From contig NZ_FZOO01000003.1 of the NCBI RefSeq assembly GCF_900188375.1, positions 248,001 through 312,000 of the forward strand: a stretch of DNA of 64,000 bases, in the 5' to 3' direction. A program made the translations under genes and the position numbers. The notes under the pieces were generated by a model. That model worked only from the letters and a program-made list of their open reading frames with translations, was not told the DNA's origin and did no database searches. Below are positions 1-64,000 of this stretch, in pieces; position 1 is the stretch's first letter, and the number at the start of each line of letters is the position of its first letter. The DNA is from Geodermatophilus pulveris (GTDB lineage: Bacteria; Actinomycetota; Actinomycetes; Mycobacteriales; Geodermatophilaceae).

Positions 1-116
1 AGCTCGCCGAGCGCCTGATCCTCTTCCGGCGGCGGATCCGGATCGATACGGAATATGTCGAACCGGTCACGGTTGACGTCCAGCCACTCCAATGCCCCGC
101 ACAGCAACTGGTTCAC
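1..116 (-). CDS. Partial hypothetical ORF at left edge
   Basis: An open frame on the minus strand runs off the left edge. About 38 residues are visible, beginning with GTG and containing the stretch ALEWLDVNRDRFDIF, which has the amphipathic, non-repetitive look of real protein. I do not recognise the family. It starts 30 bp downstream of the small two-cysteine peptide gene on the same strand, so the two are probably co-transcribed. No clear ribosome binding site precedes the GTG, and an in-frame TGA lies 15 bp upstream of it, so the start must be close to this point. The 3' part is outside the window and no function can be given. Confidence 0.4.
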   Translation of the reverse strand, partial: MNQLLCGALEWLDVNRDRFDIFRIDPDPPPEEDQALGE

Positions 117-146
117 GCGTCGGCGCAGTCAGGGCTGTCTGTGCAC

Positions 147-338
147 CTACTGCTCCTTTACTACGACGCAGTAGTTGTTGGTGCAGACAAAGATCCGCTG
201 CTCAGCTGCCCGCGGCTGGACTTCCGACACGAGCCTCTGTACCAGGCTGTCGATGTCCGTGATCCCGTTCTCGGTGAGCTGTCGCTTCAGACCCTCGGTG
301 TCGGAGGCAGCTGCCTGTCCTCCTGAATACTCGGTCAT
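147..338 (-). CDS. Small two-cysteine peptide, possible RiPP precursor
   Basis: A 63-residue protein with a good ribosome binding site (GAGAGGAC, about 8 bp before ATG). Residues 1-47 are polar and charged, with a leader-like helix around ITDIDSLVQRLVSEV. The last 16 residues change character to a short hydrophobic segment with two cysteines four residues apart (IFVCTNNYCVVV) ending KEQ. This leader/core division is what many ribosomally made, modified peptide precursors look like, but no maturation enzyme is visible: only the start of one downstream ORF lies in the window. It sits inside the decayed element bounded by the tRNA-Ala fragment and has lower G+C than the core genes. A metal-binding or toxin/immunity peptide are alternatives. 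The ORF looks sound; the precursor role is inference only. Confidence 0.5.
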   Translation of the reverse strand: MTEYSGGQAAASDTEGLKRQLTENGITDIDSLVQRLVSEVQPRAAEQRIFVCTNNYCVVVKEQ

Positions 339-666
339 CGTGCGTCCTCTCTGCCTGTGGGAGTGACACGTTCAGCTCCGTAGGTCGGAATGGTCAGTCC
401 TGTCCCGATCTACTTCTGTCACTGGAGCACCCGTGGCAAATTAAGCGTGGCAGGCAGAGTACGGATGTCAAGGCACTGGGCGCCGGGTACGCAAAAATGC
501 GTACTGGGCAAGCGCAGGCCCCAAATGTCGGAGGCCCAGCAGACAAACCGGCAGCCCTCGGGCGGGGTAGAATAAGTGGGTCTTTCCCGAGGGTCGATGT
601 TGTCGCTTGCATTTGATCATGGAACTCACCTGGCGCTGGCGGCCACGGTCTGGCGGCCGACGTGCG
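339..666. other. Gene-free, lower G+C stretch
   Basis: No frame here shows actinobacterial codon bias or recognisable protein. Short ORFs on both strands have arginine/serine-rich translations typical of shadow frames. The base composition is visibly less G+C rich than the rest of the window, in keeping with foreign or decaying DNA. Confidence 0.5.
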
Positions 667-910
667 GTTCCGGCGGAGTCGGTCGGCCAGGTGGTACTGC
701 TCGGCGAGCTCGGGCTCAAGGGCTCCGTGGGCATCGTCCGGGGTGTGCTGCCGCCCGTGCTGGCCACGGCCACGGGTACGGGCACAGGCGGGACACCGGA
801 CGGTGGTAGTTGTGCCCGCGGCTAACGCGGGGGAGGCAGCCCTGGAGGGGAGCGTCGAGGTGCTCGCCGCCGGCCCCCTGGCCGAGCAGATCGCTCACCT
901 CAGGGGCCGG
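667..910 (+). pseudogene. Fragment of YifB/ComM-type Mg-chelatase-like ATPase
   Basis: Two pieces in different frames match the N-terminal domain of the YifB/ComM family. The first (about 682-796) reads VVLLGELGLKGSVGIVRGVL, the family's pattern just before the conserved RGVLPA segment. The second (about 800-908) reads VVVPAANAGEAALEGSVEV then LAEQIAHLRG. A +1 shift near 797 joins them. The AAA+ ATPase core and C-terminal domain are missing, so no product with activity can be made. YifB/ComM is a helicase-like ATPase linked to natural transformation; intact copies usually sit beside dprA, which is not seen here. The remnant fits a decayed accessory region. Confidence 0.6.
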
Positions 911-1127
911 GCGGCGTTGCCCCGCCACGCCCGGCGGCCGCTACGGCCGGTGCTGCGCGAGTCCGACCTGGAGACCGTCGGCCATCTCATCGCAGGCATG
1001 AACGGAAAACGGCTTGGGCACGATGCTGATCCTTCCAGCGAGGCCGCAGCCTCACAGGCAAGGAGTCAACCGAATCGGGGGCAGTCCCGTCCGGCCTGGG
1101 CTCACTGTGACGTGCGCCGGACAGCGC

Positions 1128-1394
1128 TCAACGCTCATGCGGGTGCACAGGTTCGCCCGCCTGAACGGTGGCGGACCACTCGAACCAGGCCCGGCCGCGC
1201 AGGTCGGGAACCTCAACGGGGCCCTCCACGATCAGGGTGGACCAATCGGGGTAGGCCCCGTCGGCCAGGGCCATGATGCGCAGCCGTCCACGAAGCCCGG
1301 CTGTCGCTCGTGCAGTGTCGGAGGACGGCAGCGCGGCGGCCGCTCGGTATCTCATGGTTGGCAGGGTCTTGGAGGCCGACGATGTGTTGGTCAC
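1128..1394 (-). CDS. Hypothetical 88-aa ORF, protein-like C-terminus
   Basis: The C-terminal half (from about residue 38) reads like real protein: LRIMALADGAYPDWSTLI followed by VEGPVEVPDLRGRAWFEW. The first 35 residues are serine/alanine/arginine-rich and may not belong to it, so the true start may be internal or the gene may be a fragment. I do not recognise a family. Neighbours are gene fragments of the decayed region, which makes a relic likely. No ribosome binding site decides the start. Confidence 0.35.
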   Translation of the reverse strand: MTNTSSASKTLPTMRYRAAAALPSSDTARATAGLRGRLRIMALADGAYPDWSTLIVEGPVEVPDLRGRAWFEWSATVQAGEPVHPHER

Positions 1395-1456
1395 GGTGTG
1401 TCACTCGGCCGAGTCGCTGACCGTGTCGGATCACTCCACCGGGCGACACCAACGAC

Positions 1457-1684
1457 GTGATGCCCCGCGTGCGCCTGCGCAAGGAGCGCCGCTACGACTC
1501 GCCGCGAGAGGTCGAAGTTGAGCAAGACGGTCGATGGTGCCGCCGGCTTCCCGTTCCGGTGGCTCCTGTGCGACGGCGGCCGGGGATGGAGGCCCAGGTC
1601 GGGTACACGCGGCAGCACGACTGGGGCTTCGGTAAGCACCCGGAATCCGTGCCGCCGGAGCGGCTACGAGTGCACTCGCCATGA
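1457..1684 (+). pseudogene. Short conserved-looking protein with two compensating frameshifts
   Basis: The frame opening at 1457/1460 starts with a sensible stretch, RVRLRKERRYDSPREVEVEQ, and ends with another, GYTRQHDWGFGKHPESVPP. The 50 bp between is nonsense in this frame (VPVAPVRRRP) but reads GFPFRWLLCDGGRGW in the next one. One base lost near 1535 and one regained near 1590 would explain this, leaving an open but corrupted 75-residue ORF. The aromatic, charged pattern resembles short actinobacterial proteins of unknown role. Treated as a damaged gene; sequencing errors could give the same picture. Confidence 0.4.
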
Positions 1685-1809
1685 TTCTCCCGCCCGCCAG
1701 GAACCCGGCCTAGCCTGGTTCCGCCACGGCTTCTTCCCCATGAGGCGGACGCAGGTTCGGCTCCATGCCCGAGGCCACCAGCCCCCATGGGGAGGGAGGA
1801 CCGAGAGCC

Positions 1810-2202
1810 GTGAGCCTCGAGAACCGGCTCACCGCCGCCCAGCTTGCCGCTCTGACGCCTGGCGACACCGTGACGATCGAGTCGGCCCCGGACGTTCGTG
1901 GCACCCGCTGGGCCGTCGGGACCGTCATCCGCGTCGGCGCCGCTGAGATTGTGGTCAAGAGTCGGGGCCGGCGCGGCACTTTCGTCGAGCGCTACGGGCG
2001 CCGGGACGGCATCCGGCGCAGCGGGAGCCCCGCCGAGCTGGTGAATGCCGAGCCGACCGAACCGGCCACAGCGGAGCAGCGCCGGGAGGCGCAACGGATT
2101 CACAGCCTCTACCGGGCCTGGAGCCGCAACCGCGCCGACGTCGACACCCTCCGGCAGTTGCACGCCGCCATCGGCGATTACCTGCTCACCCGGACGGGCT
2201 GA
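1810..2202 (+). CDS. Hypothetical protein, 130 aa
   Basis: This is the one intact-looking larger gene in the first 2.7 kb. From GTG 1810 the protein opens SLENRLTAAQLAALTPGDTV, then a beta-rich segment (residues 15-65, with TRWAVGTVIRVGAAEIVVKS and GTFVERYGRRDG) like a small barrel, and a C-terminal helical segment (residues 85-130, EQRREAQRIHSLYRAW). An upstream ATG at 1765 is possible, but its extra residues look non-coding and a purine-rich GGGAGGACCGAGAGCC precedes the GTG. The fold suggests a nucleic-acid or ligand-binding module, but no family is recognised. It probably belonged to the integrated element. Confidence 0.6.
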   Translation: MSLENRLTAAQLAALTPGDTVTIESAPDVRGTRWAVGTVIRVGAAEIVVKSRGRRGTFVERYGRRDGIRRSGSPAELVNAEPTEPATAEQRREAQRIHSLYRAWSRNRADVDTLRQLHAAIGDYLLTRTG

Positions 2203-2735
2203 CCGCGTGATCTTGCCCGGCGCCTCTACCGACTGTGCACAGGCCTGTGACGACCCGCCGCCGAGCACTCCTCACACGACACATGGCTCATGGTCCAAGG
2301 AGCTGGACTCGGACACATGCATCTGCGACAACATGTCGCTCGCGATCTTCCTCGCGCGGCTGGCGGTCCGGCCTACTCAATAGATGCGCGGCCCTTCGAA
2401 TGAGGGGCACGTGCTGCGTGCCGCCCTCCGACCTCGCCAAAGCCGGCGGGGAGGACGGCCCCCGAGGTGGCCCAGTCACGCGCCGAGATCAGCCGCCTGC
2501 GGGCCCACACCGCCTGATTACCCGACCGGGTCGCCCGCCGACGACCGCACGCGGGGCCCGCGTCGTCCACCCGCCAGCCACTTCCGCGGCCAGCGGTGGT
2601 TGCAGTTCTGGTTGCAGTTGCGGTGAATCCGTGGCTGTTCGCCTCCGTCCGCTGCTGTCTCGAAAGGTGTCGAACCCGCTGGTCAAAGGGCCATCATGGA
2701 CGCTGACGGACCACCATGAACGCGATCATGACGGC
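2203..2735. other. Non-coding end of the putative integrated element
   Basis: No convincing gene is seen in this 530 bp. The only notable structure is a 12-bp tandem repeat at 2598-2619. An integrase gene, expected next to many tRNA-borne attachment sites, is absent here, so it is either lost or at the other end of the element to the left of the window. Confidence 0.5.
2598..2619 (+). repeat. Tandem 12-bp repeat, possible integrase arm sites
   Basis: The 10-mer GGTTGCAGTT occurs at 2598-2607 and again at 2610-2619, giving a 12-bp period. It lies about 115 bp inside the tRNA-Ala fragment. Short direct repeats at this distance from an attachment core are typical of tyrosine-integrase arm-type binding sites, but that role is inferred from position only. 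Confidence 0.35.
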
Positions 2736-2779
2736 CTGGCAGTGTGGGGGTCAGGGGTTCGAGTCCCCTCAGCTCCACC
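2736..2779 (+). other. Attachment site: 3' half of tRNA-Ala(GGC)
   Basis: The sequence gives a tRNA from the anticodon loop to the 3' end. It has loop CTGGCAG (anticodon GGC, U33 and A37 in place), 3' anticodon strand TGTGG, variable loop GGGTC, a perfect T arm (AGGGG, loop TTCGAGT, CCCCT) and acceptor strand CAGCTCC plus ACC. The 5' half is missing: the bases before it (ACGGC) do not pair with TGTGG, and no GGGGCTG acceptor strand lies upstream. Such 3' halves are left when an element integrates by recombination within a tRNA gene. The boundary between odd DNA on the left and core DNA on the right agrees. It is not a functional tRNA. Confidence 0.7.
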
Positions 2780-2843
2780 CCGACGACCAGGCCGTTCTCC
2801 TTCTGGAGGGCGGCCTGAGTCGTCCCTGGGAGCGGGCCGGGAC

Positions 2844-2960
2844 ATGGGGCCCAGTTGGATCAGGGTCGCCCGCGACGCGATCGTCGCCGACGAGCAGCTG
2901 TCCTCCTGGATCGACGCGGCCATGGACGACGACGCCAGGGCCGGCGCGAGCGGTCGGTGA
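2844..2960 (+). CDS. Small hypothetical protein, 38 aa
   Basis: ATG at 2844 opens a 38-residue frame with good codon bias and a plausible amphipathic helix (IRVARDAIVADEQLSSWIDA) followed by an acidic stretch AAMDDDARAG. It lies right after the attachment site, at the start of the core chromosome. The ribosome binding site is weak and no family is recognised; it could be the end of a larger gene cut by the integration. Confidence 0.35.
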   Translation: MGPSWIRVARDAIVADEQLSSWIDAAMDDDARAGASGR

Positions 2961-2988
2961 CCGATCCGGGGAAGGGGCGGCCGGCCGG

Positions 2989-3450
2989 TCAGCCGTTGCT
3001 CGTGTCGGCGACGCCGCGGCGGGCGTCGTCCACCGTCAGCGCGATGCGCCTGGCACGGGTGGGCGGGGTCCGTGCGGAGGCGATCCAGCGGAGGGTGTTG
3101 CGGCGGGTCGAGGTGGGGGACGCCGCGAAGTGGTCGCCGGCCGGGGGACCGGCGGCGAGGGCGTCGGCGAGGTCGGCCGGGACGACGAGGGCGTCGACGT
3201 CGTCCATCGCGTCCCACATGCCGGTGGCGCTGGCCTGCTGGACGGACGCCGCGCCCGCGGGCTGCATGCGCCCGGTGGCGGGGAGCCGCTCGGCGCGGTC
3301 CTCGTAGGTCCTGGGCCACGGCTGGGTGCGCCGCGGGCTGATGAGCTGCGTGGTCCGCTCGTCGTCGAGGCGGCGGCGGATGCCGTCGATCCAGCCGAAG
3401 GCGACCAGATGGTCGAGGACCCGCTCGTGCGGGACGTACCTCGTGGGCAC
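2989..3450 (-). pseudogene. YdeI/OmpD-associated family protein, 5'-truncated
   Basis: The frame matches the YdeI/OmpD-associated family: FGWIDGIRRRLDDERTTQLI, ISPRRTQPW, then a C-terminal DVDALVVPADLADALAA and TPPTRARRI. Family members usually begin some 40-50 residues earlier. Homology does continue upstream of the only usable start (GTG 3450) as RDEAVRLVTWKK, but no start codon occurs before an in-frame TGA, which is the stop codon of the neighbouring small membrane protein gene (3553-3555). The N-terminal part therefore seems lost, or the protein starts at the GTG and is short (153 aa). The family's role is poorly known. Confidence 0.55.
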
Positions 3451-3552
3451 CGACTTCTTCCAGGTGACCAGCCGGACGGCCTCATCCCGGCCGGGGCGGC
3501 CATCACGCCGTCCCCCGGCCGGGTCCGCGGGAGCGGAGGGAGGCGCGCGTGC

Positions 3553-3756
3553 TCACCGGGACCGCTGCTGGCCCCGCGCGACGAGGACGAGACCGCCCAC
3601 GACCACCACGACCGGCACCCACGACGGCAGACCGAGCGGTCCGAGCAGCAGGCCGACCACGGAGACCACGACCTGGAAGCCGACGATGAGGCCGACCGCG
3701 ACCAGCACCCAGAACAGGACGGGCTGCTCGGCCTGCAGCCGGCGCAGGTAGCTCAT
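3553..3756 (-). CDS. Small two-helix membrane protein, 67 aa
   Basis: ATG 3756 is preceded by GAGGAG at ideal spacing. The protein has a short basic N-terminus (MSYLRRLQAEQP), one hydrophobic helix at about residues 13-40, a GLP turn, and a second at about 45-61, ending RGQQRSR. It is very likely an inner-membrane protein with both ends cytoplasmic by the positive-inside rule. No family is recognised. The truncated YdeI frame follows directly downstream in the same frame. Confidence 0.65.
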   Translation of the reverse strand: MSYLRRLQAEQPVLFWVLVAVGLIVGFQVVVSVVGLLLGPLGLPSWVPVVVVVGGLVLVARGQQRSR

Positions 3757-3990
3757 GGCGTCTCCTCGGTCGGATCGGTCGGCGCGGGTCCAGGACCCGA
3801 TCACCGGCCACGTCGGCAGTGCGCGGTCCGGACCGGAGCTGCCCGTGCCCCGGGGAACGTCCCCCGGTGACACCGGCGTTCCCGCCACCGGCAGCCGTGT
3901 CCCGCACGAGGACAGCCGGACGCGCCATCCTGAGGGTGCGCTCGCGGGCGTCGCGCAGGACGACCCGGTCGCCGGCAGAGGGGGTTCGCG

Positions 3991-4443
3991 GTGGATCCGT
4001 TCCTGTACGGCTCCGACGGCACCGATCCCGAGGAGGACTCCGGCGTGCTGGAAGCGCAGGACACCCTCGAGGACCTCGACGGTGTGGGAGACACCCTCGA
4101 CACGGGCTGGTCGCCCGCGGAGCGCCCGTGGGCGGTCGCGGACTGGGGCACCACGGAGCGGGAGGAGCTGGCCGGGGAGAGCCTGACCGGCCGCCTGGCC
4201 CGCGAGGTGCCCGAACCGCAGGAGGTGGACGGCGACGGTCTCGGGGACACCACGGACACCGACGGTGAGCTGGTGGACGACGAGGTCGGCGGCTCGCGCG
4301 CGGGCAGGCTGGTCGAGGCCGCCGACGAGGGGTGGAGCGACGTCGAGTCCGAGCTGCACGCCGTCGACGTCGGCATCGACGCCGGCGCCGCCTCCGCCGA
4401 GGAGGCGGCGGTGCACGTCGTCCCGGACGGGGAGGACCGGTGA
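3991..4443 (+). CDS. DUF5709 family protein
   Basis: A 150-residue, strongly acidic protein starting GTG after AGAGGGGG. It has the DUF5709 pattern: an N-terminal acidic segment (DPFLYGSDGTDPEEDSGV), a central APE/WGTT region (SPAERPWAVADWGTTEREE), ESLTGRLAREVPEP, and a C-terminal AEEAAVHVVPDGE. The family is common in actinobacteria and its function is unknown; no signal peptide or membrane segment is visible, so it is probably cytoplasmic. It stands alone between a divergent membrane protein gene and a convergent GAF-ANTAR gene. Confidence 0.75.
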   Translation: MDPFLYGSDGTDPEEDSGVLEAQDTLEDLDGVGDTLDTGWSPAERPWAVADWGTTEREELAGESLTGRLAREVPEPQEVDGDGLGDTTDTDGELVDDEVGGSRAGRLVEAADEGWSDVESELHAVDVGIDAGAASAEEAAVHVVPDGEDR

Positions 4444-4479
4444 CCGCGTGCCGTGACGCGACCGTGCCGGCCGCCGGCG

Positions 4480-5193
4480 TCAGCGGCGCCGCGGTTGCGG
4501 GTCCACCCCGGTCTCGACCAGCCGCCGGGCGACCTCGGCCAGCTTGACGTTGCCGTCCTGGGAGACCGTGGCGAGCAGCTCGAAGGCCCGCGCGGCGGTG
4601 ACCTTGTGCCGCTCCATCAGGATGCCCTGGGCCTGGCCGATCACCGTCCGGTTGGCCAGCGCGCTCTCGAGGTTCTCCCGGTCCAGCGTGCGGGTGTAGG
4701 CCACCGTGGCGTGGGCGGCGAGGCCGCCGGCGAGGGCGACGGTCTCGTCGTCGAAGGCGTCCGGCTCCCGGCCGTAGACGTTGAGGGAGCCCAGCCCGAC
4801 CTCGGCGGTGGCCAGCCGGAGCGACAGGATGCTGCGCACCCCGAGCCGCCCGGCCACCTGCGCGCCCCAGCCGCTCCAGCGGCCGTCGGTCAGCAGGTCA
4901 CGGGAGTGGACGACGTCCTGGTCCCGGGCCGCGTCGATGCACGGGCCCTCGCCCCGGTCGTACTGCAACGCGTCCCCCGCGCCGGCCACGTCACCGGAGA
5001 CCGCGACCGTGGTCAGCCGGCGCCGTCGGTCCAGCAGGGTGATGCTGGCGGCCGCCCCGGGGACGAACCTCCGGGCCAGGAGGACCGCACGGTCGAGCAC
5101 CTGCCGGGAGACCGGTTGCGCGTGCAGCTCGCGGGCCAGCAGGTCGAGGACGTCCCCTGTGGACACGAGGGGTCCACGGGAGGGACCGGTCAT
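4480..5193 (-). CDS. GAF and ANTAR domain regulator
   Basis: 237 residues. A GAF sensor domain covers about residues 25-165 (RFVPGAAASITLLD, YDRGEGPCIDAAR, LSLRLATAEVGLGSLNVYG) and a C-terminal ANTAR RNA-binding domain about 175-228 (ESALANRTVIGQAQGILMER, VSQDGNVKLAEVARRLV). ANTAR proteins bind tandem hairpins in leader RNA and prevent transcription termination; the GAF domain would supply the signal. Proteins of this arrangement are abundant in Geodermatophilaceae and often work in stress signalling. It heads a stretch of signalling genes (4480-9518). The start ATG 5193 has GCCGACC upstream and no strong Shine-Dalgarno. Confidence 0.85.
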   Translation of the reverse strand: MTGPSRGPLVSTGDVLDLLARELHAQPVSRQVLDRAVLLARRFVPGAAASITLLDRRRRLTTVAVSGDVAGAGDALQYDRGEGPCIDAARDQDVVHSRDLLTDGRWSGWGAQVAGRLGVRSILSLRLATAEVGLGSLNVYGREPDAFDDETVALAGGLAAHATVAYTRTLDRENLESALANRTVIGQAQGILMERHKVTAARAFELLATVSQDGNVKLAEVARRLVETGVDPQPRRR

Positions 5194-5360
5194 GGTCGGC
5201 TACCACCTGTGCTCGGCGGCGGCGACCTCCTGGGCTTGAAGTCCGTGCCGCGCGACTGGATCGATTGTCCCCGGACGCCGACGGGGCGTCCACTGCACCC
5301 CGGCCGGAACGCCCACGTCACCGGCGGGTGGGGGCGCCGGAGAGAACCGGGCCCGGGTGC

Positions 5361-5708
5361 TCACCCGCCGGGGGAGCGGTGCCTCTCGGCACGGTGCATC
5401 CGGTGGTGGACCCACAGCACCAGGCAGCGCAGGGCGGCGAAGCCCTCGGGGGAGGCGTACCCCTGCTCGAACCGGGCGGCCTCGATCAGTCGGTCGCCGT
5501 CGACGGACCCGCCGGCGGCGAACCGGGCGAGCACCTCCCCGGTCAGCGACCGGCTGCTGTGGAGCCGGCCGATGCCGAGCGCCACGGCGTCCGACACGGT
5601 CAGGCTGTACGGCGGGTGCTGCAGGGCGGCCCGGCGGTCGAGCACGTGAGTGACCTCGCTGCGGACCTGCGCCTCCGTGGCGGGCACCCCGCGGGCGGTG
5701 ACGTCCAC
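5361..5708 (-). CDS. Hypothetical protein coupled to FlbD-like gene
   Basis: 115 residues from GTG 5708, beginning 7 bp after the stop of the FlbD-like gene, so translation is probably coupled. The protein is mainly helical: EAQVRSEVTHVLDRRAALQH, SDAVALGIGRLHSSRSLTGE, then an arginine/histidine-rich end (VLWVHHRMHRAERH). Coding bias is convincing from this GTG onward, while the longer upstream frame is not protein-like. I do not recognise a family. The pairing with a FlbD-like protein suggests a shared regulatory role, but this is inference. Confidence 0.55.
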   Translation of the reverse strand: MDVTARGVPATEAQVRSEVTHVLDRRAALQHPPYSLTVSDAVALGIGRLHSSRSLTGEVLARFAAGGSVDGDRLIEAARFEQGYASPEGFAALRCLVLWVHHRMHRAERHRSPGG

Positions 5709-5715
5709 CGGCCGG

Positions 5716-5997
5716 TCAGGACGGCCGGAGCGACACCACGGGCGCCGGGGCCGGGGTGTCGTGCCGGCCGGGGCCCAGCGGGTCGGCGTCCTCGCCGCGG
5801 TCGAGCAGGTAGCAGGCCGCGATGTCCCCGGCGCGGTCCTCGACGATGCGCCGGATGACCTGGTCGACCGTCTCGCGGACGCAGTACGTGCTGCCGTCGG
5901 TCGTGACGACGACGGTGTCCGGACCGGCCTCGACCCGCTCGATGTGGTCGGGGTCCAGGCGACAGTGCTCGCCGGTGCGGCGGGTGACACCGATCAT
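5716..5997 (-). CDS. FlbD-like small protein
   Basis: 93 residues from ATG 5997, with AGGAGG nine bases before it. The first 60 residues follow the FlbD family pattern seen in flagellar operons: MIGVTRRTGEHCRLDPDHIE, then VEAGPDTVVVTTDGSTY and VRETVDQVIRRIVEDR. FlbD is a short protein of unclear biochemistry encoded among flagellar genes. No other flagellar gene is in the window and the neighbours are two-component and ANTAR regulators, so the domain may have been reused as a small regulator. The extra 33-residue tail (ACYLLDRGEDADPLG...) is not part of the usual family. The downstream 115-aa gene is coupled. Confidence 0.7.
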   Translation of the reverse strand: MIGVTRRTGEHCRLDPDHIERVEAGPDTVVVTTDGSTYCVRETVDQVIRRIVEDRAGDIAACYLLDRGEDADPLGPGRHDTPAPAPVVSLRPS

Positions 5998-6216
5998 CGC
6001 GGTCCTCCTGCTGGGCGGGGCATCGGGCCCCGGCGGCTCCCTCGGGGGTGAGGTGCCGGTCGCTTCGGCGTCGCCGGCGCCGGTCTTGAGCCCGCACGGC
6101 GGCCCCGCCCCGTCCGGGTGAGGCCGGCGCGCCTCGCTCAAGGCGCCCGGGAGCGCCGCCGATCACCCGGTCAGGTGACGCCGCCCGGCGTCACGCCGCA
6201 CGCATGGGGAGACGTC

Positions 6217-6912
6217 GTGTCCGAGCATTCCGTGCTGGTCGTCGAGGACACCGAGGAGATCAGGGAACTGGTCTGCACGGTCCTGCGCCGGGCCGGGATG
6301 CACGTCCGCGCGGTCGCGTCCGGGGCGCAGGCCCTCACCGAGGTGCGCCGCGCCGTCCCCGACGTCGTCGTCCTCGACCTCGGCCTGCCGGACGCCGACG
6401 GCACCGAGGTGTGCCGGCAGATCCGCGCCGAGAGCGAGTGCTACGTGCTGATGCTCACCGCGCGCGCCGAGGAGGTCGACCTGCTGATCGGGCTGGCCGT
6501 CGGCGCCGACGGGTACATGGCCAAGCCGTTCTCGCCGCGGGAGCTGGTCGCCCGCGTGCAGGCCATGCTGCGCCGCCCCCGCGTCCCGGCCCCGGTGCCC
6601 GCCCCGGCCGAGTCGGTGGTGCGGCTGGCCGAGCTCGAGGTGGACGAGGACAGCCGCGAGGTCCGGGTCGACGGCGCGGTCGTCGACCTCACCCGCACCG
6701 AGTTCGACCTGCTGGCGGCGCTGGCCTCCCGGCCGGGCCGGGTGCTGCAGCGTGAGACGCTGCTGCGCGAGGTCTGGCGGACCGACTGGGAGGGCAGCGT
6801 CCGCCTGGTCGAGGCGCACATGTCCAACCTGCGCCGCAAGCTGCAGGCCGCGGGGCTGTCCTCGCCGGAGATCCGCACCGTGCGCGGGGTGGGCTACCGG
6901 TTGGTGTCCTGA
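6217..6912 (+). CDS. OmpR/PhoB-type response regulator
   Basis: 231 residues from GTG 6217 (GGGGAGA upstream; the longer frame before it is not protein-like). Receiver domain at residues 5-118 with the acidic pair E10-D11, phospho-acceptor D54 (VVLDLGLPDADG), T81 and K103 (MAKPF). Winged-helix DNA-binding domain at 135-229 (LTRTEFDLLAALASRPGRVL, HMSNLRRKLQ, VRGVGYRLV). All catalytic residues are present, so it should work as a phosphorylation-dependent transcription factor. No kinase lies immediately next to it on this strand; the PAS kinase at 7972-9198 on the opposite strand is the closest candidate partner. Confidence 0.9.
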   Translation: MSEHSVLVVEDTEEIRELVCTVLRRAGMHVRAVASGAQALTEVRRAVPDVVVLDLGLPDADGTEVCRQIRAESECYVLMLTARAEEVDLLIGLAVGADGYMAKPFSPRELVARVQAMLRRPRVPAPVPAPAESVVRLAELEVDEDSREVRVDGAVVDLTRTEFDLLAALASRPGRVLQRETLLREVWRTDWEGSVRLVEAHMSNLRRKLQAAGLSSPEIRTVRGVGYRLVS

Positions 6913-6986
6913 CGCCCACGGGCATCGTCGCCCGACCCACTCCCGATCTGCGACACGACAACGGCCCCGGAGCCCCCGAACCGGCC

Positions 6987-7055
6987 GCAGCGCACCCGCC
7001 CCGTCCCCGCGAGGCATCCGCGAGAAGAGCGGACCCCTCAGTGGGCGGCCACGGC
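6987..7055 (-). repeat. About 69-bp repeat, copy 1
   Basis: This segment recurs at 7899-7967 with many matching blocks (CACCCGCCCCGT.CCCGC, ATCCGC, CCCCTCAGTGGGCGGCCACGG). Copy 1 overlaps the stop codon and last codons of the receiver/HPt gene (tca at 7038-7040) and continues as its 3' untranslated region. It could be a duplicated gene end or a dispersed 3' UTR element. Confidence 0.6.
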
Positions 7056-7697
7056 GGCGAGCTCGACGACCAGCTCGTGGGCGAGGACGCCGCGCCGGGC
7101 GTCCTGGGCGATCGCCCGGCACACCGCGGCGACCTCCGGGTGGCCCAGCTGCGCGCTGGTGCCGGCCAGCGTCGCGGAGGCCTGCGCGAGGGCGGTGACG
7201 TCGCCGGCCCGCGCACCGTCGGCGATGGCGGTCAGCCGGCCGGGCAACGCGGCCGCGTAGAGCCGCTGCAGGCGGTCCGTCAGCTCGGCGTCGTCGTCAC
7301 CGGGCAGGTCGGCGGCGCCGGGGCCCTGCGGGGCGCCGGCCCGGCGGTCGAGCAGGGTCAGCAGCAGGCCGGCGTCCACCGGCTTGGGCAGGCAGGCCAG
7401 GGCGCCGGCCTGCAGGGCGGCGGCCCGGTCCCGGGCCCCGGCGTCGGCGGTGACGGCGAGCAGGTGGGCGCGGCAGCCCACCAGTCGCAGCCGCCGCAGC
7501 AGCGCCGGCGCCTCGCCGGCGGGCACGTCGAGGTCGGCGACGACGAGGTCCAGGTCGCCGCGGCGGGCCAGCGCGAGGGCCTGCCGGCTGCCGGCGGCCT
7601 CCCGGACGTCCCAGCCGGTGACCCGCAGCAGCCCGGCGACCAGCGTGCGGCCGGTGACGTCCGGGCCGACGACCAGGGCGGTCGGGACGGCGCTCAC
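7038..7697 (-). CDS. Receiver plus degenerate HPt domain protein
   Basis: 219 residues from GTG 7697. Receiver at about 5-122, with phospho-acceptor D55 (LVVADLDVP), T83 and K105 (CLPKPV); the usual acidic pair is reduced to PD (residues 12-13). A helical C-terminal domain (137-215) matches HPt domains, including the TSAQLG turn after the active helix. The phosphorylated histidine is replaced by alanine 175 and the conserved lysine by alanine 178 (ASATLAGTSAQLG). The HPt part therefore cannot carry phosphate in the normal way and may act as a docking or inhibitory domain. The gene overlaps the 45-aa gene by GTGA, in a chain with the PAS kinase. Confidence 0.8.
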   Translation of the reverse strand: MSAVPTALVVGPDVTGRTLVAGLLRVTGWDVREAAGSRQALALARRGDLDLVVADLDVPAGEAPALLRRLRLVGCRAHLLAVTADAGARDRAAALQAGALACLPKPVDAGLLLTLLDRRAGAPQGPGAADLPGDDDAELTDRLQRLYAAALPGRLTAIADGARAGDVTALAQASATLAGTSAQLGHPEVAAVCRAIAQDARRGVLAHELVVELAAVAAH

Positions 7698-7831
7698 GGC
7701 GCGTCCGGCCGGCTCGGCCGCCAGGTGCCCGACAACGCGGGGGTGGCCGGCTGGGTGGGGTCGATCTGCACGGTGCCGGTGGTGAGGTCGGCGGCCACCG
7801 GGGTGGTGGTGCCGGCGCGGGTGCTGCTCAT
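7694..7831 (-). CDS. 45-aa peptide coupled to receiver/HPt gene
   Basis: ATG 7831 follows GGAGACCCCG. The product is a 45-residue Thr/Pro-rich peptide (MSSTRAGTTTPVAADLTTGT, then IDPTQPATPAL, ending in basic WRPSRPDAP). No family is recognised and it has no membrane segment. Its stop overlaps the GTG of the receiver/HPt gene (GTGA), a typical coupled arrangement, and it lies between that gene and the PAS kinase. It could be a small signalling adaptor or a leader that tunes translation of the next gene. Confidence 0.5.
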   Translation of the reverse strand: MSSTRAGTTTPVAADLTTGTVQIDPTQPATPALSGTWRPSRPDAP

Positions 7832-7898
7832 CGGGGTCTCCTGCCTCGGACCGGGGTCGGGGTGGTCCGGCGACGGGGACGAGCGTGCGGGGCCGCCC

Positions 7899-7967
7899 GC
7901 AGGGCACCCGCCCCGTTCCCGCAAGGGATCCGCAAGGACGGCCGCCCCCTCAGTGGGCGGCCACGGG
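7899..7967 (-). repeat. About 69-bp repeat, copy 2
   Basis: The counterpart of 6987-7055, 912 bp away in the same orientation. It lies just downstream of the PAS kinase stop (7972). On the minus strand it still contains GTGGCCGCCCACTGA, the last codons (VAAH, stop) of the receiver/HPt gene, although no receiver gene ends here. This suggests copying of a gene end, or a mobile 3' UTR element. Confidence 0.6.
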
Positions 7968-7971
7968 GGAG

Positions 7972-9198
7972 TCAGCGGGGCAGGGTGATGGTGACGGTGG
8001 TGCCCTCGCCCTCGGTGCTGGTGACCTCGAGGGTGCCGTCGTGCGCGGTGGCGATGGCGCGGGTGATGGCCAGGCCCAGCCCGACGCCGGGCACCGCGTG
8101 CCGCCGGGCGGTCGAGGCGCGGAAGAAGCGGGCGAACAGCTGCGCCTGCTCCCCGGCGGGGATCCCGATGCCGGTGTCGCTGACCGCCAGGCGGGCCACC
8201 GGCACCGCGCCGTCCTGCGGCGCGTCGACGACGGTCCCGTCCGGCGTGCGCCACGCCGCCTGCAGCGCGAGGGTGACCCGGCCGCCGGCCGGGGTGAACT
8301 TCACCGCGTTGGAGAGCAGGTTGTCGCAGGCCTGCCCGAGCCGGCCGGCGTCGCCAGGCACCACGAGGCCGCCGGCCGGCACGTCGAGCACGACCTCGAC
8401 GCCGGTGCACTGCGCGGTCACCCGCGCGCACTCCTCGGCGGCGCGGACGACGGCGACCAGGTCGACGTCCCCGGGTTGCAGGGTGAACCGGCCGGCGTCG
8501 ACCTGGGCGGTGAACAGCAGGTCGCCGACCAGCCGCAGCAGCCGCTGGGCGTTGAGCTCGACGGTGCCGAGGTACCCGCGGGCCTGCTCGCCGAGGTCCG
8601 GCTCGTCGAGGACCAGCTCGAGGTAGCCCAGGATCGAGGTCAGCGGGGTCCGCAGCTCGTGGCTGATCAGGCTCACGAACTGGTCCTTCCTCCGTTCGGT
8701 GGCCCGCGCCTCGGTCATGTCGGTGCCGACGAAGTTCCAGCCGGCGTGCACGCCGCGGTCGTCGGTGCGCGGGGTCACCGCGACGGAGACGGTGAGCTCC
8801 TGGCCGTCGCCGGCCACGTAGGTCCAGTCCCGGACGTCGCTGCCCTGCTCCTGCGCCACCCGCACCAGGGCGGCCAGCCCGCCGCCGGCCTCGGCCAGCT
8901 CCTCGGGAAGGTGGAACTCGGTGATCGACCGCCGGCGGACGACGTCGGCGCGGGGCAGGCCGAGCATCCGCTCCGCCCCGGGGTTCCAGACCCGCACGAC
9001 CCCGTCGACGTCGGTGCCGATGATCGACTGCTCGGTGACCGCGTCGATCACGCTGGTCATCGTCTGCGCCCGGGCCACCAGCATGCGGGTGGCGACCTCG
9101 AGCTCCGCGTCGCGGTGCCGCATCTGGGCCAGCAGCGCGGCGTTCTCCGCGCGCAGCCGGGCGAGCTCGTCGCCCACCGCGGAGCCGAGGACGGTCAC
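7972..9198 (-). CDS. Cytoplasmic PAS-domain histidine kinase
   Basis: 408 residues from GTG 9198. An N-terminal coiled coil (about 8-48, ELARLRAENAALLAQMRHRD), a PAS domain (about 50-162, QSIIGTDVDGVVRVWNPGAE), a HisKA dimer/phosphotransfer helix with H180 (SHELRTPLTSILGY), and an HATPase domain with N box (CDNLLSNAVKF), G1 (DTGIGIP) and G2 (GVGLGLAI). There is no signal peptide or transmembrane helix, so it senses a cytoplasmic signal. It overlaps the upstream degenerate receiver by GTGA and is followed by the 45-aa peptide and receiver/HPt genes, so these form one signalling operon. Confidence 0.9.
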   Translation of the reverse strand: MTVLGSAVGDELARLRAENAALLAQMRHRDAELEVATRMLVARAQTMTSVIDAVTEQSIIGTDVDGVVRVWNPGAERMLGLPRADVVRRRSITEFHLPEELAEAGGGLAALVRVAQEQGSDVRDWTYVAGDGQELTVSVAVTPRTDDRGVHAGWNFVGTDMTEARATERRKDQFVSLISHELRTPLTSILGYLELVLDEPDLGEQARGYLGTVELNAQRLLRLVGDLLFTAQVDAGRFTLQPGDVDLVAVVRAAEECARVTAQCTGVEVVLDVPAGGLVVPGDAGRLGQACDNLLSNAVKFTPAGGRVTLALQAAWRTPDGTVVDAPQDGAVPVARLAVSDTGIGIPAGEQAQLFARFFRASTARRHAVPGVGLGLAITRAIATAHDGTLEVTSTEGEGTTVTITLPR

Positions 9199-9518
9199 GC
9201 CGTCCCCTGGCCGGTCAGCTCGCGCACGCGGGTGACCAGCCCGGCGACGGAGAACGGCTCGGCCAGGTGCGCGTCCGCGCCGGCGGCCAGGCCGCGGGCC
9301 ACGTCGTCGGCGGAGGCGCCGGCCGACGGCAGCAGCACCGGCACGCCCAGGGTGGCCGGGTCGCCGCGGAGGGCGACGCAGACCTCCAGCCCGGTCGCAC
9401 CCGGCATGGAGACGTCCAGGACGGCCAGGTCGGGCGGGTCGGTGCGCGTGACGGCGAGCGCCCGCGTCCCGTCGGCCACCTCGGCGGCGACCAGGACGCG
9501 CGCGGGTGCGGTCGGCAC
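9195..9518 (-). CDS. Truncated, degenerate receiver domain protein
   Basis: 107 residues from GTG 9518, chosen because GAGGGAG lies seven bases upstream. The sequence starts at what would be the second beta strand (RVLVAAEVADGTRALAV), so the first strand and helix carrying the acidic pair are missing. The phospho-acceptor aspartate is kept (D35, LAVLDVSMPG) but the invariant lysine is glutamate (E87, HLAEPF). Normal receivers are about 115-120 residues. It overlaps the kinase start by GTGA. A phosphorylation-independent partner of the kinase, or a decaying receiver, are both possible. Confidence 0.7.
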   Translation of the reverse strand: MPTAPARVLVAAEVADGTRALAVTRTDPPDLAVLDVSMPGATGLEVCVALRGDPATLGVPVLLPSAGASADDVARGLAAGADAHLAEPFSVAGLVTRVRELTGQGTA

Positions 9519-9695
9519 GGTGGGCTCCCTCGTCCGGACGGTCTCGTCCCGGACGACGTCGGCCTCCCCGCGCCCGCGCTGCAGCCCGCCCGCCGCGGCG
9601 TCACCCGACCGGGGGAAGACAGCAGCGCGCCCCGCCGGGGACCCGGCGGGGCGCGCTGCGAGTGGTGCCACGGCCTCCCCGAGGGAGGCCTCCGG

Positions 9696-10397
9696 TCAGC
9701 TGCCGGACTGGCTCTGCACGCTCTGGCGGGACTGCTGGGCCTGGCCCTGCACGTCCTGGGCCGCGGACTGGCCCTCCTCCTTGACCGTCTGTACAGCGCC
9801 CTGCGCGGTGGACCTGACCTCCTCCACGGCCTGCTGGGCGGCCGGCCTGAGCTCCTCGCCGACCTCCTGCGCGGCCTGCTTGGCCGGGGCGAGGAGCTCG
9901 TCCTTGTGCTCGCGGACGGCGGTCTCGGCCTGCTGGGCCAGCTGCCGCTCCCGCTCCGAGGCCGGCAGCAGGCTGGAGACCAGCCAGCCGACACCGAAGG
10001 CGATCAGGCCCGCGGCCAGCGGGTTGCCCTGCGCCTGCCGCACGAGGGTGTCCGGCGCCTGCTGCACCGCGTGCGCCGCCTGCTGCGCGGCACCCTGCAC
10101 GCTCTCCGCGGCACCCTGCGCCGTGTCCTGCACGCTGCCCGCGGCGCTGTGCGCCCGGTCCTGCACGGTCCCGGCCGCGCTCTGCGCCCGGTACTGCGCG
10201 CTGGAGCGGGTACCTTGCGCGCTGCCCATCACGCGGTCCTTGACCGAGGAGAACCGGCCCTTGGCCGCGGTCACCCGCCGGTCCATCACGCGGGACGGGT
10301 TCACCTTCTCGTTGAGCGCGTCGACGTCGTAGCTCAGCTCGCGCTGGGTCTGCTCGATCTGCCGCCGGATGACTTCCGGGTCGTTGCTGGTGGTCAT
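9696..10397 (-). CDS. DUF3618 domain membrane-associated protein
   Basis: 233 residues. The N-terminus has the DUF3618 pattern (DPEVIRRQIEQTQRELSYDV, VNPSRVMDRRVTAAKGRF). A long Gln/Ala-rich heptad-like region follows (about 60-110), then one hydrophobic segment (about 123-145, NPLAAGLIAFGVGWLVSSLL) and a second Gln/Ala-rich coiled segment to the end. Such proteins are probably anchored in the membrane with long amphipathic tails; their function is unknown. It is third in an operon with a 280-aa Gln-rich membrane protein and a holin-like protein, an arrangement common in actinobacteria and often under stress control. Confidence 0.8.
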   Translation of the reverse strand: MTTSNDPEVIRRQIEQTQRELSYDVDALNEKVNPSRVMDRRVTAAKGRFSSVKDRVMGSAQGTRSSAQYRAQSAAGTVQDRAHSAAGSVQDTAQGAAESVQGAAQQAAHAVQQAPDTLVRQAQGNPLAAGLIAFGVGWLVSSLLPASERERQLAQQAETAVREHKDELLAPAKQAAQEVGEELRPAAQQAVEEVRSTAQGAVQTVKEEGQSAAQDVQGQAQQSRQSVQSQSGS

Positions 10398-10437
10398 GAT
10401 CCGTCCTCCGATGTCTGTGGGGGCCGCGAGGCCGTGG

Positions 10438-10968
10438 TCAGTGGGGCTTGAGGGCGCCGGGGACCTCGGACAACGTGTCCACGGTCCGCTCGGGCTTCGG
10501 GTTCACCTGCTTGAGCGCCTTGCGGCCCATGCTCAGGCCGACGGCGGCGGCGATGCCCCACAGGACGGCCACGATGAGCCCGGCCAGCCCGGTGTCCATG
10601 AGGTTGTCCAGGAACCACATCAGGGAGTGGGACAGGAACAGCAGCGTGAGGAAGCCGGCCAGGCCCGCGTAGACCATCAGGCCGACGCCCTTGCCGGCCT
10701 TCTTGGCCTCGGCCTGGACCTCGGCCTTGGCCAGGGCGACCTCCTGGCGCATCAGCGTGGAGAGGTCCTTCGCCAGCTCGCCGAACAGCTGCCCGACCGA
10801 GGTGCCCTCGATGTCGGGACGGCCCTCGGCAGTCGTCGGCGTGCCCACGGTGCCGCTGTGCTCGCCGTAGGCCTCGTCGGGGGGGACGGTGTAGTTGGCC
10901 TGCCCGTACGGGTCCTGGCCGCCCTGGGGCGCGCCGACCGGCGTCGCGCCGGAGTAGGGGGAACTCAT
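10438..10968 (-). CDS. Phage-holin-like family membrane protein (Holin-X type)
   Basis: 176 residues. A Pro/Gly-rich N-terminus (1-45) is followed by the family signature at 55-90 (GTSVGQLFGELAKDLSTLMR, QEVALAKAEVQAEAKKAGKG) and two transmembrane helices (about 96-120 and 126-151). This is the actinobacterial Holin-X/DUF1469 group; despite the name it has no shown phage role and no phage genes are nearby. It starts 2 bp after the stop of the upstream Gln-rich protein and precedes the DUF3618 gene, so the three form an operon, presumably acting at the membrane. Confidence 0.8.
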   Translation of the reverse strand: MSSPYSGATPVGAPQGGQDPYGQANYTVPPDEAYGEHSGTVGTPTTAEGRPDIEGTSVGQLFGELAKDLSTLMRQEVALAKAEVQAEAKKAGKGVGLMVYAGLAGFLTLLFLSHSLMWFLDNLMDTGLAGLIVAVLWGIAAAVGLSMGRKALKQVNPKPERTVDTLSEVPGALKPH

Positions 10969-10970
10969 GG

Positions 10971-11813
10971 TCAGACCCCCTGCGCCGGACGGCGGGTCGA
11001 CTCGTCCCAGCCGGCCGGGGTGGTGGGGGGCACCGCGGCACCGGCGGGCGCCGTCGTGCCGTACGGCGGCGGCGGGACGGGGGTGCCGGTGGCAGCGGTA
11101 CCGCTGTAGCCGGTGGTCGCCGTCTCGTAGCCGGTCGTCGTCTCCTGGCCGGAGTAGGCCGGCGCCTGGTCGACGTAGTTCGTCTGCGCGTAGCTGGCCC
11201 GGTACTGCTGCCCGCCGCTGCTGGACGCCCCGTCGCTGTGCGCGGCCTTGACCCCGCTGGTGAGCCGGCCGGCGAGCACGCCGGCGAGCGCGGCGCCGAG
11301 CAGGAAGGCACCGGGGCGGCGGCGGGCGAAGGACCGGACGTCGTCGAGCAGGTCGGCCGGCTCGCGGTGCTGCAGCCGGTCGGCGAACTGCTCCACGTAG
11401 CCGGTCGCCTGGTCCAGCAGGTCCTTGACCGGACCCGGGGCCGGCGCCTCGCCGTTGGCCATGCCGCGCAGCTGGGAGACCACGCCCTGCAGGCCCTCCG
11501 CCGCCTTGTGCTGCTGCCCCACGACCTGGTGGCGCAGCTGCTGGCGGCCCTGCTGCACCAGGTCCTGAGCCTGCTGCTTGGTCTCCTGCGCGACCTCCCG
11601 AGCCTGGTCGGCAGCAGTCGAGGCGACCTGGTTGCCGGCCTGCGCGGCGGTCTGGCCCACGTTGCGGGCCTCGTCCTTGGCCACGTCGCTGGTCGACGGG
11701 GAGCCCGTCGACGTCGTGGTCGCCGTGGTGGTCGTCACTGTCGAGCTCCCGCTGGTCGCACCGGAGCCAGGGGAGGGCGGCGGCGGGAACGGGCTGTCGA
11801 TGGAGTGGGTCAT
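10971..11813 (-). CDS. Gln/Ala-rich membrane protein heading DUF3618 operon
   Basis: 280 residues from ATG 11813, with GAGGAGGAACG directly upstream. A Ser/Thr/Pro-rich start (1-42) is followed by an apolipoprotein-like Gln/Ala helix (about 43-110, DEARNVGQTAAQAGNQVAST), a segment seen in related operons (EPADLLDDVRSFARRRPGAF), one hydrophobic helix (about 168-185, FLLGAALAGVLAGRL), and a Tyr/Thr/Pro-rich C-terminus. The arrangement suggests a membrane anchor with disordered tails. It is the first gene of the operon and has a candidate stress promoter 37 bp upstream. Confidence 0.75.
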   Translation of the reverse strand: MTHSIDSPFPPPPSPGSGATSGSSTVTTTTATTTSTGSPSTSDVAKDEARNVGQTAAQAGNQVASTAADQAREVAQETKQQAQDLVQQGRQQLRHQVVGQQHKAAEGLQGVVSQLRGMANGEAPAPGPVKDLLDQATGYVEQFADRLQHREPADLLDDVRSFARRRPGAFLLGAALAGVLAGRLTSGVKAAHSDGASSSGGQQYRASYAQTNYVDQAPAYSGQETTTGYETATTGYSGTAATGTPVPPPPYGTTAPAGAAVPPTTPAGWDESTRRPAQGV

Positions 11814-11849
11814 CGTTCCTCCTCGGCGGATGTCGTGGTCGGACCGGCG

Positions 11850-11873
11850 GTACCCGCGAAACGATCACCCACA
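11850..11873 (-). promoter_or_regulatory. Candidate sigma-B-type promoter
   Basis: On the minus strand GTGT and GGGTA are separated by 15 bp, close to the GTTT-N14-17-GGGTA form used by general-stress sigma factors of actinobacteria (one mismatch at -35). It lies 37 bp before the ATG of the 280-aa gene that heads the envelope operon. The match is short, so chance is possible in G+C-rich DNA. Confidence 0.4.
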
Positions 11874-12049
11874 CATGGCGGGGAGACGGCCGTCGTGGCC
11901 TCGTGTGCAGGTACGGGGCCCCCGGGGCGGCCGAGCGCCCGGGGTCGGTGTGCCGGTCCCACCGCCGTCCGGCGGACGGCGGGTGGAGTCCTGCCGGTAC
12001 CCCCGGTCCTGGGGCGTAACCCCCGTACCACTTCCCCGAGGGGGCACCC

Positions 12050-12452
12050 ATGGCCGTCTGGGCCCCGCGCCGCCCGCGCACGCCCCGCCTGGCCACCGTG
12101 CTGCGGACCTCGCGGCCGACCCCGCGCTGGTCCGCGTGGTGCTCGGCGGCGAGGGCCCGGCCGGCTCCGCGCCGGAGTGCACCGACGCCCACGTCGAGCT
12201 CGTCCTCGACGTCGTCGCCCACGGCGACGAGGGGCTGGCCGGCCCGTGGGCGGCCACCGCCCGGCCGGGGGACCGGGTGCAGCTGCTCGGTCCCGGCGGT
12301 GCCCACGCGCCCGCCGGGGACGTCGACCGGCACCTGCCGGCCGGCGACGGGACGGCGCTGCCGGCCATCGCGGTCACCCTCGGGCGGCTGCCCGCGGGCG
12401 CCCCGGCGCGGGTGGTCGTCGAGGTCGCCGACGCCGCCGAGGCGGTCACGCG
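12050..12452 (+). pseudogene. Siderophore-interacting protein (FAD-binding) pseudogene
   Basis: The ATG at 12050 opens with the family's start (RRPRTPRLATVLRTSRPTP). The frame then breaks near 12125-12135 and continues in the next frame as ALVRVVLGGEGPAGSAPE and CTDAHVELV. The sequence jumps directly to VVAHGDEGLAGPWAATARPG, omitting the FAD-binding LRRYTVR segment, then runs through QLLGPGGAHAP, GTALPAIAVTLGRLPAG and VVVEVADAAEAV. It stops there, running into the 3' end of the opposite formate/nitrite transporter gene. A frameshift, an internal deletion and a lost C-terminal NADPH-binding end make it non-functional. Intact relatives are flavin-dependent ferric-siderophore reductases. Confidence 0.75.
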
Positions 12453-13303
12453 CGCTCGGCGGCCTCCCCGCCGGTCGGGGCCCGGCTGGGCTGCGCCGCC
12501 GGCTCGTCGCGCAGGAACAGGTACCAGTAGGACGTGCCGACGAAGACCACGGCGCCGACCAGGTTGCCGACGCCGGCCAGCAGCCAGTTGACACCGATGT
12601 CGCCCCAGCCGATGCCCGGGACGCCGGCGAACACCGCGGCCGGCAGGAAGAACATGTTGGCCACCACGTGGTCGAAGCCCATCGCGACGAAGGCCATCAC
12701 CGGCAGGAAGATCGCCAGCACCTTGCCCGAGACGGTGGTCGCGGCCAGCGACATCCAGACCGCGAGGCAGACCAGCCAGTTGCACCCCACTCCGCGCAGG
12801 AAGACCTGCCAGGCGGACTCGCTGAGCGCCTTGGCCTCGGCGATCTGGGCCAGCCGGTCGTGGGTCAACCCCGCGCTGCCGGTGGCGCCGGGACCGCCGA
12901 TCACCCCGGTCTGCACCGCCAGGAAGTAGGCGACGACCAGGGCGCCGATCAGGTTGCCCAGCAGCACCAGCGTGAGGTTCTTCGCGACCTCGCTCATGCC
13001 CAGCCGGCCCTGCATCGCGCCGAGCGGGACCAGCAGCATGTTGCCGGTGGCGAGGTCGGAGCCCGCGACCAGCACGAGGACCAGCCCCAGGGTGAAGGCC
13101 GCGCCCATGAACAGCGTCGGCAGGGTGCCCCACGTGGCGGGGTCCAGGCCCGAGGAGACGGTGATCGCCACCAGCGCCCCGAAGGCGATGTAGGCACCCC
13201 CGAGGAAGGCCGACACCAGGACGCGGTCCCAGCTGCGGTGGACCTTCTTGGCGCCGGTCTCACCGGCCACCTGGGCCATCTCGGGGGGCTGCCGGTCGGA
13301 CAT
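12446..13303 (-). CDS. Formate/nitrite transporter family channel
   Basis: 285 residues from ATG 13303. Six hydrophobic segments span about 28-255 with family signatures SAFLGGAYIAFGALVAITV, GSDLATGNMLLVPLGAM, GVGCNWLVCLAVWM and MGFDHVVANMFFLP. These are the FNT pentameric channel pattern, which moves formate, nitrite or other small monovalent anions across the inner membrane. The hydrophilic ends are short; a soluble C-terminus ends EAAERA. No formate or nitrite enzyme is encoded nearby, so the substrate is open. Its 3' end meets the pseudogene on the other strand. Confidence 0.88.
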   Translation of the reverse strand: MSDRQPPEMAQVAGETGAKKVHRSWDRVLVSAFLGGAYIAFGALVAITVSSGLDPATWGTLPTLFMGAAFTLGLVLVLVAGSDLATGNMLLVPLGAMQGRLGMSEVAKNLTLVLLGNLIGALVVAYFLAVQTGVIGGPGATGSAGLTHDRLAQIAEAKALSESAWQVFLRGVGCNWLVCLAVWMSLAATTVSGKVLAIFLPVMAFVAMGFDHVVANMFFLPAAVFAGVPGIGWGDIGVNWLLAGVGNLVGAVVFVGTSYWYLFLRDEPAAQPSRAPTGGEAAERA

Positions 13304-13445
13304 GGGCACCTCCGGGTTGCGTCGGGTCCCGCGGTGCGAACCGTACGACCCGGGGCCGGATCCGGCACACCGGCGGCCGCAGCCGGACACCGGGTGGCGC
13401 GGGCGATCTAGGGTCGGCCGGACACCCCTCGACCCGGGAGAGCAC

Positions 13446-13856
13446 ATGGCCGTCTCCAACCGCGTCCGCAGCGCCCTGACGACGACGGTGCTGGCCACCG
13501 CGGCGACCGGGTTCCTCGCTGCCTGCGGCACGGAGGAGCAGGACCAGGAGCAGGTCGCCTACTGCACCGACGAGAACGGCGAGATCGTCGACGACGACTT
13601 CTGCGACGACGACTACCGCGGCCCGGGCGCGGGGTTCTTCTTCCTCTACCTGGGCGGCTTCCGCTCCGGCCTGCCGGTCGGCACCGTGCTGCCCGGTGGC
13701 GGCACCCGGATCAACCCCACCGACACCGCGGCCCGCCAGCGCGCCGGCCTGCCCGCCACCGGCCGGGTCTCCGGGGGCACGCGGGTGACCGGCGGCATCG
13801 GCTCCGGCGTGGGCGGCGACTCCGGTACCCGGTCCGGCGTCGGCGCCGGCAGCTGA
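13446..13856 (+). CDS. YgiB-like lipoprotein
   Basis: 136 residues. A basic start and hydrophobic helix lead to a lipobox (FLAACG), predicting export and lipid attachment at the cysteine. After an acidic Asp/Glu-rich stretch (YCTDENGEIVDDDFCDDDY) comes a Gly/aromatic region (GAGFFFLYLGGF) and a Gly/Thr-rich tail. Small Cys/Asp-rich lipoproteins of the YgiB (DUF1190) type are encoded beside YgiC-type ATP-grasp enzymes in many bacteria, and here the ATP-grasp gene follows after 27 bp. Family assignment rests on this layout and the motif style. Confidence 0.6.
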   Translation: MAVSNRVRSALTTTVLATAATGFLAACGTEEQDQEQVAYCTDENGEIVDDDFCDDDYRGPGAGFFFLYLGGFRSGLPVGTVLPGGGTRINPTDTAARQRAGLPATGRVSGGTRVTGGIGSGVGGDSGTRSGVGAGS

Positions 13857-13883
13857 CCCCCCGGGCAGGGCGGGGAGCCGGGC

Positions 13884-15128
13884 GTGCGTCGGGTGGAGGC
13901 GGGCGTGGTGCGGCCCGGCTGGGAGGCCGAGGTCGAGGCCCAGGGGCTGGTCTACAACCGGACGACGACCCCCGGCGGTGAGCTGCGCAGCTACTGGCGC
14001 GAGGGCCCGTTCTACGACTTCACGATGGCCGAGGTCCGGCAGCTGGAGGGCTGGGTGGCCCAGCTGTTCGAGATGTGCGTGGCCGCCGGCGACCACGTCG
14101 TCGAGCACGACCTGTTCGACCGGATGGGCATCCCGCCGATCGCCCGCCCGGAGATCCGGCGCACCTGGGAGACCGAGCCGCCGAGCGTCTACGGCCGCTT
14201 CGACCTGCGCTACGACGGGCAGGGCCCCCCGAAGCTGCTGGAGTTCAACGCCGACACCCCCACCGGGCTGGTGGAGTCCGCCGTCACCCAGTGGAACTGG
14301 CACCTGTTCACCGGCCAGGGCGCCGACCAGTGGAACGCCCTGCACGACCGGCTGGTCGCCGCCTGGCGGCGCAACCTGCTGCGCTGGGAGCGACGCACCG
14401 GCGTCCACCCGCGGGTGCACCTGGCCTGGACGTCGGAGGAGCGCTCCGGCGAGGACCGGATGACCGTGGCCTACCTGATGGACACCGTCGTCCAGGCCGG
14501 CTACGAGGCGATCGAGCTGGTGGTCGAGGACATCGCGCTGGACCCCGGCGACGGCCGCTTCTACGACCAGCAGGGCCGCCACCTCGACGTCGTCTTCAAG
14601 CTCTACCCCTGGGAGTGGCTGCTCGAGGACGAGTTCGGGCCCGCCGTCCTGGCCGACGCCGCCCGGCCCGGGGGGACGACGTGGGTGGAGCCGGCCTACA
14701 AGATGCTGTGGAGCACCAAGGCGCTGCTGCCGGTGCTGTGGCGGCTGTTCGGCGGCGACCCGGCGCTGTCCCCGCTGCTGCTGCCGGCCTACTTCGCCGA
14801 CGAGCTGCCGTCGTCCTGGCGGACCTACGTGCGCAAGCCGCTGTGGGGCCGGGAGGGGGCCAACGTGCAGATCGTCCGCGAGGGGCAGGTCGCCGAGCAG
14901 CAGCCCGGCCGGTACGGCACCGAGGGCTGGGTCGTGCAGGAGTTCGCCCCGCTGCCGGACTTCGCCGGCGTCGACGGGCCGCACCACCCGGTGCTGGGCG
15001 CGTGGGTGGTGGACGGCGAGCCGGCCGGGCTGGGCATCCGGGAGAGCGACGGTCTGATCACCGACAACCTGAGCTTCTTCGTGCCGCACACCATCGACGC
15101 GGCGACCCCGGGGGCCGGCCGCCGGTAG
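13884..15128 (+). CDS. Glutathionylspermidine synthase-like ATP-grasp (YgiC family)
   Basis: 414 residues from GTG 13884. Family motifs include YWREGPFYDFT, YGRFDLRYDGQGPPKLLEFN, ADTPTGLVESAVTQW, VFKLYPWEWLLEDEFG, EPAYKMLWSTKALLPVLW and VRKPLWGREGANVQI, which form the ATP- and Mg-binding site of the C-terminal synthetase domain of glutathionylspermidine synthase. Stand-alone members (YgiC/YjfC) lack the amidase half and their peptide/polyamine substrates are unknown. It follows the YgiB-like lipoprotein gene and probably shares its transcript; the pair may modify the cell envelope. Confidence 0.85.
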   Translation: MRRVEAGVVRPGWEAEVEAQGLVYNRTTTPGGELRSYWREGPFYDFTMAEVRQLEGWVAQLFEMCVAAGDHVVEHDLFDRMGIPPIARPEIRRTWETEPPSVYGRFDLRYDGQGPPKLLEFNADTPTGLVESAVTQWNWHLFTGQGADQWNALHDRLVAAWRRNLLRWERRTGVHPRVHLAWTSEERSGEDRMTVAYLMDTVVQAGYEAIELVVEDIALDPGDGRFYDQQGRHLDVVFKLYPWEWLLEDEFGPAVLADAARPGGTTWVEPAYKMLWSTKALLPVLWRLFGGDPALSPLLLPAYFADELPSSWRTYVRKPLWGREGANVQIVREGQVAEQQPGRYGTEGWVVQEFAPLPDFAGVDGPHHPVLGAWVVDGEPAGLGIRESDGLITDNLSFFVPHTIDAATPGAGRR

Positions 15129-15145
15129 ACGGCTACGGTCGCACC

Positions 15146-15593
15146 ATGCCGTTGGAGGGCGAGTACGCACCCAGCACGCAGCAGTGGGTCCGCGACCAGG
15201 TCGAGCGCTACGAGGCCACCGGCGGCCGGGAGGCCGCCACGCTGGGCGACACCGGGCTGCCGGTCGTCATCTTCAGCACCCGCGGTGCGCGCTCGGGGAG
15301 GCTGCGCAAGCAGCCGCTCATGCGGGTCGAGCACGAGGGCGCCTACGCCATGGTCGGCTCGCAGGGCGGTGCGCCCACGGACCCCGCCTGGGTGGGCAAC
15401 CTGCGCACGCACCCCGACCAGTAGAAGGACCCCCCTGCCCCCCGCGACTCGCACGCTCGCCGCGGGGCCCTGCAGGGGGGCCAGGGGGCGGGCCGTGGCG
15501 GCCTACCCGCCCTGCGCGGACTACCAGCGCCGGACCGACCGCGCCATCCCGGTGTTCGTGGTCGCGCGCGCGGAGCCGGCCAACCCGGCGTAG
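15146..15593 (+). pseudogene. Deazaflavin-dependent nitroreductase gene, disrupted
   Basis: The first 92 codons (15146-15424) match the F420-binding deazaflavin-dependent nitroreductase (DDN-like) family: RDQVERYEATGGREAATLGD, VVIFSTRGARSGRLRKQPLM, VGSQGGAPTDPAWVGNL, then RTHPDQ and TAG. Normal members continue for about 50-60 residues. The end of the family reappears about 70 bp later as VAAYPPCADYQRRTDR and AIPVFV. A copy of the dispersed hairpin element fills the gap and some 30 codons in between are gone. The truncated product lacks the C-terminal substrate-side region and is probably inactive. Confidence 0.75.
15425..15482 (+). repeat. Hairpin element, copy A (within broken gene)
   Basis: Arms GGACCCCCCTGCCCC and CCCTGCAGGGGGGCC pair around the core GACTCGCACGCTCGCCGCG. 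It begins directly after the premature TAG of the deazaflavin nitroreductase gene. Unlike copies B-E it lacks the GTTCCAGCACGTCACC tail and continues into gene sequence. Confidence 0.7.
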
Positions 15594-15597
15594 CCGG

Positions 15598-16674
15598 TCA
15601 GGGCAGCGCGGCCGCCGCCGCGGGGATGGCGGCGGCGACGTCGTCGGGGAAGGCGGTGAACGGGGTCGCGGCCACCGAGCGCGGCGCGCCCTGCCCCCTC
15701 GACCGTGGGCCCTGCCAGGCCCAGGTGCCCAGCACCCGCCCCGCGTGCACGACGGTCGGCCGGAACACCCCGTTGCCGCCGGGCACGATCCGGTCGGCGA
15801 ACTCGGGCGGGACGGCGCAGCTGCGGTCGGCGTAGCCGAGGACGTACTCGTCGAACCCCGGCAGCAGGTGCAGCCCGGCCGCCTCGCCCCGGTGCTGGGC
15901 CAGCAGGTCCGCGGTCTCCGGCGCCATGAGCAGCTCGCGGCCGTCGACCTGGACGGCGGCCAGCTCCCCGCGGACCGCGGCCACCCCCGCGCGGACGTCG
16001 GTCACCGTCAGCCCCGACCAGCGGGCGAGGTCGGCGACGGTGGCCGGCCCGTGGCCGCGCAGGTAGCGCAGCGCCAGCTCGGCCAGCGCGGCGTCCCGGT
16101 CCAGCCGGCGCGGCGCGGGCACCCACTCGTCGAGCAGCACGAACTGCTGCTCGCCGCCGGCCATCGGGCCGAGGCAGAGGGTGCCGGTCTGCGCCAGGTA
16201 CCACAGCAGGTGGTAGCCGCGCTGCCCGGTGGTGGCGACCCCGCCGTCGGCCACGGCGGCGAGCAGCTCCCTGCGGCCGCACCGCCGTCCCCCGCTCAGC
16301 GCGGCTGTGACCAGGTCGCGGGCCCGCTCGGTGTCGGCCTCGGTGATGCCGAGCACCGCCCGCCGCCGGGCGGCGCCAGCCAGCACCCGCGGCCCGCACA
16401 GCTCCAGCAGCCAGTGCAGGTCCTCGGCGGGCACCAGGTGCAGCGTGCTGCGCATCGGCCAGGAGCGGACCACCTCGCCGGCCCCCAGCGCCGCCTCCAC
16501 CCCGGCCCGGGAGCGCTGCGCCGTCCGCAGCGCCACCGAGGTCAGCGCCCCGGGCAGGTCCTGGCCCTGCACGCAGGTGAGCAGGCGGACCGCCGCGGCG
16601 GCGTCGGCGGCCGGCGGCCCGGCGACCCGCAGCGCCACCAGCCGCAGCAGGGCCTGCTCGGTCGCCGTCGTCAT
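15598..16674 (-). CDS. Winged helix DNA-binding domain protein
   Basis: 358 residues from ATG 16674. It follows the winged-helix DNA-binding domain family (HTH_42, PF06224): LRLVALRVAGPPAADAAAAV, TCVQGQDLPGALTSVALRT, VVRSWPMRSTLHLVPAEDLH, and in the second half YLRGHGPATVADLARWSGLT, GFDEYVLGYADRSC and PGGNGVFRPTVVHAGRVLGT. Some relatives (AlkX/YcaQ type) are DNA glycosylases that unhook crosslinks; the catalytic QxR/QxD motif of that branch is not clearly present, so a DNA-binding or repair role is only inferred. The gene stops just after the broken nitroreductase on the opposite strand. Confidence 0.75.
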   Translation of the reverse strand: MTTATEQALLRLVALRVAGPPAADAAAAVRLLTCVQGQDLPGALTSVALRTAQRSRAGVEAALGAGEVVRSWPMRSTLHLVPAEDLHWLLELCGPRVLAGAARRRAVLGITEADTERARDLVTAALSGGRRCGRRELLAAVADGGVATTGQRGYHLLWYLAQTGTLCLGPMAGGEQQFVLLDEWVPAPRRLDRDAALAELALRYLRGHGPATVADLARWSGLTVTDVRAGVAAVRGELAAVQVDGRELLMAPETADLLAQHRGEAAGLHLLPGFDEYVLGYADRSCAVPPEFADRIVPGGNGVFRPTVVHAGRVLGTWAWQGPRSRGQGAPRSVAATPFTAFPDDVAAAIPAAAAALP

Positions 16675-16694
16675 GCGGGGAGCGTGCCAGCGGG

Positions 16695-17480
16695 CTACGA
16701 CGCCGCCCGGTCGCGGCGCGGCCACGAGCGATCGAGCTGCTCGACCGGCGGCGTCGCCGCGTGCCAGGCGCGGGCGCGCTCGCCGGCCGCCTCGCCCTCG
16801 TCCCCGTGCAGCCGCTCGGCGACGTCGCCCAGCATCTCCTCGCGGCCGTAGAGGACGACGACGTCCCCCGGCTGCACGTGCAGGTCGTCCCCCGGGGCCC
16901 CGATCCACGTCGTGCCCCGTTCGACGCCGAGCACCGTGATGCCCTCCTCGGGCAGGCGCAGTCGCCCGAGCGGACGGGAGGTGATCCAGTCGTCCTCCTC
17001 GACCGGCAGTTGCACCACCCGCCAGATGCCGCGCAGGTGCAGCAGGGCCGCGTAGTCGCGCACCTCCAGGTCGGCGTACCGGCGCAGGAACCGCTCGATG
17101 ACCCGCTGCAGCGCCCGGTCGACGACCCGGTTCCGGGCCAGCCACAGCAGCGCGGCGAGGAGGAGGACGATCACCGCGGCGCGGGCGAACCCCCGCCCCG
17201 TGGTGTCCACCCCGGTGAAGCTCAGGATCAGCGTGCCCAGCACCGAGACGGCTCCCGCGCCGCTGACCAACATCAGCACCATGGCGACCCGCCGGCGGGC
17301 CGGGTGGTTGACCACGGCCTCGGCCTCGGAGGTCGTGAAGCCGGTCCCGGTGAAGGCCGACCGGGCCTGGAACCGCGCGTGGTCCAGGCTCATCCCGGTC
17401 ATGGTCAGGGCGACGGTGGCGACCCGGGTGACCAGCAGCCCGAGCGCGATGACGACGATCAGCGAGACGACGGCGAACAC
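16695..17480 (-). CDS. Membrane protein with TrkA C-terminal domain
   Basis: 261 residues from GTG 17480. Three hydrophobic helices (about 2-28, 61-86, 96-113) with a soluble loop RFQARSAFTGTGFTTSEAE reminiscent of a K+ transporter pore loop, a linker rich in Arg, then a TrkA-C domain at about 155-225 (RPLGRLRLPEEGITVLGVE, GDDLHVQPGDVVVLYGREE). TrkA-C domains bind small ligands such as cyclic di-AMP and gate ion transport. The protein probably takes part in ion or osmotic homeostasis. The start is uncertain; the upstream frame is Pro/Arg-rich shadow sequence. Confidence 0.75.
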   Translation of the reverse strand: MFAVVSLIVVIALGLLVTRVATVALTMTGMSLDHARFQARSAFTGTGFTTSEAEAVVNHPARRRVAMVLMLVSGAGAVSVLGTLILSFTGVDTTGRGFARAAVIVLLLAALLWLARNRVVDRALQRVIERFLRRYADLEVRDYAALLHLRGIWRVVQLPVEEDDWITSRPLGRLRLPEEGITVLGVERGTTWIGAPGDDLHVQPGDVVVLYGREEMLGDVAERLHGDEGEAAGERARAWHAATPPVEQLDRSWPRRDRAAS

Positions 17481-17782
17481 GACAGACGGTCTACCGAGCC
17501 GGGCGGCCCCGCACACCCGGGCGGCAGGCCTCGGCGGGCACCCGGTGACGTCGCCGGCGTCGGTCACGGCCGCGGACAGGGGAGCGGGCGGGACGAGCTC
17601 GTCGGCCGCCGCGGCGGTGGCCCCGGCCGGCCAGAGGGCGGCCCCCGGGCCGGTCAGCAGCCCGGCGAAGAGGGGGACGGCACCGCGCGCCGAGGCGGGT
17701 CGCCCGATGGGTGGAGCACCCGCGGGCACCGTCACGCTGTGTCGTCCGCCCGCCCGCCCGCCCGCGCTGGGAGACTGTCCCC
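17481..17782. other. Divergent intergenic region
   Basis: About 300 bp between the TrkA-C membrane protein and the methyltransferase genes. No ORF has protein-like translation. It must hold promoters for both directions, but I see no clear -10/-35 pair or repeat. Confidence 0.5.
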
Positions 17783-18382
17783 GTGCGGGCAGCGGACTGG
17801 GACGCGCGGTACGCCGCACAGCAGCAGTGGTCGGCCGAGCCGAACGCGCTGGTGGCCGACCTGCTCGCCGACCTGCCGCCCGGGGTGGCGGTCGACCTGG
17901 CGGCGGGGGAGGGGCGGCACGCGCTGTGGCTGGCCGGGCGTGGGTGGCGGGTGACCGCCGTCGACTTCTCCGCGGCCGGCCTGGCGCGCGGCCGCGCCCG
18001 GCCGGGAGCCCACCGGGTGACCTGGGTGACGGCCGACGTCCTGCACTGGGAGGCCGCACCGGGGTCGCCCGACCTGGTGCTGGTGGCCTACCTGCACCTG
18101 CCGGAGGCTGACACCGCGGCGCTGCTGCACCGCGCGGTCGGCTGGCTGCGGCCGGGCGGCCGGCTGCTCGTCCTGGGCCACGACGCCGACAACGTCGCGC
18201 ACGGGGTCGGCGGCCCGCAGGACCCGGCCATCCTGTACAGCACCGGTCGGCTGGCCCCGGTGGCCGCGCTGCTCGACGTCGACCGGCTGGAGCAGGTGCG
18301 CCGCGAGACTCCCGCCGGCACCGCGCTGGACACCCTGCTGTGGGGTCGGCGGCCCGGGGAGTCCGTCGTCCCCCGGCGGTAG
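17783..18382 (+). CDS. Class I SAM-dependent methyltransferase
   Basis: 199 residues from GTG 17783. Motif I is VDLAAGEGRHALWLA (about residues 37-51), followed by WRVTAVDFSAAGLARG, and later LVLVAYLHLPEAD and WLRPGGRLLVLGHDADN. This fits the small tellurite-resistance/TehB-like group of methyltransferases with an unknown small-molecule substrate. Length is typical. The gene is followed after 10 bp by a micro-protein and a DUF1801 gene, and the three may be one transcript. Confidence 0.82.
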   Translation: MRAADWDARYAAQQQWSAEPNALVADLLADLPPGVAVDLAAGEGRHALWLAGRGWRVTAVDFSAAGLARGRARPGAHRVTWVTADVLHWEAAPGSPDLVLVAYLHLPEADTAALLHRAVGWLRPGGRLLVLGHDADNVAHGVGGPQDPAILYSTGRLAPVAALLDVDRLEQVRRETPAGTALDTLLWGRRPGESVVPRR

Positions 18383-18392
18383 CCTGCGCGCC

Positions 18393-18518
18393 GTGATGGG
18401 GATGGGCGGGGCCGGGGGGCGGGACGCGCGACGGCGCCGGCGGCTGGTCGCCACGGTGGTCGTCGTGGCGCTGCTGGTGACCGCCGCGGCGACGGTGCTG
18501 TCGATCGCGCTGGGCTGA
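18393..18518 (+). CDS. 41-aa single-pass membrane micro-protein
   Basis: GTG 18393 (or ATG 18396) opens a 41-residue frame: a Gly-rich start, a strongly basic stretch (RDARRRRRLVA), then one hydrophobic helix (TVVVVALLVTAAATVLSIAL) to the C-terminus. This is a typical N-in single-pass micro-protein with good coding bias. It is wedged between the methyltransferase (10 bp) and DUF1801 (10 bp) genes. No family is recognised. Confidence 0.55.
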   Translation: MMGMGGAGGRDARRRRRLVATVVVVALLVTAAATVLSIALG

Positions 18519-18528
18519 GGAGGCGGGC

Positions 18529-18954
18529 GTGGACGCCGAGGTCGAGGAGTGGCTCACCGCCGCCGGCCCGCGCGAGGCCGAGCTGCGGCGGGTCGACGAG
18601 CTGGTGCGGGCGGCCGCGCCGGGCATCGACCGGCAGCTGGTGACCCTCGGCTCCCGCCGGGCGCTGGGTTACGGCCTGATGCCCTACCGGCCGCGCTCGG
18701 CGAGGGAGACGACCACCTGGCCGCTGGTCCTGCTCGCCGCCCAGCAGCGGCACCTGTCGCTGTACGTCTCCGCCGTCGTCGACGGGGAGTACCTCGCCGA
18801 GGCGCGTGCCGGGCGGCTGGGGCGGGTCTCCTGCGGGAAGAGCTGCATCCGGTTCACCGCGCTGGACCGCGTGGACCGGGCCGAGCTCACCACCCTGCTC
18901 CGGGACGCGGTCGCCGCCACCCGGGACGGCGCGAACGGCGTCGCGGCCGGCTGA
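18529..18954 (+). CDS. DUF1801 domain protein
   Basis: 141 residues from GTG 18529. It has the YdhG/DUF1801 pattern: VEEWLTAAGPREAELRRVDE, an ALGYGLMPYRP segment, then TTWPLVLLAAQQRHLSLYVS and GRVSCGKSCIRFTALDRVD. The family has a small alpha/beta fold related to frataxin-like or iron chaperones; function is not established. Cytoplasmic. It follows the methyltransferase and micro-protein on the same strand. Confidence 0.8.
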   Translation: MDAEVEEWLTAAGPREAELRRVDELVRAAAPGIDRQLVTLGSRRALGYGLMPYRPRSARETTTWPLVLLAAQQRHLSLYVSAVVDGEYLAEARAGRLGRVSCGKSCIRFTALDRVDRAELTTLLRDAVAATRDGANGVAAG

Positions 18955-19093
18955 CCGGCCGGCCCTGCGCAACCTGGGGTTGCTCCAGTGACCTAGGTCC
19001 CTGGTGCGGCCGTTCGGAGGGGGACACCGTGGGGGCCGACGCCGACGCGCGTCCGACCGACGCTCTTCCCCCGCGCACGGAGGCGCCCACCGC

Positions 19094-19312
19094 ATGACGC
19101 TGACCGAGGAACCCGCCGTCGACCCCGCCGTCGACCCCGCCGTCGACCAGGCCGTCGCCCGGCTCGCCGACGAGTTCGGTCCGCGGCTGCGCCCGCAGGT
19201 CATCGGCACCGTGGTCCGCACCTGCCGCCAGGACCTCAGCGGGGTGCCGGCCACGGCGCTGCCCGAGCTCGTCGAGCGCCTCGCCCGGGAGCGGCTGCAG
19301 TCCGTCGCCTGA
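19094..19312 (+). CDS. Three-helix bundle dimerization domain protein
   Basis: 72 residues from ATG 19094. After a repeated acidic VDPAVDPAVDQAV stretch, the sequence ARLADEFGPRLRPQVIGTVV, VRTCRQDLSGVPATALPEL and VERLARERLQ matches small actinobacterial proteins annotated as three-helix bundle dimerization domains. In some proteins this domain is fused to phosphatases (arsenate reductase-type). Here it stands alone, 42 bp before the ABC-F gene. Its role is unknown. Confidence 0.65.
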   Translation: MTLTEEPAVDPAVDPAVDQAVARLADEFGPRLRPQVIGTVVRTCRQDLSGVPATALPELVERLARERLQSVA

Positions 19313-19354
19313 CCGGCGCGGGAATGCGCTTGCCGCCACCCGGACGATGGCGCC

Positions 19355-20974
19355 GTGGGATCGGTCGACGTCACCGGGGTGCGGCACACCCTCCCCGACG
19401 GCCGGGTGCTGCTCGACGGGGTCTCCTTCCGGGTCGGTGAGGGCGCCCGCGCCGCGCTGGTCGGCGAGAACGGGGCCGGCAAGACGACGCTGCTGCGGAT
19501 CATCGCCGGCGACCTGGTGCCCGAGGCCGGCGCCGTCGCCCGCACCGGTGGCCTCGGGGTGATGCGCCAGACCATCGGCTCCGTCCGCGACGGCACCACC
19601 GTGCAGCGCTTCCTCGTCGACCTCTCCCCGCCGGCGGTGCGGGCCGCCTGGCACGCCGTCGACGCCGCCGAGCTCACCCTCATGGAGACCGACGACGACG
19701 ACGCGCAGCTGGCCTACGCCGACGCGCTCGCGCAGTGGGGCGACGCGGGCGGCTACGAGGCCGAGGTCACCTGGGACACGGTCACGGTGGCCGCGCTCGG
19801 CGTGCCCTTCGACCGGTGCAAGTACCGCGAGCTGGCCGGCCTGTCCGGCGGCGAGCAGAAGCGGCTGGCGCTGGAGGCCCTGCTGCGCGGCCCGGACGAG
19901 GTGCTGCTGCTCGACGAGCCGGACAACCACCTGGACGTCCCGGGCAAGCGGTGGCTGGAGGAGCGGCTGCTGGCGACCCGCAAGACGGTGCTGTTCGTCA
20001 GCCACGACCGGGAGCTGCTGGCCCGCGTCGCCGACCGGGTGGTCACCGTCGAGGGCGGGACGGCGTGGGTGCACGGCGGCGGCTTCACCGGCTACGCCGG
20101 GGCCCGCGCGGCCCGGCACGACCGGATGGCCGAGCTGCGCCGCCGCTGGGACGAGGAGCACGCCCGGCTGGTCGAGCTGGTGCGCACCCTGCAGCAGCAG
20201 GCGGCCAACTCCCCGGACATGGCCTCCCGGTACCGGGCCGCGCAGACCCGGCTGGCACGGTTCGAGGCGGCCGGCCCGCCGCCGGACCGCCCGCCGGAGC
20301 AGGAGGTGGCCATGCGGCTGCGCGGCGGGCGCACCGGGGTGCGGGCGGTCACCGCCGAGCGGCTCGAGCTCACCGGGCTGATGCGGCCGTTCGACCTCGA
20401 GCTCTGGTTCGGCGACCGGGTCGGCGTCCTGGGGTCCAACGGCGCGGGCAAGTCGCACTTCCTGCGGCTGCTGGCCGGCCAGGACGTCGCGCACACCGGC
20501 TCGTGGCGGCTGGGCGCCCGCGTCGTCCCCGGCTTCTTCGCCCAGACCCACGCCCACCCGGGCTGGCCGGACCGCACCCCGGTGGACCTGCTGTGGCACG
20601 GCGAGCCCGGCCGGCCGGGCGTCGACCGCGGCCGGGCCATGGCCGCGCTGCGCCGCTACGGGCTGGCCGCCCAGGGCGACCAGCCGTTCGGCACGCTGTC
20701 GGGCGGGCAGCAGGCGCGCTTCCAGGTGCTCGTGCTGGAGCTGTCCGGCGCCACGCTGCTGCTGCTCGACGAGCCCACCGACAACCTCGACGTGCTGTCG
20801 GCGGAGTCGCTGGAGGAGGCGCTGGCCGCCTTCGAGGGCACGGTGCTCGCCGTCACCCACGACCGCTGGTTCGCCCGCTCCTTCGACCGCTTCCTGGTCT
20901 TCGGCGCCGACGGGCGGGTGTACGAGTCGGCCGAGCCGGTGTTCGAGGAGGCCCGGGTGCAGCGCGCCCGCTGA
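19355..20974 (+). CDS. ABC-F family ATP-binding protein
   Basis: 539 residues from GTG 19355, with two ATPase domains and no membrane segments. First domain: Walker A GENGAGKTTLL (about 38-48), signature LSGGEQKRLALEALL, Walker B VLLLDEPDNHLD and switch FVSHD. Second: Walker A GSNGAGKSHFL, signature LSGGQQARFQVLVLE, Walker B LLLLDEPTDNLD and switch AVTHD. The linker between them holds long charged helices (RRRWDEEHARLVELVRTLQQ) as in ABC-F proteins, which bind ribosomes and act in translation or antibiotic protection. It is a self-contained soluble ATPase; which branch it belongs to cannot be told by eye. Confidence 0.88.
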   Translation: MGSVDVTGVRHTLPDGRVLLDGVSFRVGEGARAALVGENGAGKTTLLRIIAGDLVPEAGAVARTGGLGVMRQTIGSVRDGTTVQRFLVDLSPPAVRAAWHAVDAAELTLMETDDDDAQLAYADALAQWGDAGGYEAEVTWDTVTVAALGVPFDRCKYRELAGLSGGEQKRLALEALLRGPDEVLLLDEPDNHLDVPGKRWLEERLLATRKTVLFVSHDRELLARVADRVVTVEGGTAWVHGGGFTGYAGARAARHDRMAELRRRWDEEHARLVELVRTLQQQAANSPDMASRYRAAQTRLARFEAAGPPPDRPPEQEVAMRLRGGRTGVRAVTAERLELTGLMRPFDLELWFGDRVGVLGSNGAGKSHFLRLLAGQDVAHTGSWRLGARVVPGFFAQTHAHPGWPDRTPVDLLWHGEPGRPGVDRGRAMAALRRYGLAAQGDQPFGTLSGGQQARFQVLVLELSGATLLLLDEPTDNLDVLSAESLEEALAAFEGTVLAVTHDRWFARSFDRFLVFGADGRVYESAEPVFEEARVQRAR

Positions 20975-21185
20975 CCGTGTCGGGTCACGCCGGGCATCCC
21001 ACCCTCTCCCCGTCGTCGATCACGGGGTTGTCGCAGGCCCGGTCGGCGTGTCCCCCCGTGTCGCTGGCAACGACCCCATGGTCGACCCGGGATGGGCCCC
21101 CGGGATGGGCAGCACGTCGGGCGGGCCCGCAGCCGGGCGAGCGCGACCCGCACGGGGAGGTCTCCAGCCGCCGGGGCCCGGTCGG

Positions 21186-22487
21186 TCAGGCGGCGGTGCG
21201 CTGCCCGGCCGGGACGGCTGCCGCCCCCGCCGGGGCCTGCAGCCGGTCCCGGCGGTCGGCCGCGCGGACGACGACGGCGAGCCCGGCGCCGGCCAGCGCG
21301 AGCGCGGCGCCCACCCAGATCGGCGCGGTCCAGCCCAGGCCGGCGGACAGCACGCCGGCCCCGAGCGCGGCGCCCACGGCGTTGGCCACGTTGAACGCCC
21401 CCTGGTTGGCCGCCGAGACCAGGCTGCCGCCGGGCACCCGCGCCGCCTCGATGACGCCGTTCTGCACCACCGGGCCGAGCCCGAACGCCAGCGCGCCGAA
21501 CAGCACGAGCAGCACGACCGCGGCGGCCGGGGTGCGGGCCAGGACGGCGAACGCGGCCAGGACGGCGGCGGTGGCCAGCAGGCCGGCCACGACGAAGGAG
21601 GACCCGTAGCGGTCGCCGAGTCGCCCGCCGACCAGCGTGCCCACCGTCGTGCCGATGCCGAACAGCGCCAGCACCGGGGTCACCCACTCCACCGGCAGGC
21701 CGGCCAGCTCGGTGAGGATCGGGCTGACGTAGCTGTACACGGCGAACAGCGCGGAGAAGCCGACCATGGTCAGGCACAGCACCAGCCACACCCGGCCGCG
21801 GCGGAAGGCGGCCAGCTCGGTGCGCAGGTCGCCGGGCTCGCCCAGTGCCCGCGGCATCCAGGCCAGCAGGCCGGCGATGGTGACCAGCCCGATGACCGCG
21901 ATGGCGCCGAGCACCAGCCGCCAGCTGGTCTGCTGGGCGGCGAAGGTGCCCAGCGGGACGCCGACGACGTTGGCCAGCGTGAGCCCGACCAGCATCAGCG
22001 AGATCGCGCTGGTCGACCGGTCGGCGGGGACCAGCCGTCGGGCGGCGACCGCCCCCACACCGAAGAACGAGCCGTGCGCCAGCGCGGTGAGCACCCGGGC
22101 GGCGGCGAGCGTCTCGTAGCTCGGCGCCACCGCCGACAGCACGTTGCCGACGACGAACAGCGCCATGAGGGCGACCAGGGTCTGCCGCGGCGGGAAGCGC
22201 ACGCCGAGCGCGGTGAGCGTCGGGGCGCCGACGACCACGCCGACGGCGTAGGCGGAGATGAGCAGCCCCACCGAGGGCACCGAGACGCCGAGGCCCTCGG
22301 CGACCTCCGGGAGCATGCCCATGACGACGAACTCGGTGGTGCCGATGCCGAAGGCGCCGATGGACAGGGCGAGCAGGGCGCGGGGCACGGGGCGACTCCA
22401 GGACGGTGCGGTTCCGGGCGGGGCTCGGACTGCGTCGTCCGTGGGGTCGGGCTCTCCCGTGCCCAAGGCGGCGTCCCGGGCGGGCAT
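21186..22487 (-). CDS. MFS transporter, AraJ-like drug/sugar efflux
   Basis: 433 residues. After a hydrophilic start of about 33 residues come twelve hydrophobic segments. The family marks are LSIGAFGIGTTEFVVMGMLP at helix 1 and VGAPTLTALGVRFPPRQTLV after helix 2, then VLTALAHGSFFGVGAVAARR, as in AraJ-like efflux permeases of the DHA1 group. It should export small molecules using the proton gradient. ATG 22487 lacks a strong ribosome binding site; internal GTG starts would shorten only the soluble N-terminus. It lies 38 bp downstream of the alcohol dehydrogenase gene on the same strand and may be co-transcribed. Confidence 0.85.
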   Translation of the reverse strand: MPARDAALGTGEPDPTDDAVRAPPGTAPSWSRPVPRALLALSIGAFGIGTTEFVVMGMLPEVAEGLGVSVPSVGLLISAYAVGVVVGAPTLTALGVRFPPRQTLVALMALFVVGNVLSAVAPSYETLAAARVLTALAHGSFFGVGAVAARRLVPADRSTSAISLMLVGLTLANVVGVPLGTFAAQQTSWRLVLGAIAVIGLVTIAGLLAWMPRALGEPGDLRTELAAFRRGRVWLVLCLTMVGFSALFAVYSYVSPILTELAGLPVEWVTPVLALFGIGTTVGTLVGGRLGDRYGSSFVVAGLLATAAVLAAFAVLARTPAAAVVLLVLFGALAFGLGPVVQNGVIEAARVPGGSLVSAANQGAFNVANAVGAALGAGVLSAGLGWTAPIWVGAALALAGAGLAVVVRAADRRDRLQAPAGAAAVPAGQRTAA

Positions 22488-22525
22488 GCCCGGGACACCG
22501 CGTGGGTCTGCTCACACGGTGCGGG

Positions 22526-23707
22526 TCAGGGCTGGAGCAGCACCTTCACCGCGCCGTCCTTCTTCTCCCGGAAGTCGGCGTAGGCCTGGGGGGCCTGCTC
22601 GAGGGGCACGCGGTGGGTGGCGAAGTCGTCGACGCCCAGCGGGTCGCCCTCGGTGAGGATCGGCAGGATGTCGGGCACCCAGCGCCAGACGTTGGCCTGG
22701 CCCATGCGCAGCTGGATCTGCTTGTCGAACATCTTGTTCAGCGGCATCGGGTCGCTGGCGCCGCCGTAGACGCCGGACAGCGAGATGGTGCCGCCGCGGC
22801 GGACGGCCTCGATCGCGGTGTTCAGCGCGGCCAGTCGGTCGACGCCGGCCACCTGCATGACCTTCTCCATGATCGCGTCCGGGACGATCGCGGAGGCCTT
22901 CTGGGCGATCGCCGCGACAGGGGAGCCGTGCGCCTCCATGCCGACCGCGTCGATGACGGCGTCCGGGCCGCGACCGGCGGTGGCCTCGCGGATCTCGCCG
23001 ACCACCTGGGCCTGGTCGGTCGAGCGGATCACGTCCGTGCCGCGGCCGACCGCCCGGGCGATGCGCTCGGGGACGACGTCGGAGGCCCACACGTGCTCGA
23101 TGCCCAGGTGGTGGGCGATGCGGGTGCACATGTCGCCGATCGGCCCCAGGCCCAGCACCAGCAGCGTGCCGCCGGGCGGCGTCGCGGCGTACTGGACCGC
23201 CTGCCAGGCAGTGGGCAGCACGTCGGAGAGGTAGACGAAGCGGTCGTCGGGCAGCCCGTCGGGCACCGTGACCGGCAGCGTGTTGCCGAAGGGCACCCGC
23301 AGGTACTCCGCCTGCCCGCCGGGCACCTGCCCGTAGAGCTTGGTGTAGCCGAACAGCGAGGCGCCGTAGCCCTGCTCGCGGTTCTGCGTCGTCTCGCACT
23401 GCGACTGCAGGCCCTGGGAGCACATCCAGCAGGTGCCGCAGGAGATGTTGAACGGGACGACGACCCGGTCGCCGGGCCTGACGGCGGTGACGTCCCGGCC
23501 CACCTCGCGGACGACGCCCATCGGCTCGTGACCCATCACGTCCCCGACCGACATGAAGGGCGCCATGACCTCGATGAGGTGCAGGTCGGAGCCGCAGATG
23601 CCGCTGGAGGTCACCTCGACGACCACGTCGGTCGGGTCCTGGATCGCCGGGTCGGGGACGGTGTCCACCCGGACGTCGGCTCGGCCGTGCCAGGTCACTG
23701 CGCGCAT
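22526..23707 (-). CDS. Zinc-dependent alcohol dehydrogenase
   Basis: 393 residues from ATG 23707. Medium-chain dehydrogenase with catalytic zinc ligands in SGICGSDLHLIEV and GHEPMGVVREVG, a structural cysteine cluster (CGTCWMCSQGLQSQC, four cysteines in the usual spacing), and a Rossmann fold with LLVLGLGPIGDMC. Related actinobacterial proteins act on formaldehyde adducts, alcohols or threonine; the long C-terminal half with DVIDA-type sequence (GPDAVIDAVGMEAHGSPVAA) resembles glutathione-independent formaldehyde dehydrogenase relatives. Substrate not determinable. It is divergent from the M23 peptidase gene. Confidence 0.88.
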   Translation of the reverse strand: MRAVTWHGRADVRVDTVPDPAIQDPTDVVVEVTSSGICGSDLHLIEVMAPFMSVGDVMGHEPMGVVREVGRDVTAVRPGDRVVVPFNISCGTCWMCSQGLQSQCETTQNREQGYGASLFGYTKLYGQVPGGQAEYLRVPFGNTLPVTVPDGLPDDRFVYLSDVLPTAWQAVQYAATPPGGTLLVLGLGPIGDMCTRIAHHLGIEHVWASDVVPERIARAVGRGTDVIRSTDQAQVVGEIREATAGRGPDAVIDAVGMEAHGSPVAAIAQKASAIVPDAIMEKVMQVAGVDRLAALNTAIEAVRRGGTISLSGVYGGASDPMPLNKMFDKQIQLRMGQANVWRWVPDILPILTEGDPLGVDDFATHRVPLEQAPQAYADFREKKDGAVKVLLQP

Positions 23708-23905
23708 GGGGGATGGGCTCCTCGGGTGGGGTCGTCGGGCTCGACGGGGGACTCCTGCCCCGTCGTGACGACGATCGCTCCAGTCCGGCGCCCGGCGCGG
23801 CGTGTCACCCACGCTGCGTGAGGGGCGGTCGACATCCCGTGGATCGACACCGGTGGCGTTCGGTGACCGCCGTCTCCGGGACGGCCGCGGATACCCCCGT
23901 CCGGA

Positions 23906-23923
23906 GGTCACCAAACGGTCACC
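23906..23923 (+). promoter_or_regulatory. Direct-repeat operator candidate (MtrA-like)
   Basis: GGTCACC occurs twice with 4 bp between (11-bp period) some 75 bp upstream of the M23 peptidase ATG. MtrA response regulators of actinobacteria bind direct repeats of a GTnAC(C) type near cell-wall hydrolase genes. The site, spacing and target gene class agree, but the motif is short and its role is inferred. Confidence 0.35.
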
Positions 23924-23996
23924 TCGTGTTTCCATGGCTCCCGTCCGCTCCCCCGGGCACCGCGCGCGACCCCCGTCCCCTACGGAAGCCAGGTGC

Positions 23997-24941
23997 ATGA
24001 CCCAGCTCCACCACGACCGCCCCCTCGACCTGGAGCGGACGTCCCGGCCCACCCTCCCGACCCGGCGCCCCGAGGAGGCGCGACGGTCGGACACCCCTCC
24101 CGCCGCACGGGCCCGGCTCGCCGGGGTCGCCGACCCCGCCGACCTCACCGGCCGGGCCGAGGCCGCGGCGCGATCCGGCATCACGGGGGGCCCGGCAGCG
24201 GCCGTGACGCCGCTGCTCCGCCGCCTGCGCGGCCGCCGCGCCGTACACGTCGCCGCCGCCCTCGTCGGGGCCAGCGCGCTGGGCCTGGTCACCGCCGGCG
24301 AACCGGTCGCCCGCGCCAGGGAGACCCGTGCCGGGACGGCCGGCCCGGTCAGCGTCGCCCAGGAGCTGGGCCTGCACGCCGGCGCGCCGGCCGCCGTCCC
24401 GGACGCCGAGGCCGCCGCGCGGCTCGGGGAGCTGGCCGCCGACCGCACCGTCCGCGAGGCCGGACGCACCGCCGCGGCGGCGGCGCAGGCCGAGGCCGAC
24501 CGGGTCGCCGCCGAGGCCGACCGGCTCGCCGCCGAGGCCGCCCGGCCCGAGGCCGTCCTGCCCGTCGAGGGCGGCCGGCTCACCAGCGGCTTCGGGTCGC
24601 GCTGGGGCACCCTGCACGCCGGCATCGACCTCGCCGCCCCGATGCGCACCCCGGAGTACGCCGCGATGGACGGCATCGTCCTGGAGGCGGGCCCGGCCAG
24701 CGGCTACGGGCTGGCGGTGTACGTCCGGCACGCCAACGGCGACGTCACCGTCTACGGGCACATGGACGAGGTCCTGGTGACCCCCGGCCAGGTGGTGCGG
24801 GCCGGCGACACCATCGCGCTGCTCGGCAACCGCGGCCAGTCCACCGGCCCGCACCTGCACTTCGAGGTGCGCCGCGGCGGGCCGGGCGGCGAGCCGGTCG
24901 ACCCGGTGGCCTACCTCCGGGAACGCGGCGTCGGGATCTGA
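23997..24941 (+). CDS. M23 family metallopeptidase
   Basis: 314 residues from ATG 23997. An N-terminal cytoplasmic region (1-77) with many Arg/Pro, one hydrophobic segment at about 80-98 (AVHVAAALVGASALGLVTAG), an Ala-rich coiled region (about 140-185), and a C-terminal LytM/M23 domain at about 190-305. The zinc ligands are visible: HAGIDLAAP, VYGHMDEV and STGPHLHFEV. It should cut peptidoglycan crosslinks in the periplasm, anchored by the single helix. A possible MtrA box lies upstream; a hairpin element starts right at its stop. Confidence 0.88.
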   Translation: MTQLHHDRPLDLERTSRPTLPTRRPEEARRSDTPPAARARLAGVADPADLTGRAEAAARSGITGGPAAAVTPLLRRLRGRRAVHVAAALVGASALGLVTAGEPVARARETRAGTAGPVSVAQELGLHAGAPAAVPDAEAAARLGELAADRTVREAGRTAAAAAQAEADRVAAEADRLAAEAARPEAVLPVEGGRLTSGFGSRWGTLHAGIDLAAPMRTPEYAAMDGIVLEAGPASGYGLAVYVRHANGDVTVYGHMDEVLVTPGQVVRAGDTIALLGNRGQSTGPHLHFEVRRGGPGGEPVDPVAYLRERGVGI

Positions 24942-25017
24942 CGGAGGACCCCCCTGGCCCCAGCCACTCGCGAGCTCGCGGCGGGTCCCTGCAGGGGAGC
25001 CGTTCCAGCACGTCACC
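24942..25017 (+). repeat. Hairpin element, copy B
   Basis: Directly follows the stop codon of the M23 gene. Left arm GGACCCCCCTGGCCC, core CGCGAGCTCGCGGCGGG, right arm CCCTGCAGGGGAGCC, then the conserved tail GTTCCAGCACGTCACC. Probably forms a terminator-like hairpin in the RNA. Confidence 0.7.
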
Positions 25018-25069
25018 AGGCCGGGGCGGGGCACACTCGGGGTCCGCAGCGGACAGCAGAGGGGGGTCG

Positions 25070-25993
25070 ATGGGGCACGGGCACGACCACGGGCACCCCG
25101 CCGCGACCGCGTCGGGCGCCCACCGCCGCCGGCTGGCCGTCGTCCTCGTCCTGACCCTGGTCGTGGCGGCCGCCGAGGTGGCCGGCGCGCTGGTCTCCGG
25201 GTCGCTGGCCCTGCTGGCCGACGCCGGGCACATGGCCACCGACGCGCTGGGCATCGGCCTGGCGCTCGGCGCGGTGTCCCTGGCCCAGCGCCCCGCCCGC
25301 GGACGGCGGACCTTCGGCTGGCAGCGCGCGGAGGTCCTCGCCGCCGTCGCCAACGGCCTGCTGCTGGTCGCGGTGGCCGGCTACGTCGTGGTCGAGGCGG
25401 TCCGCCGGATCGGGGACCCGCCGCGGATCGACGCCGGCCTGGTGCTCGCCGTGGCCGCGCTCGGCCTGGCGGTCAACCTCGGCGGGCTGGCGCTGCTGCA
25501 CCGCGGCCGGCGGGACTCGCTGGCCGTCCGCGGCGCCCACCTGGAGGTGCTCGGCGACGCGCTGGGCTCGGTCGCCGTCCTGGCCTCCGCCGTCGTGGTG
25601 GCCACCACCGGCTGGACGCCGGCGGACACCGTCGCCTCCCTGCTCATCGCCGCGCTGGTGGTGCCCCGGGCCTGGTCCCTGTTGCGCGAGGCGGTCGACG
25701 TGCTGCTGGAGGCGGCGCCGCGCGGGGTGGACCTGGAGCGGGTGCGCGCCCACCTCCTCGGGGTGGACGGCGTCGTCGGGGTCCACGACCTGCACGCCTG
25801 GACGATCACCTCCGGCCTGCCGGTGCTCTCCGCGCACGTCGTCGTCAGCGACGAGGCGCTCGCCGACGGCCACGGCGGGCGGGTGCTCGACGCGCTCGGC
25901 GACTGCCTGGGCGAGCACTTCGACGTCGCGCACTGCACCTTCCAGCTGGAGGCGGAGGCGCACGCCGGGCACGAGGCACCCGTCCACGAGTGA
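25070..25993 (+). CDS. Cation diffusion facilitator (CzcD-like) metal exporter
   Basis: 307 residues from ATG 25070 (GGGGGG upstream). His-rich start (GHGHDHGHP) typical of zinc exporters, then six membrane helices; the transport-site residues lie in LALLADAGHMATDALGIGLA (helix 2) and AHLEVLGDALGSVAVL (helix 5). The C-terminal cytoplasmic domain (about 205-300) carries VDGVVGVHDLHAWTITSG, the metal-regulated dimer domain. It exports zinc, cadmium or cobalt against protons. It stands alone between the hairpin element and the CtaG gene. Confidence 0.9.
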   Translation: MGHGHDHGHPAATASGAHRRRLAVVLVLTLVVAAAEVAGALVSGSLALLADAGHMATDALGIGLALGAVSLAQRPARGRRTFGWQRAEVLAAVANGLLLVAVAGYVVVEAVRRIGDPPRIDAGLVLAVAALGLAVNLGGLALLHRGRRDSLAVRGAHLEVLGDALGSVAVLASAVVVATTGWTPADTVASLLIAALVVPRAWSLLREAVDVLLEAAPRGVDLERVRAHLLGVDGVVGVHDLHAWTITSGLPVLSAHVVVSDEALADGHGGRVLDALGDCLGEHFDVAHCTFQLEAEAHAGHEAPVHE

Positions 25994-26078
25994 CGGACCC
26001 CCTCGCAGGGCGCCGTCCCATCCCGTCGCCGAGTGGGACAGTGGGTGCATCGGCACGGCGGGGCGGGAGGCAGCAGCG

Positions 26079-27038
26079 GTGGACCACGGTCACCACTCGG
26101 GCATGTGGGTGCCCGCGGAGCCGCCGACGTGGGGGCGGCTGTTCCTGCCGCACCTCGACGGCTGGTCGTGGCTGGCCGTGCTCGGCCTGCTCGGCCTGGT
26201 CGGCTACCCGGTCGCGGTCGCGGTGCTGCGCCGCTCGGGCGTGGCCTGGCCGTGGTGGCGGACGGCGTCCTGGACGGCCGGCTGCCTCGCGCTGTTCGCC
26301 GTGACCGGCACCTGGCTGAGCGGCTACGGCATGGTGCTGTTCAGCGTGCACATGGCCCAGCACATGGTGCTGTCCATGGTCGCCCCGGTGCTCCTGCTGC
26401 TCGGCGCCCCGGTCACCCTGGCGCTGCGGACCCTCCCGCGCGGCCGGACGCTGGCCGGCGTCCCGCGGGCGCTGCTGCTGGACGCGCTGCACAGCCGGGT
26501 CGCCCGCGTGGTGTCCCACCCGGCGTTCACCCTGCCGCTGTTCCTGGCCAGCCTCTACGCCGTCTACTTCACGCCCGTCTTCGACGCCCTGATGGCCAAC
26601 CCGGTGGGCCACCAGTTCATGCTCGCCCACTTCACCGTCACCGGGCTGCTGTTCTTCGGCCCGATCCTCGCCCAGGACCCCTGGCCGCGGACCACCGGCC
26701 ACGGCGGCCGGATGCTCGAGCTGCTCATCCCCATGCCGTTCCACGCCTTCTTCGGCGTCGCGATCCTCATGGCCAGCTCGCTGGTCGTGGACACCTTCGC
26801 CAGCCCGCCGGCCGGCTGGGGCGTCGACCCGCTGGCCGACCAGAAGGCCGCCGGGAGCATCGCCTGGTCCTTCGGCGAGATCCCGACGGTGTTCGTCATG
26901 GGCCTGGTGCTGTTCGGCTGGATGGGCTCCGAGCAGCGCAAGGCCCGCCGGCTGGACCGCGCCGCCGACCGCGACCAGGACGCCGAGCTGACCGCCTACA
27001 ACGAGCGACTCCGGGCCCTGGCCGCACGCGGCGGCTGA
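26079..27038 (+). CDS. CtaG-type cytochrome c oxidase assembly protein
   Basis: 319 residues from GTG 26079. Starts with a His-rich stretch (DHGHHSGMW) and has seven or so membrane helices with caa3_CtaG family marks: SVHMAQHMVLSMVAPVLLLL, HPAFTLPLFLASLYAVYFTP, and IPMPFHAFFGVAILMAS. The family assists copper delivery to caa3-type cytochrome oxidase. The oxidase subunit I gene (ctaD) is 2.8 kb downstream on the same strand, which supports this. Cytoplasmic tail with Arg/Asp-rich coiled segment. Confidence 0.85.
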   Translation: MDHGHHSGMWVPAEPPTWGRLFLPHLDGWSWLAVLGLLGLVGYPVAVAVLRRSGVAWPWWRTASWTAGCLALFAVTGTWLSGYGMVLFSVHMAQHMVLSMVAPVLLLLGAPVTLALRTLPRGRTLAGVPRALLLDALHSRVARVVSHPAFTLPLFLASLYAVYFTPVFDALMANPVGHQFMLAHFTVTGLLFFGPILAQDPWPRTTGHGGRMLELLIPMPFHAFFGVAILMASSLVVDTFASPPAGWGVDPLADQKAAGSIAWSFGEIPTVFVMGLVLFGWMGSEQRKARRLDRAADRDQDAELTAYNERLRALAARGG

Positions 27039-27100
27039 CCCGCCCTGCCCCCGTCGCCACGGCGCGGGACGCCCCGCGGGGCTCCTGCGACCATGGCGGG

Positions 27101-27604
27101 GTGCCGGTCTCCCTGGTCCTCACGGCGGACACGCACGTCCCCCGGCGGGCGCGCGACCTGCCGGCGGCGCTGTGGGCGGCGATCGACGCCGCGGACGTCG
27201 TCGTGCACGCCGGCGACTGGGTCGACGTCGCGCTGCTGGACCGCTTCGAGGAGCGCGCCCGCCGGCTGGTCGCCGTCCACGGCAACAACGACCACGGCGC
27301 GCTCCGCGAGCGGCTGCCGGAGGTGGCCCGCGCGGAGATCGAGGGGATCCGGCTGGCCGTCGTCCACGAGACCGGGGACCGCACGGGGCGCGAGGCACGC
27401 TGCGCCGCGCGCTTCCCCGACACCGACCTGCTGGTGTTCGGCCACAGCCACATCCCCTGGGACACCACCGCCGCCACCGGTCTGCGGTTGCTGAACCCCG
27501 GCTCGCCCACCGACCGGCGCCGGCAGCCGTCCTGCACCTACCTCACCGCCGTGGCCGACGGCGGGGTGCTGCGCGACGTCACCCTCCACCCGGTCGCGAG
27601 GTGA
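27101..27604 (+). CDS. Metallophosphoesterase (YfcE/MJ0936-like)
   Basis: 167 residues from GTG 27101. Metal ligands in the standard order: LTADTHVP (D and H), VHAGDWVD, VHGNNDHG, LAVVHETGD and FGHSHIPWD. This is the small YfcE/MJ0936 type of phosphodiesterase; physiological substrate unknown. Its stop overlaps the start of the MFS gene (GTGA), so the two are co-translated, followed by the methyltransferase in the same way. Confidence 0.88.
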   Translation: MPVSLVLTADTHVPRRARDLPAALWAAIDAADVVVHAGDWVDVALLDRFEERARRLVAVHGNNDHGALRERLPEVARAEIEGIRLAVVHETGDRTGREARCAARFPDTDLLVFGHSHIPWDTTAATGLRLLNPGSPTDRRRQPSCTYLTAVADGGVLRDVTLHPVAR

Positions 27605-28815
27605 CGGCAGGCACCGCCCGCTGGCGCCACCTCGGGGTGAGCCTGCTCGGCCTGGTCGCCGCCTGCGCCGTGCAGAACGGGCTGCCCTTCCTCACCGTCG
27701 CGCTGCGCGCCGAGGGCCTGTCGCTGAGCGCGATCGGCCTGCTGGTCAGCGCACCCACCGCCGGCCTGGTCCTCACCCTGCTGGCCTGGGGAGCGGCGGC
27801 CGACCGGTACGGCGAGCGGCGGGTGCTCGGCGCCGGGCTCGGCGTCGCCGCGGCCGCCCTGGCCGGGGCCGCGCTGGCGGCCACGCCGGTCGCCACCGGG
27901 CTGTGGCTGCTGCTCGCCGGCGCCGGCAGCGCGTCGGTGCACGCCGCCAGCGGGCGGCTGGTGCTCGGCTGGTTCCCGGCCTCCCAGCGCGGCCTGGCCA
28001 TGGGCATCCGGCAGGCCGGGCAGCCGATCGGCGTCGGGGTGGCGGCGTTCGCCCTGCCGCGGCTGGCCGACGGCGGCCCGGGGACGGCGTTCGCCGCGCT
28101 GGCCGCCGGGTGCGCCACCACCGCCGTCCTCATCGGGGTCCTGGTGCGCGACCCGGCCCGACCGCCGGCGCCGGCGGGGGCACCGCCGGCCGCGTCGCCC
28201 TACCGCTCCCCGGTGCTGTGGCGGGTGCACGCGGCCAGCACGCTGCTCGTCGTCCCGCAGTTCGTCGTCGCAGCCCTCGGCTTCGACTTCCTGGTGCGCG
28301 CGGCCGGCTGGTCGGCCGCGGCGGCCGGCACCCTGCTGGCGGTCACCTCCCTGGGCGGCGCGGCCGCCCGGCTCGGCGCGGGCGCCTGGTCCGACCGCGC
28401 GGGCAGCCGGGTGGGCCCGCTGCGGCTGGTCGCCGCCGCAGTCGCCGCCGTCGTCGGCGGGCTCGCGGTCGTCGCCGCCCTCACCCCGCACGTCCTCGCC
28501 CCGTCCGCGGTCGCCGCCGCGGTGGTCGTCGCGACCGTCGCCACGGTGAGTCCCAACGGGATCGCCTTCACCTCGGTCGCCGAGCAGGCCGGCAGCGCCT
28601 GGGCCGGGCGGGCGCTGGGCGCGCACAACACCGTGCAGAACGTCGGCGCCACCCTCACGGTGCCGCTGGCCGCGCTGCTCGTGGAGGACGGGCCGGGGTA
28701 CCCGGCCGCCTTCGCGGCGGCGGCGGTCGCGGCGGCGCTGGCGGTCGGCGTGGTGCCGGGGCGGGCGGTGGAGGCGGGCGGGGTGCCGCAGGCGGCCACG
28801 TCGGCGGCCCGGTGA
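27601..28815 (+). CDS. MFS transporter
   Basis: 404 residues from GTG 27601. Twelve hydrophobic segments with an MFS loop 2-3 motif (GAAADRYGERRVLG) and its second-half counterpart (GAWSDRAGSRVGPLR); FPASQRGLAMGIRQAGQPIG resembles the nitrate/nitrite or organic-anion (NarK/OxlT-like) branch. Substrate unknown. It sits in a three-gene GTGA-coupled run: phosphoesterase, MFS protein, methyltransferase. Confidence 0.85.
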   Translation: MTAGTARWRHLGVSLLGLVAACAVQNGLPFLTVALRAEGLSLSAIGLLVSAPTAGLVLTLLAWGAAADRYGERRVLGAGLGVAAAALAGAALAATPVATGLWLLLAGAGSASVHAASGRLVLGWFPASQRGLAMGIRQAGQPIGVGVAAFALPRLADGGPGTAFAALAAGCATTAVLIGVLVRDPARPPAPAGAPPAASPYRSPVLWRVHAASTLLVVPQFVVAALGFDFLVRAAGWSAAAAGTLLAVTSLGGAAARLGAGAWSDRAGSRVGPLRLVAAAVAAVVGGLAVVAALTPHVLAPSAVAAAVVVATVATVSPNGIAFTSVAEQAGSAWAGRALGAHNTVQNVGATLTVPLAALLVEDGPGYPAAFAAAAVAAALAVGVVPGRAVEAGGVPQAATSAAR

Positions 28816-29717
28816 GCCCCCGCCGTCCGTGGCCGGCCGGCGCGGTCGACCTGCTGGCCTGCCCGGTGTGCGCGGCGCCGCTGGCCACCCGGCCGGACGA
28901 CGCCGGCCTGCGCTGCCCGGCCGGGCACTCCTTCGACCGGGCGCGGCAGGGGCACGTCACGCTGCTGCCGCCCGGGCACGTCCCGCCGTCCGGCGACTCC
29001 GCGGCCATGGTCGGCGACCGGGTCGCCTTCCTCGCCGCCGGCCACTACGCCGGCGTGACCCGCGCCCTGGCCGATGCCGTCACCGCGGGGGACGACGGCC
29101 CGCCGCGCGCGCTGCTCGACCTCGGCGGCGGCACCGGGCACCACCTGGCCGGCGTCCTCGACCGGCTGCCCGACGCGGTCGGCGTGGTCCTGGACTCCTC
29201 CCGCCATGCCGCCCGCCGCGCCGCCGGCGCGCACCCGCGCGCGCTGGCCGTGGTGGCCGACGCCTGGGCCCGGCTGCCGGTGCGCCCGGCCGCCGTCGAC
29301 CGGGTGCTGGTCGTGTTCGCCCCGCGCAACGGCCGGGAGACCGCCCGGGTGCTGCGGCCGGGCGGGCGCCTGGTCGTCGTCACCCCCGCCGCCGACCACC
29401 TGGGGGAGCTGGTCGGCCCCCTCGGGCTGTTGCAGGTCGACCCGGACAAGGCGCGCCGGCTGTCCGCGGCGCTGGACCCGCACCTGCGCCCGGTGGCCGC
29501 CACGGCCCACCGGGACCGGCTCGAGCTGGACCGGGCGACGGTCACGACCCTGGTCGGCATGGGCCCGCACGCCCGCCACCTCGACCCGGAGCGGCTGGCC
29601 GCGGCGGTGGCCGCCCTGCCCGAGCGGACGCCGGTCACGCTGTCCCTCGACGTCACCACCTGGGTCCGCGAGCCGGCCGGTCCCGGCGTGTCAGGTCACG
29701 ATCCGGGCACGACCTGA
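28812..29717 (+). CDS. RlmA/TlrB-type 23S rRNA guanine methyltransferase
   Basis: 301 residues from GTG 28812, coupled to the MFS gene. An N-terminal zinc-finger-like segment (LLACPVCAAPLATR then LRCPAGHSFDRARQGHVTLL) is the mark of the RlmA family, which methylates N1 of G745 or G748 in 23S rRNA. The SAM-binding motif I is LLDLGGGTGHHLAGVLDRL; further family parts are FAPRNGRETARVLRPGGRLV and VGMGPHARHLDPERLA. TlrB members give tylosin resistance, RlmA is housekeeping; next to an MFS pump, a resistance role is possible but unproved. Confidence 0.82.
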   Translation: MSPRRPWPAGAVDLLACPVCAAPLATRPDDAGLRCPAGHSFDRARQGHVTLLPPGHVPPSGDSAAMVGDRVAFLAAGHYAGVTRALADAVTAGDDGPPRALLDLGGGTGHHLAGVLDRLPDAVGVVLDSSRHAARRAAGAHPRALAVVADAWARLPVRPAAVDRVLVVFAPRNGRETARVLRPGGRLVVVTPAADHLGELVGPLGLLQVDPDKARRLSAALDPHLRPVAATAHRDRLELDRATVTTLVGMGPHARHLDPERLAAAVAALPERTPVTLSLDVTTWVREPAGPGVSGHDPGTT

Positions 29718-29805
29718 GGCCCGACGCGGGGGGCCGGAGCGTGCGGACGGGCGCGCCCGCGACGTCGGCAGGAACCCCGCGCCGGGAAGCGTCTAAGCTG
29801 CGGCC

Positions 29806-31557
29806 GTGACGATCGCACCGGCGCCGATCGTGAGCCGGCCGAGCCCGGTTCACGAGGCGGAGAAGGGCTCGCGGCTCTCGAACCTGCTGCGGACCACCGA
29901 CCACAAGACCATCGGCCTGATGTACCTGGCCACCTCCTTCGCCTGGTTCGTCGTCGGCGGCCTCCTGGCGATGCTGATGCGCGGGGAACTCGGCCGGCCG
30001 GGTCTGCAGTTCCTGTCGCCGGAGCAGTACAACCAGCTGGTCACCATGCACGGCACGATCATGCTGCTGTTCTTCGCGACGCCGCTGTTCTTCGCCTTCG
30101 CCAACCTGATCATGCCGCTGCAGATCGGCGCGCCCGACGTGGCGTTCCCGCGGTTGAACTCGTTCTCCTTCTGGCTGTTCCTGTTCGGCTCCTCGCTGGC
30201 CGTGTCGGGCTTCTTCACCCCGGGTGGTGCCGCCGACTTCGGCTGGTACGCCTACACGCCGCTGTCCACCGCCGCGCACAGCCCCGGCGCCGGTGCCGAC
30301 CTGTGGATCGCCGGTCTGGCGGTCAGCGGCCTGGGCACCATCCTCGGCGCGGTCAACTTCCTGACCACGCTGGCCTGCCTGCGGGCGCCGGGCATGACGC
30401 TGTTCCGGATGCCGATCTTCTGCTGGAACACCCTGGTGACCAGCCTGCTGGTCCTCTTCGCCTTCCCGATCCTCACCGCCGCGCTGTTCGCCCTGCTGGC
30501 CGACCGCCAGCTCGGCGCCCTCGTCTTCGTCGAGGAGAACGGCGGGCCGATGCTGTGGCAGCACCTGTTCTGGTTCTTCGGGCACCCCGAGGTCTACATC
30601 ATCGCGCTGCCGTTCTTCGGCATCATCACCGAGATCATCCCGGTGTTCAGCCGCAAGCCGTTGTTCGGCTACAAGGGCATGGTCTTCGCCACCATCGCCA
30701 TCGGCGGCCTGTCGCTGACGGTGTGGGCGCACCACATGTACGCCACCGGAGCGGTGCTGCTGCCCTTCTTCTCCTTCCTCACCTACCTCATCGCCGTGCC
30801 GACCGGGATCAAGTTCTTCAACTGGATCGGCACGATGTGGCGCGGCCAGCTCACCTTCGAGACGCCGATGCTGTTCGCCATCGGCTTCCTGGTGACCTTC
30901 CTGCTGGGCGGCCTGACCGGCGTCCTGCTGGGCAGCCCGGCGCTGGACTGGCACCTCAACGACAGCTACTTCGTCGTCGCGCACTTCCACTACGTCGTCT
31001 TCGGGACCGTCGTGTTCGCCGCCTACGCGGGCATGTACTTCTGGTTCCCGAAGATGATCGGCCGGATGATGGACGAGCGGATCGGCAAGCTGCACTTCTG
31101 GTTGACCTTCATCGGCTTCCACGGCACCTTCCTCGTGCAGCACTGGCTCGGCGCCGAGGGCATGCCCCGCCGGTACGTCAACTACCTGGGCACCGACGGG
31201 TTCACCACGCTGAACACCGTCTCGACGGTCTTCTCCTTCGTGCTCGGCGCCTCCACCATCCCGTTCCTCTACAACGTGGCCCGGTCGTGGCGGTACGGCC
31301 GGCTGGCCCTGCGTGACGACCCCTGGGGCCACGGCAACTCGCTGGAGTGGGCGACCGGCTCCCCGCCCCCGCGGCACAACTTCACCGAGATCCCGAAGAT
31401 CCGCTCCGAGCGGCCGGCGTTCGAGGCGCACTACCCGCACCTGGTGGAGCGGCTGCAGCGCGAGGCGCACGCCGGCAAGCGGCACGACCCCTACGCCGCC
31501 GAGCTGGGCGCCACCGGGGGCTCCCGGCAGGGTCCGAACGACCCCGACCCCACCTGA
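29806..31557 (+). CDS. ctaD: Cytochrome c oxidase subunit I
   Basis: 583 residues from GTG 29806, the catalytic subunit of the aa3-type terminal oxidase. Twelve membrane helices with all haem and copper ligands in place: [11 protein letters not shown] (haem a His), [11 protein letters not shown] (CuB His and crosslinked Tyr), [10 protein letters not shown] (two CuB His) and [11 protein letters not shown] (haem a3 and a His). The K-channel stretch SLTVWAHHM and the D-channel region near its start are present. The actinobacterial C-terminal cytoplasmic extension is Pro/Arg-rich. Subunits II and III are not next to it. A doubled hairpin element starts at its stop. Confidence 0.95.
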
Positions 31558-31677
31558 GAGAGGACCCCGTCCTCCCCACCCTTCGCAGGCTCAGGGCGGG
31601 ACCCGGGACGGGGCCGGTTCCAGCACGTCACCACGCTCGGCGCGGGACCCTGCGAGGGGGCCGTTCACCACATCACG
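31558..31677 (+). repeat. Hairpin element, copy C, with a second half copy
   Basis: A full copy (31558-31632; arms GGACCCCGTCCTCCCC and GGGACGGGGCCGG, tail TTCCAGCACGTCACC) is followed by a partial one (31633-31677: GCTCGGCGCGGGACCCTGCG, then GGGGGCCGTTCACCACATCA). Directly after the ctaD stop. The arm bases differ from copies A, B, D in both strands together, keeping the stem paired. Confidence 0.7.
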
Positions 31678-31768
31678 CGACGCCCCGTCGGCTCCGGCCG
31701 GCGGGGCGTCGGCGTGCGCGGTCCGCGCCCCGGGCCGGTCGCCGGACGCCGGCCGGGGGTGCGGCACG

Positions 31769-33052
31769 ATGACGGCCGTGCCGCCCGCCCCCGCCCCCCG
31801 CACGCAGCCGGACACCGCCCGGGCGCCCTCCACCGCCCCGCGGGCGCTGCTCACGGTCTCCGGCAGCGACCGGCCCGGAGTCACCGCGCGGCTGTTCGCG
31901 GCGCTGGCCGTACCCGGCGACGGGCTGCCGCCGGTCGAGGTGGTCGACGTCGAGCAGGTCGTCGTCCACGGTCAGCTGGTGCTCGGCGTCGTCGTGGGAG
32001 CGCTGCCGGTGGAGGGCGGGCCGGTGGTGGACGAGGCGGGCTTCCTCGCCGCGCTCGGCCGGCTGGCCGGCGACGTGGCCGCGGCCACCGGCGTCCGGGT
32101 GCAGGTCGAGTCGGCCGCCGACGCCGGGCTGGACGCCGCCCCGCCCGGCCGGCCGCACCACGTCATCCTGCTCGGCCGGCCCGTCCCGCCCGGGGCCGTG
32201 GCCGGGGCCGCGTCGGCCATCGCGGGCACCGGCGGGAACATCGAGGCGATCCGCCGCCTGTCGGACTACCCGGTCACCAGCTTCGAGCTCACCGTCTCCG
32301 GCGGCGAGGCCACCGCGCTGCGCACCGCGCTGGCCTCGGTGGCGTCCGCCACGGGCGCCGACATCGCCGTCGAGCAGGTCGGGCTGGCCCGCCGCAGCAA
32401 GCGGCTGATCGTCCTCGACGTCGACTCCACCCTGGTGCGCGGGGAGGTCATCGACGAGCTCGCCGCCCGCGCCGGCCGGGCCGCGGAGGTCGCCCGGATC
32501 ACCGCCGCGGCCATGAACGGCGAGCTGGACTTCGCCGAGTCGCTGCGGGCCCGGGTCGCCGCGCTCGCCGGGCTGCCGGTCGAGGTGCTCGACGAGGTGC
32601 GCGCGGCGCTCGTGCTCACCCCCGGCGCGCGCACGCTGATCCGCACGCTCAAGCGGCACGGCTTCCGCTGCGGCATCGTCAGCGGTGGCTTCACCCAGGT
32701 CACCGACCCGCTGGCCGAGCAGCTGGGCCTGGACTTCGCCGCCGCCAACACCCTCGAGGTCGCCGACGGCCGGCTCACCGGCCGGCTGGTGGGCGAGATC
32801 GTCGACCGCGCCGGCAAGGCCCGCGCGCTGGCCCGCTTCGCCGACGACTACGGCATCCCGCTGGAGCAGACCGTGGCCGTGGGCGACGGCGCCAACGACC
32901 TGGACATGCTGGGCGTCGCCGGGCTGGGCATCGCCTTCAACGCCAAGCCGTGGGTGCGCGAGCAGGCGCACACCGCGCTCAACCAGCCCTACCTCGACGC
33001 GGTGCTGCAGGTGCTCGGCTTCACCCGCGACGAGGTCCTCGACGCGGAGTGA
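31769..33052 (+). CDS. serB: Phosphoserine phosphatase with ACT domains
   Basis: 427 residues from ATG 31769. N-terminal ACT-type regulatory region (about 25-200, RALLTVSGSDRPGVTARLFA, HHVILLGRP, SVASATGADIAVEQ) and a C-terminal HAD phosphatase (about 205-420) with DVDSTLVRGEVIDELA (nucleophile Asp), SGGFTQVTDPLAEQLGLDFA, and VAVGDGANDLDMLGVAGLGI. It makes serine from phosphoserine, the last step of serine biosynthesis; the ACT domains allow serine feedback. Matches the actinobacterial two-ACT SerB layout. A stand-alone gene. Confidence 0.92.
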   Translation: MTAVPPAPAPRTQPDTARAPSTAPRALLTVSGSDRPGVTARLFAALAVPGDGLPPVEVVDVEQVVVHGQLVLGVVVGALPVEGGPVVDEAGFLAALGRLAGDVAAATGVRVQVESAADAGLDAAPPGRPHHVILLGRPVPPGAVAGAASAIAGTGGNIEAIRRLSDYPVTSFELTVSGGEATALRTALASVASATGADIAVEQVGLARRSKRLIVLDVDSTLVRGEVIDELAARAGRAAEVARITAAAMNGELDFAESLRARVAALAGLPVEVLDEVRAALVLTPGARTLIRTLKRHGFRCGIVSGGFTQVTDPLAEQLGLDFAAANTLEVADGRLTGRLVGEIVDRAGKARALARFADDYGIPLEQTVAVGDGANDLDMLGVAGLGIAFNAKPWVREQAHTALNQPYLDAVLQVLGFTRDEVLDAE

Positions 33053-33271
33053 TCGGTCCGACGAGTGGGGCCCGGAGGCTCCCGCGAGGAGGACCGGGAT
33101 GGGCTCAGCGCGGCAACTGGCCTCGGTGTAGGGGCCCGCGCCGAGCGTGCGAGGCGTGGGGGGCACCGAGGTCCTTCCGGGCACGTGGCCGCGGTGTCGG
33201 CCGGTAGGCCGACGATGTCGCCGTCCGAACCGTCCAAGACACCGGCGCGGCCGCTGCCTAGCGTCACCGGC

Positions 33272-33667
33272 ATGGAGCTGCGCCCCGCCGTCATCGGACT
33301 CGTGGTCTCGGACATGGCCGCGACCCTCGCCTTCTACCGCCGCTGCGGCCTGGCCGTCCCGGAGGGCGCCGACGACCAGCCGCACGTCGAGGTGGCGCTG
33401 GCCGGCGGGCTGCGGCTGGCCTTCGACACCGAGGCCACCATCCGGTCGTTCGACGCGCACTGGACGCCGCCGACCGGCGGCCACCGGGTCGCTCTCGCCC
33501 TGGACTGCGGCAGCCCGGGCGGGGTCGACGCGGCGTGGGCGGAGCTGACCGCCGCGGGTCACCACGGGCACCTGCCGCCGTGGGACGCCGTGTGGGGTCA
33601 GCGCTACGCCGTCGTCCACGACCCGGACGGCACGCCCGTGGACCTCTTCGCGCCGCTACCCGGCTGA
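33272..33667 (+). CDS. VOC (glyoxalase/dioxygenase superfamily) protein
   Basis: 131 residues from ATG 33272. A single glyoxalase-like domain: VIGLVVSDMAATLAFYRRCG at the start, a central VALAGGLRLAFDTEATIR, and the end YAVVHDPDGTPVDLFAPL. Members include metal-dependent isomerases, dioxygenases and antibiotic-binding proteins; the substrate is not evident. Its 3' end overlaps by 12 bp the end of the opposite AraC-type regulator gene. The 218 bp before it holds no other gene. Confidence 0.82.
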   Translation: MELRPAVIGLVVSDMAATLAFYRRCGLAVPEGADDQPHVEVALAGGLRLAFDTEATIRSFDAHWTPPTGGHRVALALDCGSPGGVDAAWAELTAAGHHGHLPPWDAVWGQRYAVVHDPDGTPVDLFAPLPG

Positions 33668-34342
33668 CCCGCGCAGCAGCGCGGTCACGGTGGTCCCGGT
33701 CAGGCCGCGCACGTCCCGGGCCAGGTGCGCCTGGTCGGCGTACCCGCTGTCGGCGGCCACCCGGGCCAGCGGCGCCCCCTGGCGGACCTGCTCCAGCGCA
33801 CGGCCCAGCCGCAGCACCCGGGTCAGGTGCCGCGGTCCGTAGCCGAAGAGGTCCAGCGACCGCCGGTGCAGCTGCCGGACGCCGAGGCCCAGCCGCGCGG
33901 CCATGCCCGCGACCGGCACCCCTGCCCGTGCCAGCGCCAGCACCCGGCCGCCCAGCGGGTCCGCGGGGGAGTCGACCACCCGCTCGCCGGCCCACCGTTC
34001 CAGGGCGCCGACCGGGTCCTCGGCCACCCGGTCGGCCAGTCGCCGCGCCGCTGCCGCCGGCCACAGGTCCTCCAGCAGCGGCGTCCGGTCCCGCAGCTCG
34101 TGCGCGGGCACGCCCAGCAGCGCCGGGCCGGTCCCGCCGGAGAAGCGCAGCGCGACGTAGCGGGCGGGTGCCGGGTCCTCGTGCCACCGCGCCCGGGTGT
34201 CGGGCCCGGCCACCGACAGCCGCCGGCCGTCCCAGAGCAGGTCCAGGCAGCCGTCGGGCAGGATCCGCGACGCCCCTGCGGGTACGGCCCGCTCCCACAG
34301 CACCGCGTCCGGCACGGCGGTCGCGCGCTCCCGGTAGGTCAC
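33656..34342 (-). CDS. AraC family regulator with DUF6597-like N-terminus
   Basis: 228 residues from GTG 34342. The N-terminal sensor part has a cupin-like pattern (WERAVPAGASRILPDGCLDL, AGPDTRARWHEDPAPARYVA) seen in DUF6597-type regulators, and the C-terminal AraC DNA-binding domain spans about 140-228 (VAGMAARLGLGVRQLHRRSL, FGYGPRHLTRVLRLGRAL, ADSGYADQAHLARDVRGLTG). Its start overlaps the stop of pncA (GTGA), so it ends an operon pncB-pncA-regulator and may control NAD salvage. Confidence 0.85.
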   Translation of the reverse strand: MTYRERATAVPDAVLWERAVPAGASRILPDGCLDLLWDGRRLSVAGPDTRARWHEDPAPARYVALRFSGGTGPALLGVPAHELRDRTPLLEDLWPAAAARRLADRVAEDPVGALERWAGERVVDSPADPLGGRVLALARAGVPVAGMAARLGLGVRQLHRRSLDLFGYGPRHLTRVLRLGRALEQVRQGAPLARVAADSGYADQAHLARDVRGLTGTTVTALLRGSAG

Positions 34343-34923
34343 TGCCCGGCCGGCGGCCGGTGCACCTCGCCGGAGAGCTCCACGCCGGCGGTGCGCAACT
34401 GGTCCAGGGCGGCGTCGGTGGTCGCCTCGCTGACGCCCGCGGTGAGCGGCAGCAGCACACGGGTGGCGAAGCCGGCCCCGGCGGCATCCAGTGCGGTGGC
34501 CCGCACGCAGTGGTCGGTGGCGATCCCGGCGACGTCCACGGCGTCCACCCCGCGGGCGCGCAGCCAGTCGGCCAGCGGGACGCCGCCGGAGACGCCCTCG
34601 AACCCGGAGTAGGCCGCGGCGTACTCGCCCTTGTCGAACACCGCCTCGAGGGGACCGCGGTCCAGGTCCGGGTGCAGGTCCACGCCGGCCGTGCCCACGA
34701 CGCAGTGCGGCGGCCAGGTCTCCAGGAAGTCCGGCTGCGCGGCGAAGTGGCCGCCGGGGTCGACGTGGTGGTCGCGGGTGGCGACCACGTGCGCGTAGTC
34801 GGCGGCGTGCGCGCGCAGGTGCCCGCTGATCGCCGCGGCCACGCCGGCACCGCCGGCCACGGCCAGGCTGCCGCCCTCGCAGAAGTCGTTCTGCACGTCC
34901 ACCACCAGCAGCGCGCGGGTCAC
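34339..34923 (-). CDS. pncA: Nicotinamidase
   Basis: 194 residues from GTG 34923 (GAGGAGGACGAC upstream). Isochorismatase fold with the full catalytic triad: D9 (LLVVDVQNDF), K98 (FDKGEYAAAY) and C139 (GIATDHCVRAT), plus metal ligands in TRDHHVDPGGH (D51, H53, H59). It hydrolyses nicotinamide to nicotinic acid in NAD salvage. The next enzyme, nicotinate phosphoribosyltransferase, is encoded 10 bp upstream in the same operon, so the two steps are co-expressed. Also the enzyme that activates pyrazinamide in mycobacteria. Confidence 0.93.
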   Translation of the reverse strand: MTRALLVVDVQNDFCEGGSLAVAGGAGVAAAISGHLRAHAADYAHVVATRDHHVDPGGHFAAQPDFLETWPPHCVVGTAGVDLHPDLDRGPLEAVFDKGEYAAAYSGFEGVSGGVPLADWLRARGVDAVDVAGIATDHCVRATALDAAGAGFATRVLLPLTAGVSEATTDAALDQLRTAGVELSGEVHRPPAGQ

Positions 34924-34933
34924 GTCGTCCTCC

Positions 34934-36223
34934 TCAGGCCGTCAGGGTCTCGATGGCGCAGTCCCCGCGGGACAGCGCGAACGCCTCCGCGGGCAGCGCG
35001 GCGACCGCCCGCTCGTGGTGCGCCCGGGCGGCGGCCAGCGCCTCCCGGGGCGTGGCCGGCGCGCAGACCTCGCCGCCGCGGACCAGCTGCACGACCAGCG
35101 TCCGGTCGCCGTCCCGGGGGAGCACCGCGGCGGCGGTGACCACCTCGGCGGTCGCCGTCCCGGAGGCGTCGTGCCGGCGGACGGCGGACTTCCGCCCGCC
35201 CACCGAGTTCTTGCCCTCCGAGCGCTTGGCCACCGGGACGCCGTCCCGCTCGACCAGCTTGTAGACCATCCCCGCCGTCGGGGCGCCGGACCCGGTGACC
35301 AGCGAGGTGCCCACGCCGTACCCGTCGACCGGGGCGGCCATCAGCCCGGCGATCGCGTACTCGTCCAGGTCGCTGGTGACGATGATCCGGGTGCCGGTCG
35401 CGCCGAGGGAGTCCAGCAGCTCGCGGGCGTGCCGGGCCAGCGTCGGCAGGTCCCCGGAGTCCAGCCGGACCGCGCCCAGCTCCGGCCCGGCCACCTCCAC
35501 CGCCGTCCGGATGCCCTGGTCCACGTCGTAGGTGTCCACCAGCAGCGTGGTGCCCACCCCGAGGGCGGCGACCTGCGCGCGGAAGGCGGCGGCCTCGTCG
35601 TCGTGCAGCAGCGTGAAGGCGTGCGCGCTGGTGCCGGTGGTCGGGATGCCGTAGCGCCGGCCGGCCTCCAGGTTGGAGGTGGCGGCGAACCCGGCCAGGT
35701 GCGCGGCCCGGGCGGCGGCGACCGCAGCGTCCTCGTGGGTGCGCCGCGAGCCCATCTCGATGCACGGCCGCTCACAGGCCGCGGACACCATCCGGGCCGC
35801 GGCGGAGGCGATGGCGCTGTCGTGGTTGAGCACCGAGAGCACCAGCGTCTCCAGCAGCACCCCCTCGGCGAAGGGGGCGCGCACGGTGAGCACGGGGGAG
35901 CCGGGGAAGAACGGCTCGCCCTCGGCGTAGCCGTCGACGTCCCCGGTGAAGCGGAACCCGGCCAGCCAGTCCAGCAGCCGGGCGTCGGTGAGGCCCTGCT
36001 CGCGCAGCGCGGCGAGGTCGGCGTCGGTGAACCGGAAGTCCGGCAGCGCCTCCAGCAGCCGGCCGGTGCCGGCGAGCACACCGTAGCGGCGGCCGTGCGG
36101 CAGCCGCCGGGCGAAGACCTCGAACACGCAGTCGCGGTCGGCGGTGCCGTCGGCCAGGGCCGCGGCGACCATGGTCAGCTCGTACCGGTCGGTGAGCAGG
36201 GCGGGGCCGGTCGCCGGGGGCAT
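34934..36223 (-). CDS. pncB: Nicotinate phosphoribosyltransferase
   Basis: 429 residues from ATG 36223. Family marks: LLTDRYELTMVAAALADGTA, EVFARRLPHGRRYGVLAG, the active-site MGSRRTHEDAAVAAARAAHL with the catalytic His, GTSAHAFTLLHDDEAAAFRA, DTYDVDQGIRTAVEVAG, VRLDSGDLPTLARHARELLD, and VGTSLVTGSGAPTAGMVYKL. It joins nicotinate to PRPP, making nicotinate mononucleotide for NAD synthesis. First gene of the pncB-pncA-AraC operon, divergent from clpS with 52 bp between the starts. Confidence 0.93.
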   Translation of the reverse strand: MPPATGPALLTDRYELTMVAAALADGTADRDCVFEVFARRLPHGRRYGVLAGTGRLLEALPDFRFTDADLAALREQGLTDARLLDWLAGFRFTGDVDGYAEGEPFFPGSPVLTVRAPFAEGVLLETLVLSVLNHDSAIASAAARMVSAACERPCIEMGSRRTHEDAAVAAARAAHLAGFAATSNLEAGRRYGIPTTGTSAHAFTLLHDDEAAAFRAQVAALGVGTTLLVDTYDVDQGIRTAVEVAGPELGAVRLDSGDLPTLARHARELLDSLGATGTRIIVTSDLDEYAIAGLMAAPVDGYGVGTSLVTGSGAPTAGMVYKLVERDGVPVAKRSEGKNSVGGRKSAVRRHDASGTATAEVVTAAAVLPRDGDRTLVVQLVRGGEVCAPATPREALAAARAHHERAVAALPAEAFALSRGDCAIETLTA

Positions 36224-36275
36224 GACCTCGCAGCGTAGGCGCGACCGGCGACACCCGGCGTTCTAAGGTGGGTGC

Positions 36276-36572
36276 GTGGCCGGACCACTCGCGCCGACAC
36301 GGACGCCGGAGGAGACCGTCGAGGAGCACGGCGACCTCGACCGCCCGTGGGTCACCATCGTCTGGAACGACCCGGTCAACCTCATGACCTACGTCACCTA
36401 CGTGCTGCAGGAGCTGTTCGGCTACGACGAGCCGACGGCGACCACGCTCATGCTGCAGGTGCACGAGGAGGGCCGGGCGATCGTCAGCTCGGGGCCGCGC
36501 GAGAAGATGGAGCACGACACCAGCCGGCTGCACGCCTACGGGCTGTGGGCCAGCTACCAGCGCGACTCGTGA
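36276..36572 (+). CDS. clpS: ATP-dependent Clp protease adaptor
   Basis: 98 residues from GTG 36276. The ClpS core is clear: [40 protein letters not shown] and [16 protein letters not shown]. The residues N and D in the WNDPVN loop and the hydrophobic pocket (M at TYV...LM) bind N-terminal degron residues (Leu, Phe, Trp, Tyr) and hand such proteins to ClpC/ClpAP. Usual length. Followed 10 bp later by DUF2017, a conserved actinobacterial pairing. Confidence 0.93.
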
Positions 36573-36582
36573 GGGCACCCGC

Positions 36583-37080
36583 GTGAAGCCGTTCCGCCGC
36601 CGGGGCGGTGAGCTGGTCGCCCGGCTCGAGCCGGCCGAGGTGCACGTCGTGGCCCTGCTGCTCGACCAGCTCGAGCAGCTGCTCACCGCCGAGGCCGAGG
36701 ACGTCGCGGGCGACCCGGTCGTCGCCCGGCTGCTGCCCGCCGGGCACCGCAGCGACCCCGAGATCGCCGCCGACTACCGCGAGATGACCGAGTCCGCGCT
36801 GCGCTCCGGCAAGGCCGACGACCTGGCCACGGTCCGCGCCGGCCTGCCGCCCGACGGCGGGACGGTCCGCCTGGACCCCGACCAGGCGGCCGCCTGGCTG
36901 CGCACCACCAACGACCTGCGCCTGGCCCTGGGCACCCGGCTGGACATCCGCGAGGACACCGAGCCGCCGGAGGACCTCGCCGGCGAGGAGGGCCACCAGC
37001 TGGCCGTCTACTACTGGCTCACCGGCCTGCAGGGGTCGCTCGTCGACGCGCTCGCCGCGGGTCGCGCCGGCCGAAGGTGA
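36583..37080 (+). CDS. DUF2017 domain protein
   Basis: 165 residues from GTG 36583, starting 10 bp after clpS. Family signatures: LEPAEVHVVALLLDQLEQLL, VARLLPAGHRSDPEIAADYR, then LRTTNDLRLALGTRLDIRE and YYWLTGLQGSLVDAL. DUF2017 proteins are mostly helical and soluble, and almost always follow clpS in actinobacteria, often with Mec and CysO downstream as here, but their job is not known. The 3' end overlaps the opposite small membrane protein gene by 62 bp. Confidence 0.85.
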   Translation: MKPFRRRGGELVARLEPAEVHVVALLLDQLEQLLTAEAEDVAGDPVVARLLPAGHRSDPEIAADYREMTESALRSGKADDLATVRAGLPPDGGTVRLDPDQAAAWLRTTNDLRLALGTRLDIREDTEPPEDLAGEEGHQLAVYYWLTGLQGSLVDALAAGRAGRR

Positions 37081-37375
37081 GCACGACCAGCGCCGCGAGG
37101 AGCAGGTCGAGCACGAAGAACACCGACACCAGGCCCGGCATCTCCAGGTCCCGCACCAGCGCGCCGACGGCGGAGACCAGCACGACCAGCGACAGGACGG
37201 CGACCAGCAGCAGGGTGAGCACCTGGAGCGAGACGACCAGCACCAGCGACACCCGGTCGCCGCCGACGGCGCGGCGGTACCAGCGGGCGCGCCTGCGGGT
37301 CCCCCCCATGCCCAGCAGCAGCGCCGGCAGCGCCACGGCGAGCACCCCGGCGACCATGAGCAGCTCCACCACCAC
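37019..37375 (-). CDS. Small membrane protein, 118 aa
   Basis: From GTG 37375: three hydrophobic helices (about 2-22 VVELLMVAGVLAVALPALLL, 42-70 VSLVLVVSLQVLTLLLVAVL, 78-100 LVSVFFVLDLLLAALVVL) separated by a basic loop (GTRRRARWYRRAVGG) and a basic tail (RRDPRRARRRATPAGR). Inner-membrane protein with unknown role. It overlaps the 3' end of DUF2017 by 62 bp in the opposite direction and starts upstream of Mec in a divergent arrangement. Confidence 0.6.
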   Translation of the reverse strand: MVVELLMVAGVLAVALPALLLGMGGTRRRARWYRRAVGGDRVSLVLVVSLQVLTLLLVAVLSLVVLVSAVGALVRDLEMPGLVSVFFVLDLLLAALVVLTFGRRDPRRARRRATPAGR

Positions 37376-37452
37376 GACACGTCACCGTAACCTCCGGGCC
37401 ATTGCCGGGAGCCTGCGAGGTGGGCGGTGCGGGATCTCCTAGACTCGGCTGC

Positions 37453-37926
37453 GTGCTGCGCATCGACCGCGCGACCTACGACGCCATCGTGGCCCACGCC
37501 CGGGAGGACCACCCGGACGAGGCCTGTGGCGTCGTCGCCGGCCCCGAGGGCAGCGACCGCCCCGAGCGGTTCATCCCGATGCTGAACGCCGCGCGGTCGC
37601 CCACGTTCTACGAGTTCGACTCCGCGGACCTGCTCCGGCTGTACCGGGAGATGGACGACCGGGACGAGGAGCCGGTGGTGGTGTACCACTCGCACACCGC
37701 GACCGAGGCCTACCCGTCGCGCACCGACATCGGCCTGGCCGCCGAGCCGAACGCGCACTACGTGCTTGTCTCCACCCGGCACCACGGGGAGCAGACCGGC
37801 CTGGCCGGTGACGAGGTCGAGTTCCGCAGCTTCCGGATCGTCGACGGCGTCGTCACCGAGGAGGACGTCGAGGTCGTCGAGTCCTACCTGTTCGGCCACT
37901 CGCCGACCACCGTCGTCTACGACTGA
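37453..37926 (+). CDS. mec: Mec-type JAMM metalloprotease (CysO-cysteine peptidase)
   Basis: 157 residues from GTG 37453. Complete JAMM motif: E23 (HPDEACGVV) and H79-x-H81-x7-S89-x2-D92 (VVYHSHTATEAYPSRTDIG), binding one zinc. In mycobacteria Mec releases cysteine from the CysO-cysteine adduct made by CysM. The cysO gene follows 182 bp later (with a hairpin element between) and cysM after that, so the pathway is complete here. Length is typical. Confidence 0.92.
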   Translation: MLRIDRATYDAIVAHAREDHPDEACGVVAGPEGSDRPERFIPMLNAARSPTFYEFDSADLLRLYREMDDRDEEPVVVYHSHTATEAYPSRTDIGLAAEPNAHYVLVSTRHHGEQTGLAGDEVEFRSFRIVDGVVTEEDVEVVESYLFGHSPTTVVYD

Positions 37927-38002
37927 AGAAGGACCCCGCTGCCCCCCACCGCTCGCACGCTCGCGGCGGGTCCCTGCAGCGGGGCCGTTCCAGCACGTCA
38001 CC
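37927..38002 (+). repeat. Hairpin element, copy D
   Basis: Immediately after the mec stop. Arms GGACCCCGCTGCCCC and CCTGCAGCGGGGCC pair; core CTCGCACGCTCGCGGCGGG; tail GTTCCAGCACGTCACC. The arm change CCCCGCTG/CAGCGGGG keeps pairing relative to copies A and B. It separates mec from cysO, so it may weaken read-through within the pathway. Confidence 0.7.
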
Positions 38003-38107
38003 ATCGGAATGAGCCGGCGGCCTGCGGGCGTTGGCCCGACCAGACGCACGTCCGCTGCGCCGTCGCGCGGCACACCCCACCGACCCCCTGAGGAGAACGC
38101 ACACGCC

Positions 38108-39371
<1,264 letters not shown>

Positions 39372-39451
39372 GCCCGGGGGCGCGACGCCGGTCTCCCCGG
39401 CCCCCCGGTTAGCCTGACCGGCGCCGGAGGGACGACACAGGGGAGCGGCAG

Positions 39452-40192
39452 GTGGAGCTGACGGTGGTCGGCTGCTCGGGCAGCGGCCCGGGCCCGGCGT
39501 CCCCGGCGTCCTGCTACCTGGTCGAGCACGACGGCTTCCGCGTGCTCCTCGACCTGGGCAACGGCGCGTTCGGGACGCTGCAGGCCCTCGCCGACCCGGT
39601 CACCGTCGACGCGCTGTACCTCACCCACCTGCACGCGGACCACTGCCTCGACGTGGCCCCGTTCGTCGTCTGGCACCGCTACTCGGGGCGCTCCCGCGGG
39701 CGGCCGGTGCCGCTGTACGCGCCGGCCGGCGCCGACCGGCGGCTGGCCTCGGCCTACTACGGGGACGGCGCGCCGCTGGAGGACGTCTTCGACTTCACCG
39801 TCCTCACCGGGGAGCCGTTCGACCTGGGGCCCTTCGCCGTGCGGACGGCGCGCACCGCGCACCCGGTCGAGTGCCACGCCGTGCGGCTGACCGCCGGCGG
39901 CCGGTCGCTGGTCTACACCGGTGACACCGGCGCCAGCGCCGCCGTGGTCGACCTCGCCCGCGGTGCCGACGTGCTGCTCGCCGAGGCCGCGCACCCCGAC
40001 GTCCCCGGCCTGCCCGGCGGCCTGCACCTCACCGGGCGGCAGGCCGGCGAGCACGCCGCCGCGGCCGGGGTCGGCCGGCTGCTGCTCACCCACGTGCCGC
40101 CGTGGGTCGACGCCGAGGGGCAGCTGGCGTCCGCGCGGGAGGTGTTCCCCGGCGCGGAGCTGGTCGAGCCCTGCGCCACGTACGCCGTCTGA
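39452..40192 (+). CDS. MBL fold metallohydrolase (RNase Z-like)
   Basis: 246 residues from GTG 39452. Metal-binding motif LTHLHADHCLDVAP (HxHxDH), ECHAVRLTAGG, YTGDTGASAAVVDLARGADV and LTHVPPWVDAEG give the full set of ligands. The opening LTVVGCSGSGPGPASPASCY resembles RNase Z/arylsulfatase-like (MBL phosphodiesterase) members. In mycobacteria a similar gene follows cysM and murI/rph, so its place here is conserved. Substrate unknown. Confidence 0.88.
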   Translation: MELTVVGCSGSGPGPASPASCYLVEHDGFRVLLDLGNGAFGTLQALADPVTVDALYLTHLHADHCLDVAPFVVWHRYSGRSRGRPVPLYAPAGADRRLASAYYGDGAPLEDVFDFTVLTGEPFDLGPFAVRTARTAHPVECHAVRLTAGGRSLVYTGDTGASAAVVDLARGADVLLAEAAHPDVPGLPGGLHLTGRQAGEHAAAAGVGRLLLTHVPPWVDAEGQLASAREVFPGAELVEPCATYAV

Positions 40193-40267
40193 CGGAGGAC
40201 CCTCCTGCCCCCGTCACTCGCAGGCTCGGGACGGGACGCTGGAGGAGGGCCGGTCCGGCACGTCACC
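40193..40267 (+). repeat. Hairpin element, copy E
   Basis: Immediately after the MBL gene stop. Arms GGACCCTCCTGCCCC and CTGGAGGAGGGCC (change CCCTCC/GGAGGG keeps pairing), core CACTCGCAGGCTCGGGACGG, tail GGTCCGGCACGTCACC. Oriented with the gene it follows. Confidence 0.7.
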
Positions 40268-40311
40268 GCACCCCTCTTGCCCGGCGCGGCTCGGCCGGGC
40301 ACCGTGGCCCG

Positions 40312-41268
40312 GTGGTCGACGACGAACGGGACGGCGTCCGGCTGACCAGCCTCGACGCGCCGCTGGGCGACGGGCTCGGGGTGACCAAGGGCGACCTGGT
40401 CGACCACCTCGACGCCAACGCCTCCCGGCTGGTGCCGCAGCTGGCCGGCCGGCCGCTGTCGGTCAAGCGGGTCCGGCCGGGCCAGGAGCCGTTCATGCAG
40501 CGCAACGTCGCCAGGGGCGCGCCGGAGTGGGTGCGCACGGTGCCGGTCTGGTCCCACGGCGCGCACCGCGAGGTGCACCAGGTGCTCTGCGACGACCGCC
40601 GCACGCTGCTGTGGCTGGCCAACCAGCGGGCTGTCGAGTTCCACGTGCCCTTCTCCCTCGCCGGCGCCGAGACCGAGCCGACCGGCATCGTGCTCGACCT
40701 CGACCCGCCGGAGGGCGCCGACTTCGACGTGGTCGTGCGGGCGGCGGACCTGGTCCGGCGGGCGCTGGCCGACGCCGGGCTCGCCGGGGCGGTGAAGACC
40801 AGCGGGTCCAAGGGGGTGCACGTCGTCGTCCCGGTGCGCGGAGTCGGGCCCGAGGACGCCGCCGCCGCGACCCGCGCGCTGGCCGCCCGCGCCGCCGCCC
40901 TCGACCCGGACCTGGCCACCACCGCCTACATCCGGGAGGACCGGCACGGCCGGGTGTTCCTCGACTCCACCCGCTCGGGCTCCGCCACCATCGTGGCCGC
41001 CTACAGCCCGCGGATCCGCCCCGGCCTGCCCGTCTCCGCGCCGGTCGCCTGGGCTGACCTGCCCTCGGTGCGGCCCGGGGACGTGACCGTCCGGACGGCG
41101 CCGGAGCGGCTGGGGGACGGCGACCCGTGGACGGCGCTGCTGCCCGCCCGGCAGGAGCTGCCGGCCGACCTGGTCGCCGAGGGCCACACCATCCCGGTGG
41201 CCCGCGTGCAGGCGATGCACGAGGGCCGCCGCCGGGCCCGGGCCCGCCGTGCGGAGGCCGGGGACTGA
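40312..41268 (+). CDS. Stand-alone LigD-type polymerase (NHEJ primase-polymerase)
   Basis: 318 residues from GTG 40312. It has the LigD polymerase domain motifs: EPFMQRNVARGAPEW, HREVHQVLCDDRRTLLWLAN, the catalytic IVLDLDPPEGADF (two Asp), TSGSKGVHVVVPV and YIREDRHGRVFLDSTR. In mycobacterial LigD this domain is fused to a ligase; here it is alone, as in many actinobacteria. It adds nucleotides during non-homologous end joining. No ku or ligase gene lies nearby. The 5' end overlaps no gene; a hairpin element precedes it and another follows. Confidence 0.9.
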   Translation: MVDDERDGVRLTSLDAPLGDGLGVTKGDLVDHLDANASRLVPQLAGRPLSVKRVRPGQEPFMQRNVARGAPEWVRTVPVWSHGAHREVHQVLCDDRRTLLWLANQRAVEFHVPFSLAGAETEPTGIVLDLDPPEGADFDVVVRAADLVRRALADAGLAGAVKTSGSKGVHVVVPVRGVGPEDAAAATRALAARAAALDPDLATTAYIREDRHGRVFLDSTRSGSATIVAAYSPRIRPGLPVSAPVAWADLPSVRPGDVTVRTAPERLGDGDPWTALLPARQELPADLVAEGHTIPVARVQAMHEGRRRARARRAEAGD

Positions 41269-41412
41269 GAGAGGACCACCCTTCCCCCCACGCCTCGCAC
41301 GCTCCCTGGTGCCCGGTGAGCTGCTCGACCGCGACGACGGGCCGGCCGGCTGTGCGCCGAGGTCTCGCCGGACCCCGGCGAGGTGGTGCTCGGTCCCTGG
41401 GAGGAGGGCCGG
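41269..41412 (+). repeat. Hairpin element, copy F, interrupted
   Basis: Begins after the polymerase gene stop with GAGAGGACCACCCTTCCCCC and CGCCTCGCACGCTCC, then about 80 bp of unrelated sequence, then the right arm GGTCCCTGGGAGGAGGGCCG at about 41391-41410. It seems a degenerate or split copy. The intervening 80 bp and 41413-41464 show no gene. Confidence 0.55.
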
Positions 41413-41464
41413 TCCTGCGGGCCGGGGTGCCAGCCGCGGCCGGGCACCTGGCGGGCCCGAGCCG

Positions 41465-41968
41465 CTAGGAGTCCAGGCCGAGCTCGCGGCGCAGCTTGGC
41501 GACGTGGCCGCTGGCCTTGACGTTGTAGGCCGCCTTCTCGATGCGGCCCTCGGCGTCGATGACGAACGTCGACCGGATGACCCCGACGACCTCCTTGCCG
41601 TACAGCTTCTTGGTCCCGTACGCGCCGTAGGCGGCGAGCACCCGGGTGTCCGGGTCGGAGAGCAGGGTGATGCGCAGGCCCTCGGCCTCGCGGAAGCGCG
41701 CCAGCTTCTCGACCGGGTCGGGGGAGATGCCGATGACGTCCAGCCCGGCCTCGGCCAGGTCGCCGGCGGAGGCGGTGAAGTCCACGGCCTGGGTGGTGCA
41801 GCCCGGGGTCATGGCCGCCGGGTAGCAGTAGACGACCACCCGGCGTCCGCGGTGGTCGGCGAGCGAGACCGGGGTGCCGTCGGCATCGGGCAGCGTGAAC
41901 TCCGGTGCGGGGTCCCCCGGCGCCAGGCGGACGGGAGCCGTGTCGAGGCCGCGGTCGGTGTCGGTCAT
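41465..41968 (-). CDS. bcp: Peroxiredoxin, BCP family (1-Cys)
   Basis: 167 residues from ATG 41968. Thiol peroxidase of the Bcp/PrxQ type: APEFTLPDADGTPVSLADHR, VVYCYPAAMTPGCTTQAVDF with peroxidatic C57, GISPDPVEKLARFREAEG, and STFVIDAEGRIEKAAYNVKA. The resolving cysteine normally five residues later (PGCTxEAC) is valine 62, so it acts as a 1-Cys enzyme and needs an external thiol. It reduces organic peroxides and hydrogen peroxide in the cytoplasm. Alone on its strand, after the element region. Confidence 0.9.
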   Translation of the reverse strand: MTDTDRGLDTAPVRLAPGDPAPEFTLPDADGTPVSLADHRGRRVVVYCYPAAMTPGCTTQAVDFTASAGDLAEAGLDVIGISPDPVEKLARFREAEGLRITLLSDPDTRVLAAYGAYGTKKLYGKEVVGVIRSTFVIDAEGRIEKAAYNVKASGHVAKLRRELGLDS

Positions 41969-42018
41969 GACCGGCATCCTGCCGTGCCCGGCCGACCGCA
42001 GGGCAGGGGAGTCCTCCC

Positions 42019-42423
42019 TCAGCCGGCGAGGAAGGACAGCCGGACCTGGCGCTCGGGGTTGTCGGTGTTGGTGTCCACCAGGCAGACCCGCTGCCAGGTG
42101 CCCAGCTGCAGGCGCCCGCCCAGCACCGGGATGCTCGTCGACGGCGGGACGAACGCCGGGAGCACGTGGTCGCGGCCGTGGCCCGGGCTGCCGTGCCGGT
42201 GCCGCCACCGCCCGTCACGGGGGAGCAGCACGTCCAGCTGGGCGAGCAGGTCGTCGTCGCTGCCGGCGCCGGTCTCGATGACCGCGACGCCGGCCGTCGC
42301 GTGCGGTACGAACACGTGCAGCAGCCCGTCGGCCTCCTCGCGCACGAACGCCGCGCACTCGTCGGTGAGGTCGACCACCGTGGGCGCGCCTCCGGTCCGG
42401 ACCGTCATCAGCTCCGATCGCAC
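42019..42423 (-). CDS. YjbQ family protein
   Basis: 134 residues from GTG 42423. Family marks: [59 protein letters not shown]. The YjbQ/UPF0047 family is annotated as a secondary thiamine-phosphate synthase, since E. coli YjbQ can do this weakly; its main role is unclear. It is divergent from rph, with 78 bp between, and in line with bcp on the same strand. Confidence 0.88.
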
Positions 42424-42501
42424 GGGACATTGTCGTCACACCGCCGTCCCAGCGGACGACACCGCGGGCCCGGCCCGGCCACGGCACTACTGTCGGCCCC
42501 C

Positions 42502-43242
42502 GTGACCGCAGCAGCCGCGCCCCCGCGCCCCGACGGCCGGGCGGCCGACCAGCTCCGCCCCGTGACGATCACCCGCAACTGGCTGGACCACGCCGAGGGC
42601 TCGGTGCTGGTGGAGTTCGGCCGCACCCGGGTGCTCTGCGCCGCCAGCGTCACCGAGGGCGTCCCCCGCTGGCGCCGGGGCTCCGGCCAGGGCTGGATCA
42701 CTGCCGAGTACGCGATGCTGCCCCGGGCGACGCACACCCGCAGCGACCGCGAGTCGGTCAAGGGCCGGCTCGGCGGGCGCACGCACGAGATCAGCCGGCT
42801 GGTGGGCCGCTCGCTGCGGGCCGCGGTCGACCTCGCCGCGCTCGGCGAGAACAGCATCGCCGTCGACTGCGACGTGCTGCAGGCCGACGGCGGCACCCGG
42901 ACGGCGGCCATCACCGGCGCCTACGTCGCCCTCGCCGACGCCGTGTCCTGGCTCGGCCAGCGCGGCAAGCTGGCCCGCAGGACCCCGGTCCTGCAGTCGG
43001 TGGCCGCGGTCAGCGTCGGGGTCGTCGACGGGCAGCCGCGGCTGGACCTCGCCTACGAGGAGGACGTGCGCGCCGGCACCGACATGAACGTCGTCTGCAC
43101 CGGCGACGGCCGGTTCGTCGAGGTCCAGGGCACCGCGGAGGACGGCGTCTTCGACCGCGGCACCCTCGACGCGCTGCTGGACCTCGCCGTCGGCGGCTGC
43201 GCCACCCTCACCGCGCTGCAGCAGCAGGCGCTCACCCGATGA
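42502..43242 (+). CDS. rph: Ribonuclease PH
   Basis: 246 residues from GTG 42502. PH-fold exoribonuclease: [80 protein letters not shown] and [20 protein letters not shown]. It trims tRNA 3' ends phosphorolytically, using phosphate. Coupled to rdgB by ATGA, the usual actinobacterial order (often with murI and an MBL gene before). Complete. Confidence 0.95.
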
Positions 43243-43850
43243 GCGCGCGGCTGCTGCTGGCCACCCGCAACCCCGGCAAGCTGGCCGAGCTGCGCCGGCT
43301 GCTGGACAGCGCCGTCCCCGGGGTGGCGGTGCTGGGACTGCGCGACGTCCCCGGGTACCCCGAGGCCCCCGAGACCGGGGCCACCTTCGCGGAGAACGCG
43401 CTGCTCAAGGCGCGCGAGGCGGTGCGGCACACCCGGCTGGCTGCGGTCGCCGACGACTCCGGGCTGACCGTCGACGCGCTCAACGGGATGCCCGGCGTCC
43501 TGTCGGCGCGCTGGTCTGGCCGGCACGGGGACGACGCGGCGAACACCGCTCTGCTGCTCGGCCAGCTCGCCGACGTGCCCGACGGGCGCCGTGGCGCGGC
43601 GTTCGTGTGCGCCGCCGCGGTGGTGACCCCGGGCGGTGCCGAGCGGGTGGTCGAGCGGTCCTGGCGCGGCGAGGTGGTCCGGGAGCCGCGGGGCGCCAAC
43701 GGCTTCGGCTACGACCCGGTCTTCCTGCCCGACGGGCTGGAGCGGACCGCCGCCGAGCTGACCGCGGCGGAGAAGGACGCGCGCAGCCACCGCGGCCAGG
43801 CCCTCGCCGCGCTGGTGCCGCTGGTCGCGGAGCTGCTCGGCCGCCGCTGA
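43239..43850 (+). CDS. rdgB: RdgB/HAM1 non-canonical purine NTP pyrophosphatase
   Basis: 203 residues from ATG 43239, overlapping the rph stop. Family motifs: [74 protein letters not shown] and [17 protein letters not shown]. It removes ITP, dITP and XTP from the nucleotide pool to protect DNA and RNA. Usual size; no domain missing. Confidence 0.95.
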
Positions 43851-43887
43851 CCGGTGCCCCTCGGCAGGGAGCAACGGCGGCGGGGAG

Positions 43888-44091
43888 GTGCGCCCGCTCG
43901 CCGAGCGCACCCCGCTCATCCGGCCGCTGACCCGCCACGTCGTCGACGCGGCGCTCGAGCAGTGCACGTGGTGGCGCGACACCGGCCGGCACCTCGGGGG
44001 GTCCGAGTCACGGGCGCGCCCCGCCGGTCCCGGTCTGCCGGGGCCGGCGGGTGGCACGTCAGGGGGTCGGCCCGGCCCCGGCGGTGGGTGA
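43888..44091 (+). CDS. Possible small protein, 67 aa
   Basis: GTG 43888 opens a frame whose first 38 residues look real (RPLAERTPLIRPLTRHVVDA, ALEQCTWWRDTGRHLGG), while the rest is Gly/Pro/Arg-rich and overlaps the end of the opposite membrane protein gene by 33 bp. GGGGAGG sits just before the GTG, slightly too close for an ideal ribosome site. No family recognised. Confidence 0.35.
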   Translation: MRPLAERTPLIRPLTRHVVDAALEQCTWWRDTGRHLGGSESRARPAGPGLPGPAGGTSGGRPGPGGG

Positions 44092-44922
44092 CGCGTCGTC
44101 CTCCCCGGCGTCCGGTGCCGCGTCCTCCGACGACCCGCCCGAGGACCCGCCCGGCTCGCTGCCGGTGGTGGGCTCGGCCGCCGGGGTCCGCGACGGGGTG
44201 GCCGACCCGGACGGCTCGTCCCCGGGCTCCTCGTTCCCGGGCTCCTCGTCCCCGGTCTCCTCGTCCCCGGTCTCCCGGCTGCCGGCGTCGTCGGACGCCC
44301 CGTCGGTCCCGGTGGCCGGCGAGCTGCTCCCGGTCGCCGGTGCGGCCGGGTCGGGCGACGACGGCGCCGGGTCCCCGGACCCCTCCCCGCCGGAGGACGA
44401 CGAGGCCTCGGTGATCGCGCCGATGGTCGTGGCCGCGGAGGTCTCGGTGTCCCCGACGAGGGCGGACACCGGCCGCTGGCCGACCAGCTCGATGGCGCTC
44501 ACGATGCCCATGGCCAGCACGAAGACCGCGCCGGCGTAGGCGGCGACCCGTGTCCAGCGCAGCCGGGGACGACCGGCCCTCGTGCGGCGGGGGTCCAGGT
44601 GGGCGGGCAGCACCGCGGTGGCCGGGGCCGCCCCGGCCGCCGTCCGGCCGGCGGTGAGCTGCCCGCGGGCGCGCCGCAGCGTCCGGCTGGTCCGCTGCAG
44701 GGAGGTGCCGTAGACGGCGGCGCCGACGGTGCTGACGACGCTGGCCAGGCCGGCACCGATGAGGGTGCCGGCCAGGCCGGAGAAGGAGGCCACCACGGCG
44801 GCCGACACCGCGGCCAGGGCGCCTGCGGCCACCTGGGTGGCGCTGAGCTGGACGCCCGTCCGCGGCTCGTCGTCGTCGGGGCGGGCGGGCCGGTCGGTCG
44901 GGGCGGGGCGTGGCGCGGTCAT
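44059..44922 (-). CDS. Membrane protein with acidic low-complexity tail
   Basis: 287 residues from GTG 44922. The N-terminus is Pro/Arg/Asp-rich; helices at about 30-50 and 55-70 (AAGALAAVSAAVVASFSGLA, GAGLASVVSTVGAAVYGT) are followed by a basic cytoplasmic loop (RTLRRARGQLTAGR) and another helix at 127-147 (VAAYAGAVFVLAMGIVSAIE). The last 120 residues are Ser/Glu/Gly/Pro-rich with repeats of TGDEE and PGDEE (ETGDEETGDEEPGNEEPGDE) and would be exposed outside the cell. Function unknown; it may be a cell-surface or stress protein. Confidence 0.75.
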   Translation of the reverse strand: MTAPRPAPTDRPARPDDDEPRTGVQLSATQVAAGALAAVSAAVVASFSGLAGTLIGAGLASVVSTVGAAVYGTSLQRTSRTLRRARGQLTAGRTAAGAAPATAVLPAHLDPRRTRAGRPRLRWTRVAAYAGAVFVLAMGIVSAIELVGQRPVSALVGDTETSAATTIGAITEASSSSGGEGSGDPAPSSPDPAAPATGSSSPATGTDGASDDAGSRETGDEETGDEEPGNEEPGDEPSGSATPSRTPAAEPTTGSEPGGSSGGSSEDAAPDAGEDDASPTAGAGPTP

Positions 44923-45140
44923 GGGCTCCGGCGGGGTCGGTGCGTGCAGGGGGAGGCGGCCGGGACGGGCGGCGCTGCGCGACGGCCTGCCCTCCCAGCG
45001 TAGGGGCCGGGCCCGGGCCGTCCCGCCGCCTCCCGGCGCCGCGGGCCGCTGACCTGCGCCGACGTCGCCGTGTGATCCCGCTCTCGCGCGCCCGGGCCGC
45101 CCGCCCGGCGGGCCCGCGGGTGCGCGGGCACAGTGGGCGG

Positions 45141-46061
45141 GTGCTGATCTCGGTGGCGGGTGTGCGGGCGCTGCGCTTCGACGACGGGACGCCGGTGACC
45201 GCGGCCTCGGCGGTCGCGCCGCTCGGCGACGGCTGGCTGGTGGCCCAGGACGACTCCACGGTGGCCGCCTGGCTGCGGGGCGGCTCGGTCGCCGCGCTGC
45301 GCCTGCTGCCGCCCGTCGAGGGCCTGGACCGGTTCAGCGAGCAGGCCGGCACCAAGCGGCTCAAGCCCGACCTGGAGGTGGCCTGCCCCGCGGAGGTCGA
45401 CGGGGAGCCGGCCGTCCTGCTGCTCGGCTCGGGCGCCACCGACCGGCGCACCCGCGGGGTCCTGGTGCGCCTGGACGGCGGGGTGCCCGTCGTCCGGGCG
45501 GGGGAGCTGGCGCCGCTGTACGCGCAGGTCGCCGGGGTGCTGGAGGTGGCCGCCGACCAGCTCAACCTGGAGGGCGCCAGCCGGCACGGCGGCACGGTCC
45601 GCTGGTTCAACCGCGGCAACCTCGCCGCCGGGGTGCGCCCGGGCAGCGTCGACGTCCCGCTGGCCGCGCTCGTCGACGCCGTCCTCGGCCGGGCGGACGC
45701 CGCCGCCGTCCCGGTGGCGCGGCCGAGGGTCTACGACCTGGGCGAGGTGGCCGGGGTGGGCCTCGCGGTGACCGACGCCATCGCGCTGCCCGACGGGCGG
45801 CTGCTGCTCAGCGCAGCAGCCGAGGACACCCCGAACGCCGTCGACGACGGGCCGGTGGTGGCCTCCGCGCTGGCGCTGGTCGACGGGGACGAGGTGCTGG
45901 CGGTCGGCCGGGTGCCGGAGGTGGAGGGGCGGGTGGCCAAGGTGGAGGGGCTGGCCCTGCGCGGCGTCGCGGACGGGGTGGTGCACCTGCTCGCCGTCGT
46001 GGACGACGACGACGCCACCCGCCCGGCGACGGCGCTGGAGCTGCACGTCGAGCTGGGCTGA
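45141..46061 (+). CDS. DUF6929 family protein
   Basis: 306 residues from GTG 45141. The sequence has a beta-propeller-like repeating style with family parts FSEQAGTKRLKPDLEVACP, LNLEGASRHGGTVRWFNRGN, and PDGRLLLSAAAEDTPNAVDD. Members of DUF6929 occur in many bacteria, seem soluble and have no assigned function. The upstream 218 bp separates it from the opposite membrane protein gene. The tRNA-Leu gene begins (3' end) two bases past its stop on the other strand. Confidence 0.7.
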   Translation: MLISVAGVRALRFDDGTPVTAASAVAPLGDGWLVAQDDSTVAAWLRGGSVAALRLLPPVEGLDRFSEQAGTKRLKPDLEVACPAEVDGEPAVLLLGSGATDRRTRGVLVRLDGGVPVVRAGELAPLYAQVAGVLEVAADQLNLEGASRHGGTVRWFNRGNLAAGVRPGSVDVPLAALVDAVLGRADAAAVPVARPRVYDLGEVAGVGLAVTDAIALPDGRLLLSAAAEDTPNAVDDGPVVASALALVDGDEVLAVGRVPEVEGRVAKVEGLALRGVADGVVHLLAVVDDDDATRPATALELHVELG

Positions 46062-46062
46062 G

Positions 46063-46143
46063 TGCGGGAGGCGGGAGTCGAACCCGCACGCCCGAGGGCA
46101 CCAGATCCTAAGTCTGGCGTGGCTGCCGTTACACCACTCCCGC
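46063..46143 (-). tRNA. tRNA-Leu(TAG)
   Basis: An 81-nt tRNA on the minus strand: acceptor GCGGGAG pairs with CTCCCGC, D arm starting TGGTGTAACGGCAGCC, anticodon arm CCAGA-CTTAGGA-TCTGG (anticodon TAG, decodes CUA/CUG leucine codons), a long variable arm (TGCCCTCGGGCG), T arm GCGGG-TTCGACT-CCCGC and discriminator A. The long variable arm confirms a class II tRNA, here Leu. CCA is not encoded. Confidence 0.93.
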
Positions 46144-46234
46144 GTCGGGTCGAGCATAGGGAAGGGCAGCCCGTGCGGGTGGCCACCGGCCGACTGGCGA
46201 GCCCGGGCCCGTGCCGTCTGGCAGGCTGTCGCCC

Positions 46235-46465
46235 GTGCCTCGCGACCCTCGACAGATCCAGCTGGAGATCGACGCCGCCCGGGAGGCGCTCGCCGCGACC
46301 CTGGACCAGCTGGCCGCCCGGACCAGCCCGCAGCGGCTGAGGGCCCAGGGGCAGGCCGCCGTCCAGCAGTTCCTGCAGACGCCGGCGGGGATGGCGGCGG
46401 TCGGCGCGGTCGGCCTGCTGATGACCCTCGTGCTCGTGCAGCGGGTGCGGCACCGGAACGACTGA
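46235..46465 (+). CDS. Short DUF3618 protein
   Basis: 76 residues from GTG 46235. DUF3618 pattern RDPRQIQLEIDAAREALAAT, LDQLAARTSPQRLRAQGQAA, then one membrane helix GMAAVGAVGLLMTLVLVQRV and a basic end. It is a short second member of the family found in the operon at 9.7-10.4 kb, without the Gln-rich tails. It is 12 bp upstream of the DUF427 gene and probably co-transcribed; single-pass, N-in. Confidence 0.75.
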   Translation: MPRDPRQIQLEIDAAREALAATLDQLAARTSPQRLRAQGQAAVQQFLQTPAGMAAVGAVGLLMTLVLVQRVRHRND

Positions 46466-46477
46466 CGGGAGACCGCC

Positions 46478-46975
46478 GTGGCCCACCCCCGCCCCGATCC
46501 CGTCGGCCCCGGCCAGGAGTCCGTCTGGGACTACCCCCGCCCCCCGTCGGCCGAGGTGACCGGCCGGCGCGTCGTGGTCGAGCTCGGCGGCCGGGTCGTC
46601 GCCGCCACCGACCGGGCCGTGCGGGTCTGCGAGACCAGCCACCCGCCGGTGTACTACGTGCCCCGCGAGGACGTCGCCGACGGCGTCCTGCAGCGCGCCT
46701 CCGGCAGCTCGTGGTGCGAGTGGAAGGGTGCGGCGACCTACTGGGACGCCGTCGTCGACGGACGGCGGTACCCGTCGGTGGGCTGGTCCTACGAGGCGCC
46801 GGTGCCGCGCTACGCCCACCTGCGCGGCGCGGTGGCGTTCTACCCGAGCCGGGTCGACCGGGCGCTCGTCGACGGGGAGACCGTGCGGGCGCAGCCGGGC
46901 GACTTCTACGGCGGCTGGATCACCGACGAGGTCGTCGGCCCCTTCAAGGGTTCGCCGGGCACGCTCGGCTGGTGA
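46478..46975 (+). CDS. DUF427 domain protein
   Basis: 165 residues from GTG 46478 (GGGAGACCGCC upstream). One DUF427 domain: VVVELGGRVVAATDRAVRVC, ETSHPPVYYVPREDVADGVL, SSWCEWKGAATYWDAVVDGR, VGWSYEAPVPRYAHLRGAVA, FYGGWITDEVVGPFKG. A small beta-rich fold in bacteria and fungi with unknown biochemical role. Immediately follows the DUF3618 gene. Confidence 0.85.
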   Translation: MAHPRPDPVGPGQESVWDYPRPPSAEVTGRRVVVELGGRVVAATDRAVRVCETSHPPVYYVPREDVADGVLQRASGSSWCEWKGAATYWDAVVDGRRYPSVGWSYEAPVPRYAHLRGAVAFYPSRVDRALVDGETVRAQPGDFYGGWITDEVVGPFKGSPGTLGW

Positions 46976-46979
46976 TCCC

Positions 46980-47606
46980 TCAGGCGGACGGTCCCCAGTT
47001 GGCCCGGAGCAGCGGCAGGGCGACGTCACCCAGCACCTCGTCGGCGTAGTCCCGGGTGACGAGGTGGCCGGTCATCAGCCACCGCTGGACCAGCGGAGCC
47101 ATGAGGGCCTCGGCGACCACGGTGCCGGCCAGGCCCGGGCGCAGCTCGCCGCGCGCCTCGGCGCGGGCGAAGACCTGCCCGAACGCGCGACGCCACACCC
47201 CGACCGGGCCGTCGCCGAACGCCTCCCCCAGCGCGGGATGGTGTGTGACGGTAGACAGCAGCGCCCGTGTCGCCGCACCCATGGGTCCGTTGATCACGTC
47301 GACGATGCTGTACAGGACCTCGCGCAGGTCGGTCTGCAGCGACCCGGTGTCCGCAGGGGTGACCGTGGTGGCGTTCAGCTCGGTGATGGTGTCGGCCACG
47401 AGATCCTGCTTGGTGCGCCACCGGCGGTAGATGGTCGCCTTGCCCACACCGGCCTCGGCGGCCACGGCGTCCATGGTCAGCGCGCCGTACCCGACCTCCG
47501 CCAGCAGCCGCAGGATGGCCGCCCGGATGACGCCGTCCCGGCTGGGGTCGCGGGGGCGGCCGCCCCGCGGGGAGCGCACCGGCGGGGCTTCCTGGGTGAC
47601 GATCAT
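46980..47606 (-). CDS. TetR family regulator
   Basis: 208 residues from ATG 47606. N-terminal helix-turn-helix (about 24-70): RAAILRLLAEVGYGALTMDA, VAAEAGVGKATIYRRWRTKQ, DLVADTITE. The C-terminal ligand domain includes REVLYSIVDVINGPMGAATR and VFARAEARGELRPGLAGTVV, in the TetR_C_11/AcrR-like style. It probably represses a neighbouring or distant gene; nothing obvious is divergent apart from the EAL protein gene. Confidence 0.88.
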   Translation of the reverse strand: MIVTQEAPPVRSPRGGRPRDPSRDGVIRAAILRLLAEVGYGALTMDAVAAEAGVGKATIYRRWRTKQDLVADTITELNATTVTPADTGSLQTDLREVLYSIVDVINGPMGAATRALLSTVTHHPALGEAFGDGPVGVWRRAFGQVFARAEARGELRPGLAGTVVAEALMAPLVQRWLMTGHLVTRDYADEVLGDVALPLLRANWGPSA

Positions 47607-47744
47607 GGGCTGACCTTAGACACTCAGGTGAGAGACGACGACACGATCCGGAACCGCCGGTCGTCGGATCGGCGCGTCCGGCGCGTCGGGACCGACCGCG
47701 CGCCCGTCGGAGCCCGCCGTCCACGTGCCGTGCATCCTGGTGCC

Positions 47745-48830
47745 GTGGCGCCCCCCGACCGACGACTGCGGCGCCGGGAGTACTGGCACCTGCCGGCCCG
47801 CGCGACCCGCGTCCTGCTCGCGACCTCCGACGCGCACCTGCTCACCGAGGTGGCCCGCACGGCGCGGACGCTGGGGCTGCAGGTGTCGGCGTCCCCGGAC
47901 CTGCTGGACCTCGACGACGAGGACGGCGGCCGCGGCGTCGAGCGGCTGTTCCGGCGGCTGGCCCGCGGGCTCACCACCGCGGAGGCCGAGGACCTGCGGG
48001 TGGCCACCGACCCCCCGGACGGCGGCTCGGCGCTGACCGCCCGGCTGCTCACCGCGCCGACGCTCGCCGTGGAGCTGGCCCGCCGCGGCGTCACCGCCGA
48101 CATCGGCCTGCTCACCGAGGCCGAGCTGTGGTCGGTGTACCAGCCGATCGTCCGGCTCGACGACCGCGCCGTCGTCGCGCAGGAGGCGCTGCTGCGGGGG
48201 TCGGTCGGCGGGCGGGAGATCGGCGCGGAGGACCTGTTCTTCGTCGCGGAGTCCGCCGGGTGGCTGCCCCGGCTGGACCGCATCGGCCGCGAGTCGGCGG
48301 TCACCGGCGCGGCGTCCTGGCTCGGCGACGCCGACCTGTTCGTCAACTCCGACCCCGCCTCGGTGCACCGGCCGGAGGTCAGCCTCGCCGGCACCGCCCG
48401 GGCCCTGGAGGACGCCGGCATCCACCCCTCGCGGATGGTCGTCGAGGTGGGGGAGGTCTCCGCCGTCCGGGACCGCGGGCACCTGCTGTCGGTGCTCGAG
48501 CACCACCGCGCCCGTGGCTGGCGGGTGGCGCTGGACGACGTCGCGGCGGGCTGGTCGAGCCGCTCGCTGCTGACCGCGGTCCGCCCGGACGTGGTCAAGC
48601 TGGGCCGGCCGCTGGTGCAGGCGCTGCCCGACGACGGCGCGCGCACCATGGTGCGGTCGGTCGTCGAGCTGGCCCACGCGCTGGGCGCGCAGGTCGTGGC
48701 CGAGGGGGTGGAGACCGAGCGGACCGCCGACGAGGTCACCCGCCTGGGCGCCGACCTGGGTCAGGGCTGGCTGTTCGGCCGCCCGGTCGCCCCGCCTGCC
48801 ACCGGGGTCAGTGCAGGCCCCAGCCGGTGA
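47745..48830 (+). CDS. EAL domain cyclic-di-GMP phosphodiesterase
   Basis: 361 residues from GTG 47745. N-terminal region (about 20-115) contains a REC-like or unrecognised sensor segment, then an EAL domain at about 125-350. Catalytic residues appear kept: E in AQEALLRGS, N in LFVNSDPAS, E in MVVEVGE, DD in VALDDVAAGWSS, K in VVKLGRPL, E in VAEGVETERT and Q in GQGWLFGRP. It should hydrolyse cyclic di-GMP. No membrane helices. The 3' end overlaps the opposite phosphatase gene by 23 bp. Confidence 0.85.
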   Translation: MAPPDRRLRRREYWHLPARATRVLLATSDAHLLTEVARTARTLGLQVSASPDLLDLDDEDGGRGVERLFRRLARGLTTAEAEDLRVATDPPDGGSALTARLLTAPTLAVELARRGVTADIGLLTEAELWSVYQPIVRLDDRAVVAQEALLRGSVGGREIGAEDLFFVAESAGWLPRLDRIGRESAVTGAASWLGDADLFVNSDPASVHRPEVSLAGTARALEDAGIHPSRMVVEVGEVSAVRDRGHLLSVLEHHRARGWRVALDDVAAGWSSRSLLTAVRPDVVKLGRPLVQALPDDGARTMVRSVVELAHALGAQVVAEGVETERTADEVTRLGADLGQGWLFGRPVAPPATGVSAGPSR

Positions 48831-49389
48831 GCACCGGGCGGTCGTGCTCGTGGCCGAGCACGCCGTAGGAGCCGGCCGGCAGCGCGAGCAGCGCCCCGGC
48901 CCGCGGGTCCAGACCGAGCCAGCGGGCGCTCAGCACGCGCAGCACGTGGCCGTGCGCGACCAGCACGACGTCGCCGTCGGCCAGCAGCGGCCGGGCCCGG
49001 TCGAGCACCCGGTCCACCCGCACGCCGACGTCGGCCAGCGTCTCGCCCGGCGTGCGGCCGGGGACGGTGCCGTCCTCCCAGAGGGACCAGGCCCGGCCCA
49101 GCTCCTCGCTGATCTCCGCCGTCGTGCGCCCCTCGTAGCCGCCGTAGTCCAGCTCGACGAGGTCCTCGTCGGTCGCGGTCACCGCCAGCCCGGCGAGCTC
49201 GGCGGTCCGCCGGGCCCGCAGCCGGGGGCTGGTCCACACCGCGGCCAGCGTCCGGCCGTCGAGGTCGCCGCGCAGCCGGCGGGCCTGCTCCTCGCCCTCG
49301 GGCAGCAGCGGCAGGTCGGTGACGCTGGTGTGCTGGCCGCTGAGGCTCCACTCGGTCTGCCCGTGCCGCACCACGACGACCTCGCCCAT
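48808..49389 (-). CDS. Histidine phosphatase family protein
   Basis: 193 residues from ATG 49389. Phosphoglycerate-mutase-like phosphatase: VVVVRHGQTEWSLSGQHTSV (catalytic H9), VWTSPRLRARRTAELAGLAV, LDYGGYEGRTTAEI and VLVAHGHVLRVLSARWLGLD (second catalytic His). Substrate unknown; small phosphate esters are usual. Starts opposite the aldo/keto reductase gene, 107 bp away. Confidence 0.9.
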   Translation of the reverse strand: MGEVVVVRHGQTEWSLSGQHTSVTDLPLLPEGEEQARRLRGDLDGRTLAAVWTSPRLRARRTAELAGLAVTATDEDLVELDYGGYEGRTTAEISEELGRAWSLWEDGTVPGRTPGETLADVGVRVDRVLDRARPLLADGDVVLVAHGHVLRVLSARWLGLDPRAGALLALPAGSYGVLGHEHDRPVLTGWGLH

Positions 49390-49496
49390 GCCGGCCAGTG
49401 TCGGCGGTCACATCCCGGAAGAGCAACGCCCCCTGCGTGTGCTGCGCGGCACAGGAACCCGTGGCGCCCGGCCGCGGGCCGATCCCTGGAGGGACC

Positions 49497-50351
49497 ATGA
49501 CCACCGTCGCGCCCACCGACACCTTCGCCCTCGGCGGGGACCTCACCGTCCACCGCCTCGGCTACGGCGCCATGCAGCTCACCGGCCCCGGCGTCTGGGA
49601 CGAGCCCGCCGACCCGGGGAACGCCCGCCGCGTGCTGCGTGCCGCCGTCGAGCAGGGCGTGGACTTCATCGACACCGCCGACTCCTACGGCCCGGTGGTC
49701 AGCGAGCGGCTCATCGCCGAGGCGCTGCACCCGTACCCGGAGGGGCTGGTCGTCGCGACCAAGGCCGGCCTGACCCGGCAGGGACCGGGCATCTGGACGC
49801 CGGTCGGCCGCCCGGCCTACCTCCGCCAGCAGGTGGAGCTGTCGCTGCGCACCCTGCGCCTGGAGCGCATCGACCTCATCCAGCTGCACCGCATCGACGC
49901 CGAGGTGCCCCTGGCCGACCAGCTGGGCGTCTTCCGCGAGCTGCAGGAGGAGGGGAAGGTCCGCCACATCGGCCTGTCCGAGGTGTCGGTGGCCGAGCTG
50001 CAGCAGGCCCAGGAGATCGTCGACGTGGTCAGCGTGCAGAACCTCTACAACCTGACCAACCGGCAGTCCCAGGAGGTCCTGGACCACTGCACCGAGCACG
50101 GCATCGCCTTCATCCCGTGGTTCCCGATCGCCACCGGCGACCTCGCCGCCCCGGACAGCCCGGTGGCCGACATCGCCCGCGAGCTGGACGCCACGCCGGC
50201 CCAGGTGGCGCTGGCCTGGCTGCTGCACACCTCGCCGGTGGTGCTGCCCATCCCGGGCACCAAGTCGCTGGACCACCTCGCCGAGAACCTGGGCGCCGCC
50301 CGGCTCCGACTGTCCGCCGAGGACGTCGCCCGCCTGGACGCCCTCGCCTGA
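49497..50351 (+). CDS. Aldo/keto reductase
   Basis: 284 residues from ATG 49497 (GGAGGGACC before it). Catalytic tetrad in FIDTADSYGPV (D and Y), VVATKAGLTR (K) and LIQLHRIDAEV (H); NADPH-binding end IPGTKSLDHLAENLGAA. TIM-barrel oxidoreductase of the YdbC/AKR11-like group that reduces aldehydes and ketones. Longer upstream frame is not coding. It is alone before the STAS gene on the opposite strand. Confidence 0.9.
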   Translation: MTTVAPTDTFALGGDLTVHRLGYGAMQLTGPGVWDEPADPGNARRVLRAAVEQGVDFIDTADSYGPVVSERLIAEALHPYPEGLVVATKAGLTRQGPGIWTPVGRPAYLRQQVELSLRTLRLERIDLIQLHRIDAEVPLADQLGVFRELQEEGKVRHIGLSEVSVAELQQAQEIVDVVSVQNLYNLTNRQSQEVLDHCTEHGIAFIPWFPIATGDLAAPDSPVADIARELDATPAQVALAWLLHTSPVVLPIPGTKSLDHLAENLGAARLRLSAEDVARLDALA

Positions 50352-50370
50352 GGGTCGACCGGGTCCTCGC

Positions 50371-50829
50371 TCAGCGCCAGCGGCGCAGCGGTCCGGTGCG
50401 CACGCGGCGGCGGACCGGACGGTCCTCGCCCTGCCGCGCCGGCCGCTGCCGGTGCGGCAGGGCGGCATGGCCCGCCGGCGCGCCCGGCCGCGGCGGCGGG
50501 GCGTCGGCGTCGAGCGGGCCGTCGAGCTCCAGCCGCCCGCCGAGCCCGGAGGAGCGGACCAGCCGCCGGGTGGCCGCCGGGGCGCCGACGATCGGGCAGC
50601 GGCGGCCCACCGGGACGAGGGCGTCGGTGAACAGCGCGAGCACCTGCAGACCGGAGCTGTCCCGGAAGCGGGCACCGGCGACGTCGACGACGACCGCGCC
50701 GCAGGTGCCGACCGCGGACTCCTGCAGGGCGCGGGTGAGCTGGGGGGCGGTGGAGGAGTCGACGTCGCCGGTGAGCCGGACGACGACCCGTCCGGGAGCG
50801 GGGACGACAGCGGTCCTCAGGAACGGCAC
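50371..50829 (-). CDS. STAS domain protein (anti-anti-sigma-like)
   Basis: 152 residues from GTG 50829. STAS domain at about 10-105: GRVVVRLTGDVDSSTAPQLT, VVVDVAGARFRDSSGLQVLA (the D-S-S-G phosphorylation site of anti-anti-sigma factors is visible), LVRSSGLGGRLELDGPL. After that a Pro/Arg-rich tail of about 45 residues. Such proteins bind anti-sigma kinases and release stress sigma factors. No partner kinase is adjacent. Start chosen by protein-likeness; the ribosome binding site is modest. Confidence 0.75.
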   Translation of the reverse strand: MPFLRTAVVPAPGRVVVRLTGDVDSSTAPQLTRALQESAVGTCGAVVVDVAGARFRDSSGLQVLALFTDALVPVGRRCPIVGAPAATRRLVRSSGLGGRLELDGPLDADAPPPRPGAPAGHAALPHRQRPARQGEDRPVRRRVRTGPLRRWR

Positions 50830-51004
50830 CGGTACCTCGGCAGGGATCGTGCTGCACCGCCGGCGGTTTCGGGCGGCCGTCCCCGACGGTAGTGCCACTC
50901 CACCGTCGATGACAAACGGTACGCGATCGGTCGCACAGCGCGGCGACCCGGGGCGCGCGCACCCGGCTGCGGCGGGCGGGTCCGGCGCGCGGCACGATGT
51001 CGGC

Positions 51005-52159
51005 GTGGACGCCGAGGACTTCCGCCAGGTCAGGGACGCCGTCCGGCAGCTCGTCAGGGGGTTCGCCGTCCCGCTGGAGGAGCGCATCGACGACGAGGAC
51101 CGCATCCCCGACGAGCTGCGCGCACGGATCGCCGACATGGGGCTGTTCGGCTACGCGCTGCCCGAGGAGTACGGCGGCCTGGGCGTCACCATGGCCGAGG
51201 ACGTCGAGCTGGCCTTCGAGTTCGGCTACACGACCCCCGCGTTCCGCTCGCTGTTCGGCACCAACAACGGCATCGCCGGGCAGGTCATCGCCCGGTTCGG
51301 CAGCGAGGAGCAGAAGAAGGCGTACCTGCCCGGGCTGGTGTCCGGGGAGCTGATCGGCTCCTTCGCCCTCACCGAGGCCGAGGCCGGCTCGGACCCCGCC
51401 GGGCTGCGCACCACCGCCCGCCGCGACGACGGCGGCTGGGTGCTCGACGGCGTCAAGCGCTACATCACCAACGCGCCGATCGCCGACCTGTTCGTCGTGT
51501 TCGCGCGCAGCGACCCGGAGCAGCGCGGCGGTCGCGGCGTCTCGAGCTTCGTCGTGGACGCGCGCACGCCCGGGGTCGTCGTCGGGCCGAAGGACCGCAA
51601 GATGGGCCAGGCCGGCGCCTGGACGGCGGAGGTCGTGCTCGACGACGTGCACGTGCCCGCCGACGCGCTCATCGGCGAGGAGGGGCGCGGCTACGCCAAG
51701 GCGCTCACCGTGCTCTCCCGCGGCCGGCTGCACATCGCCGCGCTGTGCGTCGGGATGGCGCAGCGGGTGCTCGACGAGTCCGTCGCCTACGCCGCGACGG
51801 CCAAGCAGGGCGGCGCCCCGATCGGCCGCTTCCAGCTGGTCCAGGCGCTGATCGCCGACACGCACGCGGAGCTGCTGGCCGGACGCGCGATGGTCCGGGA
51901 GGTCGCCGCCCGCTACGACACCGGCGAGGACACCTCGGTCGGGCCGTCGTCGGCGAAGCTGTTCTGCACCGAGATGGTCGGCCGGGCCGTCGACCGGGCG
52001 GTGCAGGTGCACGGCGGGCTGGGCTACCTGCGGACGACACCGGTCGAGCGCTTCTACCGCGACGCCCGCCTCTACCGGCTCTACGAGGGCACCAGCGAGG
52101 TGCAGCGGGTCATCATCGGCGGCGGGCTGCTGCGCGAGGCCGGCATGCCCCGTGGCTGA
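51005..52159 (+). CDS. Acyl-CoA dehydrogenase
   Basis: 384 residues from GTG 51005. Flavoprotein with the three acyl-CoA dehydrogenase domains: ALPEEYGGLGVTMAEDVELA, GSFALTEAEAGSDPAGLRTT (flavin/substrate site), and VHGGLGYLRTTPVERFYRDA then YRLYEGTSEVQRVIIG, where the glutamate in YEGTSE is the catalytic base. It oxidises acyl-CoA thioesters in fatty-acid or branched-chain breakdown. The thioesterase gene overlaps its last codons by 8 bp, so the two act in one pathway. Confidence 0.92.
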   Translation: MDAEDFRQVRDAVRQLVRGFAVPLEERIDDEDRIPDELRARIADMGLFGYALPEEYGGLGVTMAEDVELAFEFGYTTPAFRSLFGTNNGIAGQVIARFGSEEQKKAYLPGLVSGELIGSFALTEAEAGSDPAGLRTTARRDDGGWVLDGVKRYITNAPIADLFVVFARSDPEQRGGRGVSSFVVDARTPGVVVGPKDRKMGQAGAWTAEVVLDDVHVPADALIGEEGRGYAKALTVLSRGRLHIAALCVGMAQRVLDESVAYAATAKQGGAPIGRFQLVQALIADTHAELLAGRAMVREVAARYDTGEDTSVGPSSAKLFCTEMVGRAVDRAVQVHGGLGYLRTTPVERFYRDARLYRLYEGTSEVQRVIIGGGLLREAGMPRG

Positions 52160-52832
52160 GGCGGACCGGGCGGCCCGACGGGAGGCCGTGGGCGAGCTCG
52201 GGACGGTGCTGCGCGACCTCGCCGACGCCGCCGTCCGCACCGAGGTACCGGCCGGGGAGCTGACCGCGGTCGCGGCGGCTGCCCGCGAGCTCACCGCCCG
52301 GCTGCGCGCGGCGGGCCGGGGCCTGCACGAGGTCGCCTCCGTGGACGACCCGGAGGCCGGGGAGCGCTGGTACAGCCCGGTGCACGGGCGGGGCAACCCG
52401 GTCGCGCCGGCGCTGGAGGCCGGCGAGACCCCCGGCGGCCGGGCGACCGGCCGGGTCACCGTGGGCAAGGCGCACGAGGGCCCGCCCGGGCTGGTGCACG
52501 GCGGGGTGGTGGCCACCCTGCTCGACCACCTGCTGGCCCGTGCCGTGCGGGCCGCCGGCCGGGGCGGGCTGACCGCCACGCTGACCGTGCGCTACCGCCG
52601 GCCGGTGCCGCTGGGCGTCCCGCTGCTGCTCACCGCCGAGGCGGGGGAGTCCTCCGGCCGGCGCACCACCGCCACCGCGCGGGTCGTCGCCGAGGACGCC
52701 CCAGGCACGGTGCTGGCCGAGGCGGAGGGGCTGTTCGTCGCGCTGCGCCCGGAGCGGTCGGCCGAGGTGTTCCGGTCCCTGGCCGACCCGGCCGGCACCT
52801 GGACCGCACGCACGGGGGACGCCGGAGCCTGA
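52152..52832 (+). CDS. PaaI-type thioesterase
   Basis: 226 residues from GTG 52152. A helical N-terminal part (1-75) precedes a hot-dog domain at about 85-210: VTVGKAHEGPPGLVHGGVVA and LARAVRAAGRGGLTATLTVR, RYRRPVPLGVPLLLTAEA. The HGGxxA turn with its Asn/Asp neighbour and GLTATLT are marks of the PaaI/4HBT family. It hydrolyses acyl-CoA; being overlapped with the acyl-CoA dehydrogenase gene, it likely acts on the same pool. The longer-than-usual N-terminus is of unknown meaning. Confidence 0.85.
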   Translation: MAEADRAARREAVGELGTVLRDLADAAVRTEVPAGELTAVAAAARELTARLRAAGRGLHEVASVDDPEAGERWYSPVHGRGNPVAPALEAGETPGGRATGRVTVGKAHEGPPGLVHGGVVATLLDHLLARAVRAAGRGGLTATLTVRYRRPVPLGVPLLLTAEAGESSGRRTTATARVVAEDAPGTVLAEAEGLFVALRPERSAEVFRSLADPAGTWTARTGDAGA

Positions 52833-52875
52833 CCCGCGTCCGGCGTCCCGGGCGGCCCCCCGTCGAGGACCTCCC

Positions 52876-53994
52876 TCAGTCCGCCCGCGGGCCGGGGACG
52901 TTGGCCGGGTCGTTGCCGGTGTCCCGCGCGGGCCCGCCGGCCGGCTCCATCAGCGGGCCGGGCGCGCCCTCGCCGCGGGCCAGGGCGGCGACGAACTGGC
53001 GCAGCACGTCGTCCCCGGCGTGGGCCGGCGTCCAGTCCAGCAGCCGGCGGGCCCGGCCGGTGTCGAGGGCGGGGGCCTGCAGGCCGATGTCGAGCCAGCC
53101 GGGCTCGGTGGGCACCAGGCGGGCGTGGAAGGCGGCCGACAGCGCCGCACGGACCGCGACCGCCGGGACCGGCACCCGCACGGTGCCCAGGGAGCGAGCC
53201 AGGCTCCCGGCGTCGAAGGTCGGCTCGGCGGCGATGTTGAACGGGCCGGGGGCGCGGCGGTCGAGCACGGCGACCATCGCGGCGGCGACGTCGTCGGCGT
53301 GCACCACCTGCACCCGCAGCGACGGCAGGGGCAGCGGGAGCACCCGGGCCACCGGCGCGGGCACCAGGCGCGCGGCGCCGAACAGCAGCGGGCCGAGGAA
53401 GTAGCGGCCGATCTCGCTGCTGGCCTCCGGTTGCAGCACCAGCGTCGGGCGCACGACGGTCAGCGTCGTCCCCTCCCGGGAGCCGAGCAGCTCGCGCACG
53501 ACCAGCTCGGCCTGCGACTTGTCCCGGCTGTACTGGGCGCTGGGGATGCCGGTGACCGGCCAGTCCTCGGCCACCTGCCGGTCACCGGCGCCCGCCGCGT
53601 AGGCGCCGACCGAGGAGGCGAACACGAAGTGCCGCACCCCCGCCCCCGCGGCGGCGCGGGCCAGCCGGCGGGTCCCCTCGACGTTGACCCGGTGCAGCCG
53701 CTCGGGCTGCCGGCCGGGCTGCAGCGCCCAGGCCAGGTGGACGACGGCGTCCGCGCCGTCGAGGAAGCGGGTCAGCTCGTGCTCGCTGCGCGTCTCGCCG
53801 AGGTCGGCGAGGTGCCAGGTCACGCCGTCGTAGGGGGCGGTGGACGGCGGCTGCCTCCGGGCCATCCCGCGGACCTCGGCCACCCCGCTGCCCGGCGCGG
53901 TGAGCCGGCGCAGCAGCGCCGTCCCCAGGTTGCCGCTGGCGCCGGTGACGGCGACCCTCAGGCCCTTCAGGTGGTCACGGGTCAGTTCAGCCAT
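52876..53994 (-). CDS. NAD-dependent epimerase/dehydratase
   Basis: 372 residues from ATG 53994. Extended [23 protein letters not shown] (nucleotide binding), a nearby [40 protein letters not shown], and the YSRDKSQAE active-site Tyr/Lys. Substrate-binding C-terminal half with [17 protein letters not shown] and [20 protein letters not shown]. It acts on a nucleotide sugar or a similar ketone; specificity unknown. Alone before the broken organomercurial-lyase-like gene on the same strand. Confidence 0.87.
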
Positions 53995-54058
53995 GTCCGG
54001 CCCGCTACCCGCAGCGCCCACCGGCAACCGGCCGGCCGCGCTCCCGCATGCGAGCCGG

Positions 54059-54718
54059 TCACCCCAGGCGCCAGAAGGATCCGGTGAGGCCGAGCCGGTC
54101 GAGGATCGCCTGGTTCTGCTCGCGGGTGTGCGGGCGCCACGCGGGATCGAGCCGGTCGCCCCACCACGCGTACGCCAGCGCGGACAGCTGCCGCACGGGC
54201 AGGGTGGCCCCCGGTCCGCGGTCGCCGAGCCAGCGGGTGAGGTGCTCCTCCGACCGGAAGAGGTTCATCGCGCCCTAAGTGGCGACGATGTCGTCCCACC
54301 AGTGCTGCGCCGGCACCGGGCAGAGGAAGAGGAGGTCGTCGCGGTCGGGTTCCCGGTCCCGGACGGCGACGGCCAACGGCTCTCCGCAGTCGGGGCACGA
54401 GGACTCGATGCGGCCGTCGGTGCCCAGCGCGGCGCAGATGCCGAAGGCGTCCCACGCGCAGTTGGCGTACCACCACCGGCCCTCGGCCTGCACGCGGTGG
54501 GCGGTGGGGACGCCGGAGAAGGGGTTGGCCATGCGGATCGCCGTGCCGCCGGCCTCGAGGACGAGGGCGTGCGCGTCGTGCAGCCGCAGCCAGCCGGCGA
54601 GGACGTCCTCCGCCGTCCGGCCGGTGACCGCGGCGACCTGGGGCGCCGTCGGCACGCGGCCGAGGTCGACCACCAGGCGGTAGGTGTCGTTGCGCAGCGC
54701 GACGTCGGCGTCGTCCAC
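54059..54718 (-). pseudogene. Organomercurial-lyase-like gene with in-frame TAG
   Basis: A 220-codon frame read from GTG/ATG 54718 to the TGA at 54059, with one TAG at 54275-54277. Part 1 (147 aa) has [40 protein letters not shown] and [16 protein letters not shown], where the Cys and Asp match MerB Cys96 and Asp99. Part 2 (69 aa) starts two codons after the TAG with [20 protein letters not shown]. The TAG falls where MerB-like relatives have the second active-site cysteine (MerB Cys159 equivalent). Both halves keep perfect coding bias, so the break is recent. Relatives annotated as alkylmercury lyase often have uncertain substrates. Confidence 0.7.
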
Positions 54719-54751
54719 GTGCGACAGTGTGGCGCTGCCGGGCCGGTGGTG

Positions 54752-55117
54752 TCAGCAGGTCGCGTCCCGGTCGCTCACGCCGGGCGGAGTCGCCCGTCGG
54801 GGAGGGCGACCGCCCGTCCTGGAGCTGCACGAAGACCGCCCGGGTCGGGGTCGTCGCCGATGTTCCCGCCGCGGTGCCGCTGGGCCGGCACCCAGCCGGC
54901 GCCGATCGCGACATCGCGCTGCTGGCCGCCGGGGTGCAGCCGCTGGCCGAAGGACCCCGGCGCGCACATGACGCTGTCCGGGTGCTCGTGGTCGTGCCGT
55001 GGCGTCGCCGGGGGCGTCGGTGTCCTCGAGGACCCGCACGGGGCCGCTCGCGGAGAGCACCCGGTAGTGGTCCGGATCGGCGACGGTCGGGTCCGGCGAG
55101 GTCGTGGGGACGGTCAT
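54752..55117 (-). pseudogene. Cupin-like protein gene with two frameshifts
   Basis: The ATG at 55117 opens well: [39 protein letters not shown]. The sequence then jumps frame near 55000 and continues in the next as [40 protein letters not shown], and again near 54855 to [20 protein letters not shown]. Joined, these give a typical small cupin-like cytoplasmic protein of 110-120 residues. The frameshifts make the gene inactive. It is next to the broken MerB-like gene, so this stretch appears to be decaying. Confidence 0.65.
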
Positions 55118-55177
55118 GGACGCGCAGGGCCCTCCCGACGGCGCCGCGCGAAGGGCTCCCCGCGCGGCCCCGGCGCC

Positions 55178-56536
55178 TCATCCGCGGGCGGCGGCCACCG
55201 GCGCGGGCTCCTCCTCCAGCGTCTCCCCGCGGCGCTCGGGGAGGGCCAGCGCGGCGCCCGCCGCCAGCACGAAGGCGGCCGCGAAGGTGGCGAAGACCAG
55301 CCCGTTGCCGCCGGCGGCCAGCAGCGGCGGCACGCACAGCGGCGCGGCGATCGAGGCGATCCGGCCGAACCCGGCGGCCGCGCCGGCCCCCGTGGCGCGC
55401 AGCGCGGTCGGGTAGACCTCCGGCGTCACGGCGTACACCGCGCCCCAGGCGCCCAGGTTGAAGAACGACAGCACCATGCCGGTGACCAGCACGGCGGTGT
55501 CGCCGGTGGCCAGCGCGAACGCCGCCGCACCCGCGGCGGAGCCGAGCAGGAAGACCACCAGCGTCGGCCGGCGCCCCCAGCGCTCCACGAGCACCGCGGC
55601 GGCGGCGTAGCCGGGCAGCTGGGCCAGCGTGATCAGCAGCGTGTAGCCGGAGGCGCGCACCAGGTCGAAGCCCGCGGTGTAGAGCAGCGTGGGCAGCCAG
55701 ATGAACGCGCCGTAGTAGCCGAAGTTGATGCCGAACCACACGCCCCACAGGGCCGCCGTCCGCCGGCGGGACCCCGCGGCCCACAGCGCCCGGGGGCGCG
55801 GCGCCGGGGACGGCGGCGGGGTGACCGAGGGCACCGGGGCGACACCGGCCGCCGACTCGAAGCGGCGCACCGCGGCCTCGGCCTCCTCGGTGCGCCCGCG
55901 CAGCTCCAGGAAGCGCACCGACTCCGGCAGGCCGCGGCGCACCACGACCGCGTACAGCGCGGGGAGGGCGCCCAGGGCCAGCGCCCACCGCCAGCCGTCG
56001 TCGCTGCGGGGGACGACGAGGTAGCCGATCAGCGCCGCCAGCAGCCAGCCGACCGCCCAGAACGCCTCCAGCGCCACCACCACCCGGCCGCGCACCCGGG
56101 CCGGTGCGTACTCGCTGACCAGGGTGGAGGCGACCGGCAGCTCGGCGCCCAGGCCCAGCCCGATGAGGAAGCGGAACACCAGCAGCGAGGCCACCGACCA
56201 GGCCAGCGCGGCCGCGCCGGTGGCCGCGCCGAAGACCAGCAGGGTGAGCGCGAAGACCTGCCGCCGGCCGACCCGGTCGGCCAGCAGCCCGCCCAGCGTG
56301 GCGCCCAGCGCCATGCCGACGAAGCCGATCGAGCCGATCCAGGACAGCTCGGTCGGGGTCAGCGCCCACTGCACGGCGAGCGCGGCCATCACGAAGGAGA
56401 TGAGCCCGACGTCCATCGCGTCCAGCGCCCAGCCCAGGCCCGATCCCACCACCAGCCGGCCGTGCTGGCGGGTGAACGGCAGCCGGTCCAGCCGCTGGGC
56501 GCGGGTCGCCGAGGTGGTCGTCGCGTCGGTGCTCAC
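55178..56536 (-). CDS. MFS transporter, sugar-transporter-like
   Basis: 452 residues from GTG 56536. Twelve hydrophobic segments with the sugar-porter/aromatic-acid-transporter pattern: [60 protein letters not shown] and [21 protein letters not shown] central loop of about 80 residues separates the halves. Imports or exports small organic compounds; substrate cannot be told. The start follows the weak upstream coding of eight extra residues, which is left out. Confidence 0.85.
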
Positions 56537-56686
56537 CGAGGCCGCCCTACCCAGCGGCACCGGCGGTCACGCGGGCTGCCGCCCCGGGCACCCGTCCGGT
56601 CGGGCAGTGCGCACGGCGGTGCCGCGGTCCTAGGTTCACCGCAGGCAGCGGCGGCAACGGTGCCGCCGGCCCGAGGGAGGATCCCC

Positions 56687-57883
56687 ATGAGCGAGATGCA
56701 GCAGGCACTCGACGACGTCCTGCACCGGGTGACCGAGGGCAGTCCCCGGGTCCCCGGCGTGGCCGCCGTCGTCACCGACCGCGACGGCGACGTCTACGCG
56801 GGCGCCGCGGGCGAGCGGGTGCTGGGCGGGGGCGAGCCGATGACCCCTGACACGGTCTGCACCGTGTTCTCGACGACGAAGGCGGTCACCGGCACCACCT
56901 GCCTGCAGCTGGTCGAGGAGGGCCGGCTGGACCTCGACGCGCCGGCCCGGCAGTACGTGCCCGAGATCGGCGAGCTCCAGGTGCTCGACGGCTTCGCCGA
57001 CGACGGCAGCCCGCGGCTGCGCCCGCCGAAGCGGGACGTCACCACCCGGATGCTGCTGCTGCACACCGCCGGCTTCGGCTACGACTTCTTCAACGAGCAC
57101 TACCTCCGGCTGGCCACCGAGCACGGCCAGCCCAGCGTCACCACCTGCAGCCGGGCCTCCCTGCGCACCCCGCTGCTCTTCGACCCCGGCGAGCAGTGGG
57201 AGTACGGCTCGAACATCGACTGGGCCGGCCTGGTGGTCGAGGCGGTCACCGGCCGCCGGCTCGGGGAGGTGATGGCCGAGCGGGTCTTCGAGCCGCTCGG
57301 CATGGCCGACACCTCCTTCACCCTCACCCCGCAGATGCGCACGCGGCTGGCGAAGATCCACACCCGGGGGGACGACGGCTCGCTGACGCCGATCGACTTC
57401 GAGTGGCCGGCCGAGCCCGAGCTGCACATGGGCGGCCACGGGCTCTACTCGACCGCCCTCGACTACGCCCGGTTCCTGCGCATGTGGCTCAACGACGGCG
57501 CCGGCCCCGGGGGGCGGGTGCTGCAGGAGGCGACGGTGGCGACGGCCGAGCGCAACGGGCTCGGGGAGCTCAAGGTCAAGGGCCTGCCCGGGGTGATCCC
57601 GTCGCTGTCCAACGACGCCGAGTTCTTCCCCGGGCTGTCGAAGTCCTGGGCGCTGACCTTCATGGTCAACGACGAGGAGGCGCCGACCGGGCGGCCGGCG
57701 GGCGCGCTGGCCTGGGCGGGGCTGGGCAACCTCTTCTACTGGATCGACCGGCGCACCGGCATCGCCGGGTTCTGGGCGACGCAGATCCTGCCGTTCGCCG
57801 ACCCGGTGTCGGTCCAGGGCTACTACGACCTGGAGACGGCGGTCTACCGGACCCTGGGGTCCCGGCTGCCGGCCGCGGTCTGA
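56687..57883 (+). CDS. Beta-lactamase-family serine hydrolase
   Basis: 398 residues from ATG 56687 (GAGGGAGGATCCCC upstream). Catalytic S62-T-T-K65 ([20 protein letters not shown]) and Y173-G-S-N176 ([17 protein letters not shown]), with a C-terminal [20 protein letters not shown] region. No signal peptide, so it acts in the cytoplasm, unlike true beta-lactamases. Members include esterases, EstB-like enzymes and peptidases. Divergent from the MFS gene with 150 bp between starts. Confidence 0.87.
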
Positions 57884-57931
57884 GCGGTGCCGGCCCCTCC
57901 GTGCACGTGGCGCGGACGGGCCGGCACCGGG

Positions 57932-58090
57932 TCAGTCGTCCTCGTCGTCGCCCTCGTCCTCCATCTCCTGCTCGACGCCGCCCTCCTCCCCGCCGGTGTC
58001 CGAGCCGCAGGCGGCGGCGGTGAACGAGGTGGCGGCGATGGCCAGGCCGGCGGCGGCCAGCCGCCAGCGGCGGGTGCGGGTGCGCGTCAC
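57932..58090 (-). CDS. Small lipoprotein, 52 aa
   Basis: From GTG 58090, with GGGAGGACGCC before it. Basic start (TRTRTRRWRL), a hydrophobic signal (AAAGLAIAATSFTAAACG) with a lipobox-like AAAC, then an acidic Glu/Asp-rich mature part (SDTGGEEGGVEQEMEDEGDD). A surface lipoprotein of unknown role; too short to place in a family. The 270 bp upstream of it hold no gene. Confidence 0.6.
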   Translation of the reverse strand: MTRTRTRRWRLAAAGLAIAATSFTAAACGSDTGGEEGGVEQEMEDEGDDEDD

Positions 58091-58362
58091 GGCGTCCTCC
58101 CGGGGTGCGTGTGCGGACGCTCCCGGTGTGCCCACCGGAGCCGCCCGGCATGCCGGTGCCGGGCCTCACCGCCCGGCCGGGTCGTGCTCGCCGAGCCAGC
58201 CGAGGACGGCTCGGCGGGGACGGCGAAGCCGCCGGGCGCGGTACACGGCCACCGGCGCCGGCATGCTGCAGCGGGTCATCGGCCGCCACCTCCGGTGGGC
58301 GGAGGCCAGCCTGCGCCGCTACGGCCGTCGGGCCGGGGACGGGGACGGGTGAGCGCGGCGGG

Positions 58363-59229
58363 TCACCGCGCGGCGCGCACGTGCCCGGCGACCAGCGTGG
58401 CGGTGCGCTCCGGTGCCCGCTCGGGGATCCAGTGCGGCAGGCCCTCGAGTACCTCCAGCGTGTAGGGCGCCCGCACGAAGGAGCCCGACGCCTCGATGCC
58501 CGACCGGTGCAGGGCGACGTCGCGGGTGCTCCACACGTGCAGCGTGGGCACGCGCACCCGGCCCACCGGGTCGCCGGCGTCCCAGGGCAGTGCCCGGTAC
58601 CAGGCCAGGGCCGCCGTCAGCGCGCCCGGCTCGAGCAGCCGGGCGACGTAGCGGTCGGCGTGCTCGGCGGGCAGCCCGCTGCGCACCAGGGTGCCGTGCA
58701 GCAGCAGGCCGCCGCGGGCCAGCAGCAGCCGCTCGGGCAGCAGGGGCAGCTGGAAGGCCGCCATGTACCACGACTGCAGCGCCTGGGGGCTGGTGAGCAG
58801 GGCGCGGGCGAAGGCGCCGGGGTGCGGCACGGAGAGCACGGTCAGCGTGCGCACCCGGTCGGGGTGCCAGGCGGCCAGCGCCCAGGCCACCAGGCCGCCC
58901 CAGTCGTGCCCGACGACGTGCGCGCCGGCCAGCCCCGCGGAGTCGAGGAGCGCCCGGACGTCGTCCACCGCCTCCCGGACCCGGTAGGCCGACCGGCCCG
59001 GCGGGCGGGCGCCGGGGGAGTAGCCGCGCTGGTCGGGGGCCAGGGTGCGCAGGCCCGCGGCGTGCAGGCCGGGGGTGACGCCCGACCAGGCGGTGGAGTC
59101 CTGCGGGAAGCCGTGCAGCAGCACCACCGGCTCCCCGTCGGGCGGGCCGCCGTCCCGGACGTCGAACACCAGGCCCTCGCGCGCGAAGCGGTCCACCCCG
59201 GGTCGGTGCCCGGGCGGGGCGCCGCTCAC
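58363..59229 (-). CDS. Alpha/beta hydrolase (epoxide-hydrolase-like)
   Basis: 288 residues from GTG 59229. Marks: VVLLHGFPQDSTAWSGVTPG (oxyanion HGFPQ), LAPDQRGYSPGARP, VVGHDWGGLVAWALAAWHPD (nucleophile aspartate), LSVPHPGAFARAL and a C-terminal VPTLHVWSTRDVAL, EVLEGLPHWIPERAPER (catalytic Asp and His). Aspartate as nucleophile points to epoxide hydrolases or haloalkane dehalogenases rather than serine esterases. Soluble, usual length. The 5' end is 57 bp from idi on the opposite strand. Confidence 0.87.
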   Translation of the reverse strand: MSGAPPGHRPGVDRFAREGLVFDVRDGGPPDGEPVVLLHGFPQDSTAWSGVTPGLHAAGLRTLAPDQRGYSPGARPPGRSAYRVREAVDDVRALLDSAGLAGAHVVGHDWGGLVAWALAAWHPDRVRTLTVLSVPHPGAFARALLTSPQALQSWYMAAFQLPLLPERLLLARGGLLLHGTLVRSGLPAEHADRYVARLLEPGALTAALAWYRALPWDAGDPVGRVRVPTLHVWSTRDVALHRSGIEASGSFVRAPYTLEVLEGLPHWIPERAPERTATLVAGHVRAAR

Positions 59230-59286
59230 GCGTCATCGTCGCGGGGACGCCGGGGGACGGCGGCGGAGCGGACCGGGTGGACCACA

Positions 59287-59841
59287 ATGTCCCCCGTGAC
59301 GGCCACCTCCGAGGAGCTCATCGTCCTCGTCGACGACGACGGGACGGCGATCGGCACCATGCCCAAGCCGCTGGTGCACCACGGCGAGACGCCGCTGCAC
59401 CGGGCCTTCTCCGCGTACCTGTTCGACGACGACGGCCGCCTGCTGGTCACCCGCCGCGCCGCGGTCAAGCAGACCTTCCCCGGCATGTGGACCAACACCG
59501 TCTGCGGCCACCCCGGCCCCGGTGAGGACGACGCCGCCGCCATCGCCCGCCGCGCCGCCTACGAACTGGGCCTGCGGGTGGGCGAGCTGCGGCCGGCGCT
59601 GCCGGGTTACCGGTACCGCGCGGAGTTCCGCGGGGTCGTGGAGAACGAGGTGTGCCCGGTGTACCTGGGCCGCTTCTCCGGCACCCCGGCCCCGGACCCG
59701 GGCGAGGTGGGCGAGTGGGAGCTGCTGGACTGGTCGACCTTCCGGGCGCGGCAGGAGACCCAGGACGCCGAGGCGTGGTCGCCGTGGTGCCGCGAGCAGG
59801 CCCGGCTCATCGAGGAGGCCGGGCTGGTCCCCGCCGGCTGA
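59287..59841 (+). CDS. idi: Isopentenyl-diphosphate delta-isomerase (type I)
   Basis: 184 residues from ATG 59287. Nudix-like fold with metal and catalytic residues: LHRAFSAYLFDDDGRLLVTR, TFPGMWTNTVCGHPGPGEDD (catalytic C73), AAYELGLRVGELRPALPGYR and NEVCPVYLGRF (catalytic Glu). It interconverts IPP and DMAPP, the start of carotenoid and quinone synthesis. Geodermatophilaceae are often pigmented, which would use it, but no carotenoid gene is in the window. Complete. Confidence 0.93.
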   Translation: MSPVTATSEELIVLVDDDGTAIGTMPKPLVHHGETPLHRAFSAYLFDDDGRLLVTRRAAVKQTFPGMWTNTVCGHPGPGEDDAAAIARRAAYELGLRVGELRPALPGYRYRAEFRGVVENEVCPVYLGRFSGTPAPDPGEVGEWELLDWSTFRARQETQDAEAWSPWCREQARLIEEAGLVPAG

Positions 59842-59944
59842 CGTAGCCACGGCCGGTGATGGCCGGATCACGGTCGGTACCGGCCGCTCGGGCCGCCCGT
59901 GTCGCTCGCCGGGCCGGGCGGGGCGGCTGCCTAGCGTCCGCGGC

Positions 59945-60757
59945 ATGGAACGCCGCCGGTTCCTCGTGCTGCTCGCCGCGGGCCTCGCCGGCGCGGCCGT
60001 CGGTCGCGGCACGGCCGGCCTGGTCGACCCGGCGCGGGCGCCGGTCGGCACGGCGGCGGCCGCCGAGCCCGGGCCCGCGCCGCGCCCCGCGGTGCCGCCC
60101 GCGCCGGCCGGCGTCGTCGACCGGCTGCCCGGTGAGAACAGCTCCCTGGCGCTGACGATCGACGACGGCACCAGCTCCGCCGTCGTCGGCTCGCTGTGCC
60201 GGTTCGCCGAGGACACCGGCGTCCGGCTCACCTTCTTCCCCAACGGCCGCTACTCCTCCTGGGAGGACAACGCCGACCGGCTGCAACCGCTGGTCGACTC
60301 CGGGCAGGTGGCCATGGGCAACCACACCTGGTCGCACCTGGACCTCACCACGCTGTCCGACGGCGAGGTCGCCGACGAGGTCGGCCGCAACCGCGACTGG
60401 ATCGAACGGACCTTCGGCGTGACGACGCCGTTCCTGCGGCCGCCGTTCGGCGCGCACGACGAGCGGGTCGACCGGATCAGCGCCGAGCTCGGGCACCCGA
60501 CGATCGTCATGTGGAACGGCACGCTCGAGGACAACCGGCTGCTCACCCCCGACGAGCTCGTCGCCGCCGCCCGCCGCTGGTTCACCCCGCAGGCCGTCGT
60601 CGTCGGGCACGCCAACCGGCCGACGGTCACCACCGTCTACGACCGGCTGGTCGAGCTCATCGCCGAGCGGGGCCTGCGGACGGTGACGCTCGCCGACGCG
60701 TGGGGCCCCGGGCTGGCCGGCGTGCGGACGGCATCGGGGACTGCCTCCGCCGGGTGA
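59945..60757 (+). CDS. Exported polysaccharide deacetylase
   Basis: 270 residues from ATG 59945. Twin-arginine-like signal (RRRFLVLLAAGLAGAAVG), a Pro/Ala linker (30-56), then a NodB domain: ALTIDDGTSSAVVGSLCRFA (metal and base D73, D74), MGNHTWSHLDLTTLSD (H127, H131), FLRPPFGAHDERVDR and VVVGHANRPTVTTVYD. All five motifs are kept. It removes acetyl or acyl groups from cell-wall or exopolysaccharides outside the membrane. Stand-alone. Confidence 0.88.
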   Translation: MERRRFLVLLAAGLAGAAVGRGTAGLVDPARAPVGTAAAAEPGPAPRPAVPPAPAGVVDRLPGENSSLALTIDDGTSSAVVGSLCRFAEDTGVRLTFFPNGRYSSWEDNADRLQPLVDSGQVAMGNHTWSHLDLTTLSDGEVADEVGRNRDWIERTFGVTTPFLRPPFGAHDERVDRISAELGHPTIVMWNGTLEDNRLLTPDELVAAARRWFTPQAVVVGHANRPTVTTVYDRLVELIAERGLRTVTLADAWGPGLAGVRTASGTASAG

Positions 60758-60831
60758 TCGTCCCGACCTGCGCCGAGCGGGCGGATCGGTGAGGCTGGGC
60801 GGCGACACGCAGTCGACGGATCGAGGAGCGG

Positions 60832-61611
60832 ATGGCCGACAGCAGGGCGTTGCAGGGGCGGGTGGCGCTGGTCACGGGCGCGGCGAGCGGGCTGGGCCGG
60901 GCGACCGCCGTGGCGCTGGCCGAGGCCGGCGCGCACGTGGCGATCGCCGACATCGACGAGGGCGGCGCCAAGGGCACGGCCGACCTGGTGGCCGAGGCCG
61001 GCGGGTCGGCGGAGGTCGTCGCGCTCGACGTGACCGACGACGCCAGCCGCCGCTCGGCCGTGCAGCAGCTCTCCGACGCCCACGGTGACGCCTTCGACCT
61101 GCTGGCCAACGTGGCCGGCATCGACCGGCCCGGCTACGTCACCGACATCGACCTCGCGGACTACCAGCGGGTGCAGGCGGTCAACTGCGAGGGCCCCGTC
61201 TTCCTGACCAGCGAGTTCATCAAGCGGGTGCAGCACCTGCCGGCGGGTCGCACCGCCGACGTGGTCCACATCGTGTCGCTCTCCGCGATCACCTCGGGCA
61301 GCGGCGCGATCGCCTACAACGGCTCCAAGGCCGGCTTCCTCAACGCCACGCGCTGCATCCAGCGGGAGCTGCGGGAGAAGGCCGTGACGGGCGAGGACGG
61401 CGTCGAGCGGCCGTTCCCGTGCCGCGTGCAGGCGGTCATCCCGGCGGCCATGGACACGCCGATGATGGAGCAGTGGGGCATCCCGGCCCACCTGATGATG
61501 CCGCCGTCGGCGGTCGCGGAGATGGTGCGCCACCTCGTCACGCTGCACCCGGCGGCGTTCGTGCCCGAGATGCAGATCGTTCCGCGCCTGGAACCGAACT
61601 TCCCGCGCTGA
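60832..61611 (+). CDS. Short-chain dehydrogenase/reductase
   Basis: 259 residues from ATG 60832. Classical SDR with VALVTGAASGLGRATAVALA (cofactor), ANVAGIDRPGYV (NAG variant), IVSLSAITSGSGAIAYNGSK (catalytic Ser/Tyr/Lys in YNGSK), and the C-terminal IPAAMDTPMMEQWGIP. NAD(P)-dependent oxidoreductase with unknown substrate, ending RLEPNFPR. A 91-aa acidic protein follows after 12 bp. Confidence 0.9.
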   Translation: MADSRALQGRVALVTGAASGLGRATAVALAEAGAHVAIADIDEGGAKGTADLVAEAGGSAEVVALDVTDDASRRSAVQQLSDAHGDAFDLLANVAGIDRPGYVTDIDLADYQRVQAVNCEGPVFLTSEFIKRVQHLPAGRTADVVHIVSLSAITSGSGAIAYNGSKAGFLNATRCIQRELREKAVTGEDGVERPFPCRVQAVIPAAMDTPMMEQWGIPAHLMMPPSAVAEMVRHLVTLHPAAFVPEMQIVPRLEPNFPR

Positions 61612-61623
61612 GAGGAGCCGACG

Positions 61624-61899
61624 ATGACCGGCCCGGACGACGGCGCCCCCGACAGCGGCATGGCCAGCGGGTCCGACGCCGGTGAGCCCGGCGAGCGTCT
61701 CGGCTCCGGCGAGCTGACCGCCGACGAGCGGCGGGTGCTCGAGGAGTTCGCCCACGGCGTCCCGGTCGGCGACGCGGGCCGGGTCGCCGACGACGCCGTG
61801 GTGCGCGCCGCGGAGGACGAGCGGCCGCTGCCGGCCGAGGGCGGCGACCAGGGGGACGGGCTCAGCGCCCGGTTCAGCCAGCCGCCGGGCGGGGGCTGA
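61624..61899 (+). CDS. Acidic hypothetical protein
   Basis: 91 residues from ATG 61624 (GAGAGGAGCCGACG upstream). Asp/Glu/Gly-rich and probably disordered, with a central helical piece ELTADERRVLEEFAHGVPVG. No family recognised. Its start is 12 bp after the SDR stop, so co-transcribed. Its 3' end faces the ArsR gene (3 bp apart, convergent). Confidence 0.6.
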   Translation: MTGPDDGAPDSGMASGSDAGEPGERLGSGELTADERRVLEEFAHGVPVGDAGRVADDAVVRAAEDERPLPAEGGDQGDGLSARFSQPPGGG

Positions 61900-61902
61900 C
61901 CC

Positions 61903-62295
61903 TCACGGGGCGTCGTCCGCGGCCGGGGACCGGGTGAGGGCGACCAGCCGCCACAGGCAGTGGTCGAGCAGCGGCTCGGGGAAGTCCGGGGCCAGCCGGT
62001 AGTAGACGACCCGGCCCTCGCGGCGGTTGGCGACCAGCCCGGCGGTGCGCAGCACCCGCAGCGCGTAGCCCACGGCGTCCTCGTTCACCTCCAGGGCCAG
62101 CGCGAGGTCGCCGACGCACAGCTCCTCGGCGACGTCGAGGGCGTAGAGCACCCGCGACCTCGTCGGGTCGGAGATCAGCGTCAGGACGCCGGCCACCGCG
62201 GCGGCGTCGTCCCGGCTGGGGAGTCGCTCGCGGGCGCGGGCGACCCGCTCGGCGTCGACCGGGTGCTGGTGCGGTTGCGGTCGGTCATTCCTCAT
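61903..62295 (-). CDS. ArsR/SmtB family metal-sensing repressor
   Basis: 130 residues from ATG 62295. Winged helix at about 35-100: ADVAGVLTLISDPTRSRVLY, ALDVAEELCVGDLALALEVN, VGYALRVLRTAGLVANRREG and VVYYRLAPDFPEPLLDHC. The cysteine in ELCVGDLA is where CmtR/ArsR-type sensors bind metal, with another near the C-terminus (LDHCLW). It likely represses the adjacent Cys-rich protein gene, with a candidate operator in the 122-bp gap. Confidence 0.87.
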   Translation of the reverse strand: MRNDRPQPHQHPVDAERVARARERLPSRDDAAAVAGVLTLISDPTRSRVLYALDVAEELCVGDLALALEVNEDAVGYALRVLRTAGLVANRREGRVVYYRLAPDFPEPLLDHCLWRLVALTRSPAADDAP

Positions 62296-62317
62296 CGCGT
62301 GTCGCCGTGACCCTCGT

Positions 62318-62335
62318 TGTCCGTACGGGTGTCCG
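62318..62335 (+). promoter_or_regulatory. Candidate ArsR operator
   Basis: A 12-bp-spaced direct repeat TGTCCG...TGTCCG including the palindrome CCGTACGG (62321-62328), in the gap between the ArsR gene and the divergent Cys-rich gene. Position fits an operator serving both; sequence match to known sites cannot be checked here. Confidence 0.3.
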
Positions 62336-62417
62336 GGTATTCCTCCGGCCGGCGGCCGGGTGACCGCCGCGCAGAGCCTCCCGCACGACGACGCGGGACC
62401 GACCGAAGGACACCACC

Positions 62418-62825
62418 GTGACCGTTGCCAGCCAGATGCTCGACGCCTACCCCGCCGACCTCGGCGGGATCGACAAGCAGCAGCTCGCCGAGTGCATCGA
62501 CGCCTGCTTCGAGTGCGCCCAGGCGTGCACCGCCTGTGCCGACGCGTGCCTGAGCGAGGAGATGGTCGCCGAGCTCGGGAAGTGCATCCGCACCGACCTG
62601 GACTGCGCCGACGTCTGCGAGGCCACCGGGCGGGTGCTGTCCCGGCACACCGGCTACGACGCCACCCTCACCCGCAGCGTGCTGGAGGCCTGCGCCGCGG
62701 CCTGCAAGGCGTGCGGTGACGAGTGCGAGCGGCACGCCGGCATGCACGAGCACTGCCGGATCTGCGCCGAGGCCTGCCGGCGCTGCGAGACCGCCTGCCG
62801 GGAGCTCATCGCCTCCCTCGGCTGA
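62418..62825 (+). CDS. Four-helix-bundle copper-binding Csp-like protein
   Basis: 135 residues from GTG 62418. About eighteen cysteines lie along four helices in CxxxC/CxxC spacing: AECIDACFECAQACTACADA, CIRTDLDCADVCEATG, CAAACKACGDECER and CRICAEACRRCETACREL, with His-rich turns. This is the pattern of copper storage proteins (Csp), which hold many Cu(I) ions inside the helix bundle. No signal peptide, so it is a cytosolic (Csp3-like) store. It is divergent from the ArsR gene, so copper or another metal probably controls both. Confidence 0.9.
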   Translation: MTVASQMLDAYPADLGGIDKQQLAECIDACFECAQACTACADACLSEEMVAELGKCIRTDLDCADVCEATGRVLSRHTGYDATLTRSVLEACAAACKACGDECERHAGMHEHCRICAEACRRCETACRELIASLG

Positions 62826-62912
62826 GCCGGCGCACGGGCCCGGCCGCCGCGCCGGCCGGGCCGTGCCGGCTCCCGGCGGGCGGCGCACGCCCGCCGCTCG
62901 TAGGGTCGCCGG

Positions 62913-64000
62913 GTGACCGGGCTCGCGCTGGGGCAGCCGCTCGACGCGTACGGGACGAGCCGGGTGTCCCGGCTGCGATCCGCGACCCACCTGCTGGCGC
63001 ACGCGGACCTGCACAACCACACCTGGCTGTCCGACGGCGTCGGCGACCCCGCGCTGGCCTTCGACTCGATGCGCCGCGCCGGCCTGGACGTGGCCGCCCT
63101 CACCGACCACGCGGTCTTCGCCGCCGGCGTGGACGACGTCTGGGACCTGCCGTGGGTGACCCGGCTCAGCGGCATCGACCGTGAGGCGTGGGCCCGGCTG
63201 GGGCGGCTGGCCGACGCCGCCGACGACCCCGGCCGGTTCGTCGCGATCCGCGGCTTCGAGTGGTCCCACCCGCTGCTCGGCCACGTCAACGTCTGGGGCA
63301 CCGAGACCTTCGTCGACCCGTTCCGGACCTTCGACACCGACCTCTCCCGGTTCTACGACTGGCTGGCCCGGACCGGGGACGGCGCGGCGGCGCCGGGGTC
63401 ACCCGGCCGCGGCCTGGCGAGCTTCAACCACCCCGGGGGACGCGGGAACCTGCTGGTCTTCGCCGGCTTCGAGCTGCACCCGGCCGTGGTGGGCCAGATG
63501 GCCGGTCTCGAGGTGTTCAACAAGCGCCTGGACTACCTCTACGAGGGCGTCGAGGGCGGTGACCCCTCCCCGCTGGTGCGCTGCCTGGACCAGGGCTGGC
63601 GCCCGGGGCTGATCGGGGTCAGCGACGAGCACGGGACGGACTGGGGACTGCCCGACGGCAAGGGCCGCACCGGCGTGTACGTGACCGGGCTCAGCCGGGC
63701 GGCGGTCCGGACGGCGCTGGCCGACCGGCAGGTCTTCGCCACCCGGCTCAAGGGCCTGCGGCTCGACGCGACCCTCGACGGGCACCCGATGGGCAGCGCG
63801 GTGCGGCTCCCCGGGCCCGCGCGGGTCCGCGTCGAGGTCGACGTCGACCGCGGCGGGTCCTGGCGGGGCCGCCCGCTGAGCCTGCAGCTGCTGACGTCGG
63901 GGGAGCGGATGCCCGGCGTGGTCGCGGCCGCGGAGTTCGCCGTCCCGGGCCCGGAGGACCCGCTGCCGGCCGTCGAGGTGGACGTCGACCCGGCGCGCAC
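62913..64000 (+). CDS. PHP-domain metal-dependent hydrolase (partial, runs off right end)
   Basis: At least 362 residues from GTG 62913; the end lies outside the window. PHP-fold ligands: HADLHNHTWLSDG, DVAALTDHAVFA, GFEWSHPLLGHVNVWG, SFNHPGGRGNLLVF and GVSDEHGTDWGLPDGK. This matches CehA/McbA-type metallo-esterases and PHP phosphoesterases. Substrate unknown. The segment after about residue 300 (RLDATLDGHPMGSAVRLPGP) forms a C-terminal beta domain typical of the group. Confidence 0.8.
   Translation, partial: MTGLALGQPLDAYGTSRVSRLRSATHLLAHADLHNHTWLSDGVGDPALAFDSMRRAGLDVAALTDHAVFAAGVDDVWDLPWVTRLSGIDREAWARLGRLADAADDPGRFVAIRGFEWSHPLLGHVNVWGTETFVDPFRTFDTDLSRFYDWLARTGDGAAAPGSPGRGLASFNHPGGRGNLLVFAGFELHPAVVGQMAGLEVFNKRLDYLYEGVEGGDPSPLVRCLDQGWRPGLIGVSDEHGTDWGLPDGKGRTGVYVTGLSRAAVRTALADRQVFATRLKGLRLDATLDGHPMGSAVRLPGPARVRVEVDVDRGGSWRGRPLSLQLLTSGERMPGVVAAAEFAVPGPEDPLPAVEVDVDPAR

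Follow-up and report, generated by a model that had tools for sequence, protein, structure and literature searches.

Within a 64,000-nucleotide stretch of the Geodermatophilus pulveris genome (the window), hairpin-forming repeats follow several plus-strand stop codons, which raises the question of whether they are maintained as RNA signals, i.e., terminators, stabilisers or anti-termination sites, or are copies of a mobile DNA element. An earlier note made from the sequence of the window had described six of them, and all six places indeed hold such hairpins, with AGGACC starting at +1 nt (copy A) or +3 nt (copies B to F) from a plus-strand stop; gene ends here and below, including the window stops, are those of a simple in-house gene caller. 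Specifically, copy A (15415..15490, plus strand) has an in-frame TAG at 15422-15424 and AGGACC at 15426, copy B (24934..25018, plus) the stop TGA at 24939-24941 and AGGACC at 24945, and copy C (31550..31632, plus) TGA at 31555-31557 and AGGACC at 31561, with the 3' half of another copy adjoining it (31632..31670, plus; model positions 46-85, E 1.2e-4). Copy D (37919..38002, plus; TGA at 37924-37926, AGGACC at 37930) is the best-scoring one with 96.2 bits, copy E (40185..40267, plus) has TGA at 40190-40192 and AGGACC at 40196, and copy F (41261..41304, plus) consists of the 5' half only, with AGGACC at 41272, 3 nt past the stop of a LigD primase-polymerase gene; a stretch resembling the 3' half was seen by eye nearby, at approximately 41392-41415. 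With our covariance model copies A to E score 71-96 bits and copy F 29.4 bits (E 0.0046).

Some features that the six copies had been thought to share hold for part of them only. The core CTCGCACGCTCGC is present in copies A and D and GCTCGCGGCGGG in B and D, so that no exact core runs through all copies, and the 16-nt tail is exact in B, C and D, degraded in E (two mismatches) and missing in A and F when up to three mismatches are allowed. That no minus-strand gene carries a copy is true for the stop codons of the window (0/32 minus-strand vs 6/43 plus-strand called genes), but copy G (33111..33186), which had been overlooked, lies on the minus strand away from any stop codon, and in a sample outside the window (C10) 9/131 minus-strand genes carry copies compared to 14/243 on the plus strand. 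The strand pattern of the window is thus local. The rates are similar on the two strands in one piece of a close relative, G013 (h1: 18/250 plus, 10/127 minus), and unequal in C14 (13/254 plus, 2/131 minus) and in two other G013 pieces (h2: 4/117 plus, 18/258 minus; h3: 8/41 plus, 1/41 minus).

The repeat is approximately 65-85 bp long and has two stacked stems. Its left part reads T, followed at the joint by GA(N), RR, AGGACC, outer arm, CCCC, inner arm and a CTCGCANGCTC loop, and its right part continues with inner arm, GGG N CCCTG, outer arm, GGCC and the optional 16-nt tail; the ends pair as the outer stem and constitute terminal inverted repeats. The left end is precise and sits on stop codons while the right end is variable, and in 17 of the 41 copies whose tail is good, positions 10-13 of the tail read CGTC. 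An Rfam search of the window at gathering score returned only a tRNA, with no known family matching the repeat, and a literature search conducted largely among papers free of subscription gave no account of it.

In its own genome the repeat was found at 43 places by BLAST and, with 150 candidates scored, by at least 151 model matches, which exceeds the more than 100 copies expected of REP/RAYT palindromes; extrapolation from 56 model matches in 864 kb gives ≈280 copies per genome. It is present in 101 of 112 Geodermatophilaceae genomes and in 0/16 genomes from other families of the same order. Nine genomes of the family, belonging to three other genera, lack it, and some relatives are nearly empty (G042 and G070 with 0 matches, G048 with 4 and G058 with 2). 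Viral contigs had no exact match to one core variant, the only variant sought.

The location at stop codons, which was to be compared with random placement, is far from random. Among 126 readable copies from pieces of the genomes G000 and G013 (128 matches minus two without a left end; copies common to both species are counted twice), 98 have AGGACC at an offset between -1 and +4 nt relative to a stop on the same strand (G000 42/54, G013 56/72), 64 of them exactly at +3. Moreover, 121 of the 126 are outside called genes, and 106 of these 121 are downstream of a same-strand stop. The left tags of the 64 copies at +3 are CTGA (55), GTGA (5), TTGA (2), ATGA (1) and CTAG (1). Of 57 copies with CTGA-NNN in front of them, 55 are at true stops, while stops make up 53% of all CTGA sites at stops and in intergenic DNA (835 vs 729; p 4e-13). 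Selection against insertions elsewhere may have sharpened this pattern. A separate class of copies adjoins promoter-like boxes.

The suggestion that the elements spread by copying is strongly supported, since for about half of the copies no counterpart was detected in the close relative. Of 55 copies checked in G013, 26 were shared, 25 not detected and 4 unresolved, and in the other direction the 73 copies of G013 gave 24, 46 and 3, respectively; by eye, at least 5/25 and at least 5/46 of the sites scored as not detected hold a shrunken, nested or divergent copy, so these figures give the maximum turnover, some of which reflects loss of copies. Orthologous gene ends without copies are common. 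Among 668 ortholog pairs, 20 have a stop copy in both species where 3.4 were expected; the copies differ at two or more of eight arm positions in 12 of these 20 slots, and in 4 of 26 slots common to both species they have opposite orientations. Nested copies were also found. At the site of copy A, a gene for an F420H2-dependent quinone reductase is intact in G013 and cut short by the copy in the window: the window protein covers positions 1-76 of the 130-position protein model, and the G013 protein 1-129.

Comparison of filled and empty alleles provides some insight into the joint. The stop type differs in 11/39 pairs with a copy on one side only vs 31/430 pairs without a copy on either side (p 2e-4), an excess suggesting that the element probably supplies part of the stop signal; against this, the type is unchanged in 28 of the 39 one-sided pairs, and in at least two of the 11 differing pairs a remnant copy is present on the other side. 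In 11 one-sided pairs the protein ends differ, the filled protein being shorter in six and longer in two. No target-site duplication was found in 41 alignable filled/empty pairs, and in these the filled allele is short of empty-allele DNA by a median of 17 nt (one pair is negative, -2).

Covarying arms are usually taken as proof of selection on RNA. The arms do change together: at the variable positions of the outer arms, 249 of 276 cases are complementary vs 134.5 +/- 8.0 when arms are swapped between copies (46 copies, two of 48 aligned ones being dropped for lack of a readable head; none of 10,000 swaps was as high). With the two genomes pooled the arms of the second species pair as well, i.e., they do not vary independently in other genomes. 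Double-changed cells number 124 vs 33.5 in shuffles (0/500 as high), the alignment used for this count having been fitted to the structure. The further claim that it is the RNA stem rather than the DNA sequence that is conserved is not supported, because despite the 124 double-changed cells only 3/854 standard pairs are G-U, a share below that of 20 tRNAs encoded in the same DNA (12/413; Fisher p 2e-4). G-U cells are also rarer than A-C cells (3 vs 26, or 2 vs 15 without one subfamily-variable pair), which is the opposite of what selection on RNA predicts; a broader count of the outer stem in two genomes goes in the same direction but is weaker (7 G-U vs 13 A-C, p 0.26). Hence the covariation expected of a functional RNA was found and its tolerance of G-U pairs was not, and selection on RNA as the source of the paired arms is not supported by these sequences. 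With G-U intermediates almost absent, the covariation may stem from DNA templating.

Given these data, could the repeat nonetheless be a functional 3' UTR hairpin, selected at gene ends as a translation brake at the stop or as protection of mRNA 3' ends, with mobility being secondary? We regard this as possible but less than probable. Placement next to stops is far above chance, some orthologous ends hold a copy in many species (29/46 for the site of copy D), and ribosomes have been reported to stall at E. coli REPs that lie within 15 nt of a stop (PMC12306157); the near absence of G-U pairs, the lack of counterparts for about half of the copies, the many copy-less orthologous ends, slots filled by different or opposite-facing copies, and the class at promoter-like boxes all argue against it. 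Intrinsic terminators duplicated across the genome, the reading favoured by a strong GC-rich hairpin past the stop and by the 37 of 106 stop-downstream copies that precede a convergent gene, are unlikely: what comes after the stem is, by eye, GTTCCAGCAC or unrelated GC-rich DNA and not a run of U, 69 of the 106 copies are between tandem genes, and native-looking hairpins are kept beyond several copies. Copies are present at 0.107 of convergent vs 0.061 of tandem ends for gaps of 20-99, and at 0.091 vs 0.161 for gaps ≥100 (the gap includes the copy). At convergent ends, other strong hairpins are found behind 0.17 of those with copies vs 0.27 of those without, a mild lean towards terminators, while at tandem ends they follow 0.16 vs 0.10; overall, the rates are broadly similar with and without copies. 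Chance GC-rich stem-loops or an assembly artefact have a negligible probability. In six of seven cases a single copy folds no better than its shuffles, a test that is uninformative at 76% GC, and both are refuted by the presence of the repeat at matching gene ends throughout the family in independent named assemblies and by covariation far beyond shuffles.

Mycobacterial interspersed repetitive units (MIRU) are actinobacterial intergenic repeats described as inserting at DTGA stops between genes and as occurring at overlapping stop and start codons. The present repeat resembles them by description as an actinobacterial intergenic repeat at stop codons, but it forms a hairpin, prefers CTGA over DTGA (55/64 at +3) and is accompanied by loss of flanking DNA. 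Like REP/BIME sequences it is high-copy, extragenic, palindromic and mobile, and a classical REP/RAYT (IS200/IS605-derived) origin would also fit the proximity to stops and the GTAG that reads at some left ends. The GTAG and CGTC families of REPs are described mainly from Proteobacteria. Some E. coli REPs sit at most 15 nt from the stop codon and CGTC-tagged REPs, like our repeat, have no known dedicated transposase (PMC3733652, PMC2817692, PMC12306157). We nevertheless consider such an origin very unlikely, and reject membership because no RAYT (Y1/HUH tyrosine transposase) gene was found: the Y1 transposase (PF01797) is present in 0/26 genomes of the genus, with the control positive in 5/14 known genomes. 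The main left tag is CTGA and not GTAG, and two stacked stems, a left end anchored to the stop codon and about twice the length given for REPs (20-40 bp; PMC3733652) also set the repeat apart. Bacterial MITEs and other small palindromic elements, e.g. RUP, Correia elements and RPE, are similarly small, non-autonomous, palindromic and mostly intergenic, at times within genes (PMC2229807); here, in contrast, one end is precise and the other variable, no target-site duplication was seen and no parent insertion sequence was noticed.

Sequence comparison demonstrates a high copy number, confinement to the family within the searched set, turnover, nesting, gene disruption, a left end set on stop codons with a variable right end, and missing target DNA behind the stop. 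We think it likely that the hairpins are copies of a single mobile palindromic DNA repeat, non-autonomous and high in copy number, that belongs to Geodermatophilaceae and is unusual among REP/MITE-like elements. A new copy would be joined directly after the T in a stop codon or after the T/TA in a -10 box and would rebuild a stop with the bases at its own start; a DNA-level copying or end-joining event would replace between a few and some tens of nt on the downstream side, with templating within a DNA hairpin, not RNA selection, presumably keeping the arms complementary. Reverse transcriptase genes are present in 13/26 genomes of the genus, and we reject this enzyme as obligatory mobiliser because neither the own genome nor 12 other repeat-carrying genomes of the genus gave a match. 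In the 864 kb of own-genome DNA inspected, we noticed neither a full-length parent nor a related autonomous element with a transposase; Ku is present in 26/26 genomes of the genus. More speculative, and in our judgement rather doubtful, is that the element truly targets stop codons (or opened -10 boxes), joining behind the T, supplying the rest of the stop and rebuilding perfect palindromic arms in each round of copying, and that it moves independently of known transposases and reverse transcriptases, e.g. through capture of hairpin DNA in Ku/LigD end joining. If a strong hairpin located so closely past the stop (a few nt) has any effect once transcribed, it would, by analogy with E. coli REPs, probably be that of a brake on terminating ribosomes.

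As a warning, covarying arms need not prove selection on RNA, since DNA templating may produce such covariation. The near-empty relatives beside high-copy genomes make a gene-content search for the mobiliser directly possible. Finally, if the repeat does land on stop codons and rebuild them, this would be a harmless route of insertion into gene-dense genomes and would account for the tolerance of hundreds of copies.

The six places on the plus strand of the window where the earlier note had seen a family of hairpins do hold one and the same repeat (6/6), 1 or 3 nt past a plus-strand stop. Five of these copies, A to E, are full while of copy F there is only the 5' half. Moreover, a seventh copy (G) is found on the minus strand at 33111-33186, and a 3'-half fragment of the repeat lies directly behind copy C (31632-31670). 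In the consensus of 48 copies, CTGA N RR AGGACC leads into an outer arm of variable sequence; CCCC links this to an inner arm, likewise variable, and CTCGCANGCTC comes next. The second halves of both stems follow, the inner one before and the outer one after GGG N CCCTG, and GGCC closes the consensus. A 16-nt tail after GGCC was recognisable (at least 11/16 positions identical) in 41/118 readable copies. Sequence left of the repeat is common to the copies at window 33111-33186 (-), L051:1379-1454 (+; L051 being one of the loci retrieved) and 371596 of h1, a piece of the close relative G013; CACGTGCCCGGA is present in two of these three, and the window and h1 copies have a longer left flank in common, suggesting duplication of a longer unit. 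The gene at 40312-41268, which encodes a LigD primase-polymerase domain (NHEJ), follows copy E and ends at half copy F.

In its own genome (G000) the repeat has 43 BLAST places and at least 151 matches to our model, whose E-values are rough; 864 kb of this genome gave 56 model matches, which extrapolates to ~280 per genome. A model search across Geodermatophilaceae, as the earlier note had proposed, detected the repeat in 101 of 112 family genomes, with numbers per genome referring to the matches listed (at least 43 at the upper end). All 25 genus genomes searched for it carry the repeat (22 to 118 among the matches listed). Eleven of the 112 genomes had no match in the model search; two of these are 99-100% complete and belong to genera otherwise carrying the repeat, and nine (74-98% complete) come from three other genera, while four further family genomes, with assemblies at least 96% complete, have merely 2-13 matches. 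G042, G070, G048 and G058 have 0, 0, 4 and 2 matches where most genomes of the same genera have at least 43, marking lineages in which the expansion was lost or never took place. In 16 genomes belonging to other families of this order there was no match. Among 80 named loci (13 kb or less each, fetched via a neighbouring protein) matches with E ≤0.01 were confined to Geodermatophilaceae, i.e. Geodermatophilus, Blastococcus, Modestobacter and Trujillonella, with none in the loci from Catellatospora, Saccharothrix, Actinomadura, Micromonospora, Nonomuraea and others.

Placement was studied in pieces of G000 and G013, about a fifth of each genome, using gene ends called with our own codon-usage script. 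Of 128 hits, two lacked a left end; among the remaining 126 copies, where those common to both species are counted twice, 106 lie past a same-strand stop, 15 behind the start of a gene on the opposite strand and five within called genes. AGGACC is located -1 to +4 nt from the stop in 98 of the 106 (G000, 42/54 and G013, 56/72 placed copies), and at exactly +3 in 64. For CTGA stops it is at +3 in 55 copies vs 0 in five, for GTGA stops at 0 in eight vs +3 in five (p 9e-5), and for TAG stops mostly at +1 or +4; thus the stop's G falls 5 or 2 nt before AGGACC. In the comparison of stops with random sites suggested earlier, stops were favoured over other CTGA: of 57 copies with CTGA-NNN in front, 55 are located at true stops (CTGA available in the same DNA: 835 at stops, 729 at non-stop intergenic positions). 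Ten of the 15 start-side copies are 12-20 nt from the start, and nine of these ten adjoin, as read by eye, a TANNNT box that lies 6-8 nt upstream of the start codon and resembles the -10 box of leaderless promoters.

No closer relative than G013 was found (identity 96% for the cytochrome oxidase gene, 90 and 92% for two 3-kb probes), and comparison with it bears out the idea of spread by copying: 26 of 55 copies in G000 have a counterpart there, 25 were not detected at the matching site and four are unresolved, and for G013 copies the corresponding numbers are 24, 46 and 3 of 73. These turnover figures are upper bounds, since at least 5/25 and at least 5/46 of the "not detected" sites have, by eye, a shrunken, nested or divergent copy. 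Among 668 ortholog pairs a stop-side copy is present in 41 and 55, and in both members of 20 pairs vs 3.4 expected; arms differ at no more than one of eight positions in eight of the 20 and at two to four in 12. Four of the 26 shared slots have opposite orientations, and copies were also found within older copies. Across 46 named loci the end of the JAB-family gene that precedes copy D falls on the same residues; a copy follows its stop in 29 of them and none was detected by nhmmer in 17, the arms being of at least five types. Neighbouring gene ends carry a copy in 11/49, 12/48, or 0/45, 0/46, 0/47 and 0/49. The motif GGAAT-N18/19-GTT, which resembles the SigR/SigH stress promoter, precedes the JAB / ThiS / PLP-dependent enzyme set; in the window it lies ahead of the ThiS-like and PLP-enzyme genes (38108-39371), at about 38000-38040, and it is present in many of the 46 loci. 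A second intergenic palindromic family, GATCAGCTSAGCTGGTC ... GGGTCC-GGCTCACC...GGTGAGCC-GGACCC, occurs at L041:6921-7060 (about 206921-207060 of the G000 piece C14) and also in G013, in about 15 places; the pieces read gave six BLAST matches, some on both strands of one place. In G013 it occupies the slot that in G000 belongs to the copy at C14 195170.

Sites filled in one species and empty in the other (50 pairs; right end readable in 46, right flank alignable in 41) provide insight into how the repeat joins its target. Stop type differs in 11/39 one-sided pairs with the same protein end vs 31/430 copy-free pairs (p 2e-4), at least two of the 11 having, by eye, a remnant on the other side. 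Where the protein ends differ (11 pairs), the filled allele encodes a shorter protein in six, a longer one in two and a merely diverged one in three. For the 41 alignable pairs the alleles become homologous again a median of 16 nt past GGCC, and the empty allele has a median of 17 nt of extra DNA (quartiles 6 and 36). The left joint thus lies at the stop, apparently behind its T; the right joint is variable, and target DNA is lost and not duplicated. Copy A truncates an F420H(2)-dependent quinone reductase gene (15146-15500): the window protein covers positions 1-76 of the 130-position model for this reductase and ends at a TAG adjoining the copy, the G013 counterpart spans positions 1-129, and past the copy the window DNA is again homologous to the G013 gene.

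The two arms do change together. Reading arms from fixed sequence anchors in 46 copies (two of the 48, without readable head, were dropped), outer arms pair at 249/276 variable positions vs 134.5 +/- 8.0 after swapping arms between copies, and inner arms at 116/138 vs 82 +/- 4; on the model alignment, itself fitted to the structure, there are 124 double-changed cells vs 33.5 in shuffles. At this high GC the folding energy of a single copy is hardly informative, and among seven stretches only D beats all its shuffles. Selection on RNA stems is expected to tolerate G-U above A-C. The 915 stem cells comprise 851 Watson-Crick pairs, 26 A-C and three G-U, the opposite of that expectation, which speaks against the proposal that the RNA stem is what is conserved. 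Without a single inner pair on which the subfamilies differ, the numbers are 15 vs 2 (p 0.002), and a separate count of outer stems with two mismatches or fewer in both genomes has the same direction without being significant (13 vs 7, p 0.26). In 20 tRNAs from the same DNA, excluding one doubtful 91-nt tRNA-Pro call, G-U makes up 12/413 pairs. That G-U is scarcer than A-C points to palindromes templated or copied at the DNA level, which may leave room for an RNA effect of the repeat.

As to the mobiliser, Y1 transposase was found in none of the 26 genus genomes, reverse transcriptase in 13 (not in G. pulveris itself) and Ku in all 26. Insertion might proceed by end joining or template switching, either of which would fit joints that replace target DNA. 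By eye, no U-tract follows the repeat hairpin, and other strong hairpins come after tandem gene ends at 0.16 with copies vs 0.10 without, and after convergent ends at 0.17 vs 0.27 (within genes, 18/493). Finally, E. coli REPs 15 nt or less from the stop are reported to stall ribosomes (PMC12306157), and by analogy a ribosome brake would be the likeliest effect of the repeat.
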